A DNA stretch of 46,231 nucleotides, taken from an uncultured Bacilli bacterium. GTDB lineage: Bacteria; Bacillota_I; Bacilli_A; RF39; UBA660. Where the stretch lies: the NCBI GenBank assembly GCA_944358855.1, contig CALVSC010000003.1, positions 1 through 46,231 on the forward strand, read 5' to 3'. Position numbers and translations under genes: made by a program. A model generated the notes under the pieces. The model was not told the DNA's origin and ran no database searches. It was given only the letters and a program-made list of their open reading frames with translations. The stretch's first letter is position 1. The number at the start of each line of letters is the position of its first letter. Below, one piece after another: positions 1-46,231 of the stretch.

Positions 1-321
1 AGGATAGAAAATTCTATCAGAGAAGAGATGATAGAAAGAGGATTAAAAGAAGGCTTAGAAAAAGGTATGAAAGAAGGGCTTGAAAAAGGGATGAAACAAG
101 GCATAGAGCAAGGCATAGAACAAGGCATAGAGCAAGGCATAGAACAAGGCATAGAGCAAGGCATAGAACAAGGCATAGAGCAAGGAATAGAGCAAGGAAC
201 AAAAGAGAGTAAGAAGAAAATAGTTTTATCCATGTTAGAACAAGGTCTTGATGTAGACACCATTGAAAAGTATACTAAAATAGAAAAAAAGTTTATTCTT
301 TCTTGTATTGAAAAGAAGTAA
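1..321 (+). CDS. C-terminal tail of Rpn/PD-(D/E)XK nuclease-transposase-like protein (5' partial)
   Basis: The reading frame is open from base 1, so only the C-terminal 106 residues are visible and the catalytic part lies outside the window. The tail runs through charged helical sequence with Glu/Lys/Gly-rich short repeats, then about eight GIEQ tetrapeptides, then a short globular end. Tails of this kind (E-G-L/M-K-x-G runs) are typical of Rpn family recombination-promoting nucleases, formerly annotated as PD-(D/E)XK transposases. The assignment rests on the tail only. An intrinsic terminator follows directly, so it is transcribed separately from the sporulation genes downstream. Any coiled-coil or membrane-associated protein with a similar low-complexity tail would be an alternative. 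Confidence 0.55.
   Translation, partial: RIENSIREEMIERGLKEGLEKGMKEGLEKGMKQGIEQGIEQGIEQGIEQGIEQGIEQGIEQGIEQGTKESKKKIVLSMLEQGLDVDTIEKYTKIEKKFILSCIEKK
97..192 (+). repeat. 12-bp tandem repeat encoding GIEQ (8 units)
   Basis: Eight consecutive copies of CAAGGCATAGAG/A. The last base alternates G/A in the first seven copies, giving a 24-bp higher-order unit; the eighth has one further change. Each unit keeps the reading frame, so copy-number change would alter tail length without a frameshift. Confidence 0.9.
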
Positions 322-345
322 AGTCAAAAGACTTTACTTTTTTTT
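317..345 (+). terminator. Rho-independent terminator
   Basis: A 9-bp perfect stem AGTAAAGTC/GACTTTACT with an AAAA loop, followed by seven T. It begins inside the stop codon region of the Rpn-like gene and ends where the first Spo0A-box-like site begins. Confidence 0.85.
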
Positions 346-387
346 GTCGAAATATGTCGATGAAAAAAAATGACATCATTTGTCGAA
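344..387 (+). promoter_or_regulatory. Three Spo0A-box-like sites upstream of the spoIIA-type operon
   Basis: TTGTCGAA occurs at 344-351 and 380-387, both exact matches to the Spo0A box core TGNCGAA. A third copy, ATGTCGAT at 354-361, differs at the last core base. Phosphorylated Spo0A is known to activate the spoIIA operon in Bacillus through such boxes, so placement before a STAS/sigma gene pair is as expected. I see no convincing sigma-H -35/-10 pair. The third box lies inside the longest version of the downstream ORF, which argues that translation starts later than 370. Confidence 0.65.
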
Positions 388-774
388 ACACTAGTAATCA
401 AAAATAAAAAGATTTATATTGATGATGAGGTGATTATCATATTAGATATTTCGCAACAAATCGCAAGAGGAATAACTTTTATAAGAGTAGAAGGAAACTT
501 AACGAAGTCAAATTATTATCAATTAGTAGAAGAAATTAACTATTTATTATATAAGCAAGGAATGATAGCTTATGTTTTTAATTTAAAAAATGTTAAAATT
601 CTAGATAGTGATTTATTATTGAGTATTCAAAACAAATTAACAGAAATCTTTTTAAAATGTGGAACAGTAGCATTTTGTGGTTTACCAATTCAAATACAAA
701 AGCAACTAGGAAAAAGAGAAAAACTATATTATATATCAGAAGAAAAAGAAGTATTTCAATATATTAACATATGA
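370..774 (+). CDS. spoIIAA: STAS-domain protein, SpoIIAA-like (divergent anti-anti-sigma factor)
   Basis: A 134-residue protein whose residues about 28-120 fit a STAS domain. It lies directly before a SigF-like sigma gene and overlaps it in phase with an ATGA junction. SpoIIAA normally binds the anti-sigma kinase SpoIIAB to free sigma F in the forespore. Aligning VFNLKNVKILDSDLL with the Bacillus segment around DSSG puts Asp81 at the position of the phosphorylated Ser58, and Leu replaces the following Gly. The protein therefore cannot be phosphorylated at the usual site. No spoIIAB gene lies between this gene and the sigma gene. The start is uncertain: ATG 370 has no good ribosome site and overlaps a Spo0A box, and GTG 430 is an alternative that keeps the whole STAS domain. 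Confidence 0.6.
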   Translation: MTSFVETLVIKNKKIYIDDEVIIILDISQQIARGITFIRVEGNLTKSNYYQLVEEINYLLYKQGMIAYVFNLKNVKILDSDLLLSIQNKLTEIFLKCGTVAFCGLPIQIQKQLGKREKLYYISEEKEVFQYINI

Positions 775-785
775 AAGGAGAAAAC

Positions 786-1418
786 ATGGACAACATATTG
801 GAATATGAAGATTTAATATATAAGATGATAAGTAAATACCATAATTTTGATCAAGAAGATTTATATCAAGTAGCGATGATTGGTCTAATGAATGCTAAAA
901 GGAATTATCAACCAGACGAAAATACGAAGTTTTCTACTTACGCATATTATTATATTTTAGGTGAAATAACAACCTATATTTCTAATAGTAATTCCTTAAA
1001 AATAAGTAGAGATTTATTACGACTGAAAAACAGTTTAACTAAAGCGAAAGACGTTATGACTCAGAGATTAAAAAGAGAACCAACGACAGACGAATTATCT
1101 GTGTTTTTAGATGTACCAGAAGAAAAAATAGAAGAAGCGCTGCTTGCAACCACCCAGGTAGAAAGTCTTGATTATGTATATGATGAAAAAAATCCACTAT
1201 ACAACAGTTTTGGAATAGAAGAAGAAAATATGACGGAAGACATCTTAGATTTAAAACAAGCGATATCATCACTACCACCACAAGAAAGAAAGTTAATAAT
1301 TGCTAGATACTATGAAGGCCTAACTCAACAAGAAACTAGCGAAACACTTGGTATATCACAAGTGCAAGTGTCAAGAAAAGAAACAAAAATTCTTCAAAAA
1401 TTAAAGACAAGTCTTTAA
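786..1418 (+). CDS. sigF: Sporulation sigma factor, SigF-like
   Basis: A 210-residue sigma-70 family protein with region 2 (around DLYQVAMIGLMNAKRNYQP and FSTYAYYYILGEI), region 3 (KISRDLLRLKNSLTKAK to about residue 118) and region 4 helix-turn-helix near the C terminus. The recognition helix segment GISQVQVSR matches the SigF/SigG group closely. I chose ATG 786 because AAAGGAG lies 5 bases upstream; an in-frame ATG at 771 has no such site. Sigma F would direct early forespore transcription. The gene is shorter than Bacillus sigF (about 255 residues). It follows the STAS gene directly, without the usual spoIIAB kinase. SigG or SigB-type paralogues are alternatives, but the STAS neighbour and Spo0A boxes favour SigF. 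Confidence 0.75.
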   Translation: MDNILEYEDLIYKMISKYHNFDQEDLYQVAMIGLMNAKRNYQPDENTKFSTYAYYYILGEITTYISNSNSLKISRDLLRLKNSLTKAKDVMTQRLKREPTTDELSVFLDVPEEKIEEALLATTQVESLDYVYDEKNPLYNSFGIEEENMTEDILDLKQAISSLPPQERKLIIARYYEGLTQQETSETLGISQVQVSRKETKILQKLKTSL

Positions 1419-1443
1419 AAACCTCCATTCGGAAGTTTTTTTT
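1417..1443 (+). terminator. Rho-independent terminator after sigF
   Basis: Stem AAAACCTCC/GGAAGTTTT (one C-A mismatch) with loop ATTC, followed by further T. It starts at the sigma gene stop codon. Confidence 0.8.
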
Positions 1444-1464
1444 ATTAAAGAAACAAAAAAGTTG

Positions 1465-1473
1465 TGTTACAAT
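1465..1473 (+). promoter_or_regulatory. Extended -10 promoter for the zinc-ribbon operon
   Basis: TGTTACAAT is an extended -10 element. A weak -35 candidate TTAAAG (1445-1450) sits 17 bases upstream. It lies just after the sigF terminator and about 120 bases before the next gene. Confidence 0.5.
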
Positions 1474-1591
1474 AAAAAAAAGAGCATTCGAGATGGGTGT
1501 GTTTGAGGAGGTGTTGAAAGAATATAAGGTGGTGAGAGAATAAGTTGTATTAGAAACGATGATATTAACAAAGAAGGAGTGTAAATAAAAG

Positions 1592-2875
1592 ATGTTTTGT
1601 TGTGAATGTGGTGCAAAAAACAAAAAAGATGCTCTATTTTGCGAAGAATGTGGTGCAAAATTAGATCCGATTGAGGAAGAAGAGTCATCAAGCAAAAAAG
1701 AAACAAAAAAAGTAACAAAGAAAAAAAAGAAAAGAAAGAAATTAACAAAGTTTCAAATCATAATTATTAGTGCTGTAACGATTGCAGTTATTGCTCTAAT
1801 TGTTGCTTTTTGTGTATGTAGATCTTTATCATCTCCTGAAAAGGTAGTAGAGGATTATATAACAGCAATTAAAACAAAAGACTATAACAAATTATATAAA
1901 TATGCCAATATACAAGGAGATTCAACTTTTATTAATAAAGAAATATATATGGAAGCATTAGAAAATTATTTATCTCAAAATAGTGATATTTCTGATTATG
2001 TAGTAGAATCTACAACATATCAAAGAGGTAATTTATATGCTGTAGTAACATTAGGTACAGCATTTAATTCAGGAATAAATACAGAAAATTCAGATGGTAC
2101 TGTAAGTGTAAGACTTACTAGAGAAAAAGAAAAACAATTTCTATTCTTCCCTAAATGGACTATTACTGATAATGATTTAATTAACTTAGAGAAGATAGAA
2201 AACTTTGAAATAATAGTACCAAAGGATACAACGATTACTTATGATGGAGTAAAAGTATCTGATAAATATCTACAAAAAAATGAAGCAGGAGACTATCGAG
2301 ATACTTATGTTTTACCTCAAGTATTAGCAAGTAGAGCAAATATAGAATTTGTACTACCAGGAAATTTAAAAATAAAAAGATATATGAGTCCATCTACTTA
2401 TAGCAAAGAATATAAACTATCAGTTACAGAAGACGATTTAACAAAAGCTTATAAAGAATCACTTGAAAAAATTATTGGAGACACCATGGGCGAAACAATG
2501 AATTCAATTATAGCCAATAAAAAGTTTGAAGATATTAAAGACTTATATGCAGATGAAGAAGACTCATCATATTATGAAGAAATTGCTGACGAATATGAAG
2601 ACTATAGAGATAGTGTGGAAGAAAATGAATACACTTCATTAACAGGATTTACTGTAGATGAGGTGGACGTTTCAGATATTTACTATACAAATGACTATGA
2701 ATTAAGAGTTAGTGCAAGAATAGAGTATAGTTGGGAAGAAGTAGATAAAGATACTGGAGAAACGGATGATGGAGATTCGTATGGTTATTTTACCTATTAT
2801 CTAATTCCAGAAGAAGGGGAATATAAAGTAGTAGGAATTTCATCTCTTCCATCAACAATATCTTTATGGTGGTAA
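1592..2875 (+). CDS. Zinc-ribbon, single-pass membrane protein (TcaA-like organisation)
   Basis: A 427-residue protein. Residues 1-25 carry two CxxC knuckles (CCECG and CEECG), a zinc ribbon. A Lys-rich cytoplasmic linker follows, then one transmembrane helix at about residues 54-75 and a roughly 350-residue extracytoplasmic part. The start of that part (SPEKVVEDYITAIKTKDYNKLYKYA) resembles the small NTF2-like/YvbJ-type domains found in TcaA-like proteins. The far C-terminal part is acidic with Glu/Asp/Tyr clusters. The start is supported by GAAGGAG upstream. It is the first gene of an apparent three-gene operon of zinc-ribbon membrane proteins. The biochemical role is unknown; cell-envelope sensing is a family-level guess. 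Confidence 0.6.
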   Translation: MFCCECGAKNKKDALFCEECGAKLDPIEEEESSSKKETKKVTKKKKKRKKLTKFQIIIISAVTIAVIALIVAFCVCRSLSSPEKVVEDYITAIKTKDYNKLYKYANIQGDSTFINKEIYMEALENYLSQNSDISDYVVESTTYQRGNLYAVVTLGTAFNSGINTENSDGTVSVRLTREKEKQFLFFPKWTITDNDLINLEKIENFEIIVPKDTTITYDGVKVSDKYLQKNEAGDYRDTYVLPQVLASRANIEFVLPGNLKIKRYMSPSTYSKEYKLSVTEDDLTKAYKESLEKIIGDTMGETMNSIIANKKFEDIKDLYADEEDSSYYEEIADEYEDYRDSVEENEYTSLTGFTVDEVDVSDIYYTNDYELRVSARIEYSWEEVDKDTGETDDGDSYGYFTYYLIPEEGEYKVVGISSLPSTISLWW

Positions 2876-2878
2876 TAA

Positions 2879-2918
2879 GAAAGGAGTAAAAAATGGCAAA
2901 ATTTTGTAATAAATGTGG
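2879..2918 (+). repeat. 40-bp direct repeat, copy 1 (RBS plus start of zinc-ribbon gene)
   Basis: GAAAGGAGTAAAAAATGGC and the following codons for KFCNKCG are repeated at 3780-3819 with a single mismatch. The repeat includes the non-coding ribosome-binding site, pointing to duplication of the gene's 5' end. Confidence 0.85.
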
Positions 2919-3780
2919 CACACCATTAGAGGATGGTAAATGCCCTAATTGTGATAAAGAAAAGAAAAAAGAAATAGAACCAGAAAAAAAAGTAGAAAAA
3001 AAGGTCCAACGAGAAGTAGAAGAACAAGAAGAGAAAGAAGAAAAAAGTGAAGTAGCAGATAATCTATTATCTGAATATGTAGATATATTAAAAGGTATGT
3101 TTACAAAACCTGTTTCTACATTAAAAAATTACATAACAGAAAAGAATTTTCCAATCGGAATTGGATCTATTGTAGTATGTGCTATCTTATTTGGTATTTT
3201 AATAGAAGTGTTATTAGGAAGAATATTTAATTCAATTGGACTAAATTTATCAATGATTAATAATATGATAAACCAAATAAATACTTTGATTGCGAAAGAA
3301 GGAATAACTATTATTAGTATTCCAACTTTAGAAGGTACTGGAATAAAATTAGGTTTAATGTTTGCAGTTGCCTCTTTCGTTATAGCAGGTGTTATCTATG
3401 TAATGCATACGGTAATCTTTAAAAAGAAATTAGATTTTAAAAAGATAATTACAATGATTGGAATTGTAGAAATACCATTCAGTTTGTTTTTATTAGTATC
3501 CATTATCCTATCATTTATTCATTATGCATTAGGAATCATCTTTGTTATTTTAGCTTTTGCATATTTACTTGTACAATTCCATCAAGGTGTTTTAGCTATT
3601 ACTAGAATTGATAAAACAAAAACAGTATATACAATTGCAGTATGTATCTTATTAGCAATTATAGCCTTTATTTTATCTTTTGTTATTATAATTGTTTGTG
3701 CATCTCTTGCTACATTAATTGGTACTTATCAAGATACTGTTACAACCATTGAAAACAATTGGGGATCAATGGGGCTATAG
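2893..3780 (+). CDS. Zinc-ribbon polytopic membrane protein, Yip1-like (paralogue 1)
   Basis: A 295-residue protein. The N-terminal zinc ribbon has CNKCG and CPNC knuckles (residues 5-20), followed by a highly charged Glu/Lys linker to about residue 55 and then five or six hydrophobic helices from about residue 88 to the end. The layout (zinc ribbon, acidic linker, small helical bundle) resembles Yip1-domain proteins of Bacillota, whose function is not established. It shares its first residues, its ribosome site and its topology with the next gene. GAAAGGAG precedes the start by six bases. It sits in the operon beginning with the TcaA-like protein. No catalytic residues are visible. Confidence 0.6.
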   Translation: MAKFCNKCGTPLEDGKCPNCDKEKKKEIEPEKKVEKKVQREVEEQEEKEEKSEVADNLLSEYVDILKGMFTKPVSTLKNYITEKNFPIGIGSIVVCAILFGILIEVLLGRIFNSIGLNLSMINNMINQINTLIAKEGITIISIPTLEGTGIKLGLMFAVASFVIAGVIYVMHTVIFKKKLDFKKIITMIGIVEIPFSLFLLVSIILSFIHYALGIIFVILAFAYLLVQFHQGVLAITRIDKTKTVYTIAVCILLAIIAFILSFVIIIVCASLATLIGTYQDTVTTIENNWGSMGL

Positions 3781-3819
3781 AAAGGAGTAAAAAATGGCGA
3801 AATTTTGTAATAAATGTGG
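3780..3819 (+). repeat. 40-bp direct repeat, copy 2
   Basis: Second copy of the repeat at 2879-2918 (one mismatch), again spanning the ribosome-binding site and the first codons of a zinc-ribbon membrane protein gene. Confidence 0.85.
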
Positions 3820-4600
3820 AAGTCCATTAGAAGATGGAAAATGTCCAAACTGTGAAGATACAAAAGTAGAAAAAGAAGAAATAGAAGAAGTAGAAGAACA
3901 AGATGAAGAAAGAGAAGAAACTCAATCAGAAATATTAGAACAATTAAAAGATATATTTAAAAATGTATGGAAAAATCCTATTCAAACAATAAAGAAATAT
4001 AAAGAAGATGCATCTCTTGCAGTTGCCTTCATCATTATGGCAATTACCATTGTAATTGGAGGAATATTTACATACTTTTATCTAGGTAGTTTAATAAAAG
4101 GTATTATTAATGATGTACAAAACTGGGCAATGCCAATTGCTATGCTAACAGGCGAAGATATGGAAACGGTAAATACAGATTTACTGGTATTACCATTCTT
4201 TAGACTATTTATGTACGGAGTTGTTATAGCAGTAATCTCTTATGGATTATTTACACTATTATCTAAACTATTTGTAGGAATTATATTTAAAGGAGAAGGT
4301 ACTTTAAAAGAATATTTTACTACAATAAGTATTGCTAGTATTTTCCCAACAGCATTTTCTTTAATTGCAATACTATTAGGATTTATGTCATATAAACTAG
4401 CAACCTTAGTTTTCATAGCAGGTTTAGTAGTATTTATTGTAATAACTGTTCAAGGATTTATTGAGGCGCTAAAAGCTAACGAAAATAGATTGGCGATATC
4501 TGTCCCTTTAGCAGTAATACTAACATTTATATTAGAATTCATTATTATAATAATCTTATTTGCAATATTAACAATAAATTCTACATCAATGTATTATTAA
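3794..4600 (+). CDS. Zinc-ribbon polytopic membrane protein, Yip1-like (paralogue 2)
   Basis: A 268-residue protein with the same plan as its upstream neighbour: zinc ribbon (CNKCG, CPNC; residues 5-20), acidic linker to about residue 55, then five predicted membrane helices. After the nearly identical first 20 residues the two proteins diverge strongly, so the duplication is old while the start region has stayed similar or been homogenised. The ribosome site and spacer are identical to those of paralogue 1. The gene ends the operon and is followed by a strong terminator. The role is unknown; a membrane-organising or scaffold protein is possible but is inference. Confidence 0.6.
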   Translation: MAKFCNKCGSPLEDGKCPNCEDTKVEKEEIEEVEEQDEEREETQSEILEQLKDIFKNVWKNPIQTIKKYKEDASLAVAFIIMAITIVIGGIFTYFYLGSLIKGIINDVQNWAMPIAMLTGEDMETVNTDLLVLPFFRLFMYGVVIAVISYGLFTLLSKLFVGIIFKGEGTLKEYFTTISIASIFPTAFSLIAILLGFMSYKLATLVFIAGLVVFIVITVQGFIEALKANENRLAISVPLAVILTFILEFIIIIILFAILTINSTSMYY

Positions 4601-4604
4601 TTCG

Positions 4605-4630
4605 AAAAGAAGCAAAAAGCTTCTTTTTTT
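4605..4630 (+). terminator. Rho-independent terminator
   Basis: Stem AAAAGAAGC/GCTTCTTTT, loop AAAAA, followed by more T. It ends the zinc-ribbon operon and lies immediately before the spoVA promoter candidate. Confidence 0.85.
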
Positions 4631-4659
4631 GTATGAAAAAGAAATAAAAGGGAAAAATA
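4631..4659 (+). promoter_or_regulatory. Candidate forespore (sigma F/sigma G) promoter for spoVA
   Basis: GTATG at 4631-4635 fits the forespore -35 pattern at four of five bases. After 14 bases, GGGAAAAATA at 4650-4659 matches the sigma F -10 pattern GGNNANAHTR at every constrained base. No TATAAT-type box is present in the 43 bases before the start codon. This agrees with known forespore control of spoVA, but AT-rich DNA gives chance matches. Confidence 0.4.
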
Positions 4660-4673
4660 ATACTGGTGATAAT

Positions 4674-5117
4674 ATGACAAAAGAAAAATATGAAAAAGTT
4701 GCAAAAAAACATGAAGTAAAAATACCAAAAACAAAAAATGCCATCATTGCTTTTTTATCTGGAGGAGTTATTGGATTATTAGGAGAAGGAATAATAGAAT
4801 TATTATGTCTTTTTACTCACATTTCTAGAAATAGTGCTTCTTCTATTATGATTGTAATTATTATTTTTATTGCATCTCTTGGAACAGCTTTAGGTTTTTT
4901 TGACAAACTAGTTACTAAATTTAAATGTGGACTATTAATACCCATTACCGGTTTTGCTCACTCTATGACAAGCGCCGCAATTGATTATAAAAATGAGGGC
5001 CCTATATATGGAATTGGTGCCAATATTTTTAAGTTAGCAGGTTCTGTTATCTTATATGGGATTGTTGCTGCCTGGATATTTGGAATGATTCGTTATTTAC
5101 TAGGAGGAAATATATGA
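4674..5117 (+). CDS. spoVAC: Stage V sporulation protein AC
   Basis: A 147-residue membrane protein with four hydrophobic helices and family-typical stretches such as the GGVIGLLGEG segment and PITGFAHSM. SpoVA proteins form the inner-membrane channel of the forespore that moves dipicolinic acid and calcium into, and during germination out of, the spore; SpoVAC is a mechanosensitive-type channel component in Bacillus. I chose ATG 4674, which has GGTGAT just upstream, over an upstream TTG that would sit inside the preceding terminator. It overlaps the spoVAD start by four bases. The C-D-E trio without spoVAA/AB/AF is the compact arrangement seen in many clostridia. Confidence 0.9.
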   Translation: MTKEKYEKVAKKHEVKIPKTKNAIIAFLSGGVIGLLGEGIIELLCLFTHISRNSASSIMIVIIIFIASLGTALGFFDKLVTKFKCGLLIPITGFAHSMTSAAIDYKNEGPIYGIGANIFKLAGSVILYGIVAAWIFGMIRYLLGGNI

Positions 5118-6106
5118 CATTTACTTATGATAATGTATATGTAAAAGAAACATCCACAATAGCAGGTCCATATGAAAAAGAAGGACCATTAAAAAAGTAT
5201 TTTGATAAAACGATAAAAGATTTATATTTTAACGAAAAGTCATTTGAAAAAGCAGAAATAAAAATGGTAAAAGAAAGTATTAATATTCTCTATAAAAAAG
5301 CGGGACTAAATAAAAAAGAAGTAGATGTCTTATTAGGAGGAGATCTTTTAAATCAAATAACCGCAACCACCTATGGAGCTAAAAATGCCTCCAAATGTTT
5401 CTTAGGATTATATGGAGCTTGTTCTACTATTGTAGAAGCAATGATAATAGGAAGTGTACTGATAGATTCAAAAAAAGCTAAAAAAGTAATTGCTACCACT
5501 TCTTCTCATAATACCGCGGCTGAAAAACAATTTAGAAATCCAACCGAATACGGAGCTCCAAAACCGGATACGGCTACATTTACCGCGACAGGAAGTGCCT
5601 CAATTCTTTTAACAGATGAGGAAAGTGATATAAAAGTAGAGTCATCAACAATAGGACAAATTATAGATTTAGGACAAAATGACGCTAATAATATGGGAAA
5701 AGTGATGGCAGGCGCTGCCATTGATACTCTAAAACGCCATTTAAAAGACTTAAATAGAAAACCTGAATATTATGATTTAATTGTAACTGGAGATTTAGGA
5801 AAATATGGAAAAGAAATTGTAAAAGACTATATGAAAAAAGAATATGATATGGATTTATCCAAGAATTATGATGATTGTGGAACTTTATTATATGATTTAA
5901 AAAAACAAAAAGAATGTCTTGCTGGAGGTAGTGGCCCTGTTTGTAGTGCCTTAGTTTCATTTGGTTATATTTATCACGAAATGCGACAAAAAAAATTAAA
6001 GAAAGTTTTAATAATCGCAACCGGAGCACTATTTTCTCCAACAATGATTTATCAAAAAGAAAATATCTATTCAATTGCTAATGCTATTAGTTTGGAGGTG
6101 GTCTAA
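5114..6106 (+). CDS. spoVAD: Stage V sporulation protein AD
   Basis: A 330-residue protein with a thiolase-like fold; GLYGACST around Cys103 occupies the position of the thiolase nucleophile, and a TATGSASILL segment and GGSGPVCSA are also family-typical. SpoVAD binds dipicolinic acid on the outer face of the forespore inner membrane and feeds it to the SpoVA channel. The length matches the family (about 335-340). It overlaps spoVAC by four bases and spoVAE by one, so the three are translationally coupled. A ribosome site AGGAGG lies just before the start within spoVAC. No missing residues are evident. Confidence 0.93.
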   Translation: MTFTYDNVYVKETSTIAGPYEKEGPLKKYFDKTIKDLYFNEKSFEKAEIKMVKESINILYKKAGLNKKEVDVLLGGDLLNQITATTYGAKNASKCFLGLYGACSTIVEAMIIGSVLIDSKKAKKVIATTSSHNTAAEKQFRNPTEYGAPKPDTATFTATGSASILLTDEESDIKVESSTIGQIIDLGQNDANNMGKVMAGAAIDTLKRHLKDLNRKPEYYDLIVTGDLGKYGKEIVKDYMKKEYDMDLSKNYDDCGTLLYDLKKQKECLAGGSGPVCSALVSFGYIYHEMRQKKLKKVLIIATGALFSPTMIYQKENIYSIANAISLEVV

Positions 6107-6456
6107 TGTTATTATTGAACTCTTTCATATTCTGTGGCATCGTCTGTATGATTGCCCAAATAATATTAGATAATACCAAATTAACACCGGGACACATTAC
6201 TAGTAGCTTTGTTGTATTAGGTGCTTTTCTAGACTCCTTTAGTCTATATGATAAAATTATAAAAATAGTAGGAGGAGGAGCACTATTACCAATTACCAGT
6301 TTTGGTCATTCCTTAATACATGGAGCCCTGGCCAAAGCTAACGAATATGGAATAATAGGAATATTAATGGGAATGTTTGATTTAACCGCAACAGGTATTA
6401 CCGCAGCTATTATCTTTTCTTTTATATTTACCCTAGTATTTAAATCTCAAAATTAA
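6106..6456 (+). CDS. spoVAE: Stage V sporulation protein AE
   Basis: A 116-residue membrane protein with four hydrophobic helices and the family-typical LTPGHITSSFVVLGA and PITSFGHSL stretches; the latter parallels PITGFAHSM in SpoVAC, showing that the two are homologous. It is a component of the SpoVA dipicolinate channel. The start overlaps the spoVAD stop (TAATG) and has GGAGGTGG upstream. It corresponds to the SpoVAEb-type small protein. No terminator hairpin is visible in the 68 bases to the next gene. Confidence 0.9.
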   Translation: MLLLNSFIFCGIVCMIAQIILDNTKLTPGHITSSFVVLGAFLDSFSLYDKIIKIVGGGALLPITSFGHSLIHGALAKANEYGIIGILMGMFDLTATGITAAIIFSFIFTLVFKSQN

Positions 6457-6495
6457 AATTTACTAAAATATAATTAAGAAACATTTCTAAAAAAG

Positions 6496-6504
6496 TGTTA
6501 TACT
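6496..6504 (+). promoter_or_regulatory. Extended -10 promoter for SDR gene
   Basis: TGTTATACT, an extended -10 element, lies about 10 bases before the AGGAGG ribosome site of the SDR gene. No good -35 is present. Confidence 0.5.
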
Positions 6505-6523
6505 GAAATCATAGGAGGAATGT

Positions 6524-7327
6524 ATGAAAACAGTAGTAATTACAGGAAGTGCCAGAGGATTTGGCCTAGAAATGTTAAAATTATTTAGAAAAGAAAACTT
6601 TAATACAGTAATATGCGATATAAATGACAAAGCCATAGAAACTGCTAAAGACGAACTAGAAAAAATAAATAGTAAAGGAAAAATATTGGCTTACCAAACA
6701 GATATCACTAAAGAAGAAGATGTTAAATCTTTAATTGATAATGTTAAAAAAGAAGTAAAAATAATTGATATTTGGATTAATAACGCTGGTGTAAACCAAC
6801 CAAATAAACCCATCTGGGAAGTAGATAAAAATACTATTGATAGATTAATTGATATTGATTTAAAAGGAACTATTATTTGTTCTAAACTAATTATGAAAGT
6901 AATGATAGAACAAAAACATGGTCAAATATTTAATGTAGAAGGACATGGAAGTAATGACGCTAAAATATTAGGTTTATCTTTATATGGAACTAGTAAAAGA
7001 GCAGTAACCTACTTTACAGAAGCCCTTGCTTATGAAGCAGAACAATTAAATACCAATGTATTAGTTGGAAAAATCACTCCAGGTATCATGATAACAAACT
7101 TTATTCATACAGCTTTAGGAGATGGAGAACAAATTGAATTAGATGAAAAGACCAAGAAAGTTTATAATATATTAGGAGACTATCCAGAAACGATTGCCAA
7201 TTATATGGTAGAAAAAATAATTAACAACGATAAAAACAATGTAAAATTCACTTGGTTAACAAATAGAAAAGCAGCCTGGAGATTTATGACATCTGGTTTT
7301 AATAAAAGAGATTTTTTTAAAGAATAA
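6524..7327 (+). CDS. Short-chain dehydrogenase/reductase (SDR)
   Basis: A 267-residue classical SDR. The Rossmann nucleotide-binding motif TGSARGFG is at residues 7-14, NNAG at 86-89 and the active-site YxxxK at Tyr154/Lys158, with Ser143 as the likely third catalytic residue. Asp32 after the second strand suggests NAD(H) preference. It catalyses NAD(P)-dependent oxidation or reduction of a carbonyl/alcohol substrate that cannot be named from sequence. AGGAGG lies six bases upstream of the start. It has its own promoter and shares a bidirectional terminator with the convergent RNHCP gene, so it is probably not part of the spoVA operon. Confidence 0.85.
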   Translation: MKTVVITGSARGFGLEMLKLFRKENFNTVICDINDKAIETAKDELEKINSKGKILAYQTDITKEEDVKSLIDNVKKEVKIIDIWINNAGVNQPNKPIWEVDKNTIDRLIDIDLKGTIICSKLIMKVMIEQKHGQIFNVEGHGSNDAKILGLSLYGTSKRAVTYFTEALAYEAEQLNTNVLVGKITPGIMITNFIHTALGDGEQIELDEKTKKVYNILGDYPETIANYMVEKIINNDKNNVKFTWLTNRKAAWRFMTSGFNKRDFFKE

Positions 7328-7335
7328 AAAAAAAG

Positions 7336-7356
7336 AAACTGACAATTGTCAGTTTT
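7336..7356. terminator. Bidirectional terminator between SDR and RNHCP genes
   Basis: The perfect palindrome AAACTGACAATTGTCAGTTT is flanked by A-rich sequence on the left and T on the right, so it can act on both convergent transcripts. Confidence 0.75.
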
Positions 7357-7657
7357 AATTTTGTCTAGAAATTTCTATAATTAAATCCATATCATCATCT
7401 TTAGCCATAATATTTTTATGATGTTCTCCACACTTCTCACAAACATAAAGAATTTTATATGTATTTTTAAACTTTTCAATTCCTACTGGTTTTAATAATC
7501 CTAAACATGTATTCTTTCTATCACCTGGCATAATATCAACATGTTTTGAATAAAGACAAAAGGGGCAATGATCTCTTGCTGTATATCCTAAAGGTAAAAC
7601 TTCTCTCCCACAAGCTTCACAAACAAATTTTTCATCTCTCATTGTAAAGTTTTTCAT
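7355..7657 (-). CDS. RNHCP domain protein
   Basis: A 100-residue protein with paired zinc-binding CxxC motifs (CEAC near residue 13, HCPFC near 30, and CEKC near 73). The segment TARDHCPFCLYSKHVD has the conserved RNHCP-type arrangement, here with RDHCP. The family is small, soluble and of unknown function, probably zinc- and nucleic-acid-binding. I chose the start at 7657 (MKNFTMRDEK) because GGTGAT precedes it; two further in-frame ATG codons upstream lack a ribosome site. Its stop codon overlaps the shared terminator. A promoter with TGTTATAAT sits just upstream on the minus strand. Confidence 0.85.
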   Translation of the reverse strand: MKNFTMRDEKFVCEACGREVLPLGYTARDHCPFCLYSKHVDIMPGDRKNTCLGLLKPVGIEKFKNTYKILYVCEKCGEHHKNIMAKDDDMDLIIEISRQN

Positions 7658-7673
7658 CAACATCACCAAAAAC

Positions 7674-7682
7674 ATTATAACA
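7674..7682 (-). promoter_or_regulatory. Extended -10 promoter for RNHCP gene
   Basis: On the minus strand this reads TGTTATAAT, a consensus extended -10, 17 bases before the chosen start codon. Confidence 0.6.
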
Positions 7683-7751
7683 TAAATGTATATAAGACAA
7701 CTAGACAGAAAAAGAATATCAGTGATAAAATTAAAAAAAGGTAGGGATATT

Positions 7752-9539
7752 ATGAAATACGGAGGAAAAGCTGACTCATTATTGTATTTACAAGAAAATA
7801 AAATCTTAGTACCAGATTTTTTTATTATAACGAAAAATGACTATATTAATTTTTTAAAAAATAATGAAATCTATTCTAAAATAAAAATATTATTTGAAAA
7901 ACAAGAGTATAAGAAAATAAAAGAATTAATCCAACAACAAAATATAACAATAGACTTAAAGAAAAAAATAGAAGACAACACTCTAAAATTAAATAGTAAA
8001 TTTTACGCAGTACGATCTTCTGCTACTAACGAAGATGGTAAAACAAAATCTTTCGCTGGTCAATATGATAGTTTTTTAAATATTAGCAACGCCAATCTTT
8101 TTCAAAATATTAAAAATTGTTGGTGCTCATTATATAACGAAAATGTAATTCAATATAATAATAATTTTGATATATATGGAATGAATGTAATTGTTCAAAA
8201 AATGATAGAGCCGGACTACTCTGGTGTAATATTTTCTATAGATCCATCTTCTGAAACAAAAAATTATACAATTATTGAAATGGTAAAAGGATTAGGTGAG
8301 AAATTAGTTTCTGGAAAAGTAACTCCAACAAAATTTTTTGTAAGAAAACAAACGAATAGAGTGGATTTGAAAATAGGAGATATAGAAATAAAAAAAGAAA
8401 TAATAGACTCGTTAATAAACAACACTAAAAAAATAGAAAAAATATATAATAAACCAATGGATATAGAATATGCCATCACAAAAGATAATTGTTATATCGT
8501 ACAAGCAAGACCAATAACCGCAACATCACCACTAACCAAGACATTTGATTTATCATTAACTAGACAAAAATCAATTATCGATATAGAAATATATTATAAA
8601 GGAGAATATGAAGGAATTAAGTCTATAACTAGAAATTTATATTATTTTAAACCATTATTTATATACAACAAAGAGGAAAATAATGTATCTATTTATTATA
8701 ATGATATCGATTTAGAAGAATTACCAGAGCCTATGTATTATTATTTAGATTTAGATTTTACTAAAACTCTAAAATATTATGACAAATTAAAAAACAATAT
8801 CCAATATTTAGATAATATTATTGATAATAATAAAAAGATAGAATATAAAAAATATATAGAAAAAATAATTGAAATTTATCCTTTTACTAGTCTAGGTCAA
8901 CTAGCAGGGCACTTTAATGACATGACACAAAGAGTAAAAGATTTATTAGTTGAATTTCGAGAAAAATATGACTACATTATATATAAAGCAATAGATTATT
9001 TAGTATTAAAATTAAAAGAAAAACTACCAAAAGAATATCAAAATAATATTGATTTTCTAAAACTAGAAGAAATCATAAATAATAATTTACCAAGTATAAA
9101 AGACTTAGAAAAAAGAAAACAAGGATATATTTATTATAATGGTACTTTATATATAACAAATGATTATAATAAATTTTTCTATGACCAAAACATATCAATT
9201 GAAAGCTCAAAAACTAATCTATTATTAGGAACTTTTACTTATACTTCAGGAAAGAATATAAAGGGAAGAGTTTGTAAAATAATGAGTGATAAGGACTTTA
9301 TAGATTTCAAGGAAACAGACATCATTGTAACACCAATGACATCACCTAAGTTTTTGAGTATTTTAAAAAAATGTAAAGCAATTATTACAGATGAAGGTGG
9401 CATTACTTCTCATGCAGCCATTATTTCAAGGGAATTAAAAATACCGTGCCTAGTAGGTACAAAAGGAGCTACTAAAAGTTTAGTAACAGGAGATATTATT
9501 GAAATAACAACAAGAGGAGAGATTAAAAAAGTAGAATAA
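7752..9539 (+). CDS. PEP-utilising-enzyme-like protein (ATP-grasp plus swivelling His domain)
   Basis: A 595-residue protein. Residues 1-275 resemble the PPDK/PEP-synthase ATP-binding domain (KYGGKADSL, VRSSATNEDG, SFAGQYDSF, ending in EYAI..VQARPITA). The C-terminal 100 residues are a PEP-utiliser mobile domain with GGITSHAAI, whose His554 is the expected phospho-carrier. The middle 220 residues are Tyr/Asn/Lys-rich and unrecognised. There is no C-terminal PEP/pyruvate barrel. The order ATP-domain, middle domain, His-domain matches rifampin phosphotransferase and similar dikinases, which transfer the beta phosphate of ATP to a small molecule, although those proteins are longer. I chose ATG 7752 because GGTAGGGAT precedes it; an upstream ATG at 7686 lacks a site. 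The substrate cannot be told. Confidence 0.75.
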   Translation: MKYGGKADSLLYLQENKILVPDFFIITKNDYINFLKNNEIYSKIKILFEKQEYKKIKELIQQQNITIDLKKKIEDNTLKLNSKFYAVRSSATNEDGKTKSFAGQYDSFLNISNANLFQNIKNCWCSLYNENVIQYNNNFDIYGMNVIVQKMIEPDYSGVIFSIDPSSETKNYTIIEMVKGLGEKLVSGKVTPTKFFVRKQTNRVDLKIGDIEIKKEIIDSLINNTKKIEKIYNKPMDIEYAITKDNCYIVQARPITATSPLTKTFDLSLTRQKSIIDIEIYYKGEYEGIKSITRNLYYFKPLFIYNKEENNVSIYYNDIDLEELPEPMYYYLDLDFTKTLKYYDKLKNNIQYLDNIIDNNKKIEYKKYIEKIIEIYPFTSLGQLAGHFNDMTQRVKDLLVEFREKYDYIIYKAIDYLVLKLKEKLPKEYQNNIDFLKLEEIINNNLPSIKDLEKRKQGYIYYNGTLYITNDYNKFFYDQNISIESSKTNLLLGTFTYTSGKNIKGRVCKIMSDKDFIDFKETDIIVTPMTSPKFLSILKKCKAIITDEGGITSHAAIISRELKIPCLVGTKGATKSLVTGDIIEITTRGEIKKVE

Positions 9540-9605
9540 TACTTCAATAATTTAAGAAGTTATGATATTATAAAAACGTTGATAAAAAAGGATAGGGTGT
9601 GGAGT

Positions 9606-10325
9606 ATGAATTTTAAAATAAATGAATTTGAAGGACCACTAGATTTATTACTTCATTTAATTAAAGAAAATAAAATGGATATAATGAACATTGAAATAGA
9701 ACAAATCACAGAACAATATATTTCTTATTTAAATGAACAAGAAAAAATGAATTTAGAAATTGCTAGTGAATACTTAGTAATGGCATCAGAACTAATAGAA
9801 ATAAAATCCAAATTATTACTTCCAAACCCTAAACTAGATACAGAAAATGAAGAAGAAATAGATCCAAGACAAGACTTAGTAAATAGACTTTTAGAATACC
9901 AAGCTTATAAAGAAATAACCAAGGTATTAAAAGAAAAAGAAGAATTACGAAAAGAAATATATACAAAGTCTCCAGAAAGTGTTAAAAATTATGTAGAAGA
10001 GGATGTAAAACTTTCTTCTGATATAACATTAGATGATTTAATAGAAGCTTTTAAAAAATATTTAGAAAGGAAAAAAGAATCAAAGCCACTTAAGACAAAA
10101 GTAACAACGAATGAAATAAGTGTTTCTTCTCGTCGATTAGAGATTAAAAGTATTTTAAAAAAGAAACCCAAGGTATCTTTTTTTGAATTATTTCCAGTAT
10201 TAAATAAAGAATATATTGTCGCAACTTTTCTAGCTATTTTAGAAATGGCTAAAAATAAAGAATTAAGAATTACCCAAGAAAAGAATTTTGATGATATTAT
10301 ATGTGAGGTGCCAGATGAAAAATAA
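9606..10325 (+). CDS. scpA: Segregation and condensation protein A
   Basis: A 239-residue kleisin. The N terminus F.INEFEGPLDLLLHLIKENK is the ScpA signature, and the C-terminal winged-helix part ends with ITQEKNFDDIICEV. ScpA bridges the heads of the SMC dimer and recruits ScpB, forming the condensin complex for chromosome segregation. I chose ATG 9606 because GGTGTGGAG precedes it; an in-frame ATG at 9579 has none. A weak promoter candidate TGATATTAT lies at 9563-9571. It overlaps scpB by 11 bases, the classic coupled arrangement. Confidence 0.93.
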   Translation: MNFKINEFEGPLDLLLHLIKENKMDIMNIEIEQITEQYISYLNEQEKMNLEIASEYLVMASELIEIKSKLLLPNPKLDTENEEEIDPRQDLVNRLLEYQAYKEITKVLKEKEELRKEIYTKSPESVKNYVEEDVKLSSDITLDDLIEAFKKYLERKKESKPLKTKVTTNEISVSSRRLEIKSILKKKPKVSFFELFPVLNKEYIVATFLAILEMAKNKELRITQEKNFDDIICEVPDEK

Positions 10326-10893
10326 AGCAGTTTTAGAAGGATTATTATTTGTAGTAGGAGAGGATGGACTAACTCTTGATCAAATAGCTGAAGTATTAGA
10401 GATATCAGAAGAAGAAGTGAAAGAACTAGTTCAAGACCTAAAACATAGTTATGAAAATGAAGATAGAGGATTAAGAATAGATTATTTAGGGAATCGTTTA
10501 AAGTTAACAACAAAATTTGAACATAGAGAATATTATCAAAAACTATTAGAAAATCCAGAAACGAATATTTTAAGTCAAGCGGCACTAGAAACCCTAGCAA
10601 TCATCGCTTATAATGAACCTATAACCAGAGTAGAAGTGGATAAGATTCGTGGTGTCAGTAGTAGTCAAATGATTAGAAAACTAGTGGCAAAAGGATTAAT
10701 TAAAGAATCGGGAAGAAGTGATTTGCCAGGAAGACCAATTCTTTATGAAACAACAAATGAATTTTTAGATTACTTTGGACTAAAAAGCATAGAAGAATTA
10801 CCAGATATGGAAAAATATATTGAAGCAGCAGAAGAAGATGTAACAGAGGAAACAGATTTATATACATCAAAATATAAAGAAGAACAAGAATAA
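10315..10893 (+). CDS. scpB: Segregation and condensation protein B
   Basis: A 192-residue protein with two winged-helix domains: LEGLLFVVGEDGLTLDQIA at the N terminus, and the conserved ALETLAIIAYNEPITRVEVD and GLIKESGRSDLPGRPILY segments later. ScpB dimers bind ScpA in the SMC-ScpAB condensin. ATG 10315 lies inside the end of scpA with GAGGTG upstream, so translation is coupled. The acidic C-terminal tail is usual. A long hairpin terminator follows directly. Confidence 0.94.
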   Translation: MKNKAVLEGLLFVVGEDGLTLDQIAEVLEISEEEVKELVQDLKHSYENEDRGLRIDYLGNRLKLTTKFEHREYYQKLLENPETNILSQAALETLAIIAYNEPITRVEVDKIRGVSSSQMIRKLVAKGLIKESGRSDLPGRPILYETTNEFLDYFGLKSIEELPDMEKYIEAAEEDVTEETDLYTSKYKEEQE

Positions 10894-10894
10894 C

Positions 10895-10929
10895 AAAAGA
10901 CCTAGTAAAATTTTTTACCAGGTCTTTTT
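10895..10929. terminator. Bidirectional terminator between scpB and the convergent gene
   Basis: A long hairpin, AAAAGACCT then GTAAAA, pairs with TTTTAC then AGGTCTTTT (one internal mismatch), flanked by A on the left and T on the right. The stop codon of the minus-strand gene lies inside it. Confidence 0.8.
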
Positions 10930-11357
10930 AACATTTCCTCATAAACTTCTCCAAGACTAACTTCTGTTGTTTCATAATTGGAAAAATCCGGGATAACAAC
11001 ATGCATGGTATATTGAGAAGAAATAGTAGAATATAAATCGATAATAGTTGGTAGCTGTTTATCTGTTAATTTATTTAACGGAGGAATGAATAAGTAACCA
11101 TCACTATATTTTCTATCTCCAGAAGTACATCCTTGATAAGGAAGAATATTAAAATCATTAATTAAAATATCCATTAATACTGTCAAATTATTTTCTTTAT
11201 CAATATCTATCGCATCCATTCCTACCTTACAATATTCTTCTTTAAGAATTCTTTGATAAAAAGGTGCGTGATTTTCTTCTTTTTCTCTCATAACTTCAAT
11301 TCTACCATTTGGCATAACAACCAGTCCTGGAGTAAAAGGATTAATATCTTTTTTCAT
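10902..11357 (-). CDS. Unrecognised 151-residue soluble protein
   Basis: I do not recognise this protein. It is soluble, with no signal peptide or membrane segment. It begins MKKDINPFTPGLVVMPNGRIEV, contains an LPYQGCTSGDRKYSDGYLF stretch in the middle, and ends with a basic KRPGKKFY. The gene is preceded on the minus strand by an AAGGGATG ribosome site and a TGTTATAAT promoter, and ends in the terminator shared with scpB, so it looks like a real monocistronic gene. The PxxG and GCTSGD segments may mark a small enzyme or binding protein, but nothing firmer can be said. Confidence 0.6.
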   Translation of the reverse strand: MKKDINPFTPGLVVMPNGRIEVMREKEENHAPFYQRILKEEYCKVGMDAIDIDKENNLTVLMDILINDFNILPYQGCTSGDRKYSDGYLFIPPLNKLTDKQLPTIIDLYSTISSQYTMHVVIPDFSNYETTEVSLGEVYEEMLKRPGKKFY

Positions 11358-11377
11358 CTATAACACATCCCTTAAAT

Positions 11378-11386
11378 ATTATAACA
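11378..11386 (-). promoter_or_regulatory. Extended -10 promoter for the 151-residue protein gene
   Basis: Reads TGTTATAAT on the minus strand, about 20 bases before the start codon of the downstream minus-strand gene. Confidence 0.6.
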
Positions 11387-11410
11387 CTCAAAACTAACAA
11401 TAATAAATAT

Positions 11411-11436
11411 AAAAAAACTTGAACATAAAGTTCAAG
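11411..11436 (-). terminator. Terminator of tRNA-Leu
   Basis: On the minus strand: a 7-bp stem CTTGAAC/GTTCAAG with loop TTTAT, followed by seven T. It begins 12 bases past the tRNA 3' end. Confidence 0.85.
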
Positions 11437-11448
11437 TGATTATTAATT

Positions 11449-11535
11449 TGGTGCCTGTGGTCGGACTCGAACCGACACGTTATCGCTAACACTGGATTTT
11501 GAGTCCAGCGCGTCTACCAATTCCGCCACACAGGC
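11449..11535 (-). tRNA. tRNA-Leu (anticodon CAA)
   Basis: The minus strand folds as a class II tRNA: acceptor GCCTGTG/CACAGGC, anticodon stem CTGGA/TCCAG with loop CTCAAAA (anticodon CAA, codon UUG), a long variable arm, T-arm with GGTTCGAGTCC, and an encoded CCA end. It is 87 nt long. The long variable arm and anticodon both indicate leucine. It is flanked by its own promoter and terminator. Confidence 0.95.
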
Positions 11536-11547
11536 ATTACATATTAG

Positions 11548-11556
11548 ATTATACCA
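11548..11556 (-). promoter_or_regulatory. Extended -10 promoter for tRNA-Leu
   Basis: Reads TGGTATAAT on the minus strand, about 13 bases before the mature tRNA 5' end. Confidence 0.6.
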
Positions 11557-11583
11557 TATATTTTTTTATTTTCCAGCATTTTT

Positions 11584-11592
11584 TGATATAAT
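11584..11592 (+). promoter_or_regulatory. Extended -10 promoter for the HMA/phosphatase gene
   Basis: TGATATAAT lies 17 bases before the start codon. It is divergent from the tRNA promoter. Confidence 0.5.
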
Positions 11593-11608
11593 TATCTCGG
11601 GTGGTAAT

Positions 11609-12682
11609 ATGAAAACATTAACAATTTTAATGGACAGTAGAGGTACCAAAGATTTAGAAACCTATCTTTTAACCGTAAATGGAGTAAAAGATATTAATAT
11701 AAAAAATGAAAATGATTTAGAAATAACTATAAATTATAACTCTAATATAATAAGTGCCAAAACAATAAAAATGGAAATAGACTTATTCTTTAATAACAAA
11801 ACAGCCTCTTTACTAGCCTTTGATAAACATGCTGGAATAAAGACCAAAAGATATCAAATAACAAAAACCGATATTTGTTGTGAATATTGTTTTAGAGGTA
11901 TGATAGATGAATTATTTGAAACAGATGGAGTAGAAAAAGTAGAAAGTAATTTTGATATAGAAAAATATAATTATGGAGACCCTATTACAATAACCATCGA
12001 CTATGATCCTAATATAATAAAGGATAAAGATTTAAAACGATTAATTGAATCAAGTGATGATACAACAATCTATTTAATAAGACATTCTAAACCATTAGAG
12101 GTGAACTATACTGATACAAAAGACAATTTACAATGTCAAAATGAAAAGAAACCATTATCAATAGAAGGAGAAGTAATTGCGAAAGAAAAATTAAACCTAG
12201 ATATTTTTAATAATATAGATATAGTATACTCATCAAACTATGTAAGAGCTATTTCTACTGCGAAATATCTAGCCGAAAGAAATCATTTAGAAATTAATAT
12301 CATGGATGATTTAGGAGAAAGAAAGTTTGGAATTACTTCCTGGAAAGAAAAACCAAAAGACTTTGAAAGGAAACAATTTCTAGATGAAAATTATAAAATA
12401 GGAGAAGGAGAGAGTCAAAAAGAAGTAAAAGAACGAATGACTTCCGCAATTACTAAAATCCAGAATGAAAATAAAGGCAAAAATATTGCCATATTCACAC
12501 ATGGAACAGCCATTTCCTATTTATTAAAAAATTGGTGTGATATAAAAATAATAGAAGATAAATTAAACTATTCTTATAAGGGTAAAGAAATATTAAACGG
12601 CCATTTTGACTATTGTGAAATAATAAAATTAGACTTTGATGACCATAACAAAATTAAAAATATAGAAAGAATAGCTAGATAG
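11609..12682 (+). CDS. Fusion of HMA-like domains with a histidine phosphatase
   Basis: A 357-residue protein. Residues 1-62 resemble a ferredoxin-fold, HMA-like module without cysteines. Residues 78-148 form a second one with a CCEYC metal-binding-type motif (Cys90, Cys91, Cys94) followed by the typical helix and the DGVEKVESNF strand. Residues about 152-357 are a histidine phosphatase (phosphoglycerate mutase superfamily): LIRHSKP with His159, Arg213 in the SSNYVRA motif, and FTHGT with His298. All core catalytic residues are present. Combining a metal-carrier-type module with this phosphatase is unusual. GGGTGGT precedes the ATG by a few bases. The next gene, a WYL regulator, starts nine bases after the stop, suggesting co-transcription. 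The substrate is unknown; the domain calls are visual. Confidence 0.7.
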   Translation: MKTLTILMDSRGTKDLETYLLTVNGVKDINIKNENDLEITINYNSNIISAKTIKMEIDLFFNNKTASLLAFDKHAGIKTKRYQITKTDICCEYCFRGMIDELFETDGVEKVESNFDIEKYNYGDPITITIDYDPNIIKDKDLKRLIESSDDTTIYLIRHSKPLEVNYTDTKDNLQCQNEKKPLSIEGEVIAKEKLNLDIFNNIDIVYSSNYVRAISTAKYLAERNHLEINIMDDLGERKFGITSWKEKPKDFERKQFLDENYKIGEGESQKEVKERMTSAITKIQNENKGKNIAIFTHGTAISYLLKNWCDIKIIEDKLNYSYKGKEILNGHFDYCEIIKLDFDDHNKIKNIERIAR

Positions 12683-12691
12683 GATAAAAAT

Positions 12692-13171
12692 ATGTCAAAA
12701 ATTAGTAATGTTTTAACGATGATTGAATATTTAAGTACAGGTAGAAAATATACGATAAAAGAATTATCTGACAAACTAGAAGTATCACCAAGAATGATAA
12801 GAGTATATAAAGACGAAATTGAAAAAGCTGGTATTTATATTGACACAATAAAAGGGCCTTATGGAGGATATGTATTAAATCAAAATATTAAAGTACCTAA
12901 AAGATTTATTACCCCTCAAGAAATTAATATAGAAAATAAAGAGTTTTTTAACCAGATAAATAGAGCTATCAAAGAAAAAAGAAAATGTTGGATTTCTTAT
13001 TATTCTAAAAACCGAAAAGGTATCTCAGATAGAATTATTCATCCTTATGATTTAATATTATTAGGAAATGAATGGGGCGTTGCTGCATACTGTGAATCGA
13101 AAGAAGAAATAAGGCATTTTTATATTAATAGAATAAAAGAAATAAAAATATTAGAAGAAAAATTTAACTGA
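12692..13171 (+). CDS. HTH-WYL transcriptional regulator
   Basis: A 159-residue protein with an N-terminal winged helix (KISNVLTMIEYLSTGRKYTI to about residue 65, HTH_11/DeoR type) and a short C-terminal WYL-type domain (WISYYSKNRKGISDRIIHPYDLILLGNEWGVAAYC). WYL domains bind nucleic-acid-related or other small ligands and control transcription. It is shorter than most WYL regulators (about 300), lacking the C-terminal extension. It probably shares a transcript with the HMA/phosphatase gene and may regulate it. A strong hairpin follows the stop. No TATAAT-type box lies in the nine bases before it. Confidence 0.8.
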   Translation: MSKISNVLTMIEYLSTGRKYTIKELSDKLEVSPRMIRVYKDEIEKAGIYIDTIKGPYGGYVLNQNIKVPKRFITPQEINIENKEFFNQINRAIKEKRKCWISYYSKNRKGISDRIIHPYDLILLGNEWGVAAYCESKEEIRHFYINRIKEIKILEEKFN

Positions 13172-13183
13172 CAGATATATTAC

Positions 13184-13226
13184 CTCTTCTTTTGCTAACA
13201 TGAAGTTAGAAAGGAAGAGTTTTTTT
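13184..13226 (+). terminator. Terminator-like hairpin abutting the SIS gene start codon
   Basis: A 15-bp stem (13184-13199 with 13205-13219, one bulged G and one G-U pair) with loop ATGAA, followed by seven T that run directly into the ATG at 13227. The 3' arm contains GAAAGGAAGAG, the only ribosome-binding-like sequence for the SIS gene. It can act as the terminator of the WYL operon, and on a read-through transcript it would hide the ribosome site. Confidence 0.7.
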
Positions 13227-14198
13227 ATGATAGAAAAAATGGATGTAAACTTTAATAGACTTCCAGAAAGACTATTAAAAGTAAATGAAAATGAAAATAA
13301 TTATGAAGAAATGAAAAGACTACTAGAGAAACTAGTAGCAAAAGAAGAACCAATATTAGTGGTCGCAACAGGAGGATCAAAAGTAGTTGCTTATTACTTA
13401 GAATATATATTAAAAAGATTAGATAGTAATATTATATGTAAAGTAATAGAACCAAGAGATTATTTTTATGAGGTAAATAGGGGATATAAAAAACTAGTTG
13501 CAATATCAGCTAGTGGAAATACGAATGGCATAAAAGAAATTTTAACACTATTTCCAGGCGACAAGTATTTAATAAGTGAAAAAGAAAAAGAAGGTTATGA
13601 AACAATTAGCTGGAAAAAATCTTTACCTGAAAAAGAAAACAGTTTTATCTCTTTATTAACATCACTTGCACCTATCACATTAATGTTAGATTCTGTAGTA
13701 GATGATTCAATAGAAGAAATTAATGACCAATTAAGAGAGTTGATTAATCATAGTAAAAGACGTTTAGAACAAGAAAGTTTTGCAGATAAATCACTTTTTC
13801 AAATAATATCAGGAATAGATACAAAACCATCAGCAGGAGTACTAGAATCTAATTTAGTAGAGTCAGGTATTGGAATACCAGTCGTTCATGATAAAGGGTC
13901 ATTTTGTCATGGTAGAAGTAATTTGTTATATCAATATCCAAACAGTCAAGTAATATATCTAACCCATGAAAATAGTGAATTAGACACTTTATTACTAGAA
14001 CTTCTAACTTCAGAATATCAAAACGTTTCTACTTTTTCTCCGATGACAACCAATCCCTATTGGCAAGAATATGAATTAATATTACAAATGTATTACTTAT
14101 CCCAAAAAATTGCCGAAGATAAAGATATGGATTTAACAAAACCAAACTATAATCCCAAAATGGTAAAAACTCTATATAAATACCGAGGTAATTTATAA
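13227..14198 (+). CDS. SIS-domain protein
   Basis: A 323-residue protein. It carries a SIS (sugar isomerase) type alpha/beta fold: VVATGGSKVVAYYLE at residues 46-59 and ISASGNTNG at 93-101, the latter being the phosphosugar-binding Ser-rich loop. The second half (KSLFQIISG, VESGIGIPVVHDKGSFCHGRSNL) resembles the second lobe of double-SIS proteins. Such proteins isomerise or bind phosphosugars; the substrate is unknown. The gene is soluble and has an unusual leader: its start codon follows a terminator-like hairpin without a gap, so expression may depend on read-through. ATG 13239 is an alternative start without a ribosome site. Confidence 0.7.
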   Translation: MIEKMDVNFNRLPERLLKVNENENNYEEMKRLLEKLVAKEEPILVVATGGSKVVAYYLEYILKRLDSNIICKVIEPRDYFYEVNRGYKKLVAISASGNTNGIKEILTLFPGDKYLISEKEKEGYETISWKKSLPEKENSFISLLTSLAPITLMLDSVVDDSIEEINDQLRELINHSKRRLEQESFADKSLFQIISGIDTKPSAGVLESNLVESGIGIPVVHDKGSFCHGRSNLLYQYPNSQVIYLTHENSELDTLLLELLTSEYQNVSTFSPMTTNPYWQEYELILQMYYLSQKIAEDKDMDLTKPNYNPKMVKTLYKYRGNL

Positions 14199-14201
14199 TA
14201 A

Positions 14202-14230
14202 TAGACACCAAAAAAGAATGATGTTATAAT
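14202..14230 (+). promoter_or_regulatory. Sigma A promoter for the 322-residue unknown protein
   Basis: TAGACA, 17 bases, then TATAAT, the latter extended by TGT. It ends 22 bases before the start codon at 14253. Confidence 0.75.
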
Positions 14231-14252
14231 AACAGCAATTGAGGTGAAGCGT

Positions 14253-15221
14253 ATGCTATTTAGAAAAAAGAAAGAACAAACAGAATTAGTAAGTCTTGAT
14301 GATAAAATAGATGAATTTATAGATTCCTATCAAAAAGTAATTGCCAATGAGACGTTACCATTATTATCAGCAAGAGAAGTTAGAAACTTAATTGAAAAAG
14401 TTGCTACTTGGTATGAATTAAGATATCCAGATTACGAGGTGAATAAAGTTTTACCATTTCATCTATTTGATAATACAAATATAGATGAAGTAACATTTAA
14501 AGATAATCCCAATTATAACGGTCCAATGAATAGTTGGAAAGACTTTTATAACTTTGATACCTTTACGGAACAACAACCCCTAATAGAAAGATTATATTTA
14601 TCAGAAATACCATATCCTTCTATTGTGTATTTAGATACAGAAAAAACTTATTTAAATCCTGAGACAGGAAAACAGATAAAAAAAACGCCTTGTGCTCATC
14701 TACATCTAACAAAAGATGGTGTGGTGGAAGATGCAGAGTTTTTATACACTTTAACACCTAGAACAAAAGTCTTACCACAAGAATTATGTGGAAAGAAATT
14801 AGAAGATGCGGTTTCCTATTTGGAACAAAAGGGAATCGAAATGTCACCATACTCTGAGGCAAACAGAGCGATAAAACAAAGAGAAATATTAGACATGGCA
14901 AGAGACGGTATCCTAGATTGTGCCATGTATGAAATAATCGAAAGAGGCGGTTCTAAAGTAGGACCAAGAAGAGGTTTAATGTTTGCAACCGAGTTTGGAA
15001 GAAATATAGATATACCAATGCAATATGGAATTGACTATCAAGATATTACGGCTTTAGATAATTTAATCACTTCATACCTTTCCTTGGGAGGTCATGAAGA
15101 TCTAATGTGCTATGAAGGATATTTTTATCAACCAAAGGGAAGTGAGTTAAACAAAACATCACTTTCTAGTACCATTAAACTATTATCACCAACAATACCT
15201 AATCCGGAAAAGAAACTGTAA
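14253..15221 (+). CDS. Unrecognised 322-residue protein
   Basis: I do not recognise this family. It is a soluble protein without signal peptide or membrane helix. It starts with a basic MLFRKKKEQ, followed by a helical N-terminal 50 residues; a His-containing CAHLHLTKDGVVEDAEFLY stretch lies in the middle and a RGGSKVGPRRGLMFATEFGR stretch at about residue 240. I chose ATG 14253 because GAGGTGA precedes it; an in-frame GTG nine bases earlier overlaps that site. It has its own good promoter and a terminator, so it is monocistronic. No catalytic motif could be identified with confidence. Confidence 0.65.
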   Translation: MLFRKKKEQTELVSLDDKIDEFIDSYQKVIANETLPLLSAREVRNLIEKVATWYELRYPDYEVNKVLPFHLFDNTNIDEVTFKDNPNYNGPMNSWKDFYNFDTFTEQQPLIERLYLSEIPYPSIVYLDTEKTYLNPETGKQIKKTPCAHLHLTKDGVVEDAEFLYTLTPRTKVLPQELCGKKLEDAVSYLEQKGIEMSPYSEANRAIKQREILDMARDGILDCAMYEIIERGGSKVGPRRGLMFATEFGRNIDIPMQYGIDYQDITALDNLITSYLSLGGHEDLMCYEGYFYQPKGSELNKTSLSSTIKLLSPTIPNPEKKL

Positions 15222-15238
15222 TTTTACAGTTTTTTTTC
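15213..15238 (+). terminator. Rho-independent terminator
   Basis: Stem AAACTGTAA/TTACAGTTT with a two-base minimal loop (in practice a larger loop), followed by T. It overlaps the stop codon of the preceding gene. Confidence 0.8.
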
Positions 15239-15250
15239 TTTTTGAAATTA

Positions 15251-15259
15251 TGATATAAT
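15251..15259 (+). promoter_or_regulatory. Extended -10 promoter for the GH10-PHP gene
   Basis: TGATATAAT, a consensus extended -10, lies 25 bases before the start codon. No clear -35 is present. Confidence 0.6.
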
Positions 15260-15283
15260 GAAAAAAATAAAGGTAGTGAGAGT

Positions 15284-18200
15284 ATGAATGAAGAGAGAAT
15301 GTCACGTATAGAAAACTATATTAATGACTTGATTAATCAATATGCCTCATCTGGTATAACGCTATCTCCAGCTTTAAAAGAAAGACTAATAAATAGTTAT
15401 CGTTCTAGCAATGCTTCTATAAATGAAATAGAAGAAAAAATTAGTGAAACAATAGAAAGATTCATCAAAGAAACTATGAAAGTAAAACATGGAGAAACCA
15501 CTTTAAAAGAAGAAAATGGAAAAGAATTATCTCATTTAGATGTAAGATATCAAGGAATTACCCTAAATATTCAAGATATAGAATTAATACAAATAGTAGA
15601 TGCAAAATCTCCAGAAGAATTAAAAAAAGTAATTGCTGAAATACCAAGAATAAAAGATGAAAACTTTGACTTTACGCAAGATTTAGAAACAGTAATAGAA
15701 GATGTTTTTAACAAATATCAAGATACATTACTATCTAAAAGAGAAGTATTAGAAAACCCAGGATTAGAACTACAAAGAAAAATAGAATTATTTATGTCAT
15801 CTTCCGATGCCTCACCAGAAGTAAAAGAAAAAATAAGACCAATTATTGAACAAGAAACAACAAAAGAAGAAATTATAAAAAAAATAGAAGCTACCTTAAC
15901 CGAAGAAGAACAACATGAATCGTATGGAATAATTAATAACTTAGTAGTAGTAGAAAAAGAAGGAATAAAAAAGACAAATATAGAAGCTGTAAGAAATCTT
16001 TTAGAACAAGTAAGAGCAAAAGATTCGATTACTTTAGATGATGTTGGTAAATATAGTAGTTTAGCTTTAGAAGATGGTACGCTTGATTTTACCAAACTAC
16101 AAAAGGCGTTGGAATTTGCTAAAAAAGAAGGAAAAGAAGTACGACTAAATGCTTTAATATTCTATATGGATTGTCCAGATAAATTTTATCAACTAGAACA
16201 AAATGAAAAAAACCATGATATTGTAAAAAAAGCTTTAATGGATTATGTAGACCAAACAACAAGATTTATAAAAGAAAACGGATATGAAGATACAGTAAGA
16301 AGTATAGATGTGTTTAATGAATTATTAAATCGTTTTGCTATGGAAAAAGAACCATTCTATGAATATCGAGGAGATATTACTCCACCAAGAACAAACGATA
16401 ACGAAATAGCTGGTTGGCATAAGCATCTAACCATAGAAGACTTATGTGATGTCATAAGCGTAGCTAGAAAAAATCTTCCTAATACGGATTTTATGTATAA
16501 TGATGATAATATACTTGACCCTAAAAAATGGGATGGGACACGACAGTTATTAACAAAAATAAGAGACTATGAAAAAGCACATGATATAAAACTAATAGAT
16601 AGTATTGGAACTCAAATGCATATTAATGATGAAGTAACTGGAAAAGACATAAAAGAAATGTTTCACTTCTTAAACGAATTTCATCTTCCAGTAGAAATTA
16701 CAGAATTTGATTTAGCCATGACTCATAAAATAGATATATTTTCAGGAAAGACTTTAGAAATATTAAGACAACAACAACTAAATGAAATATATAAAGTATT
16801 AGAACAAGAAGCTAATTTAAGAGGTTTTACAATTTGGAGTAAAACAGATAACGATAATTTTAGACTAACTTTAGAAAATGAAAGAAGAAAAAAAGTAGGG
16901 GAACCTCTAATAGACACTTTATATGGTGGATATTATACCAATAATTATGAAGAAAAAAGTAAAGCTCTCAGCAAAAGTTTAAATCGTCAAAACTTTAATT
17001 ATCATACCCATACGAATCGTTGTGGTCATGCTAGTATAGCGAAAGATGAAGAATATGTAAAAGCTTGTAAAGAAAGTGGTATAACCCAATTAGGTTTTTC
17101 AGACCATATTCCCTTTACTTCTATAGAATATCCTAACCCTAAACTGAGAATGTCAATAGATTCCTTAGACGAATATCTTTTTTCTATAAGAAGGTTACAA
17201 CAAGAAAATAGTGATATCAACATACTATGTGGCCTAGAAAGTGAGTATGAAGAAAATAAATTATCTTATTTAAATGAAGTAAGAGATAGATTGGACTACA
17301 TGATATTAGGTCAACACTTTGTAACGAAAGATGGAAAAAAGGTAAAGAAAGAAACACCAGAATATCCAATAGAATATGCCAAAAGTGTTTGTGAAGCAAT
17401 GGAAACAGGAATTTATGATATTGTAGCGCATCCTGATATCTTTATGGAAGGAAGAGAAAAATTAGAGGGAGAAGAGCAACAGGAATTTGATAAGAATGCT
17501 TTAATTGCTTCTAGAATGATATGTGAACAAGCAAAACGCCTACAAATCCCTTTAGAATTAAATCTAGCTGGAATTATAATGGATAAACCATATCCAGATA
17601 AAAGTTTCTGGGCAATCGCTAAAGAGTATCAAGTACCTGTTTTATATGGAGTTGATGCCCATGATCCCAACCAGATAAGAATGTATCAAGAAACAATAGA
17701 GCAATTAGAATCAAGAATTAATGTAGATAATCTAAACTTTTTACCAAGTACTTATAATCCAAAAGAAAGTAGAAAAGAAAACGGACTAGAAGAAAGAAGA
17801 CAACAAACAAGAGAAAACTTTCCTAGTTTTGAAGCATTAACAGTAAAAAGGATTGTAACTCAGGCCTTAAATAGTGAGGGAGAACTTCCATTAGATGAAA
17901 AAATAACACAAAGAATAGAACAACTACAACAAAAAGAACAACAACAACTAGAAATGGCCATTAGTAAAGTAGAAGAAAAGATATCAGAAACAACACAAGC
18001 AAAAGATAAAACACCAAGTGAAAAAGCATTTTTATTAAATCAAGCGAAGACCACCATAAGAGCAATTAAAAATGCCTCAACGACAAGAAGTTCTTTAATG
18101 CGTGAAACACTAGCTAATACGCAACAAGCAAAAGAAGAAGGTTGTAGAACCAAAGAAGAATATATAGAAAGAATTACTTCTTTAACAGAAAATAGTAGAA

Positions 18201-18406
18201 AACCACAAAGAAAAAGTGAAAATCAAAGACAAAATCAAGAATTATCAGCAATGTTAAGTGATAGTAAAGCACCACAAACGAATACTCGACCAAAAACATT
18301 AACAAAAATGAACTCACAAAACGGTATTACAACAACATCAGGAATTGTACTATTATTAGGATACTTATTACTCGCAACAGCAGCAATTATAAGTATAATT
18401 TCATAA
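15284..18406 (+). CDS. GH10-like barrel / PHP phosphoesterase fusion with C-terminal membrane tail
   Basis: A 1040-residue protein in at least four parts. Residues 1-235: helical, unrecognised. About 240-560: a GH10 (xylanase-type) barrel, with the acid/base motif DVFNE (Glu346), SIGTQMHI, the nucleophile motif ITEFD (Glu474) and GFTIWSKTDND, so both catalytic glutamates are kept. About 571-800: a PHP domain of the histinol-phosphatase (HisJ) type, with YHTHT (His574, His576), GFSDHIPF, LGQHF, VAHPD and GVDAHD, giving a complete metal-ligand set. About 830-1010: Gln/Glu/Lys-rich coiled coil. Last 25 residues: one membrane helix. There is no signal peptide, so the enzymes probably face the cytoplasm, tail-anchored. 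A glycosidase fused to a phosphoesterase suggests action on a phosphorylated glycan. Standalone promoter; the fibre locus follows. Confidence 0.75.
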   Translation: MNEERMSRIENYINDLINQYASSGITLSPALKERLINSYRSSNASINEIEEKISETIERFIKETMKVKHGETTLKEENGKELSHLDVRYQGITLNIQDIELIQIVDAKSPEELKKVIAEIPRIKDENFDFTQDLETVIEDVFNKYQDTLLSKREVLENPGLELQRKIELFMSSSDASPEVKEKIRPIIEQETTKEEIIKKIEATLTEEEQHESYGIINNLVVVEKEGIKKTNIEAVRNLLEQVRAKDSITLDDVGKYSSLALEDGTLDFTKLQKALEFAKKEGKEVRLNALIFYMDCPDKFYQLEQNEKNHDIVKKALMDYVDQTTRFIKENGYEDTVRSIDVFNELLNRFAMEKEPFYEYRGDITPPRTNDNEIAGWHKHLTIEDLCDVISVARKNLPNTDFMYNDDNILDPKKWDGTRQLLTKIRDYEKAHDIKLIDSIGTQMHINDEVTGKDIKEMFHFLNEFHLPVEITEFDLAMTHKIDIFSGKTLEILRQQQLNEIYKVLEQEANLRGFTIWSKTDNDNFRLTLENERRKKVGEPLIDTLYGGYYTNNYEEKSKALSKSLNRQNFNYHTHTNRCGHASIAKDEEYVKACKESGITQLGFSDHIPFTSIEYPNPKLRMSIDSLDEYLFSIRRLQQENSDINILCGLESEYEENKLSYLNEVRDRLDYMILGQHFVTKDGKKVKKETPEYPIEYAKSVCEAMETGIYDIVAHPDIFMEGREKLEGEEQQEFDKNALIASRMICEQAKRLQIPLELNLAGIIMDKPYPDKSFWAIAKEYQVPVLYGVDAHDPNQIRMYQETIEQLESRINVDNLNFLPSTYNPKESRKENGLEERRQQTRENFPSFEALTVKRIVTQALNSEGELPLDEKITQRIEQLQQKEQQQLEMAISKVEEKISETTQAKDKTPSEKAFLLNQAKTTIRAIKNASTTRSSLMRETLANTQQAKEEGCRTKEEYIERITSLTENSRKPQRKSENQRQNQELSAMLSDSKAPQTNTRPKTLTKMNSQNGITTTSGIVLLLGYLLLATAAIISIIS

Positions 18407-18455
18407 TAAAAGTAAAAACTAAATTGTAAAGAAATGTAAATCACCAAAATACCTC

Positions 18456-18484
18456 TTGTCATTTAAAAAAAAAAACGATACAAT
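18456..18484 (+). promoter_or_regulatory. Sigma A promoter of the first fibre operon
   Basis: TTGTCA, 17 bases (mostly A), then TACAAT. It is the main candidate for driving the two surface-protein genes beginning at 18559. The leader is about 70 bases. Confidence 0.75.
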
Positions 18485-18558
18485 AAATGTGACATAGTAG
18501 GAAAGGGAGCATAGTTAGAGTGATGTACTAGAAAATAATAAAACAAGTGGTGATTAAA

Positions 18559-19257
18559 ATGGCAATAAATACAGTAAATGTAGAAGCACAAAAGGTCTAC
18601 AGAAAAAAACTATTCTCTAGACTAATAAAAATAGCTGTTCTACTATTGATTATTATTTTATCCATTGTTTATTTATTTTTGTATATCGTCTACGATGGTG
18701 GAAGATTTACTGTTACCTTGGATAGAAACTTGTCAAATAGAAAGAACATATTTTTATCAGAGGATGGTAAATTAAAATCTAAAACTAGACAATTATCAGC
18801 AGATACAATTGATTATATGGATAACATTTCAATAAAATGGCTTCCAGAAAACATTGATCAAGAAGCAACAGGTGCTCATAATGGTGACAACTATATTGCT
18901 TATACATTCTATGTGGTAAATGCGGGAAAAGAAAAAGTTCATTACTGGTATGAAGTAGATGTGGACGATACAGTAAAGAATGTCGATGAAGCAATTAGAA
19001 TTATGATTTACAAAAATGGAAAACCTACAGTCTATGCCAAGAAAAATAAGGTTACAAAAAAGGCGGAACCTGGTACAAAGAAATTTGTATCCAAAGAAAT
19101 TGCGGTACTAGAGCAAAGAAAAAATATGAAACCTGGTGCCAAAGACCGATACACCATAGTAATATGGATTGAGGGCGATGATCCAGAGTGCAAAAATGAC
19201 TTGCTTGGCGGAGAAATTAAAATGCATATGGACATCACAGAAGAACATATAGCTTAA
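18559..19257 (+). CDS. Membrane-anchored TasA/camelysin-like surface protein
   Basis: A 232-residue protein with a basic N terminus, one transmembrane helix at about residues 22-46 and an extracytoplasmic beta-rich domain. The C-terminal segment WIEGDDPECKNDLLGGEIK is shared in pattern with the next gene (WVEGQDVDCEDYASGGDLK), so the two are related. No obvious cleavage site follows the helix, so it may stay membrane-anchored and act as a base or linker subunit. I chose ATG 18559 because GGTGATTAAA precedes it. It is co-transcribed with the likely major subunit 16 bases downstream. The role in fibre assembly is inference from context. Confidence 0.6.
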   Translation: MAINTVNVEAQKVYRKKLFSRLIKIAVLLLIIILSIVYLFLYIVYDGGRFTVTLDRNLSNRKNIFLSEDGKLKSKTRQLSADTIDYMDNISIKWLPENIDQEATGAHNGDNYIAYTFYVVNAGKEKVHYWYEVDVDDTVKNVDEAIRIMIYKNGKPTVYAKKNKVTKKAEPGTKKFVSKEIAVLEQRKNMKPGAKDRYTIVIWIEGDDPECKNDLLGGEIKMHMDITEEHIA

Positions 19258-19273
19258 TTAAGGAGTGTAAAAT

Positions 19274-20308
19274 ATGAAAAACGAAGAGAAAAACAAAAAG
19301 AAAAGAAGAAAAATATTTTTATCATTATTACTAATTTTGTTTATTGGTGTTATATTAACTGCATCAACCTATACATGGTTCACTGCCAATAGACAAGTAA
19401 CAGTAGATACTTTAGACGTTAACGTATCTACATCAGCAGGTTTACAAATTTCTGTAGACGCTATGGATTGGAAGACAATCGTTACCAAGGATGATATTAT
19501 TGGAGCAAGTGCTACATATAGAGCAGCAACTAACCAAGTACCATCAGGACAAACTAACCCTGTATCAACAGCAGGAACAGTGGATGCTGGAACAGGATTC
19601 TTAAATATGTATCTTGGTACATTAGCAGATACTGATGCATCAGGGCAATTAAAATTAACTGCAACAAAATCAACAGAAACAAACACAACTGATTCTGGAG
19701 AATTTATTGCATTCGATTTATTCTTCAATGTTACAGAAGAACAAACTCTATATTTAACATCTGCATCTAACGTTACAGGTGGAGATACAGGAGCAGGTGA
19801 AACTGATTCTAAAATTCAATACGCATCACGTGTTGCTATGTTACCACAAGGACATGTTGAAAACGTATCTCAAGTTTCAACTATTCAAGCAGCAAAAGCA
19901 ACAGATGCAACAGGTTTAGTTATCTGGGAACCAAATGCTGATATCCATACTGCAACAGGTGTTACCAATGCTGCACTTTATAGCCAAACAGTAAAAGCCG
20001 GAGCAGGAAATGCACCAGTAGCATATTATGGACTTAAAGATGTAATCAGTGCCCCTGGTGTTGACTTTACCTCAACTGATGGAACATATTTCCAACAAGT
20101 TCAAGCTCCAGTATTAAAAACAACAAACTCAACTGGTATTCCAGAAGATAGTTATCTTGAAGTATTACATCTTGAAAGAGGTGTTACAAAAGTAAGATTC
20201 TACATGTGGGTAGAAGGACAAGACGTAGACTGTGAAGACTATGCATCAGGTGGAGATTTAAAATACAACTTAGTATTTAGTATTGATCCACAAGCAAATG
20301 GAGCATAA
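19274..20308 (+). CDS. SipW-dependent-type surface protein, probable major fibre subunit
   Basis: A 344-residue protein with a Lys-rich start, a hydrophobic signal at about residues 13-33, and then the TYTWFTANRQVTVDTLDVNV motif typical of SipW-processed TasA/camelysin-type proteins. The mature part is rich in Ala, Thr, Gly and Ser, low in Lys, beta-strand-like, and ends with the WVEGQDVDC..GGDLK signature. Codons look different from those of neighbouring genes (more GCT, GTT, CTT, ACT), as expected for a highly expressed structural gene. AAGGAG precedes the ATG. A hairpin with a short T tract follows, which may limit transcription of the downstream genes relative to this one. Its job as major subunit is inferred. 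Confidence 0.65.
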   Translation: MKNEEKNKKKRRKIFLSLLLILFIGVILTASTYTWFTANRQVTVDTLDVNVSTSAGLQISVDAMDWKTIVTKDDIIGASATYRAATNQVPSGQTNPVSTAGTVDAGTGFLNMYLGTLADTDASGQLKLTATKSTETNTTDSGEFIAFDLFFNVTEEQTLYLTSASNVTGGDTGAGETDSKIQYASRVAMLPQGHVENVSQVSTIQAAKATDATGLVIWEPNADIHTATGVTNAALYSQTVKAGAGNAPVAYYGLKDVISAPGVDFTSTDGTYFQQVQAPVLKTTNSTGIPEDSYLEVLHLERGVTKVRFYMWVEGQDVDCEDYASGGDLKYNLVFSIDPQANGA

Positions 20309-20354
20309 TAAAAAATAAAATGAATATGATCAAGTTGTTGGTCATGAAATAAAT

Positions 20355-20378
20355 AGGCCTTCCAAAAGAAGGCCTTTT
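20355..20378 (+). terminator. Hairpin with short T tract (attenuating terminator)
   Basis: Stem AGGCCTTC/GAAGGCCT, loop CAAAA, followed by only TTT then AAAA. The GC-rich stem is strong but the U tract is short, so partial read-through into the genes at 20396 and 20490 is plausible. Confidence 0.65.
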
Positions 20379-20395
20379 AAAATATAGGAGGGTTT

Positions 20396-20497
20396 ATGGA
20401 ACAAGCAGAAGAATTATTAAAACTATATGGAGAAATAGAAAAACATATAAGATACTTAGAGGATAATAAAATAAGTGAGGATGAAACAAATGAATAA
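20396..20497 (+). CDS. 33-residue small ORF, coupled to the next gene
   Basis: A small ORF starting MEQAEELLKLYGEIEKH, with 33 codons plus stop. It has an AGGAGGG ribosome site three bases upstream of the ATG, and its end overlaps the start of the next gene (ATGAATAA, 8 bases). It is acidic and helix-forming with a heptad-like Leu/Ile pattern. The strong site and coupled overlap suggest it is translated, either as a small partner of the coiled-coil protein that follows or as a leader that couples translation. No family recognised. Confidence 0.6.
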   Translation: MEQAEELLKLYGEIEKHIRYLEDNKISEDETNE

Positions 20498-22142
20498 AGA
20501 ACAACTAGAACAAATAAGAAAAGAAATAGAAACAAATCAAAATCATATTGATAATTTTCCTCTAGAAACGGAAACCGGCACCAAAAAGATGAAAGAAAAA
20601 TTTCATAAAAACGCTGTAAAAGAAAGAAATCTTTATATAGAAAAAGAAATACCTAAATTTAAAGAATATCAAAGACAAGTATATATTGAATTAGATAAAT
20701 ATAAAAAATCTATTTTTCCTGTAGATAAAAAAGAAGAATATGAAAAAGAAAATACATCGATGCTAGAACTATTAAAAATAGTACCATTTATAAAAAAAGA
20801 AGTTGCTTTAGAAGTAAAAATTGCAATCGCTCATGTCTTTTATCAATTATCAAAAGAAACAGAATCTTCATTAGATGTAATCAACGATAGTATATTAGAA
20901 TTTTTAAATATATTTGAAAAAGCAAACATCACTTTAACAGTAGAAGATTTTACTTATAGTCCTTTTGTTAATACTTATATGAAAGCATTTTTAGCAAACA
21001 AAAATAGTGAAAACTTCGATAATGAAATGCAAGAAACATTTAAAGAAGTATACTGGGAATGTCCAGAACTTATTATGCATATTAAACATAATTTGAAAGA
21101 AATTGTTAAAAAGAATTATCAAAAACTACAAGAATATTGCAACTCATTAGAAAACGAATTATTAAATAGTGTATCTTTAACAAAAGACAATATGGAAAGA
21201 ACATATCAAGAAAGACAACATGACTTAGAAGATAGAATGAATAAAGATGAATTTGCGAATTTACAAAAATTCTTAGGTAAAAGTCGTAATATCGATGATT
21301 ATACAGTAGGGGCACCATTACGTAGTAAGAGTTTTAACCAACTAGTAATAAAAGAAACATATGCTGAATTATCTGATGATGAGAAAAAAGATTTTGATAG
21401 AGAAACTATTAACTTAAGTCGTGATTTAAATGTATTAAAAGAATACTATAACTATGAAAGTATTATAAAAGATATGATTGCTCGTTTTAAGAAAAAAGAC
21501 GAATCAAAGACGAAGTATGAAGCTAAAGAAAAGGAAATTATGGCTGAAGAAAAAGCAAGAGCTAAATTATATAAAGATTATCTTAGAGCAACAGGTATAG
21601 GCTTTTTAGCGAGACCAAATAATACAAAAGCCTTAGAATTAAAAACAAAAATAAAAGAACAAATTAATAAACTAGATAACTTATATAAAGAATTAGATGA
21701 TTTAGAAATTGATGTAAATATTGGAAAATATTTAAATGAAGGAAGTAGTGTATATGACTTCTTAGTAACTAGTTTAAGTTCTTATAATTATATTGAAAAA
21801 ACACTAGTAGAAAAGTTCCAGGATGTAGATGTAGACTTTGATTTAAGCAACTACGTAAGAAGATACATGAAATTTATATTTAATCCAAACGTAGAATTTC
21901 TTCATAAAATAACAGCCCTTCTAGATTATGATATTGCTAAGATAGTATCTGAAAAATATGCTCTATTAGGAATAAATATAACAAGTGAAGAAATTAGTGC
22001 AGACACAATAGATACTGCAATTCAAACAGTAGGAGTTGTTGCATTAATTAATAATATTAAAGCATCTAATATGACAATAGAAGAAATGAAATTAATATGT
22101 GATATTGATAAAATAGATTACACCCCAGAAGAAGTATTATAG
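20490..22142 (+). CDS. Large helical coiled-coil protein of unknown family
   Basis: A 550-residue soluble protein, very rich in Lys, Glu and Leu, with long predicted coiled-coil stretches (about residues 1-70, 220-280 and 330-430). There is no signal peptide or membrane helix, so it should be cytoplasmic. I do not recognise a domain. I chose ATG 20490 because AGTGAGG lies nine bases upstream and the small ORF overlaps here; earlier in-frame starts overlap the ribosome site. It lies between the major fibre-subunit gene and the signal peptidase/giant protein operon, which suggests a cytoplasmic scaffold or chaperone in the same system. It ends at a terminator. Confidence 0.6.
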   Translation: MNKEQLEQIRKEIETNQNHIDNFPLETETGTKKMKEKFHKNAVKERNLYIEKEIPKFKEYQRQVYIELDKYKKSIFPVDKKEEYEKENTSMLELLKIVPFIKKEVALEVKIAIAHVFYQLSKETESSLDVINDSILEFLNIFEKANITLTVEDFTYSPFVNTYMKAFLANKNSENFDNEMQETFKEVYWECPELIMHIKHNLKEIVKKNYQKLQEYCNSLENELLNSVSLTKDNMERTYQERQHDLEDRMNKDEFANLQKFLGKSRNIDDYTVGAPLRSKSFNQLVIKETYAELSDDEKKDFDRETINLSRDLNVLKEYYNYESIIKDMIARFKKKDESKTKYEAKEKEIMAEEKARAKLYKDYLRATGIGFLARPNNTKALELKTKIKEQINKLDNLYKELDDLEIDVNIGKYLNEGSSVYDFLVTSLSSYNYIEKTLVEKFQDVDVDFDLSNYVRRYMKFIFNPNVEFLHKITALLDYDIAKIVSEKYALLGINITSEEISADTIDTAIQTVGVVALINNIKASNMTIEEMKLICDIDKIDYTPEEVL

Positions 22143-22164
22143 GTGACAGTAAGTCACCTTTTTT
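22141..22164 (+). terminator. Rho-independent terminator
   Basis: Stem AGGTGAC/GTCACCT, loop AGTAA, followed by TTTTT. It starts within the stop codon of the coiled-coil gene. Confidence 0.85.
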
Positions 22165-22224
22165 ATCGTAAATAAATTTTTATTTACAATTTTTCTAATA
22201 ACTATTTTAAAAGAAAAAAATACA

Positions 22225-22233
22225 TGGTATAAT
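22225..22233 (+). promoter_or_regulatory. Extended -10 promoter for the sipW/giant-protein operon
   Basis: TGGTATAAT, a perfect extended -10, about 37 bases before the signal peptidase gene. The -35 region is only AT-rich (TTTTAA at 17 bases). Confidence 0.6.
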
Positions 22234-22269
22234 AAAGTGTAAAAGAATAAAGATGGCGTGGTGAAATAA

Positions 22270-23523
22270 ATGAGTACAACAAAAAAAGTAATAAGATCCA
22301 TTGGTTATTTATTTGTTGGTATGCTTGTAGCATTATGTGTATATACATTCATTGTGACTGATGTAATGAAAAAAGACTATGCAAATGTCTTTGGATATAC
22401 CTATTTTGTTGTTGCAACAGGTTCGATGTCTGGAACAATAGAAGTTAATGATGTTGTAATTGTTAAAATTGGAGAAGAAGCCAATATTAATGACATCATA
22501 ACCTACAAAACAGATGATGGAGAATTTATCACTCACCGTGTAGTAAAGAAGATTGATAATCAAATTATTACACAAGGGGATGTAAACAACACAGAAGATG
22601 AACCTATTTCTAAGGAGGATATTGTTGGTAAAGTAACCATGGTAATATCTCCAAGTTTTGTCTTAAAACTAATTGCTGTATTATTAATTATCTTTATCTT
22701 ACTTGCATTCTTAAACTTCGATAAGATATTTAAAAAGATAATTGTAGGAGAAGAAAATATTCCTAAGAAAAAGAAAGAAACTGTACCAGAAGAACTTTTT
22801 TCCACACATCCTGTGAAAAAAGAAGAAAAATCTACTGGTAATACAGTAAATATACCAATTAGCGAAGTATTAAAAATACAAAAAGATCAAGAAAAAGAAG
22901 AACAAGAAGATGAAATTGAAGTATTAGAAGTAGAAGACATCATTGATATTGATGACAATAACATCGTAAGAAAAGAAAGAAACACAGCGAAAGAAAAAGA
23001 AAAAGAACTACTAGAACAAGTAGTAAATCTACTAAGAATTAAAAACGATACGTTAACAATTACAAAAATGAATAAAAGATGGTTAACAAAATATCAATAC
23101 GTATATAAACTAGCCCAAATACTAACAATTGGTGATAATAAAGAACTAGAAGAGACAATAATGCATCCTACATTTAAAGAAATATATGACTATGACCTAG
23201 AAAAAGCTGGCTTATATGAAAATCTAAGAAATAAAATATATGAAATGCCTATATATGTATTCTTACGAATATTAACATTTGCGATTTTATATAATGATCA
23301 AACATTCTTTGATGGAGTATACAAAATATTAAAATATAAAGTACAAATAGATAGTGAAAATAAATTTAAAGAAATTAAGAAGAATGATACTTATGCAAAA
23401 AAACAACTAAAATCACTAATTACCTTTATGGAAAAAATATCTATAAAATACGACAATAAAAAAGTATTTGAACTAGATAGAATAGAACGTTTTGTAAAAT
23501 TAAAAAATTATGTAAATCATTAA
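22270..23523 (+). CDS. sipW: SipW/ER-type signal peptidase I with a long cytoplasmic extension
   Basis: A 417-residue protein. Residues 1-165 form a complete archaeal/ER-type signal peptidase: an N-terminal membrane helix, VVATGSMSGTIEVNDVV with catalytic Ser52, FITHRVV with His89 (in place of the Lys of ordinary bacterial enzymes), the GDVNNTED segment with the acid residue, and a second membrane helix at about 137-158. This class processes TasA-like proteins. The remaining 250 residues form an acidic/Lys linker and an all-helical cytoplasmic domain that I do not recognise; SipW enzymes normally end soon after the second helix. The extension might dock onto the helical or AAA+ proteins of the locus. 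The giant surface protein gene follows after 13 bases, implying co-expression. Confidence 0.8.
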   Translation: MSTTKKVIRSIGYLFVGMLVALCVYTFIVTDVMKKDYANVFGYTYFVVATGSMSGTIEVNDVVIVKIGEEANINDIITYKTDDGEFITHRVVKKIDNQIITQGDVNNTEDEPISKEDIVGKVTMVISPSFVLKLIAVLLIIFILLAFLNFDKIFKKIIVGEENIPKKKKETVPEELFSTHPVKKEEKSTGNTVNIPISEVLKIQKDQEKEEQEDEIEVLEVEDIIDIDDNNIVRKERNTAKEKEKELLEQVVNLLRIKNDTLTITKMNKRWLTKYQYVYKLAQILTIGDNKELEETIMHPTFKEIYDYDLEKAGLYENLRNKIYEMPIYVFLRILTFAILYNDQTFFDGVYKILKYKVQIDSENKFKEIKKNDTYAKKQLKSLITFMEKISIKYDNKKVFELDRIERFVKLKNYVNH

Positions 23524-23536
23524 GAGGGAGGGATAA

Positions 23537-26500
23537 GTGGTGAAAAATCTTGTAGTAAAGAAAACAGCAATTTTTAAGATTTTCATGGCATTTCTTGTCG
23601 CAATTGCCTCTTTTTTTATCTACAACCTATTTACCGCAACCCTAACTTTAAGTGACATAGATATAGAAGCCTGGGATGGAGTAGAAATAGCTACTTCTTT
23701 TTCTGGTGGAAATGGAACAGAAGAAAACCCTTACCAAATTGCAAATGGAAGTGAATTAGCTTATTTAAAACAAATAGTAGAAGAACAAAGTATAGATAAC
23801 CTAAAAGATAAATACTTTGTATTAACCAAAGATATTGATTTAGGAAACAATACTTGGAGTGGTATAGGAAATATTGTAAACAATGAAAAAATAGCTTTTT
23901 CCGGACACTTTGATGGTGCTGGATATACGATTAAAAACTTTAAACTAGATACTCCTAAAACAATAAACAATATAGAGTATTATGGTTTATTTCTATTTAT
24001 AAACGATGCGGATATAAGAAACTTAAATATATATAATGCAATTATTACTACAACAATATCTAGTAATCAAACAAGAATTTCTCTTTTAGCAACCTCTGTT
24101 GAAAACTCTACAATATCTAATATTGCAATTCAAGAATCTAAAATGGATTTAACAAATACTACAGTAACTAACAGCAATGAAATAGCTGGAGTTATCAATG
24201 AGGTGGGAGAAACTTCTACATTATTAAATATATATAGTCAAATGGAAATAACAGATACGAATGGTAATTCATTTGGTAATGTAATTGGAGTATTAAATGG
24301 AGAGGCAAAAAATATTATCAGTCAAACGACTTATAAAAACTTTACACCATTATCTGTTGCGGATATTAAAGAAATAAAAGAAACTGCCAAAGTAGAAAAC
24401 AGTTATAAGTTAGTAGCCAATAATAATGAAGTGAAAATTACATCAGAAGATATGACTATAGAAAATTTAATATTAAATTTAAATGAAAAAATAGAAACAG
24501 ATAAATATTCTTGGACATTAGAAGGAACACATTTAAAAATAAGTAGAACGGAAGAGTTAATTAAGACAACTTCACAAGTAACAGAAGAAGTACCAACGCT
24601 ATTTAATTTTGGAAAAAGTGCAGCTATACCTCTTCATGATACAGCAATAACAACAGATACGGTTTATATTAATGATTTAGAAAGCGATTATAATTATTAT
24701 CATGGACTTAACTTTACATCATCTTCTACAGGAACTCTTCCAACTGGTAATAATCAAGGAATTTATACGGATAGTAACCTTGCAAAGGTCTATATAAAAT
24801 ATAGTGGAGAAGATATTTCAGATAGTAGTATAGTAGGACATATCAGTTTAGATGAACAACAAAGCGCAATGGTATATTATAAATACTATCCAGTGGATAA
24901 TGGATATATCAATGTTGAATTAATTGATAATCCATTTGCTGATAGACCAAACAATAAGGCATTTAATGGCTGGATAACCGATTATCCAGGTGTAGAAATT
25001 ACTTATGATGCCGACACTTATACAAGATATGCTAAAATACCGGTAACCTCAACAAATGGAATACCAGACATAGTAAATATTACATTCTATACTTCATGGA
25101 CGCAAGCAAGCACTTATGAATTAACTTCAAGTAACGAATGGAGTACAGCGTTTTCAAATTTAAATAATTCAGGTATGATAGCTAATGTAAATACAATTAA
25201 TATTTATGAAGATTGTAGCGATTTATATGTTCAAGGAAGTATTGGATTCTTTGAAAATTATCCAAGTGGAGCAGTTGACCAATATGGAGATAGAGTAAGC
25301 GGAAGGTGCTGGGGTACCTGTACATACTACATTGCTGCGGATGCCACCTACGATGCAACTCAAAATTATTATGAATTTAATGGAAACAGAATGCAGTCAT
25401 ACCAACCACAAATTGTTGATACAAGCCACGTAACAGGAGTACCTATCGGTTCATCTGCTGCTGGATTATATGAACAAGTAACATTAAGTAGAAATCAAAG
25501 TATTGCCGGCTATTACGACGAACAAGGACAATATCAAACTAGCGGAACTTGTAATAGTTATGGTGGTTGTACATACTATAATATGCTTCAGTTTTACGAT
25601 GAAAATGGTAATGAAAATGTCGTTACAGAAGACAGTAATTATTATTACTTAGTAACAAGAGATACCAATATTATTGTTTTAGAAACATCAGCCAATCCTA
25701 ACTGGAACAGTAATAAACCATTTACGTTAACTGGAATAAATAATGGTACAAAATATAACGGAAGTATTTCACTAAGTAATAACTATATAGATGCTTTAGC
25801 AGATACTAGAATTGAATATATTGGAATTACAAATAATGATAGTAGAACAACAAATGATGACACTACGCCAGCATCAGATTATTCATCAGGATACATCTAT
25901 GGAAATTGGTATAATTTAAAAATTGGTCGTGGAATTACAGGAGCAAGCACTAGATATGTAAATGCCATGGCAGTAATAGCTGGTAACAATGATTCAACAG
26001 GAAGTAGAAATAATTTAACGGAATATAAATTGATTATTGAATCAGGCGTATATAATATGATATCTCTTACGAACGGAAGTGCTGGAAGTGGATGGTTCGG
26101 TGGAGGAGATGATACTTTATATGTAGATGGAACGGGAATATATGGAAGCGATTATGACCGCGTCAGCAACAATAACGACAATCTAGATATTACATTCTGT
26201 GCCTCAGGAAGCTGGGGAGATAATGTTTATTCTTCATCAGAACAAACAGGTGTTGCACTTCATACAAATATAAAAAGTGGAGGATTCGGAACGCAAGAAT
26301 TAGGTTATTCAACTGGAGTTTATATCGGTGGACGTGGCGGAGGAGAACATTATGCCGCAAGAGATGCCATTATAGAAGGTGGAGATATCTATAACCTAAT
26401 AGGTGGACCATTAACGGCAACAAATAGAAGCAATATAAATGATACTTACATCAATATTAAAGGTGGAACCATTGATATGGTAATTGGAGGAGCTGGTGCC

Positions 26501-29500
26501 TCTACTACTTATGGTGGAAGAATCATCAACTTAACTGGTGGTAAAGTAAACTATGGTGTCTTTGGTGGAAGTAATGGAACAACAGGATCGGATAATGGAT
26601 CTTATCAAGGTATCCTAGAAGGCTCTACTCTTGTCTATGTTGGAGGAAATGCCGTTGTTGGAGATGATACGTTAATTGCCAACAATACTACTTTATTTGA
26701 AGTAGAATCAGGTACAGTCTATGGAGCTGGAAATGGTAACTCTAATTCTACTAAGGTTGGTACAGTAGATAATGCAACCGTTATTATTGATGGAGATGCC
26801 TTAATTAAGAAAAATGTTTATGGTGGAGGTAACTATGGTACAACTGGAAGTAACATGGACCGTGGAGAAACAACGAATACCACTATCAATGTATTAGGGG
26901 GAACCGTTACCGGATCTGTATATGGTGGAGGTAATAATAATGGTTCTGGAACTGATAATGTAAATGCCAATATTGCCATTACTGTAAATGGTGGAGCCCT
27001 AGGAAATGTTTATGGTGGTGCTAGAACAAAAGGTACCATATATGGAAGCACCTCAATTAATATTACAAACGGAACTATAAATGAGAACGTCTATGGTGGA
27101 GGAGAAGGTGGATACCAAAGCAGTAGAAATCCTGGAACCTATGTCCGTGATAATATTTCTATCACTATTGGAAATGAAAATGAAGGACCAACAATAAATG
27201 GCTCTGTCTATGGTGGTAGCGCTTATGGTACCGTAAACGGAACATCAGAAAATGCAGGTGCTAACAACAATACTGTAACTGTAACCGTAAATAACGCTGT
27301 CATTAAACAATCCGTCTTTGGTGGAGGTAGAGGAAACAATACTTATACCCCTAAAGAATATGGAAATATAACCGTGACGATAAACGGTGGAAATATTGCT
27401 AACGTTTATGGAGGAAACGATGCCTCTGGAAGTCCAGGTAATGGCGATGTTGTTTACTTAAACAATGGTGTTATTGGTAATGCCTTTGGTGGTGGTAATC
27501 AAACTGGTCAAACAACAACAGAAATATATCTACAAGGGGCAACCGTAACTAATTTATATGGAGGATCTAATCAGTCAGGAACAGTAACCACAACAAATGT
27601 AACAATGACATCAGGAACAGCAGGTAATGTCTTTGGTGGAAATAACCTTGGAGGAAATACAAAAAATGACTATGTAACAATATCAGGTGGACAAGTAACT
27701 GATTCTGTCTATGGTGGAGGAAATAAAGCACCAGCAGAATTAACGGATGTCAAAATAACAAATGCAAATATTGGAAATGTCTTTGGCGGATCAAATGAAG
27801 CCGACGCTACTACAACTAATGTAGATATAACCAGCGCAACGATTGGCAATCTATATGGAGGATCTAACTCATCAGGAACCGTAGGAGATGCCACAATCCT
27901 CGTTAATTCTGGAACGATTGACAATATTTATGGTGCCAATAACCTAGCCGGAACTACAGAAAGTTCTGAAATTACAATTATAACTGGTGATATTAATTCT
28001 ATTTATGGTGGAGGAAATAAAGCACCAGCAGGCAGTAGCTTTATCCTTATCAATAATGGTAATATTGATAACATCTATGGTGGAGGAAATGAAGCTGGTC
28101 TAAATGAGACAACCATTCAAATTATGGAAGGCGATATTGGAAATGTCTTTGGTGGTTCAAACATGTCAGGAGACATTCCAACATCATCCATTATTGTTGG
28201 TAAATATGAAACAACCAATTTAACAATCGATAATATATATGGAGGAAACAATAAAGGTGGAACAACAACCAATTCTTATATTACCGTATCAACCGGAGTA
28301 ATTGGCAATATCTTTGGTGGTGGAAACGAAGCTCCAGTAAATGCTCCTTATGTAACAGTAAATAATGCCACAGTAGATAACATTTATGGTGGAGGAAATA
28401 TGGCCGCAATTAATGGAGATACTTCGGTAATTGTTACCAATACCACAATCAATAATAATATCTACGGAGGAGGAAACTATGGAGAAGTATCCGGAAGCAC
28501 AAACGTAGAAATCACATCATGTAATATTACAGGTAGTGCTTATGGTGGAGGAAATGGACAAAGTGCCATTGTTAATAGAAACACTGAAATCACCGTAGAT
28601 GGTAATACCGTAATTGGTACACCGACTTCCAAAGCACCACATCAAGGTTGTCTATTTGGTGGAGGAAACGCTGCTGCGACAGGAACAGAAGCAAATAATA
28701 ATTCAACCGCAACTGTAAATGTAGTAGGTGGACATATCTATGGAAATGTCTATGGTGGAGCGAACACCTCTGTCGTATATGGAAAAACAGATACGAATAT
28801 CGGAACCAAGGCAGTAAATAAAAACGGATTAGAAGAACAATCGATTAATATAGGTGGAACTATATTCGGTGGAGGAGAAGCCAACGCCGAAGGTTCTGAA
28901 AACTACGACTTCTCATTTATTTCCGTTACAGGAGCAATCGATATTGATATCGATGGAGAAGGATACCTAGATAATAATCATGAATTTATTATGTCAGGAT
29001 CTATCTTCGGTTCAGGAAATGCTTCATCTTCAAGTGGAACCAGTATTATCTATGTAGCAAACCTTGGAACCAAAGAACATCCAAGCGAAAACATCTCCAT
29101 TCAAAGAGCAAACCAAGTAATCATTGATAACTCTGTAATAGAACTAGAAGGAACAACCGATAGAACAAACGAATACTCTGATATTGAATATTCATTTAAC
29201 CGTATAGATGAATTAAATATAAAAAATAATAGTGTTTTACTATTACAACGCAATGCCAACTTATTACAAAGTTTAAAGAGTACTGTAGATATTAATGGAC
29301 AAGAAGAAAAAGCTGCTGTTATTATCAATGACGATAATAAAACAGTAGACAAAAACGTAGATAATAGAATTTATATGTTAGCAAATCGTAACCTTAATGT
29401 AACAACCAATGAAGCAGCAACAGAATATGGAGAAGTTTCAGGAATGACATTCTTTGGAATGTACCAAAAATATGGAAATGGAGCTTTCTCATATGGATTA

Positions 29501-31669
29501 TATGATTATGATGTAAATTATGGAGATAGTGGAGATGCTGGAGATATCATCATTGGTGGTTCTTATGTTTTAGGACTTCATAAAGTAGATCATGATATTA
29601 CAGTAGATGGATTCTACAGTAACTTTATCAATGATGAATATACAGAAATATCAACCCAATACATAAATCCAACGCCACCAGACTCTAACTACTATATGTG
29701 GACGATTGGTATTTCTGCAATCAATTATAACTTTACAATGACAGCATCTAAATACTCTTCATTAGGTACCTATGAATTATCTATGAGAGAGTTCTCTCAA
29801 GGAGACACTACATTTGAAGTAATTGGATTTAACTCTGAAGGACTAACCAATGGAGTAGGATTAATTGATTCAAACAATGTACCAAAGGTTGCTGATACAG
29901 ATGAAGAAGCAAATAGTATATTAGGACTATCTATGAAGACTGAAACAAGTGAATGGACTTCATATGGAACAACGAAATTCCTAAGTGATGATGGTGGAAA
30001 ATATACCGGAACTAAATCCTATAAAACAGATAGTCAAAAATTAGCACCATCTCTAATGTTCTATTTATATCACGCTAAAAACATATCTTTAAATCAAGAA
30101 CTAGGTACCGTTGTTATAACAATGCAAGCATTAACTCCAAAAAATGAAATAGAGTATGATGTTCAACTAATTACGATAACGATTGATTTAACAGCAAAAC
30201 TATATGACGATGGTAACGCATACGATGCAAGTATTACATATGATAAAAAATATGAGATACCAGCAGCAACTTCTGTAAATATTACGAACCAAAGTCAGTT
30301 TACTGCCTATTTTGATTTATATGCAGAAGACACATTTGAAAACTTATATGGAAGAGATAACGATAATTACCATGCTTTAGTAACTGATTATGCTCTACCA
30401 GTAGGAACACAAATTACGATGTTAGATTATAGTTCTATTGATGGTGTTCCACAGTATTATTACTACACAATTGATGAAGAAGAGTATAATAGAGCAATCA
30501 ATCAACTAGCAACCGATAATGAAATAACCTACAGGATTAATAAGTTTATTAAGATGGGTAGTACAGATGAAGATAATACCTACGATGAGCAAACGCAGAA
30601 TAATGCTTATTATGATGAATCAAAACAACGGACAATAGAAGAATTTATCTTTATATTTGACTTTAAAGAAACTAAAACAACTGGTACCAATCTAAATAAG
30701 TATATTCGTTTTGAACTACGTAATAAAGAAGATAGAACAGTAGTTTCTGTACTAGGTATTAGACAAAACTATATGTACTTTAACTTATATGATTCATCGA
30801 ATATGGTCTTACAACAAGAAGTTAATTTTGATAACTTAAATATTTATCCAAATAATCTTCGTCATATTGAATATCAAACGGATGTTAATTATGATCAAAC
30901 AGCAAACCGTGAATCTATAATCGATACTAACTACGAATCACAAAGTATGGGATTAAATATAACCCTATACGATTCTGCCGGTAACCAAGTATCATCTTCA
31001 CAACTAACTGGTTCCAGTTTCCAAATGGATGGTACATCGTACTTTGCAGATAGTGAGGGAGTATTTAGAATAAAACTAGCAGGAAAGATATCAAACTTAA
31101 ATAAATCTCTATACTTCTTAACCAATGATATATTACCAGCAGGAAAATATAAAATGGTATTTAGCTTATTTGCATCATCAGATGGACTACATAACTCGGG
31201 TGGACTAAGTAGTTCGGAAAAGGAAATAGAAATCACCGTAGTACCATCAGGAAATGCCATAGAAGTAAAAAGTGAAGATAAATACAAAGTAGTAGACGGA
31301 AATACAAGATTAAATGAATTGGATACAAGTGAAGCAACATTTAAAGTAAGATTTTCTGAAAACTTACAAAATCCAAATTTACGTGTAGCTATATACAAGA
31401 GAAATATAGACAACAAGGACACAACGACATATACAGAAGTAAGTTTTAATCAAGTATTTAAAGATATTCTTCCACTACCAGGAGAACAAGGTTTAACTGC
31501 TCAAACTCCAGAAGAGCGCTATATAACCAATACTTTAGCAACACAAGAAACATACAGTTGGGAATATAGTGATACATTAATTAGTGGAACATATCGCGTA
31601 ATCTTTAGATTATATGATAGTGATCAATTAATAGATGAAGACCAAGAATATATAATTATAAAGAAATAA
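23537..31669 (+). CDS. Giant secreted beta-repeat protein (2710 residues, VYGGGN repeats)
   Basis: N terminus: basic start, a hydrophobic signal/anchor at about residues 11-35, then LTLSDIDIEAWDGVEIATSF, like the SipW-processed proteins nearby. Next comes a GLUG-like segment (about residues 50-165: GGNGTEENPYQI, FSGHFDGAGYTIKNF), then a Tyr/Asn-rich region with several Cys. Residues about 925-1840 hold a beta-solenoid-like array with roughly 28 copies of V/I-Y/F-GGGN-type motifs about 25-30 residues apart. The last 850 residues contain several Ig-like or beta-sandwich modules. There is no LPXTG or other sorting signal, so attachment would be through the N-terminal helix or to the fibres. The start is GTG 23537 or GTG 23540, behind GAGGGAGGGAT. 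Probably an adhesin or surface scaffold. Confidence 0.75.
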   Translation: MVKNLVVKKTAIFKIFMAFLVAIASFFIYNLFTATLTLSDIDIEAWDGVEIATSFSGGNGTEENPYQIANGSELAYLKQIVEEQSIDNLKDKYFVLTKDIDLGNNTWSGIGNIVNNEKIAFSGHFDGAGYTIKNFKLDTPKTINNIEYYGLFLFINDADIRNLNIYNAIITTTISSNQTRISLLATSVENSTISNIAIQESKMDLTNTTVTNSNEIAGVINEVGETSTLLNIYSQMEITDTNGNSFGNVIGVLNGEAKNIISQTTYKNFTPLSVADIKEIKETAKVENSYKLVANNNEVKITSEDMTIENLILNLNEKIETDKYSWTLEGTHLKISRTEELIKTTSQVTEEVPTLFNFGKSAAIPLHDTAITTDTVYINDLESDYNYYHGLNFTSSSTGTLPTGNNQGIYTDSNLAKVYIKYSGEDISDSSIVGHISLDEQQSAMVYYKYYPVDNGYINVELIDNPFADRPNNKAFNGWITDYPGVEITYDADTYTRYAKIPVTSTNGIPDIVNITFYTSWTQASTYELTSSNEWSTAFSNLNNSGMIANVNTINIYEDCSDLYVQGSIGFFENYPSGAVDQYGDRVSGRCWGTCTYYIAADATYDATQNYYEFNGNRMQSYQPQIVDTSHVTGVPIGSSAAGLYEQVTLSRNQSIAGYYDEQGQYQTSGTCNSYGGCTYYNMLQFYDENGNENVVTEDSNYYYLVTRDTNIIVLETSANPNWNSNKPFTLTGINNGTKYNGSISLSNNYIDALADTRIEYIGITNNDSRTTNDDTTPASDYSSGYIYGNWYNLKIGRGITGASTRYVNAMAVIAGNNDSTGSRNNLTEYKLIIESGVYNMISLTNGSAGSGWFGGGDDTLYVDGTGIYGSDYDRVSNNNDNLDITFCASGSWGDNVYSSSEQTGVALHTNIKSGGFGTQELGYSTGVYIGGRGGGEHYAARDAIIEGGDIYNLIGGPLTATNRSNINDTYINIKGGTIDMVIGGAGASTTYGGRIINLTGGKVNYGVFGGSNGTTGSDNGSYQGILEGSTLVYVGGNAVVGDDTLIANNTTLFEVESGTVYGAGNGNSNSTKVGTVDNATVIIDGDALIKKNVYGGGNYGTTGSNMDRGETTNTTINVLGGTVTGSVYGGGNNNGSGTDNVNANIAITVNGGALGNVYGGARTKGTIYGSTSINITNGTINENVYGGGEGGYQSSRNPGTYVRDNISITIGNENEGPTINGSVYGGSAYGTVNGTSENAGANNNTVTVTVNNAVIKQSVFGGGRGNNTYTPKEYGNITVTINGGNIANVYGGNDASGSPGNGDVVYLNNGVIGNAFGGGNQTGQTTTEIYLQGATVTNLYGGSNQSGTVTTTNVTMTSGTAGNVFGGNNLGGNTKNDYVTISGGQVTDSVYGGGNKAPAELTDVKITNANIGNVFGGSNEADATTTNVDITSATIGNLYGGSNSSGTVGDATILVNSGTIDNIYGANNLAGTTESSEITIITGDINSIYGGGNKAPAGSSFILINNGNIDNIYGGGNEAGLNETTIQIMEGDIGNVFGGSNMSGDIPTSSIIVGKYETTNLTIDNIYGGNNKGGTTTNSYITVSTGVIGNIFGGGNEAPVNAPYVTVNNATVDNIYGGGNMAAINGDTSVIVTNTTINNNIYGGGNYGEVSGSTNVEITSCNITGSAYGGGNGQSAIVNRNTEITVDGNTVIGTPTSKAPHQGCLFGGGNAAATGTEANNNSTATVNVVGGHIYGNVYGGANTSVVYGKTDTNIGTKAVNKNGLEEQSINIGGTIFGGGEANAEGSENYDFSFISVTGAIDIDIDGEGYLDNNHEFIMSGSIFGSGNASSSSGTSIIYVANLGTKEHPSENISIQRANQVIIDNSVIELEGTTDRTNEYSDIEYSFNRIDELNIKNNSVLLLQRNANLLQSLKSTVDINGQEEKAAVIINDDNKTVDKNVDNRIYMLANRNLNVTTNEAATEYGEVSGMTFFGMYQKYGNGAFSYGLYDYDVNYGDSGDAGDIIIGGSYVLGLHKVDHDITVDGFYSNFINDEYTEISTQYINPTPPDSNYYMWTIGISAINYNFTMTASKYSSLGTYELSMREFSQGDTTFEVIGFNSEGLTNGVGLIDSNNVPKVADTDEEANSILGLSMKTETSEWTSYGTTKFLSDDGGKYTGTKSYKTDSQKLAPSLMFYLYHAKNISLNQELGTVVITMQALTPKNEIEYDVQLITITIDLTAKLYDDGNAYDASITYDKKYEIPAATSVNITNQSQFTAYFDLYAEDTFENLYGRDNDNYHALVTDYALPVGTQITMLDYSSIDGVPQYYYYTIDEEEYNRAINQLATDNEITYRINKFIKMGSTDEDNTYDEQTQNNAYYDESKQRTIEEFIFIFDFKETKTTGTNLNKYIRFELRNKEDRTVVSVLGIRQNYMYFNLYDSSNMVLQQEVNFDNLNIYPNNLRHIEYQTDVNYDQTANRESIIDTNYESQSMGLNITLYDSAGNQVSSSQLTGSSFQMDGTSYFADSEGVFRIKLAGKISNLNKSLYFLTNDILPAGKYKMVFSLFASSDGLHNSGGLSSSEKEIEITVVPSGNAIEVKSEDKYKVVDGNTRLNELDTSEATFKVRFSENLQNPNLRVAIYKRNIDNKDTTTYTEVSFNQVFKDILPLPGEQGLTAQTPEERYITNTLATQETYSWEYSDTLISGTYRVIFRLYDSDQLIDEDQEYIIIKK
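26320..29060 (+). repeat. Degenerate tandem repeat array encoding VYGGGN-type beta repeats
   Basis: About 28 copies of TATGGTGGAGGAAAT-like sequence, 75-90 bases apart, between roughly 26558 and 29020, preceded by less regular Gly-rich copies. Units differ enough that this is not a fresh expansion, but short perfect matches between units would allow recombination. The repeats stay in frame. Confidence 0.8.
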
Positions 31670-31681
31670 CTGTCTAGTTGA

Positions 31682-31713
31682 AAGGGAACATGAAAATATG
31701 TTCCCTTATTTGT
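31682..31713 (+). terminator. Terminator-like hairpin after the giant gene
   Basis: A 10-bp perfect stem AAGGGAACAT/ATGTTCCCTT with loop GAAAAT; the T tract is interrupted (ATTTG). Confidence 0.7.
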
Positions 31714-31741
31714 TGAAATGCCAAAAAAAATGTGGTACTCT
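31713..31741 (+). promoter_or_regulatory. Sigma A promoter for the pseudo-signal-peptidase gene
   Basis: TTGAAA, 17 bases, TACTCT, with TGG extending the -10. The spacing is ideal, and it ends 33 bases before the chosen start. Confidence 0.65.
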
Positions 31742-31774
31742 TAAATAGAGCAAAATATAGAAATGGGTGTTGGA

Positions 31775-32422
31775 ATGAAAAGTTTTTTAAAAGGTTTATG
31801 GGGATTTGTTGAAGTACTAATCGTAATTTATGTAATTATAATCACAGCTTGCCTTCTAGCAACAAATAAATATGGATTTACACAATTTAATAACACAACA
31901 TTAGTTACGATTGATGAGTTTAGAGCAAAATATTTAGATGAATCACAAGTAAATGACTTATTAATTGTGAAAGGAACACCTAATGACATAGTAGTTGGAG
32001 ATAAAATTTATTACTATGGAACTGCCGAAAATAAATATACTGTAGAAACAGCTCATGTCAGAAAGATTGTAAGCCAAGATGATACAATGGCTATCTATCA
32101 GTTAGACGATGAAGAATCTACCCCAATTGCTAGTAATAGAGTTCTTGGTAAATATTCAGCAATTTATCCTAATATCGGTGGTGTATTAGACGTTTTAGAA
32201 TCAAAAATTGGATTTTTATTATTAGTAATACTACCAATCCTATTAATCTTTATGTATCAAATATACGCTCTAATTATTGTAATCAAATATGGTGACGAAG
32301 ATATAGAACAAGAAGAGGCAAGAAAAAAAGCCAAAAAAGAGAAAAAGGCCAAGAAAAAGAAAAAAGAAACACCAAAAAAGGAAAAGAAAGAAGACAAAGA
32401 GGATGAGGTGGAGCTTCTATAA
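31775..32422 (+). CDS. Signal-peptidase-like protein lacking the catalytic serine
   Basis: A 215-residue protein with the topology of the SipW enzymes nearby: N-terminal membrane helix (about 8-30), an extracytoplasmic beta domain, a second helix (about 147-170) and a Lys/Glu-rich cytoplasmic tail. The segment VNDLLIVKGTPNDIVVGDKIYYYG aligns with VNDVVIVKIGEEANINDIITYK of the active enzyme, and RVLGKYSAIYPNIGGV matches its later strand. However, the GSM motif with the nucleophile is replaced by unrelated residues (IDEFRAKYLDES), and the His region reads TAHVRKI. It is therefore probably a pseudoenzyme that binds or positions substrates. ATG 31775 has GGGTGTTGG upstream. It has its own promoter and a weak terminator. 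Confidence 0.65.
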   Translation: MKSFLKGLWGFVEVLIVIYVIIITACLLATNKYGFTQFNNTTLVTIDEFRAKYLDESQVNDLLIVKGTPNDIVVGDKIYYYGTAENKYTVETAHVRKIVSQDDTMAIYQLDDEESTPIASNRVLGKYSAIYPNIGGVLDVLESKIGFLLLVILPILLIFMYQIYALIIVIKYGDEDIEQEEARKKAKKEKKAKKKKKETPKKEKKEDKEDEVELL

Positions 32423-32442
32423 AGAAGTTCTATCTTTTTCTT
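32411..32442 (+). terminator. Weak terminator
   Basis: Stem GAGCTTC/GAAGTTC (one G-U pair), loop TATAAA, followed by TATCTTTTTCTTTT. It overlaps the preceding stop codon. Confidence 0.5.
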
Positions 32443-32460
32443 TTGGAACAAAAAAGGTTG

Positions 32461-32469
32461 TGTTATAAT
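32461..32469 (+). promoter_or_regulatory. Extended -10 promoter for the second fibre operon
   Basis: TGTTATAAT, a consensus extended -10, precedes the GGGAGGGTG ribosome site by about 9 bases; TTGGAA lies 15 bases upstream as a poor -35. Confidence 0.6.
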
Positions 32470-32494
32470 AATAATATGGGAGGGTGTGAGAAAC

Positions 32495-33070
32495 TTGAGA
32501 AAATATAAAAATGTAATTATTATCTTAGTAATCATACTTGCTTGTTTTGCTTATTTAAAAACAAAGACGACATATACAGCTTATGAAAGTGAAACAGAAG
32601 CAAATGTAAATAGTGAAATAGCAGACTGGAAAATAAAAGTAAATAACACCCTTGTAACATCAGATATACAACAAGAAATAGCAATTGATACAATTGACTG
32701 GGATGAAAACCATACCAAAGAAGGAACAATATCTCCTGGAACATCAGGTGTAATTACAATCACCATAGACCCTACAACAACGCAAGTGGCTTTCGACTAT
32801 TCTTTAGAAATTATAGATCAGACAGTAAATCCTGATAAAACACTAACAATTACCAAAGTAGAAAGTTCTTTAAATAACTTAGTACAAGAAGGAAATATCT
32901 ACCGAGGAACAATGTCATTAAAAGATATAAAAGATAATAAAAAAGATGAAATAAAACTATATGCAATCTGGGATGATCATGGACAAGATATAGAAGTAGA
33001 CCCTACAGAAATAACTGAACCAAGTGATTTACTAGAAGTAAACTTTAAAGCATCACAAAAACAAAAATAG
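32495..33070 (+). CDS. SipW-dependent-type small surface protein
   Basis: A 191-residue protein with a short basic start, a hydrophobic helix (about residues 6-22), then TTYTAYESETEANVNSEIADWKIKVN, the post-signal motif seen in several proteins of this locus. It has a beta-rich mature domain with an LYAIWDD motif near the C terminus. That motif and SEIADWKIKVN recur in the minus-strand gene at 39833-40450 (YVVWDD, DIASWNIKVN), so the two are paralogues. I chose TTG 32495 because GGGAGGG lies ten bases upstream; the in-frame GTG at 32486 overlaps that site. It heads a three-gene operon of related exported proteins. Confidence 0.6.
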   Translation: MRKYKNVIIILVIILACFAYLKTKTTYTAYESETEANVNSEIADWKIKVNNTLVTSDIQQEIAIDTIDWDENHTKEGTISPGTSGVITITIDPTTTQVAFDYSLEIIDQTVNPDKTLTITKVESSLNNLVQEGNIYRGTMSLKDIKDNKKDEIKLYAIWDDHGQDIEVDPTEITEPSDLLEVNFKASQKQK

Positions 33071-33081
33071 GAGGTGAAACT

Positions 33082-33711
33082 ATGGCTAAGAAATTAAAAA
33101 TATTAAATAAATTAAAAAAAGAAAATATACCATATTTTGAATATAAAAAACGTTTCTTATTAGTAGTAATAGGTCTATTCTTATTAATTGTCTTGGCCAT
33201 ATATTTACTTCAAATAGCTTATGCATCCTATCAATCACAAGCAAAATTAGTAGCTGATATCAATAAAGCTATTTATTTAATAAAGCCTAGTGGAATGGAT
33301 TTTAATATAGATTTAAATAAAATTGAACCATCTTCAAAGCCATATATATATAAATTTAGTATTTCAAACTTTGAAGGAAACAAACACAGTGAAGTAGATA
33401 TTGAATATCAACTAAATATAAGAACAACCACCAATCTTCCTTTAACATTTGAACTTTATAGAAATGAAAACTATGATGATGCAGGAGCCACTAATCTATT
33501 TAATCAAGCAACGACCACCCAGGATGTAGATGGTGCTTGGTATAATTACTTAGAAGGAAAAGAAAAACACCAATTTCTATACTCAGAAGATGAAACAGAT
33601 ATCTATACTTTAGTAGTATATTTCCCAGAAAACCACAAACTAGCAACCGATTATGCGGACAATATTGAAAATATAGAAGTAGAAATAATATCAAACCAAA
33701 TAGTAGATTAG
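33082..33711 (+). CDS. SipW-dependent-type surface protein
   Basis: A 209-residue protein. A basic 26-residue cytoplasmic start is followed by a membrane helix at about 27-46 and then IAYASYQSQAKLVADINKAIYLI, which has the usual aromatic-Ala-x-aromatic junction of TasA/camelysin-type exports. The mature region is about 160 residues, acidic and beta-rich, without Cys. AGGAGGTGA lies ahead of the ATG. It sits between two other exported proteins (11 and 10 bases apart), so all three should be made together, perhaps as minor fibre subunits or accessory tips. I found no close named family. Confidence 0.6.
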   Translation: MAKKLKILNKLKKENIPYFEYKKRFLLVVIGLFLLIVLAIYLLQIAYASYQSQAKLVADINKAIYLIKPSGMDFNIDLNKIEPSSKPYIYKFSISNFEGNKHSEVDIEYQLNIRTTTNLPLTFELYRNENYDDAGATNLFNQATTTQDVDGAWYNYLEGKEKHQFLYSEDETDIYTLVVYFPENHKLATDYADNIENIEVEIISNQIVD

Positions 33712-33721
33712 AGGTGATAAA

Positions 33722-34654
33722 ATGGATTTTGTAAGAGAACATAAAAGATTAAGCACGATTATTCTTATTGTAGCCATATTATTACTTCTATTTGGAACAA
33801 CATTTGCTAGATATGTTTATAATGTTATTCATAATCATATTTTAGAAAGTAATGAGTTTTACTTTAATAGTAGTGTTCTAAGTATGGATGGAAGTGAATT
33901 TAAAATAAATAACTGGGATGGAGTAAATCCTTATACTTTAACCATCGATGTCAACAACAAGAAAAATACTTTAAAATCAACGAAAAGTGATATTTCATAT
34001 GATATTGAAGTAAGTTGTCCTAGTTCTGTTACTTGTACTTTAAATAAAACAAGTGGAGTAATTTATGAAGCATCTGGAACAGATTCTTATCAAATTACAG
34101 TAACGCCAAAAGATACGTTTCATGAAGGAGATGAAGTAGTCGTAGAAACAAAAGCAACTTCAACCTCTCCTTATGTAAAAGAATTAAAAGGTACTTATAC
34201 AATAGGAATTGAAACCCTGGATTTTACTTATAATATTGAAGACAACGTAGGTGATAAATTCTTTACTTTAAATCTAACGAACACATCAACATATTATGAA
34301 GTAACAAAAGCTTTTTCTGGATACCAAGTCGGAGACCATTTAACAATAGAAGAATATAACGCTTTAACAGATGACCAAAAGGAAAATTGCTTTTCTGCAG
34401 AAGTAACTTTATCCTTTGTACCAAAGGATATCTACCTAGACATGACAAATAGAAAATATCTAGATAGAGACGCTAATAGTGAAACTCTAGAAGTAGTAAA
34501 TAATCATAATTATGTAAGTGGTTTTAGTTTTAAAATGGATGCTAGTTCTAGTGAAAAAATAATATTTTATAAAAAAGATCCAAAAGAAGATTATACATAT
34601 CCCATAACAAATGAAAACTCGGTAATAGATGTAAATGTAAACATAGCAGAATAG
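33722..34654 (+). CDS. SipW-dependent-type surface protein, larger
   Basis: A 310-residue protein with an N-terminal signal/anchor helix at about residues 12-28, ending TTFARYVYNVI, the same kind of junction as its neighbours. The mature part appears to hold two beta-sandwich modules: about residues 55-165 (with Cys in SCPSSVTCTL) and 165-310. GAGGTGAT precedes the ATG. It is the last gene of its operon. The Cys pair might form a disulfide in the exported state. It may be an accessory component of the surface structure; the function is inferred from neighbours only. Confidence 0.6.
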   Translation: MDFVREHKRLSTIILIVAILLLLFGTTFARYVYNVIHNHILESNEFYFNSSVLSMDGSEFKINNWDGVNPYTLTIDVNNKKNTLKSTKSDISYDIEVSCPSSVTCTLNKTSGVIYEASGTDSYQITVTPKDTFHEGDEVVVETKATSTSPYVKELKGTYTIGIETLDFTYNIEDNVGDKFFTLNLTNTSTYYEVTKAFSGYQVGDHLTIEEYNALTDDQKENCFSAEVTLSFVPKDIYLDMTNRKYLDRDANSETLEVVNNHNYVSGFSFKMDASSSEKIIFYKKDPKEDYTYPITNENSVIDVNVNIAE

Positions 34655-34676
34655 ACTATGATATTAAAAAAAAATA

Positions 34677-34685
34677 TGTTATAAT
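34677..34685 (+). promoter_or_regulatory. Extended -10 promoter for the ATPase operon
   Basis: TGTTATAAT lies about 16 bases before the AAGGAGGGTG ribosome site of the gene at 34716. Confidence 0.6.
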
Positions 34686-34715
34686 TTTTCTAGCATAAGA
34701 TAAGGAGGGTGTAAT

Positions 34716-35780
34716 GTGAGTAAAAATTTAATTACAAGATATTTAAACTATAAAAAGAAACGCTTAGTATCATACGCCTTATCTATGTATCAAGATAATA
34801 CTTATTTAGACTATGAAATAGAATGTTTAAATCGCTATGCTAATAATTATATTGAAGTATATTATCATAAGAAATTTGAAACACTAGATAATAAAACACC
34901 AGTAGATAATAAAGCGATAGAACAAGAACAAGAAGGAATAAGATTAGAATTACTTGATAAATTAAATGTAAGAGAAATTTTAGAAAGTAACGCAAGTTTT
35001 ATTAGAAAAAAAGAAATTATTAACATCACTAAAAAATATATGGAAGTAGTAATTGCTTTTGATAGCAAACTAGTAACACCAGAAAATGTAGAAGAAATAA
35101 TTACAAAACTAATAACTAGTATTAGTCAAAAGTTACCAGTATTACAAAATGCTATTCCCAACTGGATAAAAAAGTGGAAAGAGACTGAAAAAACGATAAA
35201 GAAATTAATAGTTGAAAAACAAAACTTTATCTTACGCCAAGTACCATATGATGAAGATTTATGGGAAGTAACTCTACTAACAAGAGTAAAACAGATCAAT
35301 ATTTATAAAAGAAATTTAATAGAAAGAGTAAATAGTGAAAGTGAAGTAGAAATTGAAAAAATAAAACTAGTTGCTTTAATATTAAATCAAATTATATTAA
35401 GAGATATTGTATTAAAAGAAAAAATAGGGAATTATATTATTCCAATATCAGAAAATGCTTGGTCTAAAAAAGAAGAATTAAAAGAACTATTTGATTTATT
35501 AGACGATAGTATTTTAAAAGACCATGTGTTTATTGGAATTAGTTATAATGAATTATTAGGAAGTAAAAAACTATTAGAGAAAAAACAAGCTGGATATCAT
35601 TTCGCTTGTTATCAAGATTTAACCTACATCTTAGATATACCAACAAAAGTAGATACGATTGATTCATCTAACTTATTTAGTTATTTGATGATTACAGGAT
35701 ATAAAGCAAAAGATTTACCAATAATAGAAAAACAAGAACCGACAATAATGAAAAAAATAATGATTAGTAAGGAAGTATAG
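34716..35780 (+). CDS. Helical cytoplasmic protein of unknown family, first gene of the ATPase operon
   Basis: A 354-residue soluble protein rich in Lys, Glu, Ile and Leu and almost wholly helical in appearance. There is no signal, no membrane helix and no recognisable motif. The start is GTG 34716 with AAGGAGGGTG upstream; the overlapping ATG two bases earlier runs at once into TGA. It ends one base before the AAA+ ATPase gene, so the two are tightly coupled and probably interact. Together with the 550-residue coiled-coil protein it may form the cytoplasmic side of the machinery. No homology between the two was obvious to me. Confidence 0.6.
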   Translation: MSKNLITRYLNYKKKRLVSYALSMYQDNTYLDYEIECLNRYANNYIEVYYHKKFETLDNKTPVDNKAIEQEQEGIRLELLDKLNVREILESNASFIRKKEIINITKKYMEVVIAFDSKLVTPENVEEIITKLITSISQKLPVLQNAIPNWIKKWKETEKTIKKLIVEKQNFILRQVPYDEDLWEVTLLTRVKQINIYKRNLIERVNSESEVEIEKIKLVALILNQIILRDIVLKEKIGNYIIPISENAWSKKEELKELFDLLDDSILKDHVFIGISYNELLGSKKLLEKKQAGYHFACYQDLTYILDIPTKVDTIDSSNLFSYLMITGYKAKDLPIIEKQEPTIMKKIMISKEV

Positions 35781-35781
35781 T

Positions 35782-37332
35782 ATGGATACATTTATCAGAT
35801 TTTTATATGAATTTATGTCCGTCTTTTTTAACGGACTGTTTACAATATTTAAAGGTATTGCATCCGGCTTCATGCAGATGTTTGATTTTAGTGAATACCT
35901 ATACATTATTCAATTTTATAAAAATGACTTTAAAATGTCAGAATGGATATTAGTTATTGTCGCAATTATTGTTTTAGCTATTCTATTAGCTTTAATTATC
36001 CTAGTATTATATTTAATAGTAAGAAAATATATTAGATTTAGAAAAACTCTAGTAGAGCAAGAATCTATGTTAACGGAAATAGGGGAATTGAATCAAAAAG
36101 TTGCTAGTCTTGTAAAAGAAAAAGAAGATATTTTAGCAATGAAAGTGTCACAACTTGGATTAAAGCCAGACGAAGCGAATGTTATTAGTGAAGAAGAAAC
36201 AGGAGAAAAGCCAAAAGAAGGAGAAGATCCACAACTTGATGAAGATGACAGTAAATATCGTTTCTCTAAATTACATGCCATTGATTTACAGTATAGAGAT
36301 TATAAAGTTCAAAACTACAATAATACATTTACGCTAGAAGAATTAGTAGATAACTTTAGAAACTTCGCCGCTTCCAAGCTAAAACTATATTACACAACTA
36401 AAATGATACGTTTATTTATTTCATCATTATCCGCAACGAAACTTGTAATCCTACAAGGTATCTCTGGTACTGGTAAGACTTCCCTTGCATATGCCTGGGG
36501 TAAATTTATTAAACGAGATGCAATCATTGCCTCTGTTCAACCATCTTGGAGAGACCGTACAGAATTATTTGGATACTTCAACGAGTTTACCAAGAAGTTT
36601 AATGAAACAGACGTATTAAAAGCATTATATGTTGCTGGATATACGGATGATGTCTATGTAACTGTACTAGATGAAATGAACATTGCCCGTGTCGAATATT
36701 ATTTCGCCGAAATGTTATCTATTCTAGAAATGCCTAGTAGAGATGAATGGATTATCGAACTTGTACCAAGTAGTTGGGATACCGACCCTAAAAAATTAAA
36801 AAATGGTAAATTACAAATACCTGGAAACATGTGGTATATTGGTACTATCAACAACGATGACTCTACTTTCGCTGTAACAGATAAGGTATACGACCGTGCT
36901 ATGCCAATCGATATCAACGATAAAGGACAACCATTTGAACCAGTGGATACAGAAGCAATGAACATTAATAGTTCTTACCTAGAAGGATTATTTGCTGATG
37001 CTAAACAAAAACATCCTCTATCAGAAGATATGGAACAAAAAATATCAGAAATGGATGACTACGTTATTAAACATTTCCGTATCGCCTTTGGTAACCGTAT
37101 TGTTAAACAGATGAGAGACTTTGTCGCAACCTATGTAGAATGTGGTGGAACAGAAGTAGATGGTGTTGATTATTATATCGCAAGAAAGATATTAAGAAAG
37201 TTTGAACAATTAAACTTAGCCTATATCAGAGATGAAATTGATGGCTTTATTGATTTCTTAAATAAAGAATTTGGAAAAGAAAACTTTAATGAATGTAAAG
37301 ACTACTTATTAAGACTTAAGAAATTAGTTTAA
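35782..37332 (+). CDS. Membrane-anchored McrB-type AAA+ ATPase
   Basis: A 516-residue protein. Residues 1-35: hydrophobic/amphipathic start; 55-80: a clear membrane helix; 88-118: coiled coil; then an acidic linker and an AAA+ domain from about 195. Walker A is GISGTGKT (226-233), Walker B is VLDEMN (Asp297, Glu298), sensor 1 is IGTINNDDST, and DRAM supplies the likely arginine finger. The DEMN motif and NARVEYYFAE-type continuation (here NIARVEYYFAE) are McrB signatures. Classical McrB is a GTPase of a DNA restriction system and is soluble with a DNA-binding N terminus; here that is replaced by a membrane anchor. The next gene is its DUF2357 (McrC-type) partner. It probably forms a hexameric remodeller on the inner membrane face. 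Confidence 0.85.
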   Translation: MDTFIRFLYEFMSVFFNGLFTIFKGIASGFMQMFDFSEYLYIIQFYKNDFKMSEWILVIVAIIVLAILLALIILVLYLIVRKYIRFRKTLVEQESMLTEIGELNQKVASLVKEKEDILAMKVSQLGLKPDEANVISEEETGEKPKEGEDPQLDEDDSKYRFSKLHAIDLQYRDYKVQNYNNTFTLEELVDNFRNFAASKLKLYYTTKMIRLFISSLSATKLVILQGISGTGKTSLAYAWGKFIKRDAIIASVQPSWRDRTELFGYFNEFTKKFNETDVLKALYVAGYTDDVYVTVLDEMNIARVEYYFAEMLSILEMPSRDEWIIELVPSSWDTDPKKLKNGKLQIPGNMWYIGTINNDDSTFAVTDKVYDRAMPIDINDKGQPFEPVDTEAMNINSSYLEGLFADAKQKHPLSEDMEQKISEMDDYVIKHFRIAFGNRIVKQMRDFVATYVECGGTEVDGVDYYIARKILRKFEQLNLAYIRDEIDGFIDFLNKEFGKENFNECKDYLLRLKKLV

Positions 37333-37350
37333 TAGAAAGGAAGGGTAACT

Positions 37351-38478
37351 ATGGATAAAGAAGAACAAGAAGTATTAAATGAATCGTTAAATCAAGATGA
37401 GTTCTTCTCAAATATGAATTCACTTTTATCTGTAAAAACAGACTATGAAAAAAGAGAATATGATTATGAGTGGATTGATATCATAGACGAAACTCTTCCT
37501 TATCTTGATAACATTTTACGTAATCCTAAAAGATTTATTATTAATGAAGAAGAAGTAGTAAAAGTAGAAAAATCCAAAAAAGTAACAGTAGAAAGTATTA
37601 TTCACTTATCACAACATACAAACTATATTCAAAAAATAGAAGATAATGGGGATGTAAAACCCTCTAAAATTCTAAATATCAACAAAGAAGAAAGTTTGGA
37701 TACTTATGAAAATAGATTTATTTATACATTAATTAATAATGTTAGAAACTTCTATGAAAAAAGGCGTGCAGAAACAGGGGACTATTCTTATTTTAAAGAC
37801 AAAAAACAATTAAAATTTGAAGCAAACACAGTAATAGATACAGAAGAAGTTCAAATATCATTAGACATTTCTTCTAAGAATGAAGCAAAACTAGATACTA
37901 AGAAAAACGCTGGGGAAGAAAGTGTTGCTGACAGATTAAAAAGAATAAAAGTACAACTAGATGGTTTCACAATGTCAGAATTAATGCAAACACTAGCTAA
38001 ATTACATGTACCACCAGTTCGTTCACCTATAAGAAAAACAAACGTAATTTTAAAGAATCCAAACTTCCAAAAAGCAGAAGCTTTATGGAACTACATGCAA
38101 ATGTATGAAGAAAAAGATATTAGTGAAAACGATCATCAAGAATACTATGATACAGGTTCTCTAAAAAAAGAATACAATCAAGCATTTTTAAGTCTATATA
38201 CGGCAAATAAAATGCTAGATCATGAAAATAAGACAATGTCTGAAAATAAATTACTTTCTAAAACGATGAATCGTCTAATCGAAAACATCTTAGAAAGTAA
38301 TTATGAAATAACAGAACAAGAAATAAAAGACTTATTCAATAAACAATTAAAACTAATTAAAAAAGCAAATGAAGCGAAAAGAAGAAGAATTAAAAAACTT
38401 CTTTTAGATAAACTAAATGATGAAAACAAATCATATATAGAAGATTGGAAAATACTAGAGGAGACGGTAATATGCTAA
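37351..38478 (+). CDS. DUF2357 (McrC-type) partner without nuclease domain
   Basis: A 375-residue soluble protein with DUF2357 hallmarks: TYENRFIYTLINNV (Tyr119-Arg122 core), and VPPVRSPIRKTNVILKNPNFQKAEALW. DUF2357 proteins pair with McrB-type ATPases, and many also carry a PD-(D/E)XK nuclease. None is visible here: the C-terminal third is Lys-rich helix (KRRRIKKLLLDKLNDENK), without the spaced D-ExK pattern. It would therefore regulate or engage the ATPase rather than cut DNA. AAAGGAAGGG precedes the ATG. Its end overlaps the start of a signal peptidase gene by seven bases, tying the McrBC-like pair to protein export. Confidence 0.75.
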   Translation: MDKEEQEVLNESLNQDEFFSNMNSLLSVKTDYEKREYDYEWIDIIDETLPYLDNILRNPKRFIINEEEVVKVEKSKKVTVESIIHLSQHTNYIQKIEDNGDVKPSKILNINKEESLDTYENRFIYTLINNVRNFYEKRRAETGDYSYFKDKKQLKFEANTVIDTEEVQISLDISSKNEAKLDTKKNAGEESVADRLKRIKVQLDGFTMSELMQTLAKLHVPPVRSPIRKTNVILKNPNFQKAEALWNYMQMYEEKDISENDHQEYYDTGSLKKEYNQAFLSLYTANKMLDHENKTMSENKLLSKTMNRLIENILESNYEITEQEIKDLFNKQLKLIKKANEAKRRRIKKLLLDKLNDENKSYIEDWKILEETVIC

Positions 38479-39086
38479 GAAAAGTATTAGATAGTAAGTA
38501 TTTTCAAATCCCATATAAAATAATAAAAACAATAATATTTATCATGTTAATTGTTTATTTAGCCTTTATTTTATGTCAAAGATTATCTGGAAATAAAAGT
38601 ATATGTGGATATCGTCTATTTGCAGTCGCAACAGGAAGTATGGTTCCAGATTATCAAATAAATGATGTGCTAGCGATTAAAAAAGTATCTCATAATGAAT
38701 TAAAAGTAGGGGACGATATTACATATCTAGGAACAAAACAAGATGTAAATGGTCGAATTGTTACCCATAGAATTATTAAAATAGTAAATAAAGATGGAAA
38801 AAAACAATATATAACGAAAGGTATTAATAATGAGGTAGAAGATCCCGTCATTGAAGATGGACAAATATATGGTAAAGTAGTTGGGAAAGTACCAATTATT
38901 AGTGAAATAAATCACATAGTAAAAAATCAATATGGCTTTTTCTTTTTAATATTTTTGCCAATTGTTTTAGTTATCTTTTTAGAAATAGCTGATACTGTAA
39001 CAGATATAAAGAAGGATAAACTAGAATATGAAAATGAGAAAAAAGAGGAGGAGAAGGATGAAGACAAATCGGAGGAAATTATCTGA
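38472..39086 (+). CDS. sipW: SipW/ER-type signal peptidase I
   Basis: A 204-residue protein with a membrane helix (about 18-36), VATGSMVPDYQINDVLAI with catalytic Ser56, IVTHRIIKI with His99, a NNEVEDP segment with the likely acid residue, a second membrane helix at about 155-175 and a short acidic/Lys tail. This is the compact SipW form, without the long extension of the enzyme at 22270. GGAGACGGT precedes ATG 38472, which lies inside the DUF2357 gene. Its own end overlaps the following fibre-type gene by 29 bases, so enzyme and probable substrate are translationally coupled, as in the sipW-tasA arrangement. Confidence 0.85.
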   Translation: MLRKVLDSKYFQIPYKIIKTIIFIMLIVYLAFILCQRLSGNKSICGYRLFAVATGSMVPDYQINDVLAIKKVSHNELKVGDDITYLGTKQDVNGRIVTHRIIKIVNKDGKKQYITKGINNEVEDPVIEDGQIYGKVVGKVPIISEINHIVKNQYGFFFLIFLPIVLVIFLEIADTVTDIKKDKLEYENEKKEEEKDEDKSEEII

Positions 39087-39813
39087 CAATAAAGAACAAA
39101 ATGATAAAAGAAGAATTCGTAAACGAATCATCATTCGAAGTCTACTACTTGTTGCCTTTCTCTTAGCAATTAACACCTTTGCGTGGTTTACTTATATTTC
39201 AAGAGCAGGAGTTACCTTAAATGCAAGTGTAGTAAACTGGGATGTAACATTCCTAGAAGAAACGAATGTAATTAGAGAAATTGTTATTAATGTAAAAGAT
39301 ATGAAACCAGGAATGTTACCAGTAGAAAGAAAAGTAAGTATTAAAAATGGTGGAGAAGTAGATGCGAAAATTACTTATGTTTTAAAAACAGTAACATTAT
39401 TAGGGCAAGATATAAAACTAGATAAATCAACAGATGAAATCCATCAAAGTCTAGCCAATGATTATCCATTTAAATTAGTATTAAACTTAGACAAAACAAT
39501 AGTAAAACCATTTGATAGTGGAAACTTTGATATCTCTATTAACTGGGACTATGAAGCAGATGAATTTTATAAATTAAATGATTTTTATACTTATGATGCT
39601 GGAGTATATTATTACACATTAAATAATGGAACATATCAAATAGATAACACGGTAACGGAACAAAACTTTAAAGAAAAAGTATCTCAAGGACTATACTTAG
39701 AAAAAGATGATGCTGATAGTTTCTGGGGATATGCTTGTGGACAATATGAAAACTCTACAGGAAAACCATGTTTAAAACTAGAATTTGAATTAAATGCTAC
39801 ACAAGTAGAATAA
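39058..39813 (+). CDS. SipW-dependent-type surface protein
   Basis: A 251-residue protein with a strongly basic 27-residue start, a hydrophobic signal (about 28-40), then NTFAWFTYISRAGVTLNASVVNWDVTF, closely matching the junction and first strands of its counterparts. Its mature domain is acidic and beta-rich, with a YACGQYENSTGKPCLKLEFEL end containing two Cys. GAGGAGAAGG precedes ATG 39058; an earlier ATG lacks a site. It is the last gene of the ATPase operon and the likely substrate of the signal peptidase it overlaps. A bidirectional terminator follows. Confidence 0.7.
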   Translation: MKTNRRKLSDNKEQNDKRRIRKRIIIRSLLLVAFLLAINTFAWFTYISRAGVTLNASVVNWDVTFLEETNVIREIVINVKDMKPGMLPVERKVSIKNGGEVDAKITYVLKTVTLLGQDIKLDKSTDEIHQSLANDYPFKLVLNLDKTIVKPFDSGNFDISINWDYEADEFYKLNDFYTYDAGVYYYTLNNGTYQIDNTVTEQNFKEKVSQGLYLEKDDADSFWGYACGQYENSTGKPCLKLEFELNATQVE

Positions 39814-39840
39814 AAGCACTTTCAAAGAAGTGCTATTTTA
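39814..39840. terminator. Bidirectional terminator between convergent surface genes
   Basis: Stem AGCACTT/AAGTGCT with loop TCAAAG, A-rich on the left and ATTTTATTTG on the right. Both convergent genes end at its edges. Confidence 0.75.
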
Positions 39841-40450
39841 TTTGTTCAAAATGTAATGTAACTTTCATTAGTGCTTTACTACTATTATCAATACCAACAT
39901 CAGTATCTTGTGAATTATCCATAGTACCAGTTTCATCATCCCATACTACATAAATACGAAAGACGCTACTAGCTTTATTTTTAGGTATCTGTTGTACAAT
40001 ACCTGTATCTGCAACATACTCTCGTCTATCCTCAACCGGTACCATATCATTACTAGTAGGGTTATACTCGAATGTTTCAGTCTTTAAATCAGAAACACTA
40101 GAATTATCCGCTACCTCTGAACGAATAGTAACAGTAAAAGGAACATCTACATTACTAGCATCAATAGAAATAGTATAATAACCTTCTACTCCAGGAGCAA
40201 TTACACCTTCATTATGATATAAATCCTCTGGAAAAGTAGGGGTAATTGTCGTTGTTAAAGTCTTTTTGTTCATAATATCTTCGCCATTTACTTTAATATT
40301 CCAACTAGCAATATCTCCTTCGACATTACCACTAACACCACGTCTATATTTAGCATAAGAAGATTGGAATAAATAAATTAAACAAACACTAACGATAATG
40401 ACAAATAAAAGAATAAACCAAATATCTTTCTTTTTACTTTCTTCTTTCAT
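39833..40450 (-). CDS. SipW-dependent-type surface protein (minus strand)
   Basis: A 205-residue protein with a signal/anchor helix at about residues 8-26, then SSYAKYRRGVSGNVEGDIASWNIKVN and a beta-rich domain ending with YVVWDDE and a final strand. It is a paralogue of the protein at 32495-33070, with which it shares the post-signal motif and the WDD segment. I chose 40450 as start because AAGGTAGGTG precedes it. It is the only gene of the locus on the minus strand and has its own promoter, so its expression can be set separately. Its stop codon lies in the shared terminator. Confidence 0.65.
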   Translation of the reverse strand: MKEESKKKDIWFILLFVIIVSVCLIYLFQSSYAKYRRGVSGNVEGDIASWNIKVNGEDIMNKKTLTTTITPTFPEDLYHNEGVIAPGVEGYYTISIDASNVDVPFTVTIRSEVADNSSVSDLKTETFEYNPTSNDMVPVEDRREYVADTGIVQQIPKNKASSVFRIYVVWDDETGTMDNSQDTDVGIDNSSKALMKVTLHFEQIK

Positions 40451-40473
40451 AGGTACACCTACCTTATAGATAA

Positions 40474-40482
40474 ATTTTACCA
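40474..40482 (-). promoter_or_regulatory. Secondary extended -10 for the minus-strand surface gene
   Basis: Reads TGGTAAAAT on the minus strand, 24 bases before the start codon. It may act in addition to the stronger promoter at 40522-40550. Confidence 0.4.
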
Positions 40483-40521
40483 TAAAATAAAGGTAAATAA
40501 AATAAAAACTTATGATTAGTA

Positions 40522-40550
40522 TATATATAATTTATCATAATAAGTGTCAA
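40522..40550 (-). promoter_or_regulatory. Sigma A promoter for the minus-strand surface gene
   Basis: On the minus strand: TTGACA (40550-40545), 17 bases, TATATA (40527-40522). Consensus -35 with ideal spacing; it would give a leader of about 65 bases. Confidence 0.65.
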
Positions 40551-40594
40551 CTTATAATACAAGAATGAAAAATATTTATAAAATAGCAAAAATA

Positions 40595-40603
40595 TGATAT
40601 ATT
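40595..40603 (+). promoter_or_regulatory. Extended -10 promoter for the lipoprotein gene
   Basis: TGATATATT lies about 20 bases before the ATG at 40624; TTTATA 17 bases upstream is a weak -35. The surrounding sequence is very AT-rich. Confidence 0.45.
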
Positions 40604-40623
40604 CATAATAAGGATGTGACGAT

Positions 40624-41460
40624 ATGAAAAAGACAATACTTTTATTAGGAGTAATAATATCAACACTACTATTAACAGGGTGTGATGGAAATGTAACAAG
40701 AGATATTAGACATGCTGGTTTTGCTCTATCTGGTAATGAATTTGCTTGTTCTACATTAATGCCAATTGATGATGAAACCCCTGCCCAAGAGACAATTATG
40801 TATTCAGACGGATCTTTTGCTATTACCGAATCAGGAAGACTATATGAACTATCTTTACAACAACCATATAGTAATGAAGAAAACTGTCGTAAAATATCAT
40901 TCTCTGTAGATATCATAGCCTATATGGATAATAAAATATTAAAAGGAATTGATAACAAATATTACTATGCACCTGGATCAAGTAATCAACCAGCATTAAG
41001 TGAAGTAACTACAGCGGATAGTGAATATCAGATCTATAACTTATTACTTAGTAGTCCAACAGTAAAAAAAGTGATGACAGTAAATACTGGACAAGGAATA
41101 TATTACGTATTAGAAGATGATGGAACAGTATATGAATATACCTTAGTACAACAAGATAATGCTTCTCCATATCAAATACAATCTAAAATACCAGTATACT
41201 CTAGTTCAGAATATGGAAATATTATAGACTTTAACTATGCAGGAGATAGTACAACAACCTATATTAAAACAGAAAACGAAATCTATCGTATGAAAGCAAC
41301 GAATGAAGAAGAGTGTACAAAATATGCAGATGTTGCTTGCAACTATAAAATGAAAAAAGATGAAACTTTGACAAAGTATTATAAAGAAGAACCAAAGATA
41401 TTATATTATGGACCAAGTATTTTAATTACAACTTATGGAAAAGAGTTTACACCAGCATAG
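40624..41460 (+). CDS. Lipoprotein of unknown function
   Basis: A 278-residue protein with a classical lipoprotein signal: MKK, a hydrophobic stretch, and lipobox LLTGC with the modified Cys at residue 20. The mature part has repeated short strands with Tyr-rich patterns (ESGRLYELSL, DNKYYYAPG, GTVYEYTLVQ, NEIYRMKA), suggestive of a small beta-propeller-like fold. Further Cys are present (FACST, NCRK, ECTKYADVACNY). It would be anchored on the outer membrane-leaflet side. It lies at the edge of the surface-protein locus, and whether it belongs to it is uncertain. A strong terminator overlaps its end. Confidence 0.7.
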   Translation: MKKTILLLGVIISTLLLTGCDGNVTRDIRHAGFALSGNEFACSTLMPIDDETPAQETIMYSDGSFAITESGRLYELSLQQPYSNEENCRKISFSVDIIAYMDNKILKGIDNKYYYAPGSSNQPALSEVTTADSEYQIYNLLLSSPTVKKVMTVNTGQGIYYVLEDDGTVYEYTLVQQDNASPYQIQSKIPVYSSSEYGNIIDFNYAGDSTTTYIKTENEIYRMKATNEEECTKYADVACNYKMKKDETLTKYYKEEPKILYYGPSILITTYGKEFTPA

Positions 41461-41474
41461 TAAACTCTTTTTTT
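41440..41474 (+). terminator. Rho-independent terminator after the lipoprotein gene
   Basis: An 11-bp perfect stem AAAGAGTTTAC/GTAAACTCTTT around the stop codon, followed by TTTT. The final T also form part of the next promoter's -35. Confidence 0.85.
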
Positions 41475-41501
41475 GACTAAAATGACATTTTATGGTAAAA
41501 T
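41473..41501 (+). promoter_or_regulatory. Sigma A promoter for the acyltransferase gene
   Basis: TTGACT, 17 bases, TAAAAT with TGG extension. The -35 overlaps the end of the preceding terminator. Confidence 0.8.
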
Positions 41502-41529
41502 AAGCCTAATTATTTAGGGGGCGAAAGCG

Positions 41530-42513
41530 ATGAAACATAAGTCAATAATAGAACAATTACATATGCCATTAAATGAATTAAACGCTTATTATCGTGAACT
41601 AAGAAAAATAGCGTATGAAGCAGGAGAACCTATAAAAGGAGTAGAAGCTAGAAAAAAACTTCATGGACTAGTCCAAAAGATTGTTGATGTTGAAAAACTA
41701 ATGGAAGGATTTAAAGTAGAAGTACTAAGTGATGAAAGTACAAAAGGACCTCGACCAAGAGTTTATGCCGTAACCCATGTTGCGAGATTTGATATTGAAG
41801 CTGCAGTAGAAGCTGCTAAAGAAGGAGCCTATATTGTCTGGGGAGACCCTGGAGAATTATATCGTAATCCAGAACGAATCTTTCTAGAGATGATAGGAAT
41901 GTTATATGTTGATACCGATAATAAAGAAGATAGACACATTTCACTTGAAAACATGGTAAAACTTCTTAAACAAGGAGGAAACGTAATTATCTTTCCAGAG
42001 GGAGCATGGAATATAACAGAAAATGAAGTGGTAATGAAATTATTTACTGGAGTAATAGAAGCAGCGATTAGAGGAGGAGCAGATATTGTTCCAATGGCCG
42101 TAGAAAAAGACAGTAACAACTGTTACTATGTAAAAGTTGGTAAAAATATTGATACTCAAGATATGAAACTAGAAGATAAAAGACTTCATGCCGATGATTT
42201 ACGTGATACTCTTGCAACATTAAAATGGGGAATCTGGGAACATATTGATTCTAAAGAAGGAGGAATTATAAGAAGCGAGTTAAGTCCTGATGCCGGAGAA
42301 AAGTTCCTAGATGGTATCATGAAAGACTCCGATAACGGATATACAACAGATGTAATAAATGCCACTAGATTTATTGATAAAAATGAAACATCACCAGACG
42401 ATGCCTTTGCTCATTTATTAGATATAAAAAGAACAGAAGAAAACAACTTTTTATTTGAAGATATGACAAAAGAAGATAGAAAACGCTTAGCTAGGGTATT
42501 GATAAGAAAGTAA
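41530..42513 (+). CDS. PlsC-like 1-acylglycerol-phosphate acyltransferase family protein
   Basis: A 327-residue protein with the acyltransferase motif HVARFD (His83, Asp88; HX4D) and FPEGAW (155-160), the phosphate-binding EGT-type motif. Spacing between motifs fits the LPLAT/PlsC family. The family transfers acyl chains to glycerol-phosphate lipids, but some members acylate other substrates. The first 60 residues are helical and there is no strong membrane helix, so it would be peripheral. It is longer than PlsC (about 240), with an extra C-terminal helical part. GGGGGCG precedes the start codon. The histidine kinase gene follows about 40 bases downstream with no terminator between. Confidence 0.75.
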   Translation: MKHKSIIEQLHMPLNELNAYYRELRKIAYEAGEPIKGVEARKKLHGLVQKIVDVEKLMEGFKVEVLSDESTKGPRPRVYAVTHVARFDIEAAVEAAKEGAYIVWGDPGELYRNPERIFLEMIGMLYVDTDNKEDRHISLENMVKLLKQGGNVIIFPEGAWNITENEVVMKLFTGVIEAAIRGGADIVPMAVEKDSNNCYYVKVGKNIDTQDMKLEDKRLHADDLRDTLATLKWGIWEHIDSKEGGIIRSELSPDAGEKFLDGIMKDSDNGYTTDVINATRFIDKNETSPDDAFAHLLDIKRTEENNFLFEDMTKEDRKRLARVLIRK

Positions 42514-42550
42514 TATAATGATATCCTATAAATAATAGGAGTGAAGTTTT

Positions 42551-44389
42551 ATGAGTGGTATTTGGTTACCTTTTGCAGCTGTAACAATAAGTGTTTTTTT
42601 AGTAATTATTTTCTTTACAAAACCGAATGTAAATTCAACAGAAGTAAGATTATATAAATGGACATTAGTAATTAATTTATTTTTTAGTATAAATGCAGCC
42701 TTTGCTTATATTATTGCCGAAACAACAGACTTAGTATCTGTTGTGTCTTTTTTGCAAAGAATTCACCTAAGTTTACTATTAACAGTAGGATGTTGTCTGC
42801 TAGTATACAATATTATTATTAATAATTTTGATGAAAAGATATATCAAAAACTAAAAAAAATATTAATAATAATAAACACCATCATCGTATTTTTAATCTT
42901 TGTAACACCAATAAATACCATTATTGATGGAGAAATACTAGATGTAGGTGGTACTTCATATCAAATTATGATGGGAACTTTAATTATATATTTTATTTCG
43001 TTAATAATATTAAGTATTCGCTATATCATATCCCAAAAAAGTGGAATAAAAAAAGCCTTACCATTTATTATATTACTTATTATGTTTATATCAGCCTTGG
43101 CATTAAGAGCGTATTTCCCAGAAGTAACAACAGAAACATTTTGTATTGCTTTTGCTTTATTAATTATGTATTTTACGATTGAAAATCCTGATGTAAAAAT
43201 GATTAATGAATTAAACATTGCCAAAGAAGCAGCAGAACGTGCCAATCGTGCTAAAAGTGATTTCCTATCTAGCATGTCACATGAAATCAGAACGCCATTA
43301 AATGCTATTGTAGGACTATCAGAAGATGTAAGAGATAATAAAGATTGTCCAGAAAGTATGAAAGAAGATTTAGATGATATTGTTGCGGCCTCAAAAACAC
43401 TACTTGAAATTGTTGGTAATATCATGGATATAAATAAAATAGAAAGTAATAAACTAGAAATTACAGAAAACTCATATGATCTAAAAAAAGAAGTAGAAAC
43501 AATTGCTAGAGTAGAAAAAACTAGAATAAAAGATAAACCAATAGACTATAGAATTAATATTGCAGACGATATTCCATATCGATTAATTGGAGATAAGTCA
43601 CATATAAAACAAATAATAACAAACTTATTATCGAATGCTTTAAAATATACAGAAAAAGGATTTGTAGAACTAAATGTAAAATGTATCAACAAAGAAGATA
43701 TCTGTTTATTAATTATTAGTGTTAGAGATAGTGGTAGAGGAATAAAAGCGGAAAACATCAACAAATTATTTACAAAATTTGAACGCCTTGGTATTGAAAA
43801 AAACACGACTACAGAAGGGACTGGTCTAGGCCTTGCCATTACAAAAAGATTAGTGGAGTTAATGCATGGTACTATTAATGTAGAAAGTAGATATAAAGAA
43901 GGATCTATCTTTATGGTCCAACTACCACAAAAAATTGATAAACTATCACGTCCACTTGATAAAGAAACAGAATCTACATCCGAATTATTGACAACATCAA
44001 CTAATCTAGCATCTAAAAAAATATTAGTAGTAGATGATAACAAATTAAATCTAAAAGTAGCAAGAAGAGCATTAGAATCATTGAATATAGAAATGGATGA
44101 AGCAATGAGCGGAAGTGAATGCTTAGAGAAAATTCATGCTAAAAATCATTACGACGCCATTTTAATGGACATTATGATGCCAGGTATGAATGGTGAAGTA
44201 ACACTACAAGAACTAAAAAAGGATGAAAACTTTAAAACTCCTGTTTTAGCAGTCACAGCAGACGCCATTCAAGGAGCGGAAGAAAAATATCTAAAAGAAG
44301 GATTTGTAAGTTACATATCCAAACCATTCACGAAAGAAGAAATGAAAGAAAAATTATCTAAAGTATTAAAACAAGATGAAATATTATAA
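42551..44389 (+). CDS. Hybrid sensor histidine kinase with receiver domain
   Basis: A 612-residue protein. Residues 1-215 form about seven membrane helices, like the HisK N-terminal 7TM sensor region. HisKA has [17 protein letters not shown] (phosphorylated His244); HATPase_c has [19 protein letters not shown] and [14 protein letters not shown]; the C-terminal receiver (about 490-610) has VVDDN, the phospho-acceptor Asp540 in LMDIMMPG and the Lys of SYISKPF. All catalytic residues are present. Phosphate would move from His244 to Asp540 and then need a separate phosphotransfer protein or partner; no such gene lies in the window. AGGAGTGAAG precedes the start. The signal sensed is unknown. Confidence 0.9.
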
Positions 44390-44401
44390 GGGGGGCAAAC
44401 T

Positions 44402-45277
44402 ATGCTAACAACAAACAATTGGAAAGACTATGAATTAATCGCAACTTCACGAGGTCAAAAATTAGAAAGATGGAAAGATATCTATCTACTAAGACCAGAC
44501 CCACAAGTAATCTGGGATGAAGGAGATTTGCTTGAAAAGTATCATTCCTTAATACACGCTGTATACCATCGTAGTAAACAAGGGGGAGGTTCCTGGGAAA
44601 ATTTAAAACCTGTACCAGCATCTTGGAAAATTAATTATAAGAACTTAACATTTAATATCAAACAAATGGGATTTAAGCATACTGGATTATTCCCTGAACA
44701 AGCGATAAATTGGGATTTTATGATTGATAAAATAAAAAAAGAAAATAGAAAAATAAAAGTATTAAACTTATTTGCTTATACGGGAGGAGCAACCGTTGCT
44801 TGTCTAAGTGCCAATGCTGCTGTAACACATGTAGATGCCTCTAGAGGAATGGTAGATTGGTGCAAAGAAAATGTCAAAGATAGTGGTTATGAAAATGCCG
44901 AAATTCGTTATTTAGTAGATGATGTTATAAAATTTGTAAAAAGAGAAATTAGAAGAGGAAATAAATATGATGCCATTATTATGGATCCACCAAGTTATGG
45001 AAGAGGAGCTAATAAGGAAGTCTGGGATATAGAAAAAAGTCTAAATTACTTAGTTACCCTATGTACAGAAATATTATCAGACGATCCTTTATTCTTTATT
45101 ATTAATTCCTATACAACAGGACTATCTTCTACAGTATTAAAGAACATATTAACATTAACTGTGGATAAAAAGAAAAAAGGAAAAATAACCTGTGGAGAAA
45201 TAGGATTACAAGGTACTAAAGATAATTTAATATTACCATGTGGTATTTATGGAAGATGGGAAAAAGATGAAAATTAA
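44402..45277 (+). CDS. Class I SAM-dependent methyltransferase (RlmI/RlmK-like)
   Basis: A 291-residue protein with SAM-binding motif I VLNLFAYTGGATVA, the acidic residue in THVDASRGM, and catalytic-type motif IMDPPSYGRG. The pattern, including HTGLFPEQAINWDFM before motif I, matches RlmI/RlmK-type 23S rRNA methyltransferases, although the N-terminal PUA domain of RlmI is absent. Target nucleotide is not determinable. AAGGGGGGC precedes the ATG. It overlaps the pseudouridine synthase gene by 11 bases, so the two RNA-modification genes are coupled. Confidence 0.8.
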   Translation: MLTTNNWKDYELIATSRGQKLERWKDIYLLRPDPQVIWDEGDLLEKYHSLIHAVYHRSKQGGGSWENLKPVPASWKINYKNLTFNIKQMGFKHTGLFPEQAINWDFMIDKIKKENRKIKVLNLFAYTGGATVACLSANAAVTHVDASRGMVDWCKENVKDSGYENAEIRYLVDDVIKFVKREIRRGNKYDAIIMDPPSYGRGANKEVWDIEKSLNYLVTLCTEILSDDPLFFIINSYTTGLSSTVLKNILTLTVDKKKKGKITCGEIGLQGTKDNLILPCGIYGRWEKDEN

Positions 45278-45938
45278 TATATTATATGAAGACAATCACT
45301 TATTAGTTGTGGAAAAACCAATAAACATGTTAAGTCAAAGTGATAATACCAAAGACCAAGACTTATTAACCTTATTAAAAGAATATATAAAAGAAAAATA
45401 TCACAAGCCCGGAAATGTCTATTTAGGACTTGTTCATCGTCTAGATCGGCCAGTAGGAGGAGTAATGGTTTTTGCCAGAACTTCTAAAGCTGCATCAAGA
45501 CTATCAGACCAAATAAAAAATCACAAATTAAAGAAAACCTATTTAGCAATAGTAGAAGGAATCATCGAAGAAGGCACCACAACTTGGACAGATAAAATAA
45601 AAAAATTAGATAATGGAAATAGTATTATTAGTGAAGATGGGAAAGAAGCAATTCTTGACTTTACAGTTTTAGACAGAAACAAGAAAGAAAATATGACATT
45701 AGTAAAAATTAACTTAAAGACTGGAAGGCATCATCAAATAAGAGTTCAGTTTGCTTATCATAATCATCCATTATGTGGTGATCAACGCTATGGAAACGGT
45801 GAAAAAAAACAAATTGCATTGTTTGCATATAAGCTTTCTTTTGAACATCCAACCACGAAAGAAAAGCTAGAATTTACAGTGCTTCCACCAAAGATAGATG
45901 ATTGGACAAAATTTACAGTGTCAAAGTATGTCCAATAG
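45267..45938 (+). CDS. RluA-family pseudouridine synthase
   Basis: A 223-residue protein with the catalytic motif HRLDRPVGGVMVFA (Asp60) and family-typical LLVVEKP, TGRHHQIRVQFA and CGDQRYG. It converts uridine to pseudouridine in rRNA or tRNA. It lacks an N-terminal S4 domain, as in short RluA-type enzymes. I chose ATG 45267 (MKINILYEDN); an in-frame earlier ATG would extend into the methyltransferase gene. Ribosome site is weak (GGGAAAAAG), consistent with coupling to the upstream gene. A terminator follows. Confidence 0.9.
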   Translation: MKINILYEDNHLLVVEKPINMLSQSDNTKDQDLLTLLKEYIKEKYHKPGNVYLGLVHRLDRPVGGVMVFARTSKAASRLSDQIKNHKLKKTYLAIVEGIIEEGTTTWTDKIKKLDNGNSIISEDGKEAILDFTVLDRNKKENMTLVKINLKTGRHHQIRVQFAYHNHPLCGDQRYGNGEKKQIALFAYKLSFEHPTTKEKLEFTVLPPKIDDWTKFTVSKYVQ

Positions 45939-45946
45939 ATAAAATG

Positions 45947-45969
45947 ATTTGCAATTGCAAATTTTTTTT
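45947..45969 (+). terminator. Rho-independent terminator
   Basis: Palindrome ATTTGCAATTGCAAAT followed by T. It closes the methyltransferase/pseudouridine synthase operon. Confidence 0.75.
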
Positions 45970-46013
45970 GTTATCATTAATATAGAATAAAAAGTAGAGG
46001 GAGTCGATAAATT

Positions 46014-46231
46014 ATGGATTTTAGTTTAGAATGGTTTACAACAATTCCAGGAATGCTAATTACAGCCGGTGTTATAGCAATACTAGCTGCTATTATTCTT
46101 TTAATTGTAACCGGAAAGAAAAAGAAAAATAAGGATGCTAATGCTAATGAGCAAGCACCACAACAAGCTACAGCCGGAGCAGAACAACCTGCTCAAGCAG
46201 GAGCACAAGCAGTTGCTCCAACAGCAGTAGC
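46014..46231 (+). CDS. N-terminal part of an Ala/Gln-rich membrane protein (3' partial)
   Basis: The frame is open from ATG 46014 to the window end (72 codons). Residues 1-12 are followed by one membrane helix (about 13-36), a basic stop-transfer GKKKKNK, and an Ala/Gln/Pro-rich low-complexity stretch. AGAGGGAGT lies about 15 bases before the ATG, a rather long spacing. The protein continues beyond the window, so its function cannot be told; a membrane anchor with a disordered linker before an as yet unseen domain is likely. Confidence 0.65.
   Translation, partial: MDFSLEWFTTIPGMLITAGVIAILAAIILLIVTGKKKKNKDANANEQAPQQATAGAEQPAQAGAQAVAPTAV

Follow-up and report, generated by a model that had tools for sequence, protein, structure and literature searches.

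A CoCoPALM-like locus from a gut bacterium places an McrB-type AAA+ protein among signal peptidases and exported proteins

Why should an AAA+ ATPase of the McrB type and a DUF2357 partner lie among signal peptidases and exported proteins? In a gut bacterium, we observed this arrangement in a gene block of ~22 kb (18,547–40,483) within the window, that is, the whole stretch of 46,231 nucleotides analysed here. Every gene listed in a preliminary description of this DNA is present (Table 1). The range given there, 18456 to 41474, contains the locus genes as claimed, but also a lipoprotein gene (40624–41460) that falls outside the conserved block and follows it in close relatives only. On the other side, the gene upstream of the block is absent from the same-genus genome G040 and from genome G309. 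The G040 contig starts just before the downstream flank.

Table 1. Genes and other features of the block (window coordinates)
Feature	Position	Strand	Description
TasA1	18547..19257	+	surface subunit, N-terminal TM, without SipW-type junction
Sub2	19274..20308	+	exported subunit, junction YTWF, WVEGQDVDC motif
HelA	20475..22142	+	555-aa soluble helical protein
SipA	22270..23523	+	SipW/ER-type signal peptidase, TGSM Ser, THR His, cytoplasmic tail
Giant exported repeat protein	23537..31669	+	2,710 aa, N-terminal TM, 12 YGG(G/A/S) motifs
SipB	31763..32422	+	SipW-like pseudo-peptidase without catalytic Ser or His
Sub3	32486..33070	+	exported subunit, junction YTAY, WDD motif
Sub4	33082..33711	+	exported subunit, junction YASY
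Sub5	33722..34654	+	exported subunit, junction FARY
HelB	34716..35780	+	soluble, EAL-like predicted fold, 1 bp upstream of ATPase gene
McrB-type AAA+ NTPase	35782..37332	+	Walker A GISGTGKT, Walker B LDEMN, NxD motif NNDD
DUF2357 protein	37351..38478	+	McrC N-terminal-type, without nuclease domain, long C-terminal helix
SipC	38472..39086	+	SipW/ER-type signal peptidase; start probably ATG 38472 (mechanical ORF from 38445)
TasA6	39028..39813	+	exported subunit, junction FAWF, weak camelysin/TasA similarity
Terminator-like hairpin	39815..39834	no strand	bidirectional, between convergent TasA6 and SubM; pattern match only
SubM	39833..40483	-	exported subunit, junction YAKY, WDD motif

The neighbourhood is not due to chance, because the whole block is collinear in one same-genus genome, its genes are under purifying selection (dN/dS 0.04–0.32 against the same-genus genome) and its core was found again at more than 100 loci. 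The most constrained genes are those for the McrB-type protein (dN/dS 0.04) and TasA1 (0.05). Gene order was compared in 80 related loci from named MAGs. The order HelB-McrB-DUF2357-SipC-TasA6-(reverse)SubM recurs across these loci, with DUF2357 present in 78, SipC in 74, HelB in 66 and TasA6 in 63. A peptidase of the SipA or SipC type occurs in 78 of the 80, in 75 of them no more than three genes from the ATPase. The convergent placement of SubM is the same in most relatives, and homologues of HelA sit in the same blocks. The neighbourhood analysis that the preliminary description had called for thus finds ATPase, DUF2357 protein, SipW-type peptidase and subunits together in nearly all loci.

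For co-occurrence, we used 145 genomes, one per genus. The ATPase is present in 40 of them. TasA1 was found in 34 genomes, all of which carry the ATPase (hypergeometric probability 2e-27, phylogeny not corrected for), and in none of the 105 ATPase-negative genomes. SipC occurs without the ATPase in a single genome (G013). These figures bear on the possibility that the genes are neighbours without a functional link, whose cohesion reflects vertical descent or joint movement as an island. Of the 145 genomes, 123 carry generic SipW-type peptidases; this is most of the family, and most of these genomes lack the ATPase, so the functions are separable. However, the order of the genes is kept between families although identity falls to ~50%, neither TasA1 nor SipC is routinely found without the ATPase, and a peptidase–HelB fusion (see below) joins two of the parts in 10 loci. 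We therefore regard mere neighbourhood as very improbable. The preliminary description had named surface genes routinely occurring without the ATPase as evidence against its proposal: the orthologous surface genes do not do so, whereas the generic peptidases do.

The identity of the ATPase pair was as previously assigned. E. coli McrB is the sole PDB match of the ATPase (E 3e-7), and the DUF2357 protein matches PF09823 (E 2e-11, 44 bits, cut-off 23.3), a domain homologous to the N-terminal domain of McrC. Since a fold search with the DUF2357 model (pTM 0.51) gave no usable match, the likeness to McrC rests on this Pfam match. The NxD motif reads N-x-D-[DE] in 132 of 133 ATPase homologues (NNDD in the window; NNDE, NRDE and NLDE in relatives), and the protein is probably a GTPase. 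An NxxD reading, taken from an ungapped HMMER alignment to E. coli McrB, was rejected, as N-x-D does not vary, whereas D and E alternate at position four.

The differences from E. coli McrBC lie in the NxD (rather than NxxD) motif and in the parts attached to the shared domains. The N-terminus of the ATPase consists of a TM segment (residues 56–74) and a heptad-like stretch (92–128) indicative of a coiled coil; no family match to a modified-base-binding specificity domain was found on the protein. A membrane anchor takes the place of the DNA-specificity domain. Likewise, the DUF2357 protein has no match to a nuclease family such as PD-(D/E)xK, and its C-terminus is predicted to be mostly helical. 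The C-terminal third is poorly conserved in the alignment, Y283 being the only invariant residue beyond position 246. Nor does any other locus protein match a nuclease family. Judged from these family matches, the pair is without restriction features, nuclease and DNA-specificity domain having been lost.

It is conceivable that the locus is nevertheless an anti-phage system of the NxD McrBC type, similar to CoCoNuT, in which nucleic acid would be the target of the ATPase–DUF2357 complex, with the surface proteins as sensors, decoys or a barrier. CoCoNuTs also combine an NxD McrB with coiled coils and an McrC homologue that can lack the nuclease, and such McrB relatives with a nuclease-less McrC are predicted to target RNA when HEPN or other nucleases adjoin, according to Bell et al. 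(PMC11090510). In PADLOC, the ATPase domain matches the candidate PDC-M26A (E 3e-36) in addition to its similarity to E. coli McrB, and its patchy presence in 40 of 145 genomes resembles that of defence genes. However, PADLOC gave no match for the DUF2357 partner, and family profile searches assigned none of the locus proteins to a nuclease or nucleic-acid-binding family, including the HEPN or other nuclease that a CoCoNuT without McrC nuclease would have. Instead, the genes around that of the anchored ATPase encode peptidases and exported proteins, conserved and in constant order. Homologues of the pair do not sit in defence islands, the location that the preliminary description had named as speaking against a surface role. 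A defence function thus appears unlikely.

In its sequence features, the locus fits the CoCoPALM class, which was named by Bell et al. (2024, eLife) in one paragraph, with its analysis deferred (PMC11090510). In CoCoPALMs, according to this paragraph, the McrB signature takes an NxD form, as a rule with D or E as the next residue. The GTPase has an N-terminal TM and coiled-coil domain homologous to FtsB, the McrC homologue usually has fused coiled coils, and the neighbours include a signal peptidase family said to be likely pilus assembly factors. The locus shares an NxD McrB-type protein, a probable GTPase, with an N-terminal TM and heptad-like stretch, the McrC homologue and the signal peptidase neighbours. 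As for FtsB and FtsL, the ATPase N-terminal domain gave weak FtsL matches only (3 of 20 members, best E 0.013). The earlier statement that no description of this combination exists must be withdrawn, since the association had already been named; we found no second paper on CoCoPALM in the literature. The anchor subunit, the SipW-type substrates, the Ser-less paralogue, the EAL-like adaptor, the fusion and the co-occurrence do not appear in the CoCoPALM paragraph.

We then turn to the peptidases. SipA and SipC each have catalytic Ser and His motifs and two TM segments, as is typical of complete SipW/ER-type enzymes. SipC scores 89.2 bits with TIGR02228 (cut-off 51.85), and its Ser and His motifs are conserved. 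All three Sip proteins stay below the 190 bits required by the SipW equivalog NF046067 (SipC 93.2; SipA 44.1, E 1.7e-11; SipB 31.7, E 1.1e-7). SipB had been described as lacking the catalytic Ser; the His motif is missing as well. The Ser motif is absent from 79 of 79 homologues, and this predicted Ser-less state, conserved across homologues, is new here.

The exported proteins largely agree with the preliminary description. N-terminal TM segments are shared by all seven small proteins, WxEGxDxxC is found in TasA1 and Sub2, the WDD motif is confirmed in two others, and the giant protein, whose length varies widely among relatives, has the stated size. Six of the seven carry a post-helix junction. 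Four of these fit the proposed aromatic-Ala-x-aromatic pattern, while two have Thr for Ala, so the wording was slightly too strict. In TasA6, the A and W of the junction and its Y are invariant in 15 homologues. TasA1 is probably a membrane-anchored base subunit; it shows 42–56% identity in relatives, with an invariant region YxxGxFTVxLD. The term "TasA-like" did not hold, as the similarity is weak: TasA6 matches PF12389 (TasA/camelysin) with E 1.8e-4 and 21.8 bits, just under the gathering score of 22.5, only one of 15 TasA6 homologues matches this family at all, and no PDB match was obtained.

The locus shares with the Bacillus tapA-sipW-tasA operon a SipW-type peptidase beside small exported proteins with an aromatic/Ala junction. 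It differs in having two active peptidases and an inactive one (predicted from motifs), a giant repeat protein, and subunits scoring under the TasA/camelysin threshold. To our knowledge, the Bacillus system has no McrB-type ATPase.

Both cytoplasmic helical proteins, HelA and HelB, are present and soluble. HelA has no Pfam family match. In 10 loci, the tail of the SipA orthologue, a SipW-type peptidase, is fused to HelB (E 1e-35, hhalign 99.9%). This fusion, detected by homology, is new here and ties the peptidase to the putative motor; we infer that HelB is an adaptor between motor and peptidase tail. In profile comparisons, HelA, the SipA tail of the window and the DUF2357 protein are unrelated to HelB. 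The best Foldseek matches of the HelB AlphaFold model (pLDDT 87) are EAL domains, FimX first (probability up to 1.00, best E 0.005, TM-scores up to 0.46). PF00563 matches 1 of 16 members of the HelB family (E 0.037), and hhalign with EAL was not significant. HelB is thus EAL-like in its modelled structure, without profile support.

Regulators of the LapD/FimX type control surface adhesion or pili from inside. In putative Acholeplasma genomes, the ATPase or the anchor subunit repeatedly has an EAL-type regulator as its neighbour. These neighbours and the EAL-like fold prompted us to consider control by c-di-GMP through HelB, which a census of GGDEF domains disfavours. The window genome has a single GGDEF match, in a 681-aa protein that, judged on its size, is probably GdpP. 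Several ATPase-positive genomes have no GGDEF beyond one protein of ~680 aa, again probably GdpP, and G083, G114 and G123 have none. Control by c-di-GMP is therefore unlikely here, and several host genomes probably lack c-di-GMP synthesis, a difference from LapD/FimX-type regulation.

HelB also bears on the possibility that the ATPase and DUF2357 protein serve regulation or quality control, extracting or recycling stalled precursors or controlling the peptidase, with assembly not driven by them. Its fusion to the peptidase tail, its position beside the ATPase and the EAL-type neighbours in putative Acholeplasma genomes would agree with such a role, as would the TasA fibres of Bacillus, which manage without a known McrB-type ATPase. 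These fibres are described as assembling by donor-strand exchange (PMC9674648). ATPase and subunits are closely co-inherited, and the ATPase is very strongly constrained, both of which suggest more than optional control; we consider this explanation rather improbable, though less so than defence.

We favour the reading, with a probability of roughly 0.6, that the locus is a CoCoPALM-type module for the maturation and assembly of surface proteins, operated from the cytoplasmic face of the membrane by a GTPase of the McrB family. As the preliminary description proposed, the ATPase pair is tied to peptidase and surface genes, here by gene order, strict co-occurrence and gene fusion. We infer that the membrane-anchored GTPase powers or gates the maturation and assembly of SipW-dependent surface proteins. 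On the cytoplasmic side, the ATPase would assemble as a hexamer tethered to the membrane and, by analogy with McrBC, be activated by the DUF2357 protein; HelB may link this motor to the SipW-type peptidase through the latter's cytoplasmic tail. Turnover of GTP or ATP would gate or drive the step that frees the precursors (the giant protein and six subunits of the SipW type) from the membrane, and these could then form a polymer or coat starting on the uncleaved anchor subunit TasA1. SipB may belong to the peptidase complex without a catalytic role, like the accessory subunits of the eukaryotic signal peptidase complex.

A wider proposal is more tentative: an McrB GTPase may have been recruited as a membrane motor acting on signal peptidases to drive surface-filament assembly in Bacilli and wall-less mollicutes, with an EAL-like adaptor joining motor and peptidase. 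Such an energy-coupled pathway would differ from sortase, chaperone-usher and type IV pilus systems. If true, a defence-family energy source would drive a surface structure, none having been known before for SipW-dependent fibres. The data point to a restriction-type motor reused for building or controlling cell-surface structure. CoCoPALM was named from a census; the present work turns the class into a testable machine with a defined core (adaptor, GTPase, nuclease-less activator, peptidase and anchor subunit), a gene fusion that predicts which parts make contact, and a dedicated, predictedly inactive peptidase subunit.

Cultured, wall-less Acholeplasma are indicated as test organisms. Relatives of the locus are found in a putative A. 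brassicae genome, and a 1,496,992-bp genome, putatively that of A. laidlawii PG-8A, has relatives of the core, with SipW-type signals, beside a GGDEF-EAL gene. Second copies in two putative Acholeplasma genomes comprise McrB, DUF2357, a GGDEF-EAL protein and a giant protein of ~3,000 aa. Since no recognised peptidase accompanies these second copies, the peptidase is not universal. The DUF2357 relative in the putative A. laidlawii genome has 593 aa and a long charged helical tail.

Every item that the preliminary description had listed for the surface-structure block was recovered in the gene map and annotation scans of the window. All seven small surface proteins carry an N-terminal TM segment, and six have a short junction (YTWF, YTAY, YASY, FARY, FAWF or YAKY). 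The aromatic-Ala-x-aromatic pattern reported for these six needs a small correction, since the second position is Ala in four and Thr in two. The seventh protein, TasA1, has no junction of the YTWF/YAKY type. The block is collinear, gene by gene, in a genome of the same genus (G309), and dN/dS values of 0.04 for the ATPase, 0.05 for TasA1, 0.08 for the signal peptidase SipA and 0.13–0.32 for the remaining genes indicate that the block genes are functional. The window genome is a MAG with an estimated completeness of 74%; the core nevertheless recurs in single-contig chromosomes.

Features of the window
Feature	Position	Strand	Basis or remark
14 genes, TasA1 to TasA6	18,547-39,813	+	gene map and annotation scans
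SubM, convergent with the 14 genes	39,833-40,483	-	
Lipoprotein gene	40,624		not within the conserved block
Sigma-F-like and SpoVAC/SpoVAD/SpoVAE-like genes	370-6456		recognised by eye from translations
1,040-aa ORF	15284-18406		glycosyl hydrolase family 10 (E 1e-24), PHP domain (E 1e-13), C-terminal TM segment

The 1,040-aa ORF has no homologue in the same-genus genomes G040 and G309. Judging from the sporulation-type genes, this reduced genome may belong to a spore-forming host.

Over the AAA+ domain, the only PDB matches of the ATPase are to its homologue E. coli McrB (E 3e-7); this domain contains Walker A (GISGTGKT) and Walker B (LDEMN) motifs; N-x-D-[DE] is found in 132 of 133 homologues. 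At the N-terminus of the ATPase, a strong TM segment leads into a heptad-like stretch, and there is no specificity domain. Its partner, the DUF2357 protein, scores above the Pfam cut-off; its C-terminal part is weakly conserved in the alignment and mostly helical in a predicted structure of moderate confidence, and neither the protein nor its surroundings yielded a nuclease. The locus falls outside the definitions of McrBC restriction, CoCoNuT and TasA/camelysin systems. A defence system is an unlikely reading. Bell et al. 2024 (PMC11090510) gave the name CoCoPALM to a clade in which NxD McrB GTPases are joined to a TM/coiled-coil domain resembling FtsB; they noted its association with signal peptidases, which they called likely pilus assembly factors, and deferred the analysis. 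In our locus, the NxD motif and the signal-peptidase neighbours agree with CoCoPALM, and the N-terminal TM segment with its heptad-like stretch is consistent with a domain of that kind, its homology to FtsB being no more than possible; some items we call new may already be in the supplements of that paper.

Among 145 genomes of the family, sampled at about one per genus, 40 have the ATPase. We compared the neighbourhoods in 24 of these 40 and in 80 additional loci, taken from named MAGs of uncultured Bacilli and Clostridia (the sets may overlap). The McrB-DUF2357-sipW-subunit block recurs in a common order: Sub5, HelB, McrB, DUF2357, SipC, TasA6 and, reversed, a SubM-like gene. Among the 80 loci, DUF2357 occurs in 78, SipC in 74, the helical protein HelB in 66, a Sub3-type subunit in 64 and TasA6 in 63, with several absences at contig ends; 78 have a SipA- or SipC-type peptidase. 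ORF calls in the relatives were mechanical, and HMM tallies undercount the fast-evolving subunits. TasA1 occurs in 34 of the 145 genomes, all ATPase-positive (hypergeometric test, 2e-27, which overstates the case because the genomes are not independent, though only about one was sampled per genus). Of the 41 genomes with DUF2357, 39 have the ATPase; the others are G128, cut by a contig edge, and G109, a weak match. Strong SipC orthologues (about 37 genomes) likewise depart from the ATPase only in G128 (contig edge) and G013. Surface genes that routinely occur apart from the ATPase pair would have spoken against the proposal; TasA1 does not occur in this way. Generic SipW-type peptidases are present in 123 of the 145 genomes, so that SipW chemistry as such can do without the ATPase. 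That these are mere neighbours without a functional link seems very improbable. The G013 locus encodes SipB- and SipC-like peptidases and lacks the ATPase that other members of its genus possess, possibly a natural loss. In G109 and G102, HelB-like and DUF2357-like genes adjoin without an McrB gene; their neighbours encode pseudopilin-like or other membrane proteins.

Only 1 bp separates the HelB gene from the ATPase gene. In 10 related loci HelB has no gene of its own, and SipA, the SipW-type peptidase, carries the HelB sequence as a tail (HMM E 1e-35; profile-profile probability 99.9%, E 3e-37). This fusion speaks directly for joint action of adaptor and peptidase. The tail should be cytoplasmic, on the same side as the ATPase domain, because it comes after the peptidase's second TM segment. 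The HelB model is good (pLDDT 87); its PDB matches are mainly EAL domains, led by FimX, with low TM-scores; profile comparison with EAL was not significant, and an EAL-like fold is tentative. SipA and SipC keep their Ser and His motifs. Both are missing from SipB in 79 of 79 homologues found, which argues that its activity was lost long ago and the protein retained for a different role.

The sequence data establish which genes make up the block, their linkage and the HelB-SipA fusion, whereas the hexamer, the nucleotide, the coupling and the polymer are inferred. Most likely, a membrane-tethered McrB-type ring is coupled through HelB to a SipW-type peptidase and gates or drives release of precursors that form a surface polymer. 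The cytoplasmic ring, presumably a hexamer, would be activated by the DUF2357 protein; nucleotide turnover would gate or drive the release of precursors into the polymer, and TasA1 would anchor it. That the ATPase pair serves regulation or quality control and does not drive assembly is a less probable, though not negligible, alternative; it would also accommodate the fusion.

At class level the ATPase profile matched 135 of 395 genomes, including putative A. laidlawii PG-8A, A. brassicae and A. palmae. In the 20 regions compared, the TM form of about 515 aa is usually accompanied by TasA1 and SipW-type peptidases, a pattern that extends over several families; the 450-aa tandem and 900-aa forms have different partners, including large exported proteins. 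The core is present in the putative A. laidlawii genome, where the junctions read YAWF, and a GGDEF-EAL protein is encoded directly upstream of TasA1 (PF00563, E 7e-53). We propose no c-di-GMP control for the window genome, since it has no clear diguanylate cyclase. Acholeplasma lacks a cell wall, so the structure there must be membrane-held, in keeping with an uncleaved anchor like TasA1. Putative A. laidlawii and A. brassicae also carry a second type of McrB-DUF2357 block, which comprises a protein of about 3,000 aa (11 cadherin-like domains in the former) and, immediately ahead of the ATPase, a GGDEF-EAL-type membrane protein, and which lacks a recognised signal peptidase. In three other loci (L203, L204, L205), DUF2357 is flanked by tandem McrB-type ATPase genes, with transglutaminase-like, MBG-repeat or BspA-type leucine-rich proteins nearby, possibly another surface-linked architecture.
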